Shown one piece after another: positions 1 to 39,549 of a DNA stretch of 39,549 bases (its first letter is position 1; every line of letters begins with the position of its first letter). Both the position numbers and the translations under genes were made by a program. The DNA is from Flavobacteriales bacterium. GTDB taxonomy: Bacteria; Bacteroidota; Bacteroidia; Flavobacteriales_D; Sanyastnellaceae. The stretch lies in the NCBI GenBank assembly GCA_022428285.1, contig JAKMCX010000109.1:1-39549 (forward strand), written 5' to 3'. The notes under the pieces were generated by a model. It saw only the letters and a list, made by a program, of their open reading frames with translations, had not been told where the DNA came from and did no database searches.

Positions 1-617
1 TTCCGGTGGACTTGAGCCTCCTGAGCATTGTTCCGCACTGCCATTTGATCGGCGTGTCATGGGAGGTCTTTGCCACTGGCCCCGGAGGTCAAGACACCAT
101 TCCTCTGATCTCCATTCCTGCTTGGGATTTCAATTGGCAAGGCTTCTTCACGTTCCCTTACATGACCAAGGTGCCAGCAGGATACACCATTCACGGCATC
201 GCGTCTTACGACAACACGGCCAGCAACCCATTCAACCCGAACGATCCTCCTCAGATGATCGAATACGGCGACAACACTGGAGATGAGATGTTCTTTGTGT
301 TCTTTGATTACGTTCCCTACGAAGAGGGTGACGAAGACATTTCATTGGACACCCCCTTGCTCTCCAGTGTGGAGTCATTGGAGCGCGAAGCTCCTGGCGT
401 TCAACTGCAGCCAAACCCAGCCTCCGATCGCATACAGATGTTGGTCCACCCCCACTTCATCGGGGCGTCTTGGGTTTTGCGGGACCTGGGAGGCCGCGAG
501 GTTCGTTCAGGCCAATTCAATTCAGGAAACGACCGCATTTTGATTGAGGCATTGCCCAATGGCGTCTACCTCTTTCAAGGACCGCAAGGAACAGAGCGGG
601 TGGTTATCCAGCACTGA
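1..617 (+). CDS. Copper type II monooxygenase-like secreted protein with T9SS tail (3' part only)
   Basis: This is the C-terminal part of a larger secreted protein; the reading frame is open to the first base of the window, so the GTG at position 6 is not taken as a real start. The first 100 residues match the C-terminal copper domain of ascorbate-dependent (PHM/DBH-like) monooxygenases as found in Bacteroidota: a PHCHLIG motif supplying an H-x-H copper-ligand pair, then IPAWDFNWQ and the YDNTxxNPFNPNxPP segment typical of this group. The last 70 residues form a type-A T9SS sorting domain with LQPNPASDRI, DLGGREV, LPNGVYLF and a basic end. The protein is therefore probably exported through T9SS to the cell surface. 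Its actual substrate is unknown. The end overlaps the convergent NlpC/P60 gene by 14 bases. Confidence 0.8.
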   Translation, partial: PVDLSLLSIVPHCHLIGVSWEVFATGPGGQDTIPLISIPAWDFNWQGFFTFPYMTKVPAGYTIHGIASYDNTASNPFNPNDPPQMIEYGDNTGDEMFFVFFDYVPYEEGDEDISLDTPLLSSVESLEREAPGVQLQPNPASDRIQMLVHPHFIGASWVLRDLGGREVRSGQFNSGNDRILIEALPNGVYLFQGPQGTERVVIQH

Positions 618-1347
618 TCGGACACCCCGCTGCTCCTGTCCATTTGTGGCTGATGGAGCCATCCCTGACGATGCCATCCGGTTGAAGAACGTCTATGCGG
701 ACTTCTCCCGATGCATGCAATACGCTTGTTGCGCTGTTCACCGGTTTCCAGACAAAGCCAACGTGGGTGACTTTCCGGGGGTCGGTCTTGTGAAAAAACA
801 CCAGGTCTCCGTGTTCCAATTCCGCGTAATTCTTGCGGGCTGAATTCAACGCTTCCCATTGTTGTGAGGCGTCCCGAGGAAGCGTGCTTCCATGAAGGGC
901 ACATGCGAGTTGCGTGAGTCCACTGCAGTCGATGCCAAGTACACTTTTGCCACCCCACAGGTAAGGCGCGCCTAGGAAACTGTGCGCAGCTTCTACAGGG
1001 TGAGGTGGACGTGGGATTGCCCCAGGAAAGAGGCCTGATGGCACCAGCGATCCGGCCGGCAAGTGATAAGGCCTCTTCTCCCACTCTACAGTCGTCAAGG
1101 GGGCAGTGAGCATGCGGTGCGGTCCGGCAAAGGCTTCGACTGCATCGGGTGCAGATGCGATCAACTTCATGTCGGTGAAACCCATGTAGCCATCGGCTTC
1201 CAGTTTCACGGCTGCCCATCCTGGGCTTTCCACGACAGGTTCCCAGCTCAACAATTGTCCGAACAACCCTTGGGTCACCATTTCAGCGCAGTCATCTGCT
1301 GCCGCCCTGATGGGCGCTAGAGGAACGCGAATGACGCCAGACTTCAT
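604..1347 (-). CDS. NlpC/P60 family cell-wall peptidase with N-terminal SH3-like domain
   Basis: The protein has 247 residues. Residues 1-65 look like a bacterial SH3-type domain (VIRVPLAPIRAAAD, then WAAVKLEADGYMGF). Residues about 115-240 are an NlpC/P60 domain: YLWGGKS, the nucleophile Cys141 in GIDCSGL, His195 in THVGF and a third polar position near His211. Family members cleave D-Glu-meso-diaminopimelate bonds in peptidoglycan stem peptides. No signal peptide is visible, so the enzyme may act on imported or recycled muropeptides, like the gamma-D-glutamyl-L-diamino acid endopeptidases. The start is an ATG nine bases after the stop of the thiolase gene, so the two are probably co-transcribed although no functional link is evident. 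The 3' end overlaps the upstream monooxygenase-like gene tail to tail. Confidence 0.88.
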   Translation of the reverse strand: MKSGVIRVPLAPIRAAADDCAEMVTQGLFGQLLSWEPVVESPGWAAVKLEADGYMGFTDMKLIASAPDAVEAFAGPHRMLTAPLTTVEWEKRPYHLPAGSLVPSGLFPGAIPRPPHPVEAAHSFLGAPYLWGGKSVLGIDCSGLTQLACALHGSTLPRDASQQWEALNSARKNYAELEHGDLVFFHKTDPRKVTHVGFVWKPVNSATSVLHASGEVRIDVLQPDGIVRDGSISHKWTGAAGCPISAG

Positions 1348-1356
1348 GGGTGCAGA

Positions 1357-2538
1357 TCAGTTGAGAGCCTCCAAGACAAGGGCGCTTGCGCCGCCACCTC
1401 CATTGCAAATGCCTGCAGCGCCTCGCTTTTTGCCGTGTCGCTTGAGTGCGTGGATCAAGGTCACCACAATGCGGCTACCAGAACTTCCCAGCGGATGCCC
1501 CAAAGACACTGCGCCTCCATGGACATTGACCTTGGTAGCATCCAGGCCAAGCAATTTGCTGTTGGCCAGCCCGACCACAGCAAAAGCCTCGTTGAGTTCC
1601 ACAAGCTCCATGTCTTCCATGGTCACACCAGCGCGGTCCAATGCGATGGGCAACGCCTTGGAAGGTGCTGTTGTGAAGTCCTCTGGAGCGTGGGCTGCAT
1701 CGGCGTTAGAAAGCAAGCGGGCGATGGGCGTAATCCCCCTCTCCTTGGCCATGTCTTCTGACATGAGTACCAGAGCGGAAGCACCATCATTCAACGTACT
1801 CGCATTGGCTGCAGTGACCGAACCTTCCTTGTCAAAGACAGGGCGCAGGTGTGGAATTTTGTCGACCCTCACGTTGCTGAATTCCTCGTCGGTAGAAACG
1901 ACAACGGGGTCTCCCTTGCGCTGTGGGATGGATACAGGGACGATTTCATCGTTGAAGGCTCCGGCTTCCCAAGCCTCGGCCGACCGGCGGTAGCTCTCGA
2001 TCGCAAAGGCGTCTTGTTCCTCGCGTGAGAAGCCGTGCTTGGTGGCGCACAATTCAGCGCACAGCCCCATGTGATGGTTGTCGTAAACGTCGGTTAAGCC
2101 ATCGAGTACCATGCCATCAACGGCTTTGATGTTGCCGAGTTTGACCGAAGCCCTGCCATTGAGGTAATGGGGAACCCTCGACATGTTTTCCATGCCTCCT
2201 GCAACCACGATGTCGGCATCGCCCAAGGCGATGGCGTTGGCTGCGAGGTGAATGGCCTTCATGCCCGACGCGCAGACCTTGTTGACCGTCGTGCAAGGGA
2301 CATTTTCGGAAATCCCAGCGCCCATGGATGCCTGGCGCGCAGGCGCTTGGCCCAAACCGGCTTGAAGGACGTTGCCCATGAAGACTTCTTGGACGTCTTC
2401 TCCGGTGACGCCTGCTGATTCCATGGCCGCTTGAATGGCGATGGATCCCAATTTGGTGGCGGGTACGGAGGACAATGCTCCGAGAAAAGAGCCCATCGGT
2501 GTACGACGGGCGGATGCGATGACGACTGCTCTGCTCAT
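1357..2538 (-). CDS. Acetyl-CoA C-acetyltransferase (thiolase)
   Basis: This is a full-length, 393-residue type II thiolase. It reversibly condenses two acetyl-CoA to acetoacetyl-CoA, or degrades 3-ketoacyl-CoA. The catalytic residues are all in canonical positions: Cys89 in NKVCASGMKA, His348 in GGAVSLGHPLGSSG and Cys378 in GICNGGGGASA, with the NEAF motif also present. The length and residue numbering match biosynthetic thiolases of the Zoogloea PhaA/AtoB type. Whether it works in ketone-body or branched-chain catabolism or in polymer or isoprenoid synthesis cannot be decided from this window, because the only neighbour in the same unit is the NlpC/P60 gene. A good Bacteroidota -7 box and a perfect palindrome lie just upstream. 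Confidence 0.95.
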   Translation of the reverse strand: MSRAVVIASARRTPMGSFLGALSSVPATKLGSIAIQAAMESAGVTGEDVQEVFMGNVLQAGLGQAPARQASMGAGISENVPCTTVNKVCASGMKAIHLAANAIALGDADIVVAGGMENMSRVPHYLNGRASVKLGNIKAVDGMVLDGLTDVYDNHHMGLCAELCATKHGFSREEQDAFAIESYRRSAEAWEAGAFNDEIVPVSIPQRKGDPVVVSTDEEFSNVRVDKIPHLRPVFDKEGSVTAANASTLNDGASALVLMSEDMAKERGITPIARLLSNADAAHAPEDFTTAPSKALPIALDRAGVTMEDMELVELNEAFAVVGLANSKLLGLDATKVNVHGGAVSLGHPLGSSGSRIVVTLIHALKRHGKKRGAAGICNGGGGASALVLEALN

Positions 2539-2558
2539 TTCAGATGTTTAGCGTGGTG

Positions 2559-2566
2559 CAAAGATA
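2559..2566 (-). promoter_or_regulatory. Bacteroidota-type -7 promoter element of the thiolase gene
   Basis: On the minus strand the bases read TATCTTTG, an exact match to the TAnnTTTG -7 consensus used by the primary sigma factor of Bacteroidota. It lies 20 bases before the thiolase ATG, giving a short leader of about 13 bases. No clear TTG at -33 is seen; that position is occupied by the palindrome at 2573-2588. Confidence 0.5.
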
Positions 2567-2572
2567 CCAAGG

Positions 2573-2588
2573 AGAACAGGCCTGTTCT
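2573..2588. promoter_or_regulatory. Perfect 16-bp palindrome, candidate operator
   Basis: AGAACAGGCCTGTTCT is perfectly self-complementary. It begins 6 bases upstream of the -7 box of the thiolase/NlpC unit and covers the spacer up to the -33 region. This is where a dimeric repressor such as a TetR- or FadR-like protein would block RNA polymerase. The position and perfect symmetry are what is seen; the regulator is unknown and no regulator gene is adjacent. Confidence 0.4.
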
Positions 2589-2743
2589 AGTGCAGCCCTT
2601 TCACGTTCATTGGCACTGATTCTGAGCAAACAGGACCAGAGAGCTCCAGTTTGGCACGGTAGTTGAACTCCTCTATGCAGCTGAAAGCAGCGACATAATG
2701 GTTCATGATGCCGGCCAGACCGGCATTGATTTGGTTAAGGTAG

Positions 2744-2769
2744 AAGCGCTCCGAAACGTCGGGGCGCTT
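2744..2769 (-). terminator. Stem-loop directly after the pseudouridine synthase gene
   Basis: An 11-bp inverted repeat with an AACG loop (GC-rich core, A/T ends) starts two bases past the stop codon of the RluA-like gene. The arms differ at one position, which is a G-U wobble in a plus-strand transcript and a mismatch in a minus-strand one. There is no strong U-run, so termination is plausible but not certain. A second small hairpin (ATGCCGG/CCGGCAT, 2708-2726) follows. Confidence 0.4.
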
Positions 2770-2770
2770 C

Positions 2771-3667
2771 TTATTTAACCACCCTCAGGAATTCCTTTGG
2801 TACGCGGGTTTTCACTTCCCACATCGCGTCCAGTTCCGGGTCGGTCAAGACCATTCGAAACAGGTGCACCCCTTGGCGTCCAAGCGGATCTGGTGCATCA
2901 GCGCCCAATCCACATACCATGCATTTGTGGTGACGCAGTCCGGGCAGGATTTCACTGATGTCCTGCAACCCCGCTTTGACCTTGAGTATGGTGAACCGTC
3001 CTCCTGAGCGCATGCGCCTGAAGGGGAATTTCTTTGCCGAGTATTTCTCGCCGGGTTTCCGTCGCGCACTGAACTCGCCGTCCTCGTCGATTTCTCCTTG
3101 CAGCAACAAATAGCTCTCGAACTGTTGGGTAGACCAACTCTCTTGAAGCCGCTTGCGCAAGCCCATGTCGCGGACAACCACGGCGATGCCACTGCTGTCT
3201 TTGTCGATCATGTTCACAAAGTGCACCGCCTTCTCTGGATTGCCTCCAGCGAGGTCACGGGCGACCAAGTAGTCTTTTACCCTTGTGAAACTGGTGTCCA
3301 CACGGGGATTGGGGGAAGCCAATATCCATCCGGCGGGTTTGAGGTAGCAAAAAATGTCGGCGTCTTCATAGAGCACCTCAAACGGCAAGTCGTCGTCTGG
3401 GCGAATGGACTTGGTGGCGTTCGCCGGTTCTGATTTCCGCGCTTCCTTTTCCTCTGGAACGGAGATCTCCTGACCAGTAGGAATCACCAACGAAGGGATT
3501 TTGACCACTTCTCCCTCAACCCTCACGGCTCCTCCTTTGATCAAGTTGCGTGAAGCCGTTGTGCTGCGCAACCCCAGTTCTGAACGAACCAAAGCGTGCA
3601 AAGGGGCTTCAATTTCTGAAGTCCAACGGCGGATGTTGATTTTGGGGCGGGGAGGTCTGGCAGACAT
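2771..3667 (-). CDS. Divergent RluA-type pseudouridine synthase
   Basis: The protein has 298 residues counted from the ATG at 3667; an in-frame GTG at 3685 would add six residues. Residues about 25-70 resemble a degenerate S4 RNA-binding domain (SRNLIKGGAVRVEGE...). From residue 96 a pseudouridine synthase core is seen: FEVLYEDADIFCYLKPAGW is the usual 'vlyED..l.v.nKPaG' block, followed by MIDKDSSGI with the catalytic Asp at 155. The C-terminal part, with GLRHHKCMVCGLGADAPDP and LGRQGVHLFRM, matches the RluA fold. The normal HRLD before the catalytic loop is replaced by NMID, so the conserved Arg of the family signature is missing while the Asp is kept. The target RNA is unknown. The start lies 28 bases after the stop of the large BNR-repeat gene on the same strand. 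Confidence 0.75.
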   Translation of the reverse strand: MSARPPRPKINIRRWTSEIEAPLHALVRSELGLRSTTASRNLIKGGAVRVEGEVVKIPSLVIPTGQEISVPEEKEARKSEPANATKSIRPDDDLPFEVLYEDADIFCYLKPAGWILASPNPRVDTSFTRVKDYLVARDLAGGNPEKAVHFVNMIDKDSSGIAVVVRDMGLRKRLQESWSTQQFESYLLLQGEIDEDGEFSARRKPGEKYSAKKFPFRRMRSGGRFTILKVKAGLQDISEILPGLRHHKCMVCGLGADAPDPLGRQGVHLFRMVLTDPELDAMWEVKTRVPKEFLRVVK

Positions 3668-3694
3668 AGCGGGTGCAAGATGCACCGGGATTCC

Positions 3695-6600
3695 TCATTC
3701 CGCGCAGGATTGACCGTACAAAGCCAACAAAGCCAAGATGTCATTGGCAGAAACCGTGTCGTCTCCCGTAATGTCCACCGTGCATGCCGAGGAGCATCCA
3801 AACTCCGTGAGGACGGCAAGGATGTCTGTGGCGCCGTAGAAGCCGTCGCCATCCAAGTCCGCTGGACAGGGACTTTCCCAGCAGCTGTATTCGCATGTGC
3901 CGTCGGGTTCAGACGCTGCAGGATCGAAGTTGCAAGCGGTCAAGTCTGTGCATCCCGAAGCCCCATTCAAGGGCAAACAAAATCCTCCTCCTGGGCCTGA
4001 AGTAAAAGCAATGCCAGCCGCGTTGCTGTCGGCCACTGACCAAAATTCCTGCCCTCCGATGGAATTTACCGCGAGGTTGCCTTCCATGCCGCAAACGGCT
4101 CCTGCAAATCCGTTGCCTCCGAGGTCACTCAGCAAGACTTCATAGCAACCGTGCGCCAGGCACAAAGTGTCCAAGGTCGCTTGTTCAAGTTGGAAATGTT
4201 GACGGCGGTGCCAGGTGGTGCCCGATGAGTCTGCGATGGCCCATGCGGATTCCATGGGCTGACAATCTGCGGTGGTGACCACCACGACAGGCCCAGTGCC
4301 ATTGCGGTGCTCCCAGCGGACGCCGAGCGCATCGTTTTCTGAAATGGCATCGAATCCCGGTGTCAAATCTCCTTCGGACAAGCCGCCATGGAGTCCGACC
4401 ACATCGATGATGCGGACGGCCAATTCACTTTGGTGTTCTACTGCATCCCTTTCGACATCGGGCCACGGCAAGTGCGCCTCTTGATTCGGGGCCAGCAGCA
4501 TGCCATAATGGACGGTGTCCGTGCCGTTCCACAACAGCGATACAGCAGCCAAGGTGTCTTGGCCTGCATTGCGCATGGTGGCGGTCACATCGAGTGGTCC
4601 GGAGCAGGATTCTGCCTGATGCCCTTGAATTCCAATCAAGGCTGCATCCCTCGCAGGAGGCGTAAACAATGGTGCCCGCCACAAACCGCTCCCATAGGTC
4701 GCCAACAGCAATTCGCCCGTCGAGGACCGCACACCTAGATCGCTGCACAGCACTTCTGGAAGACCAGGTTTGTATGGGATCCAAAGGCTGGAGCCGGCTG
4801 TGAGGACGTAAACCCCTGCATCCGTGCCGGCGTAAAGGTCTCCGCTGGCCTCGTGAAGGGCCAAGGTGTTTACTGGCAATGCGGGGAGCCCCTCCCCTTT
4901 ATCGGTCCATGTATCGCCGCCATCGTTGGTTTTCCACAAGCGTTGGCCCAGTTCATACCCGCCGAAACCCACCCAAAAAATGTCGGGATTCATGAAGTCC
5001 ATGGCCACATCGAGGATGGGCAAACCCGGCAACCCCGGCAGCGGCGACCAACTCTGGAGGTCATGTGTGACAAAACCGAATGTGCCACGGGCCACCACGG
5101 CAGTGCTGTCATCAGAAGGTGCCAGGGCGAGCACTTCCATTTCTGCGCCGGCCAATGCGTTGGACTGCTGCCAAGTTTCACCGTGGTCATCGGTCCAATA
5201 AAGGCGGTGTTTGGCGATGAATATTCGATCGGGATTTGATGGGGAAAAGGCCATCGGGGTGTTCCAGTCCCCCCTTTCGTTGACGCCTTCTCCATTGCTG
5301 GCCACCCAGAGTTCCCAGGTCCAACCGCCGTCGAGCGAACGGTGGGTCTTGCCGAAATACTCCGCGGCGATCATGGTGTCGGGTTCATTGGGGTCAATGA
5401 GGCAATGGAAGCCATCGGCGCCCAGTACTTGTGCATGGACGTCATCTGCGAACAGGTTGATTCCGTTGTCCTGCCAACCCGAAATCAGCCGGTCTGGCCT
5501 GCTGTTGGCGAACCCCAAATTGTAGACTTGGCCGACATTCAACCCCTCACAAAGCGGTTCAAATCCGCTGTTTGTTTTGCGTGAAATTCCGCCGTCGTGG
5601 GCGCTGACCCATGTGCTGCTCCCTGGCACAAAGCCCAGGGCATGGTGGTCGGCATGGACAAAATCGGCGTCTTCTTGTCCAAACCAATGGCCAATACAGG
5701 ACCATTGCGCGCCGCCATCTGTGGACTCCCACACATTAACGCCTGCGGCGATGATGTGCTGCTCGTCCATGGGGTCAATGGCCAGTGCGAGGTCATAAAA
5801 TCCCTGACCACCGAAGTCTGCCCCAGAGTAGGTCCAGCCCAAGAGGTTGGGCAAATCGGGTACCTCGGCATAGGTCTGGCCACTGTCTTGGCTCACGTAG
5901 AACCCTTTCAGGCCTTGAGAACCGTTTTTGGCCGCAATGGCAGCCAGGACAGATGGATTGGAGACCGAAGCTGCCAGCGTGTAACGGCTCACAGAAAAGG
6001 ATGAAGGCAAACCTTCGGCTGCGGTCCAGCTTCTCCCCCCATCTGTGGAGCGCAACAATTCACCAGGCCGCATGGCCGCATGCCACACTGCTGAGTCGCC
6101 GGGATGTGGAATCAAATCCGAACAAATGCCGGGTTGGGTCAAATCAAAGGATGTCCCGTTGTCTTCGCTCAGCCATATGCCGTCTGATGTGGCCACCAAT
6201 ATGTGGTCCAGTGCGCCCATTTTTCGGTGCACGCGGCTGCACGTAGCCGCATCTGAGAGTTCAAAAGTGAGCCCGGTGGTTTGCCAAGTCTCTCCTAAAT
6301 CTGAGGTGGACATGAGGCCAACACCATAGGCGCTTCCGAAATCGGAATCGCCTGTAGCGGCCAGGATGCTCAATGTGTCATCGGGGTGCAGTGCGACGTC
6401 TGAGACGCCCATTCCAGCCCAATCTTGCGTGCCCAGTAGGTTCCAATTTCGCCCTGAATCAGTGGACCTCCACAGCCCCCCGCTTGGGGCGCACGCCAAC
6501 CAATGGGTGGTGTCATGGGGGTCGATCACCACACGGTTCACCCGGCCTGCTCCTCCAACCAAGGGGGCGCCGGAAGGCACCGCTTTTTGCCACAAGGCCT

Positions 6601-6940
6601 CTGGATCTGTAGACCGGGCCATTCTTCCCATGCGTTCCCACTGGGTGGCTTCCCATGGAGAGGCAGCATTGAATTCTGGAGCGCCGGCAAAGGCATACCG
6701 GGCGGCTGCAAAATGTCGCCAGCGCATGAACGGTTTAAATCCTTTCCCTTTTTGGGGCACGCTGTCCGTCCAAGTCGTGTCAAATGCAGAAAATGCCGAG
6801 CTCCAATCTGCATGGGGCAAAGTCCCGTCACTCCAGTGTTGGGCGCGGGCAGCATTGGAAGTCCACACCAAGATGCAGCCAGCCAGCAAAAGCTTACTCA
6901 AGGGCCACAGGCCCCCTCGGTTTACTGGAAAGTGGGACAT
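3695..6940 (-). CDS. Large secreted BNR/VPS10-like beta-propeller protein with dockerin-like C-terminus
   Basis: The protein has 1081 residues from the ATG at 6940, chosen because it starts a good signal peptide (basic MSHFPVNRGG, then LLLAGCILVW, cleavage after AARA) and does not overlap the preceding gene. The frame stays open a further 68 codons into that gene, but the composition there is not protein-like. About 650 residues carry repeated Asp-box/BNR motifs such as LWRSTDSGRNW, MSTSDLGETW, LLRSTDGGRSW, WESTDGGAQW, HRSLDGGWTW, LYWTDDHGETW and LWKTNDGGDTW. This is the sortilin/VPS10 or sialidase-type propeller found in many Bacteroidota secreted proteins. A middle beta-sandwich region follows, then one Cys-rich CTDLTACNF repeat, and the last 59 residues (DNA 3695-3874) contain two EF-hand-like loops, DLDGDGFYGATD and DITGDDTVSAND. 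No type-A T9SS tail is present. Ligand or enzyme activity is unknown. Confidence 0.85.
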   Translation of the reverse strand: MSHFPVNRGGLWPLSKLLLAGCILVWTSNAARAQHWSDGTLPHADWSSAFSAFDTTWTDSVPQKGKGFKPFMRWRHFAAARYAFAGAPEFNAASPWEATQWERMGRMARSTDPEALWQKAVPSGAPLVGGAGRVNRVVIDPHDTTHWLACAPSGGLWRSTDSGRNWNLLGTQDWAGMGVSDVALHPDDTLSILAATGDSDFGSAYGVGLMSTSDLGETWQTTGLTFELSDAATCSRVHRKMGALDHILVATSDGIWLSEDNGTSFDLTQPGICSDLIPHPGDSAVWHAAMRPGELLRSTDGGRSWTAAEGLPSSFSVSRYTLAASVSNPSVLAAIAAKNGSQGLKGFYVSQDSGQTYAEVPDLPNLLGWTYSGADFGGQGFYDLALAIDPMDEQHIIAAGVNVWESTDGGAQWSCIGHWFGQEDADFVHADHHALGFVPGSSTWVSAHDGGISRKTNSGFEPLCEGLNVGQVYNLGFANSRPDRLISGWQDNGINLFADDVHAQVLGADGFHCLIDPNEPDTMIAAEYFGKTHRSLDGGWTWELWVASNGEGVNERGDWNTPMAFSPSNPDRIFIAKHRLYWTDDHGETWQQSNALAGAEMEVLALAPSDDSTAVVARGTFGFVTHDLQSWSPLPGLPGLPILDVAMDFMNPDIFWVGFGGYELGQRLWKTNDGGDTWTDKGEGLPALPVNTLALHEASGDLYAGTDAGVYVLTAGSSLWIPYKPGLPEVLCSDLGVRSSTGELLLATYGSGLWRAPLFTPPARDAALIGIQGHQAESCSGPLDVTATMRNAGQDTLAAVSLLWNGTDTVHYGMLLAPNQEAHLPWPDVERDAVEHQSELAVRIIDVVGLHGGLSEGDLTPGFDAISENDALGVRWEHRNGTGPVVVVTTADCQPMESAWAIADSSGTTWHRRQHFQLEQATLDTLCLAHGCYEVLLSDLGGNGFAGAVCGMEGNLAVNSIGGQEFWSVADSNAAGIAFTSGPGGGFCLPLNGASGCTDLTACNFDPAASEPDGTCEYSCWESPCPADLDGDGFYGATDILAVLTEFGCSSACTVDITGDDTVSANDILALLALYGQSCAE

Positions 6941-7038
6941 CTTGGTTTTCGGTCGCCACCTGAAGTTGTGCCTGTCTATGGACAAGCGGCCTTCCCGAGG
7001 GCCCAAGTGGAGGCCCAAGGGGAGGTTAATGTCGTCGA

Positions 7039-9987
7039 TTAATTTGAACAGGCCATGCCAAAAGTGGCCAGCGCCATCAAGATGTCGCTGGCGGCCACCA
7101 TGCCGTCGCCGTTCAAATCGGGTTCGCCACATTCCGCCTGGCAACCAAAGGCGCCCAGCATGACCAAAATGTCAGCAGCTCCCCGCAGACCGTCGCCATT
7201 AAAGTCGCCAGGACAAACGGGTTCCTCCTCGTCGCAAATGCCGTTCTCGTTGGCATCATTCAGGCACCGGCCCAAACAGTCCACGGTAGATACACCATCG
7301 ACCATGGCATCTGGATACAGGTCTTCTGGAGTAGCGCAACTTCCATTGTCCAATGTGGCCATCGGGTTGTAGTTGCAATAGTTCTCATTGGTGCAGCCGG
7401 CGCAGCTGCTGAATTCACAGGAGCTGTCGTCGTCGGTGGCTTCTGCATCGAAATTGCAGGCCCCTGAATCGGTGCACCCCATTTGTTCTTCTTCATCGCA
7501 GATGCCGTCACCATCGGTGTCGTTGAGGCACAGGTCGTCACAATCGACGTAGCCCTTGTTGTACAGGTCTACTGGGAAGAGACAAGTGCCATCGTCAATC
7601 ATGGCGCTGGGGTCGTAATTGCAAGCGTTTTGTGCAACGCATCCCGAACAACTGGAGTAATCGCATGAGCCATCGGATACCCACGCATCGGCATCGTGGT
7701 TGCATGCTGCAGGATTGATGCAGCCAGCACATGAAGTGTAGTCGCAGCTGCCATCATCAATGGTGGCCTCGCCCAGAAAGTTGCAGGAAACGGGATCCAT
7801 GCAGCCGCTCACTTCTTCTTCATCGCAGACCCCGTTGGCGTTCACATCGTTGTAGCATGTGCCCTCGCAATCCACAAAAGGAGATGGGTGAAGGTCTTGG
7901 ATAAACAAGCACGTTTCGTTTGAAGCCTGGGTAAAGGCCTCTTCGAAGTTGCAGGCCTCGCTGTCCATGCAGCCGAAACAGTCAAATTCGCAACTGCCAT
8001 CATCAGCATCTGCGTTGGCATTGTAGTTGCACGCCTGCGGAATGGTGCACCCATCAATTAGGGTCAGTCCGGAGCGGTCTTCTCCCACCCCTGACATGCC
8101 CTCTCCTTCGCAACTGGCAAAGTCACAGGCACCCACCTTGTATAGGTCGGCATCGGGGTCGTAGTTGCAGGCAAAGCCCAATGGACATGCAGCGCAAGTC
8201 ACAAAGTCACAGCTGCCGTCGTCGCTGTTGGCGGATGGGTCAAAATTGCAGGCCTTGGGCGAGGTGCAGCCCTCGTACATGCACGCTTGGTTGATGTTGG
8301 CACAAGCCTCGTAATTGTCTGCTGCCTCATCGGTGCAGCCCGTGATGCGCAGCGCAGGTGTGAAGTTGTTCGTGCTGCACAAATCGATTTGACCCTCGCG
8401 GTCTACTCCAGCAATCTGGAGCTCTGAATTCGAAAACGTGTTGTTCAACAGACTCGAAGCCATGTCGGCTGTCTTGGTGTAGGCCACGCCGTGCAATTGC
8501 AAGGTGCAATCTGTCATGGTGAATGCGTCAGCAGGCTCTCCTGCATGCAGGTTAACGGCCTCCCCTCCCGCATTTTCAAACAGACAAGATTCAACGGTGG
8601 TGACATCAGCTGAGGACATGTCGTTGGACACTTTCAAGCCGGTTTGGTTCTCTTTGAACCAACTGTTGGATACCGAAAGGTTTCCAGAATGCTGCAATAC
8701 GCCTTGATCAAAACCGGTCACCCTGACGTCTTCTAAGTCTGTGGAATGGCGGGCAATAATCCCAGCCGTTTCCAAGGAGCCATTGCCGGAAATCACGCTG
8801 TTCTTGACCGTGAGTCCTTCAGCATTGCTCAAAACTTCGATGGCACTTCCGGATTCTGAATTGACCCGAATGCCGTCAATTGTGGGGTGGCCGCCCGTAA
8901 CGACGATGCCGTCCAAAACAGATTCTACATCGCGCATGGCAGCATCGGTTCCAGTCAAACCGACATTGGCGCCCACCAGGTGGACGCTGTTGCCCACCGT
9001 GATGGGGCCTTCATCGTAGGCTCCGGGTTCGAGCTTAATGGTGGTGTTGTCTTCCGCTACGTCGACAGCGCTTTGTACCGACATGCCTGGAAAGACCGCC
9101 ATGTCCTGGCTGATCATGCTGTACGACACCAAAGTTTGAATTTCTGCGCCAAGGCTGGCTGCAATGCTCCGAACATTGTCATTGTGAACGAGGATGCAAC
9201 CTGTGAGGTCATCCCCGGGAGCTTCCAGTAAGTATTCGAAGCCCTCTGCGGTCATGCTGATGGGGAATCCGCTGCCCATGCCCACGGGGATTTCCACTGG
9301 ATCAATTTGGATAATAACCCCTCCTCCACCGAGGTTTTGCGGCCCCTCTAAATCGAGGTTTCCAGCAAATGATATGGCGTTGACTTCTTGGTCATAATAG
9401 TTGGACTCCATAATGGCGATGTCGCCGAAACCATTGCCCGAGCTGGTGATGTTTTCGATGAGCACATTTGAACAGGTACTGAGGGCCAATCCAAAGCCTG
9501 TAGCGCTGTTGCTGACGGTTATATTGCTCAGCGTGTTGACGCTGGGTCCGATCAATCCATTGAGGTCGATGCAAGTCTTGGTCGATTCTGTGACAACAAT
9601 GTCTTGCAGAGTTAGGCCTGTAATTCCAGGTTCGCTGTGCACTGCATAGGCGTTGTTGGCGCCAGCACCTACAATGGTCAAGTCCTTTAAAGTGATGTTG
9701 TCGCTAGACAGTGTGACTCCCCATCCATCCATCGTGGATACGTCAAGGATGGTCGTTCCATTGGGGTCGCCCGACAGGGTCATGGGAACCGATATGCTCA
9801 CATGTTCTATGAATCTGGCAGCTGCCAATTGCAGATGGTCACCGGCAGAGATGTCTTGCATGGCCGCACCTATGTCTTCGTATTCAAGTCCGGATGTGAC
9901 GTTGTATACGGGCGCGATGGGTTGCACTTGGGCGAAGGCACCTGGCAACGCGAGAAGAAGTGCTAGTATTACAATTGTTAGTCGCAT
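7039..9987 (-). CDS. Secreted beta-helix protein with 10 Cys-rich repeats and dockerin-like C-terminus
   Basis: The protein has 982 residues with a clear signal peptide (MRLTIVILALLLALPGAFAQ). Residues about 25-545 are a right-handed parallel beta-helix of the NosD/pectate-lyase type, with turns such as GVTLSSDNITLKDLTIVG, YAVHSEPGITGLTLQDI and AIEVLSNAEGLTVKNSVISG. Two long halves each start with a 'SAVDVAEDNTTIKLEPGAY' type entry turn. Residues about 550-920 hold ten units of the CTDxxACNYxxxAxxDDGSC type. Three thrombospondin-3-like inserts such as CLNDTDGDGICDEEE, which probably bind calcium, lie among them. The last 60 residues form a double EF-hand module (DFNGDGLRGAAD, DLNGDGMVAASD). 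The gene is a paralogue along its whole length of the next upstream gene (10133-14689), differing mainly in repeat number. A surface adhesin or matrix protein is the likeliest role. Confidence 0.85.
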   Translation of the reverse strand: MRLTIVILALLLALPGAFAQVQPIAPVYNVTSGLEYEDIGAAMQDISAGDHLQLAAARFIEHVSISVPMTLSGDPNGTTILDVSTMDGWGVTLSSDNITLKDLTIVGAGANNAYAVHSEPGITGLTLQDIVVTESTKTCIDLNGLIGPSVNTLSNITVSNSATGFGLALSTCSNVLIENITSSGNGFGDIAIMESNYYDQEVNAISFAGNLDLEGPQNLGGGGVIIQIDPVEIPVGMGSGFPISMTAEGFEYLLEAPGDDLTGCILVHNDNVRSIAASLGAEIQTLVSYSMISQDMAVFPGMSVQSAVDVAEDNTTIKLEPGAYDEGPITVGNSVHLVGANVGLTGTDAAMRDVESVLDGIVVTGGHPTIDGIRVNSESGSAIEVLSNAEGLTVKNSVISGNGSLETAGIIARHSTDLEDVRVTGFDQGVLQHSGNLSVSNSWFKENQTGLKVSNDMSSADVTTVESCLFENAGGEAVNLHAGEPADAFTMTDCTLQLHGVAYTKTADMASSLLNNTFSNSELQIAGVDREGQIDLCSTNNFTPALRITGCTDEAADNYEACANINQACMYEGCTSPKACNFDPSANSDDGSCDFVTCAACPLGFACNYDPDADLYKVGACDFASCEGEGMSGVGEDRSGLTLIDGCTIPQACNYNANADADDGSCEFDCFGCMDSEACNFEEAFTQASNETCLFIQDLHPSPFVDCEGTCYNDVNANGVCDEEEVSGCMDPVSCNFLGEATIDDGSCDYTSCAGCINPAACNHDADAWVSDGSCDYSSCSGCVAQNACNYDPSAMIDDGTCLFPVDLYNKGYVDCDDLCLNDTDGDGICDEEEQMGCTDSGACNFDAEATDDDSSCEFSSCAGCTNENYCNYNPMATLDNGSCATPEDLYPDAMVDGVSTVDCLGRCLNDANENGICDEEEPVCPGDFNGDGLRGAADILVMLGAFGCQAECGEPDLNGDGMVAASDILMALATFGMACSN
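7222..8340 (-). repeat. Coding array of ten Cys-rich CTDxxACNY units
   Basis: Ten degenerate units of roughly 30-45 codons each contain the pattern C-T-D/N-x-x-A-C-N-Y-x-x-x-A-x-x-D-D-G-S-C. They are linked by SCxGC segments or by three VDCxGxCxND...GVCDEEE inserts. The evenly spaced cysteines suggest each unit is a small disulfide-stabilised, Asp-rich fold. The repeats are diverged at DNA level, so this is an old expansion, not a recent slippage event. Confidence 0.8.
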
Positions 9988-10006
9988 GACATCGGGTTCT
10001 TAGCTA

Positions 10007-10014
10007 CAAATATA
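10007..10014 (-). promoter_or_regulatory. -7 promoter element of the 982-residue beta-helix gene
   Basis: The minus strand reads TATATTTG, an exact TAnnTTTG match, 20 bases before the ATG at 9987. It lies between the terminator of the upstream paralogue (10081-10107) and the gene, so the two paralogues appear to be separate transcription units. No clear -33 TTG was found at the expected distance. Confidence 0.45.
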
Positions 10015-10080
10015 GCTATTTAATCGATGTTTTATATAGTTTGATGGGGATTCCTACAAGATTTGTCGGTTTTGACACAT

Positions 10081-10107
10081 AAAAAAGGGCCGCATTCGCG
10101 GCCCTTT
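10081..10107 (-). terminator. Rho-independent terminator of the 1518-residue beta-helix gene
   Basis: On the minus strand a perfect stem AAAGGGCCGC/GCGGCCCTTT with a GAAT loop is followed directly by six T-sequence bases. It sits 25 bases downstream of the stop codon at 10133. The symmetric A/T flanks would also let it act on plus-strand transcripts. Confidence 0.9.
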
Positions 10108-10132
10108 GTCAACTCTTAAAATGGTCTGTCTC

Positions 10133-13100
10133 TTATGGGCAGAAGGTGCCAAAGTATGTCAGCATGGCCAGCACGTCAGAAGCGGTGACCAATCCATCAC
10201 CATCCAGATCAGGTTCCCCGCAATTGGATTCGCAGCCATAAGCAGCCAACACCACAAGCACATCTCCCGCGGTCCGAACGCCATCATCATTGAAGTCGCC
10301 TAAACACGCGTCATCGCCATTGCAAATCCCATCCTGGTTGTCATCATTCGGGCTCACAGTACCGTCAGGGTTACAAGTGGCACATGGTGTATCGGCATAC
10401 ACACATGAGTCATCATCTTCAGTGGCGGCTGGATTGTAGTTACACGCGGTTTCGTTGAGGCATCCACCCACCTCGTCTTCATCGCACACTCCGTCTTGGT
10501 CAGTGTCATTGATGCAATTGCCGTCGCAGTCGAGGTACGTTTCTTCTGGATACGCACATGACCCGTCGTCCACAGCGGCGGTCTCTACATAATTACAAGC
10601 CGAAGAATCGGTACAACCTGTTTCATCTTCGTCACAGACTCCGTCTCCATCGCTGTCATTGAGACATGCTCCGAAGCAATCGACGTAGTCTTTGCCGTAG
10701 AGGCTGATTGGCGTAGTGCAAGAGCCATCGTCTGTCAGCGCACTTTCGATGTAGTTGCAAGCCGTTGGTTCGGTGCATCCAGAGCAGCTGGAAAACTCAC
10801 ATGATCCATCGTCAGTGTCGGCTGAGGACACATAGTTGCACGCCGATGGATCGGTGCAGGCACTCAATTCATCTTCGTCACAAATGCCATCGCCGTCTGA
10901 GTCATTGAGGCAAACTCCACCACAGGTCAAATTGGTGACATTGTACAGATCGAGAACGTAGATGCAGCTCCCGTCATCGGTCGAAGCTCCAGGTATGTAG
11001 TTGCAGGCTTCCGGGTCTGTGCAGCCTTGGCACGCTGTGTAATTGCACGATCCATCGTTGATGGTTGCGTTGGGATTAAAGTTGCATGCTCCAGGATTTG
11101 TGCATCCTCCGCATGAACTGTATTCACAAGAGCCGTCGTTGTCTGTAGCGGTGTCCGAATAGTTGCATGCGCCAATGTCGTTGCAACCCCCTACTTCTAG
11201 TTCATCACACACACCGTCCTCGTCTACATCTGAAGTGCAAGAGCCATCACAATTCAGGTAGCTCTGTTCTGGGTATTCACAGGTTGTATTGATGGTCGCA
11301 GATGGGTCGTAATTGCAGGCAGTAGATTCTGTGCAACCTGCACAACTTAGGTAGTCACAATTGTTATCAGGCTTGGTGGCTGTTGCATCGTAGTTGCATG
11401 CCGTGACATCCATGCAGCCGGTGCAGGAGACCAAGTCACAACTCCCGTCGTTTTCAGTGGCCCCTGCATTGTAGTTACACGCATTGGAATTGGTGCAACC
11501 CAATACCTCGTCTGCGTCACAGACACCGTCTACATCGATGTCCTCTAAGCAATCTCCATTGCAGTCTACAGCATCAGAGCCGTAAATGTCTATGGGGTAA
11601 ATACATTCTGCATCAATGGTCGCAGCAGCATCATAATTGCAGGCGGTGCTGTCCATGCATCCCGCACATGCTGAGTAGTCGCACAAGCCATCATTGATTT
11701 CGGCAGTGTTGTCATAATTACAAGCCACCGGGTCTGTACAACCAAGGCAAGACGTGTATTCGCAGGACCCGTCATCTGAAGTTGCCAGTCCGCTGAAATT
11801 ACATGCGCCTTCTTCCGTGCATCCTAAGATTTCGTCTTCGTCACACACCCCGTCGAAGTCTGCATCATTGATGCAGTTGCCGTCGCAGTCGACATTGGCA
11901 TCGCCGTAAATGTCACTTGGATAAGTGCATGTCGAGGTGGACAATGTAGCGGTTGCATCATAATTGCATGCGGCCTGGTCTGTGCAGCCTGCACAGCTGT
12001 CAAAGTCGCAATCCTCTTCTGCTCCGAAGTTGCATGCAAATGGAAGGGTGCATTCTGCCATGAATGCCATTCCTGCCGGTTGCCCATAAGTGCATCCAAA
12101 GGTCAACTGCGGGAGGATGTCAGCATCGTAGTTGGTTGCCGCAGGGTCACCACAGCAACTCAAATAGTCACACAGCGATCCATCGTGAATGGTGGCTTCA
12201 GAATCATAGTTGCAGAACCCCTCAATGGCGCATCCTGCACAAGTGGTGTATTCACAGCTCCCGTCATCATTTGCTACATCGGGATCGTAATTGCAAGCAC
12301 CGGAATCAGTGCATCCACCGTAGATACAAGTTCCATCGTTGTAGGTGGCATCCGGATTGTAGTTGATGGCGGATTGATCCATACAGCCGAGCACGCGGCA
12401 AGATCCATCGTCGATGGTCGCCTCGGCATCGTAATTGAAAGCATCGGGGTTGGTGCAACCCCGGCAGCTGGTGAAATCACAATTGTCGGCATTCAGTGTG
12501 GCTGTTTCGTCGTAGTTACAGGCCCGGGGGTTTGTGCATCCAGAGCAGCTGGAATATTCACATGTTCCCAAGTTGAAGTTTGCTGTTTCGTCGTAGTTGC
12601 AGGCCCCGATATCGGTGCAGCCGTAGAAGAAGCAAACACCATTGCTGAAGTTGGCATTGGGGTCGTAGTTGTCCGCATTGGGGTTTGTACACCCTGAAAT
12701 GAGACAAGTTCCGTCATCATACAAGGCTGAAGAATCATAATTCAAAGCCGCTTCATTGGTGCATCCTCGGCATGAATCAAATTCGCAACCTCCTGATTCT
12801 ACAGTGGCTGAGGCGTTGTAGTTGCATGCAATCGGGTTCAAACACCCTGAACAAGACTGAAACTCACAGGAGCCATCATCGGCTGCAGCTGCTGCTGAGT
12901 AATTGCATGCGCTCGGGTCGGTACATCCTCCATAGAGACAGTTGCCCGAGTTGATTGACGCGCATTCTTCGTAGTTCACCGCAGCAGGGTCATCACACGC
13001 GTCAATGGTGATCACGGGGTCAGAAAAACTGTTGTCTTCACAGAGCTCAATGAGGCCAGGTGTGTCCAGACCCACAATTTGCTCCTCTGATTCGGCATAC

Positions 13101-14689
13101 GTTCCACCGGTGATGTCGAGGGCACAATCGTTTTCGAACCTGAAAGCGTGTCGGTGAAGGTTTGCTGTGCCACCCAGAACGACGAGGGAGTCATTGGCGT
13201 CTGCGGCAACCACAACAAATGCATCGGAACCGGCATTCCGAAATTCACCGTCAATCACCCTGATCACGTCTTGGCTGCTGTTGAATGCATCCATACGCAC
13301 TCCTTCACGGTTGTCTGTGATGATTGGACGGGTCAAATCCAATGTTCCTTCTTGCATGACAACGGCTACGGGCCAATTGCGCAGTGAGCAGTCAATAAGC
13401 TCTGCTTGGCCTGAGTTTAAAAGACCAATGGGTGTTGGGCTGCCATCCTCCTCGAACCAACCACGGATGACGGTGTTTTTGACCAACAGGTTCTCTACCC
13501 CTTCCGCCACCAATAGGCCGGTCGGCTTTCCGGCCGTGGCCAACATACGTATTCCGTCGATGGTCACATTTGAAGCTGTCACCACAACCCCGCCTTCAAA
13601 AATGGCTTCCGTTTCTCTTGCAGGGTTGTCGGCTTCAAGCCCCTGATTTGGACCTAAAATGGTGATCCTTTTTGAAATGGTGACGGTCTCAGTATCATAC
13701 ACTCCTGGCTGCGCTACTCGGATGACGTCTTCTGGATCGGCTGCATCGATGGCCGTTTGAAGCGACATTCCAGGCCACACCTCCAATTCACCACTCAACA
13801 AATTCTTGCCAAGCAAATCGGAAACGCCCAAGCTCTCTGCCAGGGCATCGGACAGGTCACTGACAACACTGGGTGCGCAGAGGACGTAACCCAATGGGTC
13901 GCCGTCATACGTTGTAGTACCCGTGAGCTGGTGATAAAGGCCAGCTTGCATGTCGATGTCAAAGTTGAAGCCGATACCCGGGTCGATTACCGTGGTGTCT
14001 GACTGAATGATGATTCCACCAAGGCCATCACCTTGAGGTCCCTCCAACTTAAGTTCGCCCTCGAAGGTGAGCGCTTCTGTGCGCTTTTCTGTGTAGGCGC
14101 TCTCGAGAACTCCAATGTCACCAAAGCCATTGTTTGATGAAATGAAGTTTCGCACCACGGTGTTTTGGCAGCTGCTCATGGCCAAACCGAAGCCGCTGGA
14201 AGAGCCCAGCACTTCGCAATCTTCTACCAGGTTGGTGCCCGGTCCTTCGAGGCCATTGAGGTCAATTCCTGAAGTCGCATTGTTCAGTACCCTGACTTGA
14301 CGCAAGGTGATGTCAGTGATGCCAGGGTTAGAGTGGATGGCATACCCTTGGTGCGAGATGTCGCTGAGTACTGTCAGGTCCTCGAGGGTTATGCCGCTAG
14401 AATTAAGAAGGACTCCCCAACTTGCTGTGTTGCGAATATCAATTACAGTTCCACCGTTGGCAGCACCGACAATGGTCAAGGGCTTTTCAATCGTCAATTT
14501 TTCGCTGAACGTCAGCGGGCTCAATTCCAGAATATCTCCCTCTGAGGCCGCAGCTATGGCTGCGGAAACACTAGAAAATGAAGCTCCAGAGGTGGTGTTT
14601 GAGACTGGCGCCGTTTGGGCACTCATGTTAAACAATGAGAAACTCAAAAAACAAACGACAAGCGGAATGTGCAGGCTGGTTCGGTCCAT
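10133..14689 (-). CDS. Giant secreted beta-helix protein with about 27 Cys-rich repeats and dockerin-like C-terminus
   Basis: The protein has 1518 residues from the ATG at 14689, the start of a good signal peptide (MDRTSLHIPLVVCFLSFSLF...SAQ); a GTG at 14719 would add ten unlikely residues. Residues about 25-560 are a right-handed parallel beta-helix closely matching the neighbouring paralogue, including ITLEDLTVLSDISHQGYAIH and AAIDAADPEDVIRV. About 860 residues then hold some 27 units such as CTDPSACNYSAAAAADDGSC and CTNPRACNYDETATLNADNC. The distal half also has six thrombospondin-3-like calcium-binding inserts (for example DFDGVCDEDE). The final 59 residues are a double EF-hand module with DFNDDGVRTAGD and DLDGDGLVTASD. 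There is no type-A T9SS tail. The protein may form a long rigid surface stalk or adhesin; no enzymatic motif was seen. Confidence 0.87.
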   Translation of the reverse strand: MDRTSLHIPLVVCFLSFSLFNMSAQTAPVSNTTSGASFSSVSAAIAAASEGDILELSPLTFSEKLTIEKPLTIVGAANGGTVIDIRNTASWGVLLNSSGITLEDLTVLSDISHQGYAIHSNPGITDITLRQVRVLNNATSGIDLNGLEGPGTNLVEDCEVLGSSSGFGLAMSSCQNTVVRNFISSNNGFGDIGVLESAYTEKRTEALTFEGELKLEGPQGDGLGGIIIQSDTTVIDPGIGFNFDIDMQAGLYHQLTGTTTYDGDPLGYVLCAPSVVSDLSDALAESLGVSDLLGKNLLSGELEVWPGMSLQTAIDAADPEDVIRVAQPGVYDTETVTISKRITILGPNQGLEADNPARETEAIFEGGVVVTASNVTIDGIRMLATAGKPTGLLVAEGVENLLVKNTVIRGWFEEDGSPTPIGLLNSGQAELIDCSLRNWPVAVVMQEGTLDLTRPIITDNREGVRMDAFNSSQDVIRVIDGEFRNAGSDAFVVVAADANDSLVVLGGTANLHRHAFRFENDCALDITGGTYAESEEQIVGLDTPGLIELCEDNSFSDPVITIDACDDPAAVNYEECASINSGNCLYGGCTDPSACNYSAAAAADDGSCEFQSCSGCLNPIACNYNASATVESGGCEFDSCRGCTNEAALNYDSSALYDDGTCLISGCTNPNADNYDPNANFSNGVCFFYGCTDIGACNYDETANFNLGTCEYSSCSGCTNPRACNYDETATLNADNCDFTSCRGCTNPDAFNYDAEATIDDGSCRVLGCMDQSAINYNPDATYNDGTCIYGGCTDSGACNYDPDVANDDGSCEYTTCAGCAIEGFCNYDSEATIHDGSLCDYLSCCGDPAATNYDADILPQLTFGCTYGQPAGMAFMAECTLPFACNFGAEEDCDFDSCAGCTDQAACNYDATATLSTSTCTYPSDIYGDANVDCDGNCINDADFDGVCDEDEILGCTEEGACNFSGLATSDDGSCEYTSCLGCTDPVACNYDNTAEINDGLCDYSACAGCMDSTACNYDAAATIDAECIYPIDIYGSDAVDCNGDCLEDIDVDGVCDADEVLGCTNSNACNYNAGATENDGSCDLVSCTGCMDVTACNYDATATKPDNNCDYLSCAGCTESTACNYDPSATINTTCEYPEQSYLNCDGSCTSDVDEDGVCDELEVGGCNDIGACNYSDTATDNDGSCEYSSCGGCTNPGACNFNPNATINDGSCNYTACQGCTDPEACNYIPGASTDDGSCIYVLDLYNVTNLTCGGVCLNDSDGDGICDEDELSACTDPSACNYVSSADTDDGSCEFSSCSGCTEPTACNYIESALTDDGSCTTPISLYGKDYVDCFGACLNDSDGDGVCDEDETGCTDSSACNYVETAAVDDGSCAYPEETYLDCDGNCINDTDQDGVCDEDEVGGCLNETACNYNPAATEDDDSCVYADTPCATCNPDGTVSPNDDNQDGICNGDDACLGDFNDDGVRTAGDVLVVLAAYGCESNCGEPDLDGDGLVTASDVLAMLTYFGTFCP
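10400..13000 (-). repeat. Coding array of about 27 Cys-rich CTDxxACNY units
   Basis: About 2.6 kb encode a near-continuous run of C-T-x-x-x-A-C-N-Y units spaced by roughly 90-150 bases. The promoter-distal (C-terminal) third alternates one to three units with VDCxGxCxNDxDxDGVCDEDE inserts, which looks like expansion of a higher-order block of units plus insert. Individual units differ by many substitutions, so the DNA repeats are imperfect. Repeat copy number here is likely to vary between strains and could be miscounted by short-read assembly. Confidence 0.85.
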
Positions 14690-14704
14690 AATTAAAATTA
14701 CATT

Positions 14705-14726
14705 CAAAAATAACGTCACAAAAATA
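14705..14726 (-). promoter_or_regulatory. Two candidate -7 elements before the giant beta-helix gene
   Basis: The minus strand contains TATTTTTG twice (14705-14712 and 14719-14726), both exact TAnnTTTG matches, in a very A/T-rich gap shared with the divergent 151-residue gene. The copy further from the ATG gives a more usual leader of about 20 bases. No good -33 element was found for either. Confidence 0.4.
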
Positions 14727-14862
14727 CATTGACCTACTTTTTTAGTGTCTTAAGGTGCCAATATCTTCTTTTTGGTCATTATTATATGACTTACACAAAT
14801 TTATAATAGCCCCAAACTCACGTTCAGTTGAAAAATGGTACCTTCAGGAAACAATAATTATC

Positions 14863-15315
14863 ATGATGCTACGAACCATCCTTGCTGCTGCGGGTTTTGT
14901 GCTCGCCTTTAACGCTCAGGCACAGTTTTCAATCAATGCTACTGCCTATTCTACAAGGTGCTCAGGCAGCCCCACAGGCCTCGTTGAAATTGAGTCCGAG
15001 GGCGCAGTAGGTGAGGTCACCATTTTAACGAACATAGACTTGTCCATGCTTGAAGCGGGGGATTACACCATCTCTGCAGAGGATGGGGCAGGTGAGCAAG
15101 CTTCTGTGAGCTTTACCATTCTGGACCACCCTGCTACTTGTGGATGCACCTACCCGACCGCATTCAACTTCGACAATGCTGCAGAAGTGGACAACGGTTC
15201 TTGCGTGTTCTCTTCCGACCAAAGCTGTTTGGCTGACATCGTCCCTGATGGCATCGTGGGCACCAACGACTTGCTTCAACTCCTGGTCGAGTTTGGGGTC
15301 GTCTGCTCAGAATAA
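14863..15315 (+). CDS. Small secreted protein: SprB-like domain, one Cys repeat, half dockerin-like module
   Basis: The protein has 150-151 residues, with adjacent ATGs at 14863 and 14866. A signal peptide (MLRTILAAAGFVLAFNAQAQ) is followed by about 70 residues like a SprB/T9SS adhesin repeat (RCSGSPTGLVEIES, then LEAGDYTISAEDGAG). Next comes a single CTYPTAFNFDNAAEVDNGSC unit, and the end (DNA 15220-15315) is one EF-hand-like repeat, ADIVPDGIVGTNDLLQLLVE. Its loop lacks the usual Asp/Asn at position 3, and the second EF-hand of the larger proteins is absent. The architecture is a miniature of the giant divergent neighbour. It could be a secreted partner or competitor of those proteins, or a decayed copy; the intact frame and signal peptide argue for a functional gene. 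Confidence 0.75.
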   Translation: MMLRTILAAAGFVLAFNAQAQFSINATAYSTRCSGSPTGLVEIESEGAVGEVTILTNIDLSMLEAGDYTISAEDGAGEQASVSFTILDHPATCGCTYPTAFNFDNAAEVDNGSCVFSSDQSCLADIVPDGIVGTNDLLQLLVEFGVVCSE

Positions 15316-15328
15316 GGCGCCGAAATCT

Positions 15329-16057
15329 TTACTCTTCGGAACTAGAGGACATGGTGTGAAAGACGTTTTGAACGTCTTCATCCTCCTCTAGCTTTTCGAT
15401 CAACTTCTCGACTTCGATGGTCTCATCGGTACCGAGAGCTTTGGTCGTTGATGGAATGCGGTCAAACCCGGATTCCACAATTTCTATGCCTTCCTCTTCG
15501 AGTTTCTTTTGGATGCCCCCATAACTTTCGAAGGGGCCATAGATGACGATGGCGTCATCGTCCACCCCTATTTCCTCAGCACCAAAATCAATCAGTTCCA
15601 ACTCTAACTCTTCTGCATCGAGGCCCTCAGCACCGATTTTGAAGTGGCAGACGTGGGTAAACATGAATTCCACACTACCGGTGGTCCCCAGGTTGCCGTT
15701 GCACTTGTTAAAGTGGCTCCTCACATTGGCTACAGTGCGGTTGTTGTTGTCCGTGGCAGTCTCTACAAAGACGGCAATCCCATGCGGACCATACCCTTCA
15801 AACGTGACTTGTTTGAGGTCAGCGGCGTCCTTATCGGTCGCTTTTTTAATGGCCCTCTCAATGTTGTCTTTGGGCATGTTTGCTGCACGGCAGTTTTGAA
15901 TCACCGCTCGAAGACGTGCATTCAAGTCAGGCTCGGCGATGCCGCCACCTTCTTTGATGGACAGAATGATGTCTTTGTTGAGTCGTGCAAACGTTTTGGA
16001 CATGGCTGCCCAACGCTTCATCTTTCTCTCCTTCCGAAATTCAAAAGCTCTTCCCAT
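15329..16057 (-). CDS. yebC: YebC/PmpR (TACO1) family protein
   Basis: The protein has 242 residues, full length for the family. The start MGRAFEFRKERKMKRWAAMS is the Bacteroidota version of the N-terminal block, and the core GGGIAEPDLNARLRAVIQNC, NMPKDNIERAIKKA and YGPHGIAVFVETATDNNNRT are strongly conserved family segments. YebC proteins were first described as DNA-binding regulators; more recent work on the family supports a role in translation, relieving ribosome stalling at difficult sequences such as polyproline. The end lies 13 bases from the convergent 151-residue gene. The start faces a small secreted-protein gene across a gap of about 80 bases. Confidence 0.95.
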   Translation of the reverse strand: MGRAFEFRKERKMKRWAAMSKTFARLNKDIILSIKEGGGIAEPDLNARLRAVIQNCRAANMPKDNIERAIKKATDKDAADLKQVTFEGYGPHGIAVFVETATDNNNRTVANVRSHFNKCNGNLGTTGSVEFMFTHVCHFKIGAEGLDAEELELELIDFGAEEIGVDDDAIVIYGPFESYGGIQKKLEEEGIEIVESGFDRIPSTTKALGTDETIEVEKLIEKLEEDEDVQNVFHTMSSSSEE

Positions 16058-16140
16058 ATAGCGAAGATAGGTTCCGGCTTTGGCTGCCGGACAGCGTAAC
16101 CCTAAAGGTATTCATCGCGTAGATGGTGGAAATGTCCCCG

Positions 16141-16503
16141 ATGATGCGATTCTTCCTCTCCTTGATTCTTTTGGCTTGTGCAACGGTCAACAGCTCTGCT
16201 CAGGCTCCTGCCACTTCTGAGTTGCACATGCCTTCGGCTTTTGACAACAGTTTTGCGGGTACGTTATCCGGAAGTGGTTACGCACGGTCTATGGGTGAAG
16301 AACGCTATGGCTTCTCCGCTATTTTTGAAGTTCGCGTGGCCCCTGGCGTGGTAAAAACGCTGGATATAAGACAGTACTTCGCCAGCGAAGAACACGCGGT
16401 TCAGGGTTTCATGCGCGTGAAGGCCTCCCTCTCAGGTACGGCCCATTTGGTGCACGTCAACTGGATTACCCCAACGGAAGGAGGGGAAATCATCGGCAAT
16501 TGA
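16141..16503 (+). CDS. Small secreted protein of unknown function
   Basis: The protein has 120 residues from the ATG at 16141; in-frame ATGs at 16123, 16132 and 16144 are alternatives. The chosen start gives a compact signal peptide (MMRFFLSLILLACATVNSSAQA) and has a GGTGGA purine stretch about ten bases upstream. The mature part of about 98 residues has alternating hydrophobic/polar beta-strand character (YGFSAIFEVRVAPGVVKTLD, then AHLVHVNWITP) and no recognised motif. It contains no cysteine after the signal region. Its stop is six bases from the convergent membrane-protein gene. Function not recognised. Confidence 0.6.
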   Translation: MMRFFLSLILLACATVNSSAQAPATSELHMPSAFDNSFAGTLSGSGYARSMGEERYGFSAIFEVRVAPGVVKTLDIRQYFASEEHAVQGFMRVKASLSGTAHLVHVNWITPTEGGEIIGN

Positions 16504-16509
16504 TGCCGA

Positions 16510-16878
16510 TTACTTCCTGACCCTCAGGAGGTATAAGCCCACCAATACGACCAGTGCACTGGCGCCTACTGCAAAGTACATGGGGTCGTCACTGGCGGTG
16601 CTCAATGTGGCACCCACACCGAGCGTGCCCAGAAAGAGCAATACGTATACGAAGTCAGGTACCTTTTCTGTGACTTCTGCGAGCTTTTCGGCCCGCTCAG
16701 TCTTTACAAGGCGGCTCAACGCATCTTGCATGTCCCGGCCGTAGGCGGGCATGCGCACTTCTGTACCATCGGTTTCCCGAACGGTAATGAAGTACTTGTT
16801 GAACCCTGGCGCAGAGTTGCTGTCTCGTTGCCACTCGGCCTTGATGGCCATTCGACGGGTTTTGATCTGCTTGGACAT
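16510..16878 (-). CDS. Small membrane protein with two C-terminal transmembrane helices
   Basis: The protein has 122 residues from the ATG at 16878; the TTG at 16887 is a weaker start. The first 75 residues are basic and soluble-looking, with a possible helical stretch around MQDALSRLVKTERAEKLAEV. Two hydrophobic segments follow, near residues 77-95 (FVYVLLFLGTLGVGATL) and 102-118 (YFAVGASALVVLVGLYLL), ending in RVRK. This suggests a cytoplasmic N-terminus and a helical-hairpin anchor. Not recognised as a known family. It overlaps nothing and is followed upstream on the same strand by the M36 protease gene. Confidence 0.6.
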   Translation of the reverse strand: MSKQIKTRRMAIKAEWQRDSNSAPGFNKYFITVRETDGTEVRMPAYGRDMQDALSRLVKTERAEKLAEVTEKVPDFVYVLLFLGTLGVGATLSTASDDPMYFAVGASALVVLVGLYLLRVRK

Positions 16879-16918
16879 GTTTTTCAAATCGCGCGCAAAG
16901 ATGCGCTGAACGATTGAA

Positions 16919-19900
16919 TCAATGGCCCAACCTCACAAGTTCCTTTCGTCGGACTTTTCCGTCGTTCCCATTGCCAGTCAAAACATAGGATCCAGAAGCT
17001 CCTGTAGCTACTTCCAAGTGCACCTCTCCCCTCTCATTGGCCAAGGTTTCGGAGACCACCTTTCCGGTGGCGTCAAGCAGGCGCACCTTGGTGCCCTGCT
17101 CCCACCCTGCGGCATGCAATTGCTGAGCAAATGGAACGGGCCAGGCCAATATGCCCGCGCCTTGACCTGCTTCATTCACAGAGGAAGTGGCGACATCATG
17201 GATGATCAAGTCGTCCACACCGGCTTCTATGAGCGATCCGCCATCAAATTCGAGTCCTTGGTCTGGACGCAAACTGTCCGAAGCCGTGAATTTGATTTGG
17301 AAGGCATCTGTCAGTGGGACATAATCGGTGACTGCAAAAGCATGACGGCGCCATGAAATGTCTTGTGTCAGCGTTTCTTCGATCTTCACCCAAGAATCAC
17401 CACCGTTGCCGCTGACATAAACCTGCCACCAATCAGCTCCTGGATTGGCTCCTGACGCAGGTGCATTGACGTACCAACGCCAGTAGCTGAGCACCGGAGA
17501 GACCATTTCGCTCAGGTCGATGGGCTCGGACTGAAGTGTTGTACTTCCTGCATCCACATCGTTGGAACCGATGCCTGCGTCCGCGCCCGGGCTAACGCCG
17601 GTGATGAAAGCGAAAATGCCATCGCCTGGCGTGTGGTCTTCTGAAGGTGCACAAATGGTGCTCTGATCGCCGGGGTCGCTGTAGGAGCCCACAGGAATGG
17701 TCGATTCCCATTGGCCCGTCGTGGCATTGTCTTCGGGAAGACCAATCTGCCAAAACCCAAAGTCTGAATAGTCGTCTTGATCGTCAATCAAAATCGGGGT
17801 GAGTCCCACAATGGTGTTGAAAGGCAGGTTTGGATTGGCTGAATCATCTGCGCTGTAAGGGTTGATGGCGCTGATGGCTCCGTAGATGTCGGTAATTCCA
17901 AAGTAGTACTCTACCACGGTCCCCTCCTCTTGAGCAGGGATCACACCCGTGAAGTCACTGCCTTCTTGGGGCTCCATGGTCATGGATGTCCAATCCGCTG
18001 TGCCAGAAGTTCGGTAATACATCTCGCAGCTGCCGAAGTATTGGCTGAATGGAAACAACACGAGCGCATTGGCATCAATGGCGATGCTTTCACCTGCGGC
18101 GGTGTAGCCTTCTGCCTCATGTTCAATCTCAACATTGCTGAAGAGGGTGATGCCGTGCATCCCGAACCCTTCCAAAATGGCGGCTCCATTGGGTGTGCCA
18201 TCAGACAGGTCGGCATTGTCGTCATCGGCTTGCAAGGCGTCCAGAAGTACTTCTACAAACGCCTCGCCTTCATTACCATTGGGCGTCGTGGCCTGTTGAC
18301 CATCGAAGATTTCGGTGAAAAGCGTCATGGATTGGTTCCAATCCCCTCCCAAAAGAAGGTGGGTGTCGTACCATGCTCCGCAAATGATTTCTCCATCTGC
18401 GTGCACCTCTCCGACCAAGTCTTGTGGGTACACCTTGGGGTTCTCATCGTACCTCCTGATGTAGAATCCGGGATTGTCAGAATAGCATCCGGCCCCGAGT
18501 ACGGGGTTGTCGGTCAAGCTAATGGCCCACCAATCGGCATAGCCCTCGTTCATGGCTCCATTGTTGAATCCGCTGCCCAGCCCCTCGTAGTAGAGGTCGT
18601 TGATGCCATGACCGTATTCGTGAAACACCACGTCCGAAACCATGGAGAATGCATTGCAGCCATCGCCTTCGGAATAGAAGTTGATGCTGGGAGAACCTGG
18701 TGTGTAGAACGCGTTGCAGGTTCCCGACACATCTACCACTGTGGGCATGGAGAAGTCCAGGCCAGTAAAGCCAGGCAACCATTGCTGCATGTGGTCGTGA
18801 ATGCGGTTTACACTGTGGTAGGCGCTGAGCTCCCTGATGGTCGCGTTTTCATCAAAACTCACCACGGAATCGCCCTCAACGGTCAACTCAAGTTGCGGAG
18901 TAACGCCATTTGTTGTCACCGTGCTCCAAAGACCTTGGAGTTGAAAGGACAAATCTTGGGCTCCCGGAGACTCGAAGTTGATCATGCCGCCAGCATCGGT
19001 GTACTGTGTGCCCCCGCTGCTTGTGACCTGAAGGTTGGACAGGCCCACTTCTGTAGTGGCTTCAAAAGGCTGTGTCAAATGCACGGTCCCGGTGATTTGG
19101 CAGCTCAGCATTTGCATCAACGCTGGTGGGCCCATGGGGCGTGGCTTGGCCTTCTCCTCCTTTCCTTTGGGGTGGCCCAGGTGGTGGACTTGGTTGATGC
19201 GTTCCAACACCTCACCTGTCTCGAGGTCAATCCAGGTGGCGTATTGAACAGGTATGCCATCGGACGATATTCCAAAAACCTGAATGCTGCGCGCAGGGCG
19301 GAATGCAATGGTTCGCCGCTCCGCAGAACGCTCCATCCACGGGATCAAAGATTCACCGCCCAATTCGGTGGACACATCTGAGAGGGCCAAGTCAGCGGTT
19401 GCCGCTGAAACCACATCCTCTTCATCCAGCGCGATCATGTCCTCGGGCCATTCAGCCTGTGGAAAGCACTGTGCTCCCCACATGACCACCCCCTGCTCTG
19501 CCAACTTCACCACGAGTTCAGTGCCGATTACCGGCCTGCCTTCAACGGTTTGCTCAGCGCGGTACAAAGTGTGCTTGCCCATTTCGGCGGACATCCAATC
19601 ACTGGTGGTTACCGGCCAACCGGCTGCCTCTAGCTGGTCTTCGAGCCATGCAGTGGGACCCGCTGTTGGAATGGCTGGACCATAGGCCCGGTGTACGGTT
19701 CCTGTGGCAGGATGAAATTGTACCTGCCAACGCGGATGCTGCGTCTTGAAGTTGGTCCAGAACGGGGCGTTTCGGCGCATGGCCTGTAGGTCTTCTTTGG
19801 GCTGGCTCCATGTGGCCGGCATCCTGACCTCGGCGGGATCAAAATGAAACGACGGCGTGGAGACTTGACCAAAACCGCTGATGTTCATCAACAGCATGAG

Positions 19901-19933
19901 TGCGCCTGCGGAGGCAATGCGTGAAATCGTCAT
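16919..19933 (-). CDS. Secreted M36 (fungalysin-type) zinc metalloprotease with T9SS tail
   Basis: The protein has 1004 residues. After a signal peptide (about 1-23, ending SGFGQ), residues about 60-250 look like the FTP-type propeptide. The catalytic domain has HEYGH at residues 438-442 (zinc ligands His438 and His442, catalytic Glu439) and the third ligand Glu463 in NEGYADWW, the gluzincin arrangement of family M36. Downstream, a region near residues 740-910 resembles a MAM or cleaved-adhesin-like beta sandwich (VSPVLSYWRWYVNAP...). The end, with ILAWPVPFAQQLHA, VRLLDATGKVV and SGSYVLTG, is a type-A T9SS sorting domain. The enzyme probably degrades extracellular protein for nutrition. The stop lies about 40 bases from the upstream end of the small membrane-protein gene. 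Confidence 0.9.
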   Translation of the reverse strand: MTISRIASAGALMLLMNISGFGQVSTPSFHFDPAEVRMPATWSQPKEDLQAMRRNAPFWTNFKTQHPRWQVQFHPATGTVHRAYGPAIPTAGPTAWLEDQLEAAGWPVTTSDWMSAEMGKHTLYRAEQTVEGRPVIGTELVVKLAEQGVVMWGAQCFPQAEWPEDMIALDEEDVVSAATADLALSDVSTELGGESLIPWMERSAERRTIAFRPARSIQVFGISSDGIPVQYATWIDLETGEVLERINQVHHLGHPKGKEEKAKPRPMGPPALMQMLSCQITGTVHLTQPFEATTEVGLSNLQVTSSGGTQYTDAGGMINFESPGAQDLSFQLQGLWSTVTTNGVTPQLELTVEGDSVVSFDENATIRELSAYHSVNRIHDHMQQWLPGFTGLDFSMPTVVDVSGTCNAFYTPGSPSINFYSEGDGCNAFSMVSDVVFHEYGHGINDLYYEGLGSGFNNGAMNEGYADWWAISLTDNPVLGAGCYSDNPGFYIRRYDENPKVYPQDLVGEVHADGEIICGAWYDTHLLLGGDWNQSMTLFTEIFDGQQATTPNGNEGEAFVEVLLDALQADDDNADLSDGTPNGAAILEGFGMHGITLFSNVEIEHEAEGYTAAGESIAIDANALVLFPFSQYFGSCEMYYRTSGTADWTSMTMEPQEGSDFTGVIPAQEEGTVVEYYFGITDIYGAISAINPYSADDSANPNLPFNTIVGLTPILIDDQDDYSDFGFWQIGLPEDNATTGQWESTIPVGSYSDPGDQSTICAPSEDHTPGDGIFAFITGVSPGADAGIGSNDVDAGSTTLQSEPIDLSEMVSPVLSYWRWYVNAPASGANPGADWWQVYVSGNGGDSWVKIEETLTQDISWRRHAFAVTDYVPLTDAFQIKFTASDSLRPDQGLEFDGGSLIEAGVDDLIIHDVATSSVNEAGQGAGILAWPVPFAQQLHAAGWEQGTKVRLLDATGKVVSETLANERGEVHLEVATGASGSYVLTGNGNDGKVRRKELVRLGH

Positions 19934-20020
19934 GTGCCTAAGTTAATCTGCACTTGCAACAAGGCAGAATTCCTTCTGTACCCATTTTAGAGCCTTGCCC
20001 CTTCAGGGTGCTTAATTTGC

Positions 20021-21067
20021 ATGGTGCAAGAATCTTTTACGCTCATAGCGGGTCCCTGTAGTGCAGAGTCCCGGGAGCAAGTCTTGGCTGCAGCTTCAGG
20101 TCTCAAGGAAGCGGGTCTGTCTTATTTCCGATCAGGAATTTGGAAGCCCCGAACCCGGCCCGGAGCGTTTGAAGGGGTCGGCCATACAGGACTGCCTTGG
20201 CTCCAAGAAGTCCAGGCTAAGTTTGGCATGAAGGTGTGTGTCGAGGTGGCCCAGCCCCGTCATGTAGAAGCCGCGCTCGAAGCCGGCATTGACATGCTGT
20301 GGATTGGCGCGCGGACCACTGCGAATCCTTTTCAAGTTCAGGAAATGGCAGATTGCCTGAGGGGTGTCGATGTGCCTGTGGCGGTCAAGAATCCAACGCA
20401 GCCTGACCTGGCCCTTTGGTCGGGCGCTTTTGAAAGGTTAGCAGGAGCTGGAATTCGACAGCTCTCGGCAGTGCACAGAGGTTTTACAGTCCACGGCCAA
20501 AAGAAATACCGCAACGTCCCCCTGTGGCAAATCCCCATTGACTTTAGGAGTGGACATCCGGAAATCCCTTTGCTCAATGATCCCAGTCACATCACGGGCA
20601 AGCGGGGCATGGTGCCGGATGTGGCACAAATGGCCATGGACCTGGGATTTGATGGCTTGATGGTGGAGGTTCATCCCGATCCCGATTCGGCGTGGACGGA
20701 TGCTGCACAGCAAGTCACACCGGCCCGTTTCTTGGACATCATCAAAGGGTTGGAGACGAGGGTTCAGGGCAATGGAAAGGGCCGTGAAGACCTGTCTTCA
20801 CTGCGCGCGGAAATCGACATGATTGATGAGGGGATTGTGGACTTGTTGGCAAGACGCATGGGCATATCAGAAGAAATTGGCCGCTACAAGCGGGCCAATG
20901 GCATGACCATCCTTCAAATCGCACGTTGGAACCAAATTCTGAAGCAGAGCAAAACCTCCGCTGTGGAGCAAGGCCTGAATCCAGGATTTGTGGAGGAAGT
21001 GTTCAAGGCCATTCACCAGGCCTCCATTTCTACCCAACGCATGACCTTGACAGATCAAGAAGACTGA
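20021..21067 (+). CDS. Bifunctional DAHP synthase / chorismate mutase
   Basis: The protein has 348 residues. Residues 1 to about 250 are a DAHP synthase of the KDO8P-synthase-like (type I-beta) class: LIAGPCSAES, GIWKPRTRPGAFEGVG, WIGARTTANPFQVQEMA, VAVKNPTQPD and the metal-binding HPDPDSAWTDAAQQ region. Residues about 258-345 are an AroQ-type chorismate mutase (LRAEIDMIDEGIVDLLARRM, then IGRYKR). The fusion carries out the first step of the shikimate pathway and the branch step to prephenate, so the mutase domain may also serve as the feedback sensor. This order (DAHP synthase, then mutase) is characteristic of Bacteroidota. The gene is divergent from the M36 protease with an 87-base gap; no other aromatic-pathway gene is nearby. 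Confidence 0.95.
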   Translation: MVQESFTLIAGPCSAESREQVLAAASGLKEAGLSYFRSGIWKPRTRPGAFEGVGHTGLPWLQEVQAKFGMKVCVEVAQPRHVEAALEAGIDMLWIGARTTANPFQVQEMADCLRGVDVPVAVKNPTQPDLALWSGAFERLAGAGIRQLSAVHRGFTVHGQKKYRNVPLWQIPIDFRSGHPEIPLLNDPSHITGKRGMVPDVAQMAMDLGFDGLMVEVHPDPDSAWTDAAQQVTPARFLDIIKGLETRVQGNGKGREDLSSLRAEIDMIDEGIVDLLARRMGISEEIGRYKRANGMTILQIARWNQILKQSKTSAVEQGLNPGFVEEVFKAIHQASISTQRMTLTDQED

Positions 21068-21074
21068 TAGACTG

Positions 21075-21103
21075 TTGTAAAAACAACCATTCAAGTATTG
21101 TTG
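21075..21103 (+). promoter_or_regulatory. Candidate promoter of the TonB receptor unit
   Basis: A TTG at 21075-21077 is separated by 18 bases from TATTGTTG at 21096-21103, which matches the TAnnTTTG -7 box at all but one position. The implied leader of roughly 90 bases contains the hairpin at 21129-21169. The element lies just after the DAHP synthase stop. Confidence 0.4.
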
Positions 21104-21128
21104 CGTTAGAATGAGGCGTTATCAAACA

Positions 21129-21169
21129 AGAATGGGGCATTCGCAAACCGGAAGGTTTCGCCCCATTCT
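21129..21169 (+). promoter_or_regulatory. Strong leader hairpin with a GNRA-type loop
   Basis: A perfect 10-bp outer stem (AGAATGGGGC / GCCCCATTCT) encloses an inner AAACC/GGTTT stem closed by a GGAA tetraloop. There is no U-run after it, so it is not a typical terminator. It lies between the candidate promoter and the TonB receptor start, where it could stabilise the mRNA or act as a regulatory leader; it could also help end the DAHP synthase transcript. Confidence 0.5.
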
Positions 21170-21200
21170 AGAGGTCATAGTATTGCACCGCATTCACACC

Positions 21201-23585
21201 ATGATGAACTACCGTTTTCTACTCTTGGGTCTGTTGTCAATCGGTTTGTCGGACCGGGGTCAAGGGCAAGAAGCACAAGTGGTGCTCAGTGGATTTATCG
21301 AGGACGCTTCCAGTGGCGAACAGTTGCTTGGCGCTACAGTTTGGCATGCCCAGAGTGCTTCGGGCACCACGGCCAACCTATACGGTCACTACAGCATTAG
21401 CCTCCCTCTTGGGCCACAGGAAGTGCTCTTTTCATACCTCGGTTACACGCCTCAGAAATTGGAAATCAACCTTTCTGAGGATTTGAAGCTGGACATCGCC
21501 TTGGTAGCAGGGATGCAATTGGGTGAAGCTGTGGTTGAATCCGGAGCGTCCGATCGCATTGAAGAGCGCGTTCAAATGTCCAGGATTGACATTCCAGTAG
21601 AGCAGATAAAGCGGCTTCCAGCCATTGCGGGTGAAGTGGACCTCCTCAAAACCCTCCAATTGTTGCCCGGCGTTCAATCTGGTAGCGAAGGGTCCAGTGG
21701 GATTTACGTCCGCGGTGGCAGTCCCGATCAAAACCTGATTATGCTCGACGGTGTTCCGCTGTACAGTGTGAGCCACTTGTTTGGTTTCTTCTCGGTGTTC
21801 AATGCCGATGCCGTGCGCAACATCTCCATCATGAAGGGGGGCTATCCGGCACGCTTTGGTGGACGCCTGAGCTCCATCCTCGAAGTCACCATGAAGGAGG
21901 GCCACAAAAAGGAATTTCATGGTGCCGGATCCATCTCCATGCTCGCATCGAAGCTGACCTTGGAAGGCCCCATCGTTGAAGACAAAGCGTCCTTTATGAT
22001 CAGTGGACGGAGGACCTACTTGGACCTGTTGCTTAACCCGATCATCAGGAGCACAGCCACCGAGGGTTCCGAAGTAGATCCCGCCTATTTCTTTCACGAC
22101 TTGAACGCCAAGGTCAATTGGCGGCTTGGAGCAAAAGACAGGGTGTACCTCAGCACCTTTCAGGGGCTGGATGATTTTGGCATCAGGACAAAGGAGACCT
22201 ATGACAACGAAACCGAGGAAATTGACCTCGGTCTGGATTGGCGCAACTCCGTGCTGGCACTCCGTTGGAACCACGAATGGAGGGCCAACCTGTTCAGCAA
22301 CGTCACTTTGATGAAGAGCAGGTATGATTTCAATACCGGATTTGACGTCAGTTCGACAAGTCAGGAAGGCGATTCCAGCCTGACCGAGCGGTTTGCTTCC
22401 TTGTACAACTCCGGAATTCGCGATGTGGGCGGCAGGATTGATTTTGATTACACGCCCAACAACCGGCATTTTGTCCGCTTTGGTGGCAATGTCACCCGGC
22501 ACAGGTTTCAACCGGGTGCGACCCAGGCCATTTTAGATTTTGGGCAAGATTTCAGCCTGGACACCACCATAGGTTCGCCCAACCTGTTTTCGACGGAATC
22601 CTTTCTCTATGTCGAGGATGAAATTGATTTGGGCGGTAACCTCAAGGTCAATGTGGGAGCGCACACTTCTGCTCTTTTTGTAGAAGGCGTGAGCTATCTG
22701 TCCTTCCAACCCCGACTGGCGCTCAACCGACGCCTTTCCAATGGCCTTGCACTAAAGGCGTCCTATGCCGAGATGACGCAGTTCGTCAATCTGCTCACCA
22801 ACGAAGGATTGACCCTGCCCACCGACCTCTGGCTCCCCTCCACGGCACGCATCCGTCCTCAAGAGAGTTGGCAGGCTGCCGTGGGTGCGGCAAAGTCAAT
22901 GGGTGAAATCGAAGTCAGCATTGAAGGGTATTACAAGGAGATGGATGGTCTCCTCGGCTATAAAGAAGGGGCGAGTTTTGGCTCTGCCGCATTCAACTTT
23001 GATGGCACGACCACTTGGGAAGATGAAGTCACACAGGGAGAAGGGCGCAGCTATGGTACAGAGCTCCTTCTGCAGAAGAAGCAAGGACGAACTTCAGGTT
23101 GGCTGGGCTACACCTTGAGCTGGACCGACCGCCAATTTGATGACGTCAACAACGGAAACCGCTTCCCTTTCACCTATGACCGCCGGCATGACATATCCTT
23201 TGTGTTGGTGCATGAATTGACCGAAAAATGGACCCTGAGTGGCACATGGGTCTATGGCACAGGCCGGGCGTTGACCTTGGACGAAGTGACATACTCCAGT
23301 GTGGTGCCGGGCTATCAAGGCGGGCTGAATCCTGTTGATTTCGACATCCCTTCAAACCGCAACGCGTTTCGCATGAGCCCTTATCACAGAATGGATTTAA
23401 GTGCTACACGAACCAAGTTTGATGAGCAGGGTGAAAGGTCCCTCGTCCTCAGTGTTTACAACGTCTACAACAATTTGAATCCATTCTTGGCTCTGCCAGG
23501 CACCTCCGATGACGGTACCCCCATCATCCGAGAGTTTGGTTTGTTTCCATTTATTCCCTCAATAGCATGGCAATTCAGCTTTTAA
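21201..23585 (+). CDS. TonB-dependent outer-membrane receptor with carboxypeptidase-regulatory-like domain
   Basis: The protein has 794 residues from the ATG at 21201 (a second ATG is adjacent), beginning with a signal peptide ending near GQGQ. Residues about 28-110 are a CarboxypepD-regulatory-like domain (LSGFIEDASSGEQLLGATVW, VLFSYLGYTPQKLEI). The plug follows (DLLKTLQLLPGVQ, GIYVRGGSPDQNLIMLDGVP, MKGGYPARFGGRLSSILEVT), then a 22-strand-type barrel ending in WQFSF with a terminal Phe. This is the SusC-like form used for energy-driven uptake of large substrates. Its stop overlaps the DUF4249 lipoprotein gene by 19 bases, and the pair is followed by a secreted metallopeptidase-like gene, which hints at peptide uptake. 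An upstream ATG at 21111 in the same frame is not used here because no signal peptide follows it. Confidence 0.93.
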   Translation: MMNYRFLLLGLLSIGLSDRGQGQEAQVVLSGFIEDASSGEQLLGATVWHAQSASGTTANLYGHYSISLPLGPQEVLFSYLGYTPQKLEINLSEDLKLDIALVAGMQLGEAVVESGASDRIEERVQMSRIDIPVEQIKRLPAIAGEVDLLKTLQLLPGVQSGSEGSSGIYVRGGSPDQNLIMLDGVPLYSVSHLFGFFSVFNADAVRNISIMKGGYPARFGGRLSSILEVTMKEGHKKEFHGAGSISMLASKLTLEGPIVEDKASFMISGRRTYLDLLLNPIIRSTATEGSEVDPAYFFHDLNAKVNWRLGAKDRVYLSTFQGLDDFGIRTKETYDNETEEIDLGLDWRNSVLALRWNHEWRANLFSNVTLMKSRYDFNTGFDVSSTSQEGDSSLTERFASLYNSGIRDVGGRIDFDYTPNNRHFVRFGGNVTRHRFQPGATQAILDFGQDFSLDTTIGSPNLFSTESFLYVEDEIDLGGNLKVNVGAHTSALFVEGVSYLSFQPRLALNRRLSNGLALKASYAEMTQFVNLLTNEGLTLPTDLWLPSTARIRPQESWQAAVGAAKSMGEIEVSIEGYYKEMDGLLGYKEGASFGSAAFNFDGTTTWEDEVTQGEGRSYGTELLLQKKQGRTSGWLGYTLSWTDRQFDDVNNGNRFPFTYDRRHDISFVLVHELTEKWTLSGTWVYGTGRALTLDEVTYSSVVPGYQGGLNPVDFDIPSNRNAFRMSPYHRMDLSATRTKFDEQGERSLVLSVYNVYNNLNPFLALPGTSDDGTPIIREFGLFPFIPSIAWQFSF

Positions 23586-24514
23586 AACCCTTTGCTTTCT
23601 TGGCTGCAGCAGCAGCTTTGGTAGGCTGTGAAAAATGGGCTGACGGCGTGGTCAGTGAGGTGGAGTTTCCTCCTCATACACCTACCCTAGCGGCTACAGT
23701 GAACTTAATTTCTGGTGAATCCAAGGCGGTTGCTGCGCTCTTTCAAACGTCCAGCACACTCACCGCCGGCGGATCGACCATTCCTGCTGGCGTCACCGCG
23801 CGCATCAAAAAAGACGATGAAGTGGTCTTGTCTTGGTCTACCGGGGACACCGCCCTCGTGGGCGAAGGCTGGGCGGGCCGCACCATGCACGTGTTGGACT
23901 TGGATACACCACTTTCGTTGCCGCTGGGCCAGTTAGAGCTCGAGGTCGAGGCCCCAGGGTTTGAAATGTTGACCGCGGTTGCTGTTCAACCTCCCACACC
24001 TGAGTTGACCGTGGACTATGTTCAAGGCGTCGACACCACAACTGAATTTGGTGAGGCGGTGATTTTAGATCGTTTCAAGTTGAATCTCTTGAACCGCGCC
24101 GGGGTGAGGGACGTATATGGACTCCAATTGCAGGAAGGCTATGTGTACTCTGGCGATACCGTCTGGAATCAGGTTGGCCTCGGTGAATTTGATGCCGTTT
24201 TGGAACCGCGCACCGTATACAATGACGCATGCCTTTGTCTTTTGGTGGATGACCAGGGAGTGGATGCGCATTCTTTTCAAAACATCACTTTGGACCGCAA
24301 GCGGTGGGAATGGTCTTCCGAAGAAGGCGAAGAAGTACCGCTCAGGCTCAAGGTGACTTTGATGGATGCGCCCATGGCAGATTTCTACGGTTCATTAGAG
24401 AACCATTGGAATGCTGAGAACAACCCTTTTGCCAACCCATCTTCTATTTACAGCAATACCAGTACAGGGTTTGGGATATTCGGCCTTGCCTCAGAGGTAT
24501 CCTTTAACTGGTAA
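23567..24514 (+). CDS. DUF4249-family outer-membrane lipoprotein (TonB receptor partner)
   Basis: The protein has 315 residues with a lipoprotein signal peptide: hydrophobic AFLAAAAALVG followed by Cys21 in a LVGC lipobox. The mature part matches DUF4249 proteins in layout: a first Ig-like beta domain (TPTLAATVNLISGESKAVAALFQTS and LELEVEAPGFEMLTAVAVQP), then a larger beta domain with DRFKLNLLNRAGVRDVYGL and FYGSLENHW near the end. DUF4249 genes commonly lie beside SusC-like receptors and are thought to be their surface-exposed partners. The start codon lies inside the receptor gene (19-base overlap), which supports coupled translation. The ligand is unknown. Confidence 0.85.
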   Translation: MAIQLLKPFAFLAAAAALVGCEKWADGVVSEVEFPPHTPTLAATVNLISGESKAVAALFQTSSTLTAGGSTIPAGVTARIKKDDEVVLSWSTGDTALVGEGWAGRTMHVLDLDTPLSLPLGQLELEVEAPGFEMLTAVAVQPPTPELTVDYVQGVDTTTEFGEAVILDRFKLNLLNRAGVRDVYGLQLQEGYVYSGDTVWNQVGLGEFDAVLEPRTVYNDACLCLLVDDQGVDAHSFQNITLDRKRWEWSSEEGEEVPLRLKVTLMDAPMADFYGSLENHWNAENNPFANPSSIYSNTSTGFGIFGLASEVSFNW

Positions 24515-24543
24515 ATGGGCGGGTGCAATCGTTACCTTGGGAC

Positions 24544-27420
24544 ATGTTCCGAACCATTTCAAGGGCTATTGCGCTGTCCATCATCGTTCTGTGTGCACCA
24601 TCAGCATGGGCTCAAAGCGCCACGCTAGAGGTCACCGTTGAAGGCCTGTTTGCAGGTGCCAATGCCACTTTGACCCTCGAGCGGGGCGTTGGTGGTCTGC
24701 ACGACGCAGCCCTCACAGGGTCAGGAGAAACCCAACCTGTTGGGCATACTTTTCAGGTGGATGCTGGCCCTTGGTTGCTGTCCATAGATGCACCCGGCTA
24801 CTTCACGCCTGCCGCCCAAACAGTGGAAGTCAGCGGCAATGCCATGGTCACGTTGGACGTGGCACTGCTGCAGGGAGACAGCACCTCCTATACTTTTAAT
24901 TGGGAAGAAGATGGAAGCTATGCTGGACATGCCACCGAGTTTGTTCCAGCCGCTCCTCCTGTGATTGAGGTTTTGGGTGAGGCCCATGAAGTGCCCGCGG
25001 GGTTCAGCGCGCAGACTTTGTTTCAGCAGTTTGGCTTCGTGCTGGATGACCATGAACTGTCATGGACCACGGATGATGCTTTCAAACTCCATGAGACGGT
25101 TTCTTCCTTGCCGTATCCACGGGTGAATGCCGATGAGAATGGCACACCGGTCACGGCCGTTTGGCGGTTGACCGAGGACATGCTCGATGGAGACTACATG
25201 GTAGAGACCATCGCCGGAACAGAGGTCATTACGGTGGCCAAGGATGCATTTACTTACGCCGCTCCGCTGGTGGTCAACTTTGACGGCGATCAAGGACAGT
25301 TTTTTAGCCGCAGGCTCTTCAAAGCCCTGCTCTCACATCTCACAGACGAAGGGACCCAAAGCAATTTGGTCCAAAGCATTGCCACCGATCGATATGGAGT
25401 CGAGTTTATGGTGCCCAGTCCTGAGCTCGAGGATTTAATGAGCGAGACACAAACCAATTTCCAGCCCTTTCCAGCTTGGGAGAAATTGCAAATCATGGGA
25501 CTGCTCGAGGAGTTTCCCGTAGGCATGAGAAAGCAGGACGGCCTCTCAAAACTTGTGCGCCGGATCAATGGTCAGCCCAACCCCTTCTACCCGACTGCCC
25601 CCGCCATTGCCTGGACAGGAATGGAAACCATCGAATGGATGGAGAGCGGTTTCGCCAATTTTTCGATCGACTACATCCACCGTTTGGTGCTGCATGAGAA
25701 GGCACACTTTCTGTGGGAATACACCTTTGATGACGACCTGAGGTCGGATTGGACAGGCCTCGGCGGATGGTTTGAGGACCCCAATGCACCCAGCGGCTGG
25801 TCGAGCACCTTGACGACGGAATTCGTGAGTGCTTACGCGCATGCCATGAACCCCAATGAGGACATGGCAGAGAGCATCGCCTATTACATTTCAAACCCTT
25901 TGGTGCTGTCGACCCACGCTCCCGACAAATATGACTTTATCCGCGACCGGGTCATGCACGGCTCCCGATACGTTGCCCTGATCGCTGAGGAATTGACTTT
26001 TGAGGTCTTCAACTTGTTTCCTGACTACACCTATCCAGGTAAAATTGTGGGCACCCAAGTTCAGGTTGTGGGCAACCCCGAAGATGACAAGGAGCTCACC
26101 CTTACAGTGCACTTGCACAGCGACGACCCCAATGTGGATGGCGCCGCCAGTGGTCAGGTGCGTTTTGTGAGCGCGGTCGGCACCATTTTCGACATGTGGT
26201 TGGCCCCGCAGAATGGTTCTAGTGACTCCATTCTCACCGGGACCCTCACACTGAACAAACACATGAAGTCAGGCTGGTGGAACTTCGATGGACTCCACCT
26301 TTGGGATGCCGTGGGGAACGACCGGTATGAGAGCCCCGCTACCATAGGATTGCGGATGTTTCTGAACAACCCTTTGGAAGACATCACCCCCCCAGAATAC
26401 ATGGATGGGAGCTTTGTTATGGAAGAGGCGGCTCAAATCGAAGTGGGCAATGGTGCTGATGGACCGGGCACGGTTCCTGGCATCACTGTGAGCTATGATA
26501 CTTGGGACAAGATTCCACTCAGCCGAGGATTGACCCGCGTCTCTTTTCCGACCACTGACCCAGACTACGGACACCGATACTCCATGGACATCCAATCCAA
26601 TCAATTCGAGTCAAACGGTTACGAGGAGGTCAAGCACCACGAAATGGAGCTGCCCGTGCCCCATTATTTTCCGACGGGTCACTACACCGTGAATTTCGCG
26701 GGTGCCGACGATGTCGCTGGCAACAGCTCGCTCATATACTTCACTGGAGACCCCAACTACTCCAATGCAGATGGCGTTCACGTTTTTGCAGAAGACCGGG
26801 ATTCGGTCTTTATGGAAACCACATATCCCGATCTGCTGCCGCCAGTGGTGGATCTGAACAGCTTCGTCATCGATGCGGCGCCCACCAATCCAGAGGCGCC
26901 CAATGGAGAAACGCTGGTCACATTTACGCTCACAGTCCAAGACACCAGCGGGTTTGATGACTTTGCTTCAGGCATCAAAAACCTGACCTACACCTTGAGG
27001 AACCCTGTGGGCGAGGAATTTCACCAAGATGCATGGGAAGAATTCGGAGGCGCCAACTTCTATTACGCTGTGTATCCACCTGAGGGCGCCAACGAATGGA
27101 CGGAAGTGACCTTGACCACCCTTTTGCCGGCAGGATCTATACCCGGAACCTGGGGGGTCTCGGCCATCAGCGTTCGGGACCGCGCGCTCAATGTGAAGCG
27201 CTACAGCTTTGTGGAGTATGTGCAATTCGTGTTGGACGAAAGCCCCTGCCCTGCTGACTTGGACGGCAACGGCCAAATTGGCGCTCCTGACTTGTTGATG
27301 GTGCTCGCTGAATTCGGCTGCTTGCAAAACTGTGGGATTGCAGACATTGACGGCAACGACCAGGTGGATGTCGGTGATGCTTTGTTGTTCCTCGCGGACT
27401 ATGGAACAGCGTGTGACTGA
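24544..27420 (+). CDS. Large secreted protein with HExxH metallopeptidase motif and dockerin-like C-terminus
   Basis: The protein has 958 residues from the ATG at 24544, which starts the signal peptide (MFRTISRAIALSIIVLCAPSAWAQ). Residues 25-110 are a carboxypeptidase-regulatory-like beta domain. Residues about 240-460 contain a putative zinc peptidase core: RLVLHEKAHFLWE with His384, Glu385 and His388, followed by EFVSAYAHAMNPNEDMAESIAYY (residues 426-448). The 'YA...NPxEDxAE' block is the pattern seen in lethal-factor-like and related gluzincin peptidases, where its Glu completes the zinc site. Ig-like domains follow to about residue 895, and the last 59 residues form a double EF-hand module (DLDGNGQIGAPD, DIDGNDQVDVGD). 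The gene starts 29 bases after the DUF4249 gene, in the receptor unit. Protease activity is inferred from motifs only. Confidence 0.8.
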   Translation: MFRTISRAIALSIIVLCAPSAWAQSATLEVTVEGLFAGANATLTLERGVGGLHDAALTGSGETQPVGHTFQVDAGPWLLSIDAPGYFTPAAQTVEVSGNAMVTLDVALLQGDSTSYTFNWEEDGSYAGHATEFVPAAPPVIEVLGEAHEVPAGFSAQTLFQQFGFVLDDHELSWTTDDAFKLHETVSSLPYPRVNADENGTPVTAVWRLTEDMLDGDYMVETIAGTEVITVAKDAFTYAAPLVVNFDGDQGQFFSRRLFKALLSHLTDEGTQSNLVQSIATDRYGVEFMVPSPELEDLMSETQTNFQPFPAWEKLQIMGLLEEFPVGMRKQDGLSKLVRRINGQPNPFYPTAPAIAWTGMETIEWMESGFANFSIDYIHRLVLHEKAHFLWEYTFDDDLRSDWTGLGGWFEDPNAPSGWSSTLTTEFVSAYAHAMNPNEDMAESIAYYISNPLVLSTHAPDKYDFIRDRVMHGSRYVALIAEELTFEVFNLFPDYTYPGKIVGTQVQVVGNPEDDKELTLTVHLHSDDPNVDGAASGQVRFVSAVGTIFDMWLAPQNGSSDSILTGTLTLNKHMKSGWWNFDGLHLWDAVGNDRYESPATIGLRMFLNNPLEDITPPEYMDGSFVMEEAAQIEVGNGADGPGTVPGITVSYDTWDKIPLSRGLTRVSFPTTDPDYGHRYSMDIQSNQFESNGYEEVKHHEMELPVPHYFPTGHYTVNFAGADDVAGNSSLIYFTGDPNYSNADGVHVFAEDRDSVFMETTYPDLLPPVVDLNSFVIDAAPTNPEAPNGETLVTFTLTVQDTSGFDDFASGIKNLTYTLRNPVGEEFHQDAWEEFGGANFYYAVYPPEGANEWTEVTLTTLLPAGSIPGTWGVSAISVRDRALNVKRYSFVEYVQFVLDESPCPADLDGNGQIGAPDLLMVLAEFGCLQNCGIADIDGNDQVDVGDALLFLADYGTACD

Positions 27421-27443
27421 ATGCCGGAGACTACCTTCGGGCC

Positions 27444-28484
27444 ATGCGATTTGTCTTTGTCTTTTTGTCCCTGTTTGTGGGGATCCTTGTTCAAGCCCAA
27501 ACCCCAAGCAGCATCGAAGCGGTCGAGTATGACCCCGATGGCAACCGATGGTTTGTGAGCAACGAGAGCAGTTTGCTGGTCACCGAAGACCAGGGCGAGA
27601 GTTGGTCTTTTTTTGGTGAAGCGTCCGCTTCGCATGGCATGGAAGTCATGAATGGCGTCCTCTATGCCATAGGCGGCAATGTCATCCGGGCATATTCCTT
27701 GGAATCGGCAGAATTTCTGGGGTCATTGGTGATTCCCGGGGTCGGTTTTCTCAACGGGATGGGCAGCGATGGAAACTCCATGCTGGTGGTCAGCGACTTT
27801 CAAGGAAACAGGCTTTATACCATCAACGCTGAAGCGCCCGAAGAAATGTCCTATGCTCTGCTGACTGGAAACCTTGGCGAAACGCCCAATGGCGTCGTGG
27901 TCGACACCGACAACAACAGGGCCATCGTTGTCTGCTGGGGCAACAACGCCGACATCCTGTCCGTGGATTTGGAAAGTGGTGATGTCAGCACCTTGGTGGA
28001 CGGTTCAGGACTTGGAAACCTCGACGGTATTGACAACGATGGGGACGGCCAGTATTATGTTAGCTCATGGTCTCCCACTCGGATCACGCGGTTCAACGCA
28101 GACTTTACCGAGTCTGAGACGGTTGTGACGGGTTCGGCAGGTCTTTCGAGTCCAGCAGACATCAGCTATGCCGTGGCTTTGGATACACTGGGTGTGGCCA
28201 ATTCCGGGACCGATGTCGTGACCTTTCATGGTTTTGGGAGTGCCCCATCTGGCGTGGTCGAAGCCGCAGGATTCTCAGCCCAACGTGCGGGAATGGACAT
28301 GCTGATCGACATGCAAGCTGGCCGCATGGTGCACCTTACGGCCTACGATGCCTCGGGAAGGATTTTGGTGAAGCGCTCTGAGTATTTGCCCTCCGGACAA
28401 ATGCGTTGGGCTTGGCCCCTTCAAAATCACCAAGCGGGATTCGTCAAGCTCCGCTGTGGTGACCTGGTCATCACCCTGCGTTGA
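27444..28484 (+). CDS. Secreted NHL/SMP-30-like beta-propeller protein
   Basis: The protein has 346 residues with a clean signal peptide (MRFVFVFLSLFVGILVQAQ). Residues about 20-270 show propeller-like repeats with VEYDPDGNRWFVSNES, VVSDFQGNRLYTI, TPNGVVVDTDNNRAIVVCWG, LDGIDNDGDGQYYVSSW and ISYAVALDTLGVANSG. This is the NHL/SMP-30/YVTN kind of fold. The last 65 residues (MLIDMQAGRMVHLTAYDASGRIL... then AGFVKLRCGDLVITLR) are a weak type-A T9SS tail. It follows the metallopeptidase-like gene by 23 bases and is probably the last gene of the TonB-receptor unit. Its 3' end overlaps the convergent DUF2490 gene by 14 bases. The ligand is unknown. Confidence 0.75.
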   Translation: MRFVFVFLSLFVGILVQAQTPSSIEAVEYDPDGNRWFVSNESSLLVTEDQGESWSFFGEASASHGMEVMNGVLYAIGGNVIRAYSLESAEFLGSLVIPGVGFLNGMGSDGNSMLVVSDFQGNRLYTINAEAPEEMSYALLTGNLGETPNGVVVDTDNNRAIVVCWGNNADILSVDLESGDVSTLVDGSGLGNLDGIDNDGDGQYYVSSWSPTRITRFNADFTESETVVTGSAGLSSPADISYAVALDTLGVANSGTDVVTFHGFGSAPSGVVEAAGFSAQRAGMDMLIDMQAGRMVHLTAYDASGRILVKRSEYLPSGQMRWAWPLQNHQAGFVKLRCGDLVITLR

Positions 28485-29301
28485 CCTTCTTTGACTTGAG
28501 CTTGAGGCGGTAACGCCACTGAAGGCCAACCGTCCAGTCCACAGCGCCTGCGCGGCGCAAGTCGTCTATACCGGCCCCTAATTCGAACAGCGAGACGCCG
28601 GGGGGTGCAGGATTGTACCGGCCCTCCCAGTCCCTTTGAAGGAAGACTCGAATTTTCTGACGCTTCCCCACTTTGGTGCCTGTAGCCAGCCTCATGCGCC
28701 AGGTGCCATCGGGTTGCCACCCGTCGGGCACAACAGGGACAAACCGTTCTACCGCGAACACAGGGTCCCATTTGAATCCTTTGATGTTGTAACCCACTTC
28801 ACATTTGAAGCGCCACATTTTACGGGCTGCCTCAGCGGCCGGGTCGCCGCCGCCTTTGAGCTGAACCGCTGTTTGTTTTTGGAATCGGATTCGGGTTTCA
28901 AATTCCCACCTGCCAGCTTCGAATGAAGCGCCGTGTTCAGCTTGCAAGCGGATGAACCGATCTACGCCTTGTACGTCGCCTTTGCGGTCAGGGCTCGAGG
29001 TGTGTCTCAACCCAACACCCAATGATTGGGTCTTGCTCCATGCATTCCACCTGGGACTCCAGCTGCACCCGAGCTGCTGCAATTGACGGTCAAACGATGA
29101 CAGGTCACCGTCCCAACGCCACTGCTGGTTCAGCACGACAGACACCCCCTTCCAAGGCTTGAAACCAATAGAAACACCGCTCCAACCCCTCCAATCTGTG
29201 GTGTCCGATGTTTCGCCGCCATTGACTGGCGGATTGAAGATCTGAGCCTGCAAAACCCCTCCCCAAAAAAGAAGGGCACTGAACAGCAGGGTGCGCATCA
29301 T
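28471..29301 (-). CDS. DUF2490-like outer-membrane barrel protein
   Basis: The protein has 276 residues with a signal peptide (MMRTLLFSALLFWGGVLQAQ). The mature part has short amphipathic strands with alternating aromatic residues (VSVVLNQQWRWDGDLSSFDR, SLGVGLRHTSS, WEFETRIRFQKQ, WRFKCEVGYNIKGF, VDWTVGLQWRYRLKL). This matches the DUF2490 pattern of predicted outer-membrane beta-barrels of Bacteroidota. It starts inside the stop codon of the DUF4956 gene (ATGA overlap) and is the last gene of the seven-gene minus-strand run, so translational coupling to the polyphosphate genes is likely. A role as a pore or outer-membrane element of that system is inference. Confidence 0.7.
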   Translation of the reverse strand: MMRTLLFSALLFWGGVLQAQIFNPPVNGGETSDTTDWRGWSGVSIGFKPWKGVSVVLNQQWRWDGDLSSFDRQLQQLGCSWSPRWNAWSKTQSLGVGLRHTSSPDRKGDVQGVDRFIRLQAEHGASFEAGRWEFETRIRFQKQTAVQLKGGGDPAAEAARKMWRFKCEVGYNIKGFKWDPVFAVERFVPVVPDGWQPDGTWRMRLATGTKVGKRQKIRVFLQRDWEGRYNPAPPGVSLFELGAGIDDLRRAGAVDWTVGLQWRYRLKLKSKKVNAG

Positions 29302-29897
29302 ATGTTGTCGCTCGGGTCGATGTGTTCAGAGTGGTCCTCACCTCGGTAAGAAACCTTGATGACAGCGGTCTCTCGGAGCAGGTCTATGTTGCCGATTTCG
29401 ATGCGCTCAACATCTTCGCCAATGCGCTCTTCCAAATCTGCCCGGAGGGCTTCCCGCTTGTCTTTTTGCAAGTATTCGATGCGGTCATAGACCACGCGCT
29501 TCGTCACCAAGTGCTCCACAAACATCAACCGTTCCAATGCAAAGGCGATGAACCACAGCGACATGTTGCCCACTGCAACGGGCACTTCACCCATAGAGCC
29601 CGGAGCCAATGCGTTCATGACGGCAAGGGCAATGACCACAAACAAGTAGGTCATCTCACGGATGGGCACCACGTTGGTCCTGTATCGGATGATGCCGAAA
29701 ATGGCGAACAGCCCCAAGGCAAATGCCAAGTCGAGCTCCACACCGCTGAGCATCCGACACAGCAAAAAGACCGAAGCGCTCACCATCATAAACGTGAACA
29801 CATAATCCCGGCGTTTGGCCTTGGATTGATAGATCATTCGAACAATGATCCAGCACGATAGCAGGTTGGCTGCGAAATGCAGGGCGATTTCAGTCAT
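29298..29897 (-). CDS. DUF4956 membrane protein, partner of the VTC polymerase
   Basis: The protein has 199 residues from the ATG at 29897; upstream in-frame codons to 29927 lie inside the preceding gene. Transmembrane helices are predicted near residues 3-21, 33-52, 57-75 and 80-98, with the conserved motif FGIIRYRTNVVPIREMTYLFV in and after the third. The soluble C-terminal half (EYLQKDKREALRADLEERIG...) is cytoplasmic-looking and has an alpha-beta pattern. DUF4956 genes recur next to VTC-domain polyphosphate polymerase genes across bacteria and have been proposed to help move or anchor the polymer. Here the gene starts five bases after the VTC stop and overlaps the DUF2490 gene by four bases. 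Confidence 0.85.
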   Translation of the reverse strand: MTEIALHFAANLLSCWIIVRMIYQSKAKRRDYVFTFMMVSASVFLLCRMLSGVELDLAFALGLFAIFGIIRYRTNVVPIREMTYLFVVIALAVMNALAPGSMGEVPVAVGNMSLWFIAFALERLMFVEHLVTKRVVYDRIEYLQKDKREALRADLEERIGEDVERIEIGNIDLLRETAVIKVSYRGEDHSEHIDPSDNI

Positions 29898-29902
29898 GTC
29901 GG

Positions 29903-30787
29903 TTAGGCTTGCAGGTCCCCGGCCCAAGATTGTGCATCCATGAGCCTACGATATGTCGCAAGGTAAGCGCGGCCCGCGATGTTGCCATCTCTGGCAAGCC
30001 GGGATACGGTGTATTTGCTCATGCTCGTCCTTCTGCCGATCATGCCTTTGCGTTCATTCTGACTGCGAAGCCAAAGCTGAATTGGGCTGTATCGGTCAGG
30101 TCTTGGTTGCTTTACTTCTATGATGGCCAGACCCTGAAGCAATGGGGCGTCGGAATCCCCCAACAGTTGTGCATTCAGAATCCGGTCCACCGTCACCCTT
30201 TCGTTGCGGGCGAAATCGACAAAGGTGGTCCGGCTAAAACCGCCGGATAGTCGGGCGGTCAATTCATGGGGACTGCGCATCCGCTGGTCCAAAAACGCCA
30301 ACTCTTCTGCGCTCAAGACGGGGGAAACACCTGTGCTGGTCTCCATGCGCTCCTTGGAAGTCCGGCCTCCGGGTAGCCGTTGTTTGACTTCCAGAAAAGT
30401 CATGTCGTTGCTGGCATAACGCCGCTTTCGGATTTTCATCCGCCGCGCCTTGCCCCGGAGGTGGTCTTGAAGAAACTGATCGCCAGGCAACTCGAAGTAG
30501 AGGTTGTCATAGCGGCATTCAACATCTCCCGCTACTGAAAGCACATGCGCGTGTTGTGCCATGGCCTCTACCAACTGAGGAAGCCATGATTCTGGAACAA
30601 CATATTTGGTGTCGAACCTGCGCATCAATTGCACAGCATCCAATGCGCCCAAATTTGTTTGGGGCAATGTGGCCAAAGCGGCGGTTAAGGTGTCAGACAA
30701 GGTGTTCTTCACGGCGCGTTGAAAATACAACTGTGGCGTCCTTTTGGTTGCTTGTGCCTTCCGAAACAAAGGCCGAAGTGCAGGCAC
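29903..30787 (-). CDS. VTC-domain polyphosphate polymerase
   Basis: The protein has 294 residues from a GTG at 30787; a GTG at 30712 (VKNTLSDTL) is an equally plausible start and would remove 25 poorly conserved residues. No ATG is available. The VTC tunnel-fold motifs are in order: RFDTKYVVP (residues 57-65), YDNLYFELP (93-101), MKIRKRRY (117-124), FLEVKQR (131-137), KERMET (145-150), then VDFARNERVTVD, AIIEVKQPRPDR and RTSMSKYTVSR. These supply the basic residues that bind the phosphate chain and the acidic metal ligands known from yeast Vtc4. The enzyme is expected to make polyphosphate from ATP at the inner membrane. It lies eight bases after the YdbT-like gene and directly before DUF4956. 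Confidence 0.85.
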   Translation of the reverse strand: MPALRPLFRKAQATKRTPQLYFQRAVKNTLSDTLTAALATLPQTNLGALDAVQLMRRFDTKYVVPESWLPQLVEAMAQHAHVLSVAGDVECRYDNLYFELPGDQFLQDHLRGKARRMKIRKRRYASNDMTFLEVKQRLPGGRTSKERMETSTGVSPVLSAEELAFLDQRMRSPHELTARLSGGFSRTTFVDFARNERVTVDRILNAQLLGDSDAPLLQGLAIIEVKQPRPDRYSPIQLWLRSQNERKGMIGRRTSMSKYTVSRLARDGNIAGRAYLATYRRLMDAQSWAGDLQA

Positions 30788-30795
30788 GCAAACTT

Positions 30796-32286
30796 TTATT
30801 CTGCTGCAAGCCGCGACGGGGCTGGCTGGGCGGCATGCAATTGGTTGAGGGCGAAATCCCGGATCAGTGATGCGTCATCGCTGTGGACGTAATCGAAGCT
30901 GCGTCCCCCTGCAGCAGTATGGAAGACGAGGTGCCCAATTTGGCGCCTTTCCAACAGCGCATTGCGCTTCCATTCCACCCCCTGCAGCTGGCTCATTTTG
31001 AGGACCGTTCTGTTTTGCCAAAACCACCCCTTTTCCATGATGACGCAATCGGCAAAGACGCGCAGCCGGTAAGCGCTGTACCTCTTTCCTGTGGTCCAGT
31101 AAACCCCCATCAACCACATGGTTGAAAGCAGTATGTGTGTTGTGCTCGGTTCGGTCATCAAGAGCAGCGCTGGAATGGACGCTGCAGCAAACAGAAGCCA
31201 ACGCAACCTCCTCACGGGCGCCACGTCAAAGGCCTTGTTTTCCTCATTAAAATCAGGATAAAGGGCCGATTCCATGGCCGTCCTGTGCACCGGTTCCATC
31301 GCCGGTATGAAGACCCTCAATCCTCCTGAACCCTCGGCTTGGGCCTGGCGAATCCGCAAGGTTTCGTAACCCAGCAGCCTTCGGATCCAATTGCTCTTCC
31401 ACTCGGTCAGGTGGATTTTGTCAAAGGGCACCTCAAAGGCATTGCGCCGCAAAAGTCCCATTTGGAGTTTCAGTCCATCCCGTCCCAAGGTGCTGTTTAA
31501 CCGCCAATACCGAAGAAGGACCGAGCCGAGGCTCGTCAAAACGCCGATGCTGCCCATGACCACCAGCCCTGGAATAAACAGCAAGACTGAAGTCAAGCCC
31601 AGGGCCGACAACAGCACAACAGGCACTCCGTCCAACCACTGAGAGACCTGCTCTTCTGCCCCTTGAAACAAGGACAGAAACAAGGCCAAACCTAGAAAAG
31701 CGTTTTTGAAGTGGTTCTGGCTCAGCCCCACCTTTAACAGTCCACGAAAGTCCAGCGCGACCAGAGGTTGGCCCTCTGGCTCCTGATCCGGGGCGTCGTC
31801 TGCCCGCTGTCCTTCTTCTTCGCCCAAGGTGGTCGCGGCCATCTTGCTGTTGAGGAATTGCTGGAGCACTGTGGCTTCGGACTTCCGAATGGCCACCAAT
31901 TCCAACTCGCTTCCGCTGGATCCGGCTGTATCGACACGAACCCCAGTGAGCCCAAAGACTTGCTGGATGGGGCCTTGGAAGAGTTGGACCGCTTGGATCC
32001 GGTCAAAAGGAATTTGAAGCCGCTCCCGCTGAAAAATGCCGCGCTCTACAATCAGGGCATCGGATGAGATGTAGAAATGGAAGCGCAAGTAGTACAGCAG
32101 TGCAAAGGCGCCGATCAAAACAAGCACTGCAGGCAGGATCAGCAGGTGATACCATTTGAGTTCGCCAAGTGTGGCCCCAATGAGGATGGGCCAAGAGGAC
32201 TGTATGACCTTCCACGTGAATTGGGCACCGATGATAAACACCCCCAATGGATGCTGCCTTTTGGGTGCTTCAAAGTCCATGTTCAT
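30796..32286 (-). CDS. YdbT-like membrane protein with repeated bacterial PH domains
   Basis: The protein has 496 residues with several hydrophobic segments: near 17-38, a pair near 48-68, 205-220, a pair at 230-265, and a pair near 375-400. Between them are bacterial PH (bPH2) domains with the typical start 'FYISSDALIVERGIFQRERLQIPFDRIQAVQLFQGPIQQVFG' style pattern, seen in the first (about 70-150), a second (about 275-345: DGLKLQMGLLRRNAFEVPFDKI) and a third (about 405-480: DCVIMEKGWFWQNRTVLKMSQL). This is the Bacillus YdbT architecture. Its start overlaps the YdbS-like gene by four bases (ATGA), the usual ydbS-ydbT pairing. Bacillus YdbST affects sensitivity to certain bacteriocins, but the biochemical role is not settled. 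Confidence 0.85.
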   Translation of the reverse strand: MNMDFEAPKRQHPLGVFIIGAQFTWKVIQSSWPILIGATLGELKWYHLLILPAVLVLIGAFALLYYLRFHFYISSDALIVERGIFQRERLQIPFDRIQAVQLFQGPIQQVFGLTGVRVDTAGSSGSELELVAIRKSEATVLQQFLNSKMAATTLGEEEGQRADDAPDQEPEGQPLVALDFRGLLKVGLSQNHFKNAFLGLALFLSLFQGAEEQVSQWLDGVPVVLLSALGLTSVLLFIPGLVVMGSIGVLTSLGSVLLRYWRLNSTLGRDGLKLQMGLLRRNAFEVPFDKIHLTEWKSNWIRRLLGYETLRIRQAQAEGSGGLRVFIPAMEPVHRTAMESALYPDFNEENKAFDVAPVRRLRWLLFAAASIPALLLMTEPSTTHILLSTMWLMGVYWTTGKRYSAYRLRVFADCVIMEKGWFWQNRTVLKMSQLQGVEWKRNALLERRQIGHLVFHTAAGGRSFDYVHSDDASLIRDFALNQLHAAQPAPSRLAAE

Positions 32287-32834
32287 CTTCGCGTTCGCGC
32301 TTCGATGACGGTGCGCAACGCTTGGGCATCGGCGTCTTCAAGTCCTGCGATGCGCAGGTTGCCACTTCCGCCTGCGGTAAACAACTTGAGGTGGTTTAAC
32401 CCGAGCTTTCTGGATACCGGGCCTTGGCTCAATTCAGAATGCTGGATCATACCAAAGGGCACAGTGGTGGTCGAACGAAACAGCCAGCCCGTTCGGTAGG
32501 TGATGTCGCGCTCCCGCACGGCATAACCCCGCCGAGGAAAACCCTTCCATTCCTCCAGAAACCACAACAGCGCAAAGATCATTTGAACGCTCACGGGCCA
32601 ATACCATGCGCTGAATTCAGCCATGTCTTCGTAGCCGCCCAGCTTGTGCATCAGGAATGGCGTGAGCCCCGCGGCGAGCACCACCAGTTGCACCAACGCC
32701 CAAAATGCCAGCCGCATGCCCCGGTATTTTTTGCTGATGGGGAGGTATTCAACCTCTTCCAAGCGGGGAAGTTGGGTGAGGTCTAAAGGAGGATTGGAAG
32801 CGGTTGAAATGTCCATGTCCTGTCCGATGTTCAC
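32283..32834 (-). CDS. YdbS-like membrane protein with one bacterial PH domain
   Basis: The protein has 183 residues from a GTG at 32834 that overlaps the esterase stop as GTGA; an ATG at 32816 is the alternative. After a short N-terminal tail there are two hydrophobic helices (about 41-62 and 78-93), then one bPH2 domain with GYAVRERDITYRTGWLFRST, TTVPFGMIQHSELSQGPVSR and FTAGGSGNLRIAGL. This is the YdbS form, paired with the YdbT-like gene directly downstream. The signature 'ditYrtGwlfr..t.vPf..IQh.e' is well kept. Tight coupling to esterase, YdbT and VTC genes places both PH proteins within the same transcription unit. Confidence 0.85.
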   Translation of the reverse strand: MNIGQDMDISTASNPPLDLTQLPRLEEVEYLPISKKYRGMRLAFWALVQLVVLAAGLTPFLMHKLGGYEDMAEFSAWYWPVSVQMIFALLWFLEEWKGFPRRGYAVRERDITYRTGWLFRSTTTVPFGMIQHSELSQGPVSRKLGLNHLKLFTAGGSGNLRIAGLEDADAQALRTVIEARTRR

Positions 32835-34693
32835 TCGCCCGTCATTCGTTTTTCGACGGTGCCGTCCGAGTATTGGAACAGCAGCAATACACCGGGCTCT
32901 GGATTGACCTCACGGCCCAAAACATCCGTGACCCGCATTAAGGTGCGCTGGCCACTTGGGACAGGTTCGACCACGGAGAGCGGTTCGCTGCAGGCCTGGG
33001 CAAAGAATTGCCAGGCCTCACGGGAAGCATCAATGTCCAGGTTGCCCCAAACACCGGGCCAGCTGTGACCGCCACCATTGACGGTGTACAACCAAACTTG
33101 GGGGCAAGCGCCTTCCAGCCCCCATTTCTGGTAATCCACATTGGACCCATCCGTGGTCACCTCGTCCGGGAAATTGCCCGCCTCTTGAAGGGTCAATCCG
33201 AACAAGTCGACAAAAAAGGCCATGGCGTCAGGTGTGCTGGGATAAGATCCCCAACCGTCTTGGTTCTGGAGGTCCCCCTCGTACAAGCTCACATCGTCAT
33301 CTGTGCCGTGCACCTCGAGAATGGGCACCATGTATTGGGGGGCACAATCCGCTTGGATGTCCGACATCAAAATCCCCGCTATGGGAGCCACTGCCCGGAA
33401 TTCATCCGACGCTTCACAAGCGAGCAAGTAGCAGAAGTCAGCACCGTTGGAGAACCCCGTGCCAAACACGCGCTCTGCGTCGAGGGTGTAGGTTTCGATG
33501 AGTTCTCCCCTCAATTCAGAAACGAAGGCCACATCGTCCACGTACTCATTTTCGTGGAAGGCATATCCCACGTTCCAGAATGGTTCTCCCGATCCATCAA
33601 TGGTGCCTTGGGGATAGCACACGGCAAATCCGAACTCATCGGCCAGGTCATTGAAGCCAGAGTATTGAAGGATGCCTTCGGCGGTTCCAGTGTAGCCATG
33701 AAAGGCAAACACCAACGGGCAGTTCTCAGGGGCGTCGGTGGGCTGATAGTAGTAGTACTCCCGCAGGTCCTTGCCATTGTCGAACAGGCCGGAATAGACC
33801 GCTGTGACGTCCACAGATTGGGCGTTGTTGGACCCTTGGTCATCCATCATGCCGTTCACGGCTGTAACCTCCGCGGTGACCGTGTAATTGCCGCTCAGGT
33901 CAAAAGGCAACACCTCGGTGAATGAGAAGCTGTGGGTATCGGCAGAACCCAAAGCCACACCGTCGATGGTGGTCTCGCCAGAGGCCCCGGCCATGCTCCA
34001 TGCTACAGTATAGGAGTACACCGTATCCACGCCCAAGTTGACCACCGTTCCTGCCAAGTCTTCTGTGGCTGGAGCCAGAACGACGTCCTCTGCTTGCAAT
34101 CCAATCAGCGCCAAGTCCAAACCTCCTGGCTCTAGGACCACCACATCGTCGATGGCCCAGCCAAAGAGCCAGCCCCCTCCGTCGTTGTACCGAAAGCCCA
34201 GGTGGACGTTGGTTTCGCCTAGAAGGTCGTCCAGGGCGATCACTTCGAAATTCCACAGGTATTCACTGCCTTCAATGGTTTGCAGGACCGACCAGGTCTC
34301 ACCTCCATCCAAGCTATACTCCACCGTCGCCTCCTCGTCGAACCCCTCGTAGGTGCCTCCATCGTAGTAGCTCGAGAAGGCCAGCATGGCGTTGTCGAGG
34401 CCGCTTAAATCCAAGGCAGGTGTGATCAGATAATCCGCGCTTTTGTCGCAATCGCACGCGTCGTCGTTGGTCGCCATCATGCTCCCGTGCGGAGTGATGG
34501 GCCACCATTGGCTATCCAAGTCTGTGCTCACGCCTCCCAGCCACCCTCCGTCGGTGGCCAAGGTTTGCTGTGTCCAACCGTCAGGGAGTGCGCCTCCGTC
34601 AAAGTTTTCTTGAAGCAAAACGGTCTGCGCGCTTGAAGCGCAGCACCAGATCATGGCCAAGGCCATCATGGACGTTCGAATGGATGCGGTCAT
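32831..34693 (-). CDS. Secreted PHB-depolymerase/LpqC-like esterase with T9SS tail
   Basis: The protein has 620 residues. A signal peptide (ends near SSAQ, residue 23) is followed by a MAM/cleaved-adhesin-like sandwich (about 25-190, LLQENFDGGALPDGW... and GWAIDDVVVLEPGG). A CARDB-like domain follows (about 195-300), then an alpha/beta hydrolase of the polyhydroxybutyrate depolymerase/LpqC type (about 305-570). The catalytic triad is visible: Ser415 in GFSNG, Asp465 in HGTDD and His543 in GGHSWPG. The C-terminal 45 residues (LSVVEPVPSGQRTLMRVTDVLGREV...) are a type-A T9SS tail. It probably hydrolyses an extracellular ester, such as a polyester or feruloyl-type ester. The gene lies 27 bases after the Kelch gene and overlaps the YdbS-like gene by four bases. 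Confidence 0.85.
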   Translation of the reverse strand: MTASIRTSMMALAMIWCCASSAQTVLLQENFDGGALPDGWTQQTLATDGGWLGGVSTDLDSQWWPITPHGSMMATNDDACDCDKSADYLITPALDLSGLDNAMLAFSSYYDGGTYEGFDEEATVEYSLDGGETWSVLQTIEGSEYLWNFEVIALDDLLGETNVHLGFRYNDGGGWLFGWAIDDVVVLEPGGLDLALIGLQAEDVVLAPATEDLAGTVVNLGVDTVYSYTVAWSMAGASGETTIDGVALGSADTHSFSFTEVLPFDLSGNYTVTAEVTAVNGMMDDQGSNNAQSVDVTAVYSGLFDNGKDLREYYYYQPTDAPENCPLVFAFHGYTGTAEGILQYSGFNDLADEFGFAVCYPQGTIDGSGEPFWNVGYAFHENEYVDDVAFVSELRGELIETYTLDAERVFGTGFSNGADFCYLLACEASDEFRAVAPIAGILMSDIQADCAPQYMVPILEVHGTDDDVSLYEGDLQNQDGWGSYPSTPDAMAFFVDLFGLTLQEAGNFPDEVTTDGSNVDYQKWGLEGACPQVWLYTVNGGGHSWPGVWGNLDIDASREAWQFFAQACSEPLSVVEPVPSGQRTLMRVTDVLGREVNPEPGVLLLFQYSDGTVEKRMTGE

Positions 34694-34720
34694 GCCCCGA
34701 AGATATGGGCAGAAGCCGAC

Positions 34721-36568
34721 TCAATGTCGAACCATGAAACGCTGGGACCACCCCCCTTCTGCGGACAATATGTACAGGCCTTTGGGAAGTTCCGCGACAG
34801 GGATCAGCGTGCGCGGTTCATTGGCCAGGAGGCGTTGAACCACCCTGCCTGTTCCATCCATCACGCTCAACTGCATTCCTTCGCTCAGGCCTTCTACCGC
34901 GAGGATGTTTGTCGCAGGATTGGGAAATGCGAAAGGAGCAACAGAAGGCCCTTCCGATACCCCACTTGTGGCACTGCACGGGGCAGAAATTCTCCAACGG
35001 TAGAAATAATAGTGGTAGTCGAGTGGAGAGTCTGTGGTGTTGCCGGTAATGCTCAGTCGGTCGGCTACAGAGATTGGAAAGCCCCCCGCAGGAACAGCAC
35101 TGTTGCGAAACAACCCGTCGTTGGTGCCCTCAATGCCCATCAGAAATCCTGTTCCATTGGGGATTTCCGTCCCTATCGCCAAGGTGTTCCAACCTGTTTG
35201 AAGGGCGTAATCCCCCTCAAAAATGGTCCCGCCTGATGCATCTCGGATGTACACTCCTATGGAGAAATTGGTCTCGGCCAATACTTCGACACTTTCCAGA
35301 ATGGTGGGTTCAGAAGCGCTGAAAACCATGTCCCACATGTCATTGAAATGAAACCCTCCTGCACCCAAAGCTTCTGCAGACAAGGGGCCGCCCAAAGCGT
35401 TTTCTGTATTGGCTTCTGGGTCAAAAAATTCTGAAGAGGCATCGGTGCAGCCCAGGATTGGGGCGATGCAAGAACCGTCACCCAGACAGGCTTCTGGATT
35501 GTAGTTCACTGCCGATTCCTGCATACATCCCGAAACATAGCAGCACGAGCCGTCGTCGTCAATGGCCAAGCTGGAGTAATTGACCGCACTGGGGTCGGTG
35601 CATCCGCAATCGTCAGAGAGCGAGTAGCGCCAGAGGTCTTGATGAAAAGTGTCATTGGCCCCTTCCAATCCAGAGGTCAGGTAGGCGTAGCAACCGAGCA
35701 CAAAACTGCCAGGAGCCCAGCGGGCGCCTCCCGGATGTGCCGGCATCTCGGACCAGCTGTCATTGGAGGGGTTGTACTTCCAGAATTCGCCGTAATCCAG
35801 CGGTCCATGGTTGTCGCCATCGCCACTGAGCACGTATCCAAAGCCATCCTTTGCAAACTGGGTGCCCGCGACGCGTGCTTCTCCCGGAAAGTCCCCCAGT
35901 TGTGTCCAATCGTCTGTCTCGGGATCATAGCGGTGAAAGTCTCGGTAAATGGTGAGGTCTCCGTTCACGGAGTTTCCATGGCCAAACCCGACATAGGCAG
36001 CCCCGTCGATGCCAAAATAGAAGGGGTGGTGTCGGTCTCCAGCGGTAAAGGCTGAGCGCTGCTCCCAGGTGTCGTTGGCCATGTCATAGGCCCACCAATC
36101 CCCTAGGTTTCCAATGTCATTGCTTCCCAGCCCCACCATGATTTGTCCACCGGCCAGTACCATGGCAGGGTGGTTTCGACCCAATCCGGGAAAGTCTGCC
36201 AGCGCAGTCCAGGTTCCGGAGGCCATGTTCAGGTGCCACCAATCGGTGGGATAACCGCTGCTGTTCGACCCAAACCCTACATACGCGTTGTCTCCCTCAC
36301 AAACGCCATAACCGTACCCCCTGCCCCCGCCAGGAAAAGCCGCCATGGCTGTCCAGCTGTCGGTGCTGGGGTCATACCGGTGCACGTCATCGAGGTTGAG
36401 TGCCGCAAATCCAGCCTGTCCAGCAATGACGTAACCGTATTGGTCATTGGCCACTGTGATTGGATGGTGGCGACCATTGCCTTCAAATGAAGCCATCTGG
36501 GCCCATTCATTTTGGGCTTGATGGGAAAAACCGACCGCAAGAAGTGCAAAGAGTAAAGCGTAACGCAT
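34721..36568 (-). CDS. Secreted Kelch-propeller protein with Cys-rich repeats and T9SS tail
   Basis: The protein has 615 residues from the ATG at 36568, the start of a signal peptide (MRYALLFALLAVGFSHQAQ); ATG 36583 and TTG 36607 are further upstream in frame. Residues about 20-320 hold six Kelch-type repeats such as VHRYDPSTDSWTAMAAFPGG, WWHLNMASGTWTALADFPG and FHRYDPETDDWTQLGDFPGE. Three CTDPSAVNYSSLAIDDDGSC-type units follow (about 325-395, the last degenerate), then a lectin-like sandwich (VEVLAETNFSIGVYIRDASG). The end, with FAFPNPATNILAVEGL, VMDGTGRVVQ and LPKGLYILSAEGG, is a type-A T9SS tail. It shows that Cys-repeat units occur with T9SS tails as well as with the dockerin-like module. 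It is probably the first gene of the seven-gene minus-strand run. Confidence 0.87.
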   Translation of the reverse strand: MRYALLFALLAVGFSHQAQNEWAQMASFEGNGRHHPITVANDQYGYVIAGQAGFAALNLDDVHRYDPSTDSWTAMAAFPGGGRGYGYGVCEGDNAYVGFGSNSSGYPTDWWHLNMASGTWTALADFPGLGRNHPAMVLAGGQIMVGLGSNDIGNLGDWWAYDMANDTWEQRSAFTAGDRHHPFYFGIDGAAYVGFGHGNSVNGDLTIYRDFHRYDPETDDWTQLGDFPGEARVAGTQFAKDGFGYVLSGDGDNHGPLDYGEFWKYNPSNDSWSEMPAHPGGARWAPGSFVLGCYAYLTSGLEGANDTFHQDLWRYSLSDDCGCTDPSAVNYSSLAIDDDGSCCYVSGCMQESAVNYNPEACLGDGSCIAPILGCTDASSEFFDPEANTENALGGPLSAEALGAGGFHFNDMWDMVFSASEPTILESVEVLAETNFSIGVYIRDASGGTIFEGDYALQTGWNTLAIGTEIPNGTGFLMGIEGTNDGLFRNSAVPAGGFPISVADRLSITGNTTDSPLDYHYYFYRWRISAPCSATSGVSEGPSVAPFAFPNPATNILAVEGLSEGMQLSVMDGTGRVVQRLLANEPRTLIPVAELPKGLYILSAEGGWSQRFMVRH

Positions 36569-36626
36569 GTTGTGTGATTCCATGTTTGAAACCGCAAAGG
36601 GGCTCAATTGGTTCGTTGACGGGCAT

Positions 36627-36655
36627 AAAAAAGCCCGGCTGGAGGCCTGGCTTTT
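36627..36655 (-). terminator. Rho-independent terminator after the small lipoprotein gene
   Basis: On the minus strand AAAAGCC-A-GGC, a CTCCA loop, and GCC-G-GGCTTTT form a stem with a single mismatch, ending in a run of six T-sequence bases. It sits 22 bases past the lipoprotein stop at 36677 and separates that gene from the downstream Kelch-led unit. Confidence 0.8.
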
Positions 36656-36676
36656 AAAGGTCCAATGACGGTGGGG

Positions 36677-36997
36677 TCAGACACCGTCAAATTCGATGTA
36701 AATGGAATCTCCACAAGCCACAGTCACAGTTGTGTCAAGGGCTGTGCACAAGGAGATGAATGCCAGATCGAAATCGACGTCGATGTCTCCGGCATCTACC
36801 TCTACAGTTTCTGTGCTCAAGATCCCCATGTCTGAAGCCACATTGTCTCCGTCAACACTGACATCTGGAGTACAAAGTGAATTGTTGAAAATGGTGATCA
36901 CGGCTTTGTTGCCCTCATCGCATGCTACGGTGTTGTCTTTGCACCCGGTGATCAGCAACAAGGTGGCCATCAGGCCAAACAGGCTTCTTAGTTTCAT
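36677..36997 (-). CDS. Small lipoprotein of unknown function
   Basis: The protein has 106 residues from the ATG at 36997, which begins a lipoprotein signal peptide (MKLRSLFGLMATLLLITGC, Cys19 as lipidation site). The mature part is acidic and Cys-containing (VACDEGNKAVITIFNNSLC... VDAGDIDVDFDLAFISLC ... VACGDSIYIEFDGV), consistent with a small disulfide-bonded beta domain. No family was recognised. It is a single-gene unit with its own terminator and lies divergent to the SIMPL-domain gene. A short inverted repeat (GGCGC 37016-37020 / GCGCC 37028-37032) lies in its upstream region around a TAATTTG sequence. Confidence 0.7.
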   Translation of the reverse strand: MKLRSLFGLMATLLLITGCKDNTVACDEGNKAVITIFNNSLCTPDVSVDGDNVASDMGILSTETVEVDAGDIDVDFDLAFISLCTALDTTVTVACGDSIYIEFDGV

Positions 36998-37145
36998 ATT
37001 GAATCGTTTTTGCAGGGCGCAAATTAGGCGCCTAAAGTCGGACGGGCTGAAGGAATAAATGGTTGCATGGGCGGCTTGCACAATATGCCGCTGCCCCATC
37101 CGGTTGAATGTTGGGGACGCTGCTGTGCCCATTCAATATTGATTC

Positions 37146-37907
37146 ATGACACGACACCCCCTCTTGGTTCCATCCCTGGCCGTTGTTCTGGCCGTCTCCA
37201 TTCTCGCCTCGGCATATCTCGTGGCACGCAATGGCCATTATTTCTTTCGCAGCCAAGCCAGCGACATCGGGGTGACGGGTTCCACGTCTATGGACTTCAC
37301 ATCGGACCTGGCCGTGTGGCAGGGGCAGTTCACCCGCAAAGCCATGGACCTCAAAGAGGTATATGCCCACATGAAACAAGACAAGGCGGTGGTCGAGCAA
37401 TTCCTAAAGGACAAGGGGATCGACAGGGACGCTTATGCCTTTCTCTCAATCGACATCATTCCACAAAACAAAACCGTGAACCATTACAACGACGAGGGCG
37501 ACCTCGTCGACCGGGAACAGGTCTTCAATGGCTACCGATTGAACCGAGGCTTCAAGGTCACTTCTACCGACATCAACCTTGTAGAACGCGTGGCCAATGA
37601 GGTCACAGAACTGATTGAGCAGGACGTCTACATCACATCCTATCCACCGAAATACTACTATACCCGATTGGGCGCGCTGAAGATTCAAATGATCGAGGCC
37701 GCATCAGAAGATGGCCAGACACGTGCGCGCACCGCTGTTTCTGGCGGTGGCGGCGAACTCGGAGACCTGCTCGAAACGAGCATTGGTGTTTTCCAAATCT
37801 TGGGCACGAACTCCGATGAGAGCTTCAGTTGGGGCGGCACGCTCAACACTTCGAGCAAGCTCAAAACGGCCTTTGTGAATGTGAAGCAGCGCTACGCCAT
37901 TGAGTGA
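37146..37907 (+). CDS. SIMPL-domain (DUF541) protein
   Basis: The protein has 253 residues with one N-terminal hydrophobic helix (about 6-27, LLVPSLAVVLAVSILASAYLV) acting as signal or anchor, so the rest is periplasmic. The remainder matches the SIMPL/DUF541 family: ITVTGS-like 'IGVTGSTSMDFTSDLAVWQG', the helix with MDLKEVYAHMKQDKAVVEQFLKDKGI, the NGYRLNRGFKVTSTDINLVERV block, and a late KIQMIEAASEDGQTRARTAV helix. Members are thought to form periplasmic or outer-membrane-associated oligomers; the precise function is not settled. It stops three bases from the convergent serine hydrolase gene. Confidence 0.87.
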   Translation: MTRHPLLVPSLAVVLAVSILASAYLVARNGHYFFRSQASDIGVTGSTSMDFTSDLAVWQGQFTRKAMDLKEVYAHMKQDKAVVEQFLKDKGIDRDAYAFLSIDIIPQNKTVNHYNDEGDLVDREQVFNGYRLNRGFKVTSTDINLVERVANEVTELIEQDVYITSYPPKYYYTRLGALKIQMIEAASEDGQTRARTAVSGGGGELGDLLETSIGVFQILGTNSDESFSWGGTLNTSSKLKTAFVNVKQRYAIE

Positions 37908-37910
37908 GCC

Positions 37911-38981
37911 TCACCACAGCGAATCTTGGATGGCCTGCCCCATTTCCACCGCTTGCTTCGACCCAGTGTGGTTCAGGACGACCACGGCATCTTGCCCGTC
38001 GCGGGACCTCCACCACCAGGTGCGTGCACCCAGCCAAGCGCCAGAATGCGACGCGTGGGCGGTATCCGGCAATGACCAACCAAAGCCGTAGTCGCTCAGG
38101 CCTTCGTCGGGCAAGTCTACAGGTGCAAAGGCTTGCTGCAGAATGGAGTCCGGTACAGCAGCATTGGAAGTCCACCATGCGTTCCACCGCGGTACATCCT
38201 CGGCACACATAAAGGTGCCGCCATCACCGGCCACCCCGTCGAGCTCTGTGGGTTCAATCTGTGGCGCATCGCTTTCCGTGCCGTCCATGCTCCACGTCTT
38301 GTTGGGCCAGTCCTCTTCTGTAGAAAACAGGTTCCAAACCCGGGTGCACTCCAATCCAGCGGGCCCAAAAACCTGCTGCATCATGAGTTCCTCAAACGGC
38401 TGGTCGTAGACCCGCTCCAGCAGCGCGGCAAGCAACACATAGCCGGTATTGCTGTACTCAAAAGCTGCGCCCACTGCGCGTTCCATGGGGGGCGCTTGAG
38501 GCAGGGCGGCAGCGACATCGCCGATGCCCAGAAAACCACGGTCGGGAATGGGCAGGTCCATGTAGAAGTCTGGAATGCCAGAAACGTGCTGCATGAGGTG
38601 GCGCACGGTGACCCCTTCATAGGGACACTCCAGGAGCCATACCCGGATGTCATCATCCAGCCCCAGCCGGCCTTGCGCGACGGCCGTCAGCACTCCTGCC
38701 GCAGTAAACTGCTTGGAAACACTGGCCAGTCGAAACATGGAGCTGCTTCCCACAGGCGCTCCCCCACCTCGCTCCACGCCATGAAACCACTGGCCCCAAA
38801 CCTGGCCTTCCTTGAGGACCACCACCGCCCCGGCGTGATCACCCTGCCGGTTCAAATCCGCCAGCCACGCTGACACTTGGTCCTGCTCCTGGCCCTTTCC
38901 AGCCAGCTCTAATCGCGGCATTGTCGTTTGGCATCCGGCCAAGACCGCCGTCAAGAAGGCCGTCATTTTCAAGAGTTGCAT
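37911..38981 (-). CDS. Beta-lactamase-fold serine hydrolase lipoprotein
   Basis: The protein has 356 residues from the ATG at 38981, chosen because it begins a lipoprotein signal peptide (MQLLKMTAFLTAVLAGC, Cys17); ATGs at 39017 and 39020 are upstream alternatives. The class C beta-lactamase/penicillin-binding fold is clear: SVSK with Ser87 and Lys90, YSN at 176-178, and HSG at 312-314 in place of KTG, the usual variation in the esterase/D-peptidase branch. Other family blocks are LMQHVSGIPDF and AAFEYSNTGYVLLAALLE. Likely an envelope D-amino-peptidase or esterase and not a resistance enzyme. It is convergent with the SIMPL gene. Confidence 0.87.
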   Translation of the reverse strand: MQLLKMTAFLTAVLAGCQTTMPRLELAGKGQEQDQVSAWLADLNRQGDHAGAVVVLKEGQVWGQWFHGVERGGGAPVGSSSMFRLASVSKQFTAAGVLTAVAQGRLGLDDDIRVWLLECPYEGVTVRHLMQHVSGIPDFYMDLPIPDRGFLGIGDVAAALPQAPPMERAVGAAFEYSNTGYVLLAALLERVYDQPFEELMMQQVFGPAGLECTRVWNLFSTEEDWPNKTWSMDGTESDAPQIEPTELDGVAGDGGTFMCAEDVPRWNAWWTSNAAVPDSILQQAFAPVDLPDEGLSDYGFGWSLPDTAHASHSGAWLGARTWWWRSRDGQDAVVVLNHTGSKQAVEMGQAIQDSLW

Positions 38982-39070
38982 GCCGCCAATTTCGGCATTG
39001 GATTCCGACTGCCTCATCATGCACTGACCTGCTCGACAGGGCCATGGATGCGAGCGTCACATTAACCCAC

Positions 39071-39101
39071 AAAAAAAGGACGGCCAACAGCCGTCCTTTT
39101 T
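39071..39101 (-). terminator. Rho-independent terminator of the SnoaL-like gene
   Basis: A perfect 12-bp stem AAAAAGGACGGC / GCCGTCCTTTTT with a five-base loop lies 26 bases past the stop at 39127. On the minus strand it ends in seven T-sequence bases. The plus-strand side also ends in a T-run, so it can act in both directions. Confidence 0.92.
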
Positions 39102-39126
39102 CTTGGAGTCAGAAAGGGTGAATGCA

Positions 39127-39549
39127 TCACTCTGCCGCGCCTTCCTCGACTTTGGCAGGAGGCGGGGGAATAGCTGCGACGAGCAATCCGCCAGCATCGT
39201 AGAAGTCGCCCTGTTGGTTGATTTTACCGGCTTCGTCGAAGTTCCAGTAATGATAGGCGCGCAGTTCAAGTTCATGTCCGTTGGCCTTTGAAGTGCCGTT
39301 CCAATCGATGTAAGCACGAACGCTGCCATCGGCTTGAAGGTTGAGGGTGTCTACTCCTGGAAGCCAAACTTCACGGGCAGTGCGTATGCCATCGATGGCA
39401 GCATGGTGGCCCGCAAACGTCTCGGCCGCCTTTGCAACGGTCATTTTTTGGCTGCCATAAGTGGCGTCCCAGATCACGGCATCCTCTGTGTAGAAGGACT
39501 TCCATGTGTCGTAATCAGCGTCAATGTGCGCTTGGTTGGCGGCTTGGGC
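39127..39549 (-). CDS. SnoaL-like (NTF2-fold) protein, 5' end beyond the window
   Basis: The frame is open from the last base of the window to the stop at 39127, giving 140 residues of the C-terminal part; the GTG at 39477 is not taken as the start. The visible pattern (AHIDADYDTWKSFYTEDAVI, then DGIRTAREVWLPGVDTLNLQ, VRAYIDWNGTSKANGHELEL and AYHYWNFDEAGKINQQGDF) is that of NTF2-like/SnoaL-type proteins. In these a helix and curved sheet form a small-molecule pocket. The tail IPPPPAKVEEGAAE is low-complexity. Function unknown; a strong terminator follows. Confidence 0.7.
   Translation of the reverse strand, partial: AQAANQAHIDADYDTWKSFYTEDAVIWDATYGSQKMTVAKAAETFAGHHAAIDGIRTAREVWLPGVDTLNLQADGSVRAYIDWNGTSKANGHELELRAYHYWNFDEAGKINQQGDFYDAGGLLVAAIPPPPAKVEEGAAE

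Follow-up and report, generated by a model that had tools for sequence, protein, structure and literature searches.

A cysteine-clasped dockerin tail as a lineage-expanded alternative to T9SS tails in a Flavobacteriales family

The 39,549-nucleotide stretch of Flavobacteriales DNA analysed here (hereafter the window) encodes secreted proteins with two kinds of C-terminus, some ending in T9SS-like tails and others in a short, Cys-flanked module reminiscent of dockerins. What is this second tail, and does it sort the proteins that carry it or dock them? An earlier note, made from the sequence of the window, had placed the module at the ends of five proteins. The pattern is indeed present at all five, four times double and once, in the protein ending at 15315, single.

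3698..3868, minus strand: double Cys-clasped dockerin module, the last 57 residues of a Sortilin/Vps10-like propeller protein
7042..7215, minus strand: double dockerin module, the last 58 residues of the beta-helix protein 7039-9987
10136..10306, minus strand: double dockerin module, the last 57 residues of the Cys-repeat protein 10133-14719
15226..15312, plus strand: single dockerin module, the end of the small secreted protein 14755-15315
27247..27417, plus strand: double dockerin module, the end of the putative peptidase 24523-27420

The five tails align over 58 columns with a Cys at either end. The double tails (proteins ending at 3695, 7039, 10133 and 27420) have a linker with two Cys, and a further Cys no more than three residues from the end; the single module has one loop-helix unit only, with a Cys close to each end. 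The propeller gene extends over about 3695-6940, its start having been picked by eye, and the peptidase matches Peptidase_Mx under the cut-off. The latter lies directly downstream of genes which we take to encode TonB-dependent receptor-like and DUF4249-like proteins (21111-27420 for the whole group), an arrangement as in nutrient-uptake gene sets. Cys repeats of the form GCTDPxACNYDPxATDDDGSC, bearing no family name in the domain scans made, are found in 7039-9987, 10133-14719 (in many copies) and 34721-36607, that is in dockerin-tailed and T9SS-tailed proteins alike, and swamp sequence comparisons.

The module was compared with known families through its sequence and its predicted structure. 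The isolated tail of the protein ending at 10133 passes the Pfam Dockerin_1 model (PF00404; 23.8 bits against a cut-off of 22.9), the full protein yielding 15.9 bits in hmmscan and, with neighbours, 26.6 bits in the genome search. Most other PF00404 matches in the window genome fall under the cut-off. Among 32 scanned tails, taken from the window, Flavobacteriales and Planctomycetota, 25 match Dockerin_1 and 30 match dockerin_GC (NF041540) at E <= 0.01. The dockerin_GC cut-off of 29 bits is passed by three proteins of the window genome, none of them contributing a window tail. Since the window tails score 16.2-21.9 bits in hmmscan (two of the five proteins, that ending at 3695 giving the 21.9) and 18.6-27.0 bits in the genome search, they are relatives and not members of that family. 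The C-terminal position that the model's name suggests as a defining feature of dockerin_GC is shared by the window-genome tails and their relatives.

The AlphaFold model of the tail at 10136..10306 contains two helices, at residues 13-21 and 42-51 (pLDDT 94). When compared with the PDB using Foldseek, it gave 48 matches, of which ranks 1-28 are all dockerin or cohesin-dockerin entries; the best of them, and the sole one at E <= 0.001, is the type II dockerin 2y3n_B (TM 0.80, E 7e-4). Sequence comparison also puts 2y3n_B first, most of the later matches being calmodulins or other proteins with EF-hands. Two loops fitting a loose ligand pattern are present in 25 of the 26 double tails of the window genome, and one loop in single-module tails. 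The type I calcium-ligand spacing originally ascribed to these loops agrees with the matches to the Pfam type I model, but the best structural match is to a type II domain. Judged by profile matches and predicted fold, the tail is a Cys-clasped dockerin, related to the 'GC-type' dockerins.

The cysteines follow an all-or-none pattern. First and last Cys are present in all 26 double modules of the window genome, the linker of which contains two Cys in 21 cases, none in five and never one. Among the best 80 of 232 loci found elsewhere (see below), both terminal Cys occur in 16 of 16 Flavobacteriales tails; in the 64 others they are both present 39 times, both absent 25 times and never single, a co-occurrence whose Fisher value ignores the kinship of the sequences. 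Linker Cys in the same 64 tails number none in 20, one in one, two in 32 and three in 11. This pattern suggests that the N- and C-terminal ends are linked, the first and last cysteines probably bonding to each other and a second pair forming within the linker. An intramolecular clasp is known for some dockerins. A further peculiarity is the lack of Lys and Arg, residues found in the recognition helices of cellulosomal dockerins, from 22 of the 26 double tails.

The other tails of the window were assessed with the T9SS type A model TIGR04183 and with a T9SS model derived from the window genome itself. Three proteins were recognised by both:

411..611, plus strand: T9SS type A-like tail (TIGR04183 22.0 bits, below cut-off; own-genome model 41.6 bits)
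16943..17140, minus strand: T9SS type A-like tail (TIGR04183 22.4 bits, below cut-off; own-genome model 33.7 bits)
34736..34927, minus strand: T9SS type A tail of a kelch/mutarotase-like propeller (TIGR04183 27.8 bits, over cut-off)

Five such tails had been proposed. Those of the proteins ending at 617, 16919 and 34721 stand, one of the three passing the TIGR04183 cut-off in hmmscan, but for the two others the score is about 2 bits (28484) or there is no match at all (32831). The T9SS-model scan bears out the accompanying claim that none of the ten proteins carries both tails: two of the five dockerin-tailed proteins give own-genome matches, weak (7-12 bits) and non-terminal. Between T9SS tails and dockerin tails there is no sequence match.

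The window genome (2.69 Mb in 261 contigs, 90% complete) contains many more copies of the module. A profile built from the five window tails, as the earlier note had proposed, gave 65 matches at E <= 10; with module-bearing frames defined by a domain of at least 10 bits, matches below this being left out, it identified 60 reading frames. In 50 of these the module ends no more than six residues from the stop codon; one of the 50 (C144) is a 57-residue frame without cysteines. The module is N-terminal in seven frames, internal in two (C189 and C4:8874-13043) and cut by a contig end in one. The frame C7:8-1135 has one module at either end. The N-terminal modules directly follow what appears by eye to be a signal peptide (C45:6402, C190, C4:2183, C176, C252, C186 and C167:39243, as also in L166 from another genome), and four of these proteins resemble what we take to be TIGR02145 'major paralogous domain' proteins.

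For comparison, TIGR04183 finds 79 matches at E <= 1 in the same genome, 52 of which pass its cut-off. Within a T9SS set of 70 frames, composed of 69 of the 79 matches plus the protein ending at 28484 added by hand, the dockerin module occurs once. This frame, C4:8874-13043 (loci L054 and L288), appears to be a natural fusion, in which a dockerin-type protein is followed in frame by a second part, presumably GH3-like, with a T9SS tail. Seven of the 50 dockerin-tailed proteins have weak matches to the own-genome T9SS model (up to 13.3 bits), none of them in the tail itself. By a simple rule, 38 of the 50 C-terminal carriers have a signal-peptide-like start, and eight of the remaining 12 have their 5' end cut by the coordinates used. 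Dozens of proteins that look exported thus carry the module.

The bodies to which the tail is attached are varied. A domain scan of 22 of the 50 C-terminal frames found Vps10-like propellers, beta-helices, an alpha-amylase with CBM48, fasciclin, CotH, LTD, lysyl oxidase, VCPO-like, SASA esterase, M43 peptidase and FG-GAP/ASPIC domains; the 22 are not a cellulase set. Homologous bodies bear T9SS tails too. With Cys-rich stretches masked, 21 dockerin-tailed and 27 T9SS-tailed proteins of the window genome have homologous domains, forming 68 pairs at E <= 1e-5. Thirteen pairs, involving nine proteins of each kind, align over at least 200 residues and another 13 over fewer than 100, and many of the 68 have just one domain in common. 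The best pairs are of amylases (47% identity over 617 amino acids), FG-GAP/ASPIC proteins (57% over 407) and fasciclin proteins (69% over 273).

Tail exchange was also followed between genomes. The window peptidase was dropped as an ortholog test, its body having homologues in only nine of 114 genomes of the window family, the window genome included; the GH13 amylase was used since the peptidase is so narrowly distributed. An amylase match was obtained in 151 of 299 genomes of the order, and 90 C-termini, window genome included, were inspected (30 listed loci plus 60 chosen over genera and families among the matches listed). They comprise 30 dockerin tails, 56 T9SS tails, counting L391 although its match lies 47 residues from the end, and four unclassifiable ends (L356 and L373 run into contig ends, L338 and L343 meet a stop too soon). 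Of the amylases inspected, every classifiable one that belongs to another family or to the module-poor genera g146 and g154 fell in the T9SS class, and both kinds of tail occur in genera g1, g2, g141, g143 and g145. A midpoint-rooted tree of 51 GH13 bodies unites all 30 dockerin-tailed rows in one clade (support 99/96) against 21 T9SS-tailed rows, so that a single change of tail is enough for this enzyme; the branches of the dockerin row L411 and of L413 are long. The direction of the change would be from T9SS to dockerin, because four T9SS-tailed rows from other families lie outside the clade. The interchangeability of tails first surmised from the window therefore finds support beyond it, in the 68 body pairs, the amylase C-termini and the GH13 tree.

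Across genomes, the module has expanded within a single Flavobacteriales family, and it is also present in Planctomycetota. In a phylum-wide sample of 296 genomes it was matched in ten at E <= 1e-4, copies being many only in the window genome and one other member of its family. In a sample of 299 genomes of the order (E <= 1e-3), 111 of the 114 from the window family match, and 83 of the 114 have at least 15 scored matches, scoring extending to about 22 per genome. Genera g146 and g154 of this family have 0-2 matches; in other families of the order 18 of 185 genomes match, with 1-4 matches each. A scan of named genomes returned at least 595 pattern matches, of which 232 were confirmed and the best 80 of these examined. 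By title, 16 of the 80 loci are from Flavobacteriales or Bacteroidetes and 64 from elsewhere, 60 of the latter from Planctomycetota or a subgroup of it. The module lies no more than 15 residues from the stop in 78 of the best 80, the exceptions being L142 and L166, the last N-terminal. Phe/Tyr-Gly is found mostly in the Flavobacteriales members and Trp-Gly mostly in those of planctomycetes. Elsewhere in the phylum, two loci (L102 and L105) have dockerin-like repeats inside proteins which also have a T9SS tail, unlike most carriers here. SprA, the one T9SS component looked for, was found in all 15 of the Flavobacteriales carriers searched and in none of 18 Planctomycetota carriers, for which genome completeness is not given.

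We consider it probable that the tail is a portable docking tag, a Cys-clasped dockerin held by calcium-dependent binding to an exported partner. It would have two calcium loops resembling EF-hands, with a helix after each. Enzymes and adhesins that are secreted would each carry one of two tails. For any such protein, with a T9SS tail it would be exported and anchored by the T9SS, and with a dockerin it would be held through calcium-dependent binding to a partner that would itself be exported, plausibly by the T9SS. Binding would take place outside the cell, and both calcium and the disulfides would be expected to matter.

The earlier note had hesitated between such docking and a sorting or anchoring signal, and had counted against its own reading modules common in mid-protein or before T9SS tails, or present in genomes lacking dedicated surface-export machinery. 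Some of this was found, in the form of N-terminal modules, SprA-less Planctomycetota and one protein with both module and T9SS tail. These observations speak against the alternative of a second sorting signal at the C-terminus, to be recognised by the T9SS, another dedicated exporter or a sortase-like enzyme. The module's position at the extreme C-terminus in 50 of 60 frames here and in 78 of the best 80 of 232 relatives, its exchange with T9SS tails on homologous bodies and the presence of SprA in every Flavobacteriales carrier would all suit a signal of this kind, which we nevertheless regard as unlikely, given carriers without SprA, modules at N-termini, a predicted fold that is that of a dockerin and the C4 fusion. 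A T9SS-dependent signal as the common basis, in particular, is disfavoured by the SprA-less carriers. Docking is the more likely function because of the predicted dockerin fold, the N-terminal modules and the SprA-less Planctomycetota.

A docking tag calls for a receptor, and a cohesin-like partner had been suggested. A search of the window genome with the cohesin model PF00963 gave no candidates, and no cohesin-bearing scaffoldin, the mark of a cellulosome, was found there. Five of 33 carrier genomes have a PF00963 match at E <= 0.01, three of them over cut-off. These three (L205-L207) were rejected as partners, since by eye they sit in proteins with dockerin-like repeats of their own and of a different kind.

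A candidate receptor belonging to another sequence family was nonetheless encountered, on association alone. This is a beta domain of about 180 residues, here called A4, that is often present on T9SS-tailed proteins and is common to dockerin-tailed and T9SS-tailed giants. The examined loci of the window genome and its relatives contain 30 copies in 23 frames, five of them (one partial) in a single dockerin-tailed stretch of 3,625 residues. None of the ten members scanned has a Pfam match. The predicted structure is mainly beta, of moderate confidence (pLDDT 81, with two segments under 50); Foldseek found nothing similar at E <= 1e-3, the best 50 of its 1,149 matches include no cohesin, and profile comparison with four cohesin-like domains (hhalign) returned a probability of 0.3%. 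By Pfam, Foldseek and hhalign A4 is not cohesin-like, and a cohesin fold for it is not supported.

The association is seen firstly in copy number. Among the 35 genomes of the family with fewer than about 22 scored modules, A4 and module counts are correlated (Spearman 0.89), and outside the family the module (E <= 1e-3) occurs in 10 of 11 genomes with A4 (E <= 1e-8) against 8 of 174 without it, the two counts having different E-value limits and being scored up to 11 for A4 and to about 22 for the module. As the genomes are related and so not phylogenetically independent, these values are not to be read as probabilities. They do not simply reflect general gene content, since module-poor genera and other families alike possess the amylase; part of the co-expansion could be co-residence, A4 being present in dockerin-tailed proteins of the window genome too.

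Secondly, seven genomes from three other families have a dockerin gene as the immediate upstream neighbour of an A4 gene (G041, G362, G394, G481 and G588 in one, G349 and G329 in one each). In each pair the module ends a protein that we read as beta-helix-like; the long frame that comes next on that strand contains A4, matched at 33-61 bits in six genomes and weakly, at 14-16 bits, in G041, where a clear A4 copy lies 5 kb off. Five of the seven genomes have no other module match, while G394 has two and G329 three. For the rest of the ten genomes (G554, G594 and G618) the stretches examined end short of the module gene. Several A4 proteins of the gene-pair genomes have T9SS tails, for example the neighbour in G349. 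Tandem clusters of A4 genes, some with T9SS tails and some short and without, occur on the contig of the dockerin gene at L417, L430, L438 and L444 (G349:C151 and G329:C4). In the window genome an A4-domain giant with a dockerin end (C3:32124-43383) and a beta-helix-like dockerin protein (C3:51344-53062) are encoded on one strand of a single contig with about 8 kb between them, echoing the pairs of the other families. No A4 was found around the module in the Planctomycetota loci L140-L204.

A more specific version of the docking account, which we advance tentatively and think rather less likely than otherwise, makes A4 a non-cohesin dockerin receptor. A4-bearing scaffolds, exported and anchored by the T9SS, would gather dockerin-tagged enzymes by the dozen, while those A4 proteins that have a dockerin end of their own would serve as second-tier scaffolds. 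The system would have begun as an ancestral dockerin-receptor gene pair, of the kind that other families of the order retain, and would have expanded in the window family while enzymes traded T9SS tails for dockerins.

Slightly less probable than a sorting signal is a partnerless end cap, stabilised by calcium and disulfides, that would protect proteins against proteolysis. Very small, acidic and Cys-paired, and placed on unrelated bodies, the module has the look of such a cap; yet the full dockerin architecture is kept in two phyla, a dockerin gene adjoins an A4 gene in seven genomes and the module has undergone the lineage expansion described above, both in the 50 C-terminal frames and across the family. 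Least credible is a compartment switch by which T9SS-tailed copies would go to the surface and dockerin-tailed ones stay in the periplasm, perhaps tethered: the latter do lack T9SS tails and mostly have ordinary Sec-like starts, and T9SS/dockerin paralogue pairs do exist, but carriers include fasciclin, CotH, lysyl oxidase, Vps10 propellers, M43 peptidase and giant repeat proteins, all usually extracellular.

The docking tag is thus preferred, and the module is a genuine dockerin tag, expanded in this lineage and taking the place of T9SS tails, with hints of a cellulosome-like system and a candidate receptor. T9SS tails are a common basis for counting the exported proteins of Bacteroidota. Were a dockerin tag used instead by about as many proteins, and here 50 frames compare with 52 over-cut-off T9SS tails, such counts would miss a large share of the exported proteins of this lineage. 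If the docking account is true, Flavobacteriales would possess a cellulosome-like assembly built on mostly non-cellulase proteins. The tail-swapped paralogues, and the dockerin gene beside a putative receptor, offer simple, testable pairs.

Several known systems invite comparison. With dockerin_GC (NF041540) most double tails align over model positions 1-67, the window tails differing in scoring below its 29-bit cut-off; no paper naming a GC-type dockerin family was found in the literature searched. With the type I and II dockerins of cellulosomes (PF00404) the tails have in common two calcium loops, acidic positions 1, 3, 5 and 12 and loop-helix repeats. They are set apart by the Cys clasp with its linker pair, by the near absence of Lys and Arg and, at the level of the genome, by the lack of a recognisable cohesin and, among the 22 carriers scanned, of a cellulase set.

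Dockerin assemblies outside cellulosomes are not new, having been proposed in two papers. The 'Planctosome' of Nemodlikiaceae (PMC6461901) is a proposed non-cellulosomal dockerin assembly in Planctomycetes which involves peptidases and LTD and HYR domains; it has recognised cohesins, of which none were found here. In the window genome, LTD (over cut-off) and HYR_4C (below it) are found on T9SS-tailed giants. For Ca. Stygibacter of the Cloacimonadota, PMC8542988 describes proposed C-terminal dockerins on peptidases and glycosidases, together with a cohesin scaffoldin whose C-terminal domain would attach it to the cell surface, a T9SS review being cited. There the cohesin scaffoldin is recognisable, whereas here there is a candidate receptor only, alongside 50 module-ended frames. 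Searching by title and the start of the abstract, we found no paper, in the literature covered, on this tail in Flavobacteriales or in connection with the T9SS; relative to that literature, the scale, the swapping with T9SS tails and the possible new receptor were not found described. The T9SS type A tail (TIGR04183), finally, differs from the dockerin module, which does not match it in sequence, has a predicted dockerin fold, is also found at N-termini and occurs in SprA-less genomes too, but the two have in common their C-terminal placement and the families of body that they end, and have been interchangeable in evolution.
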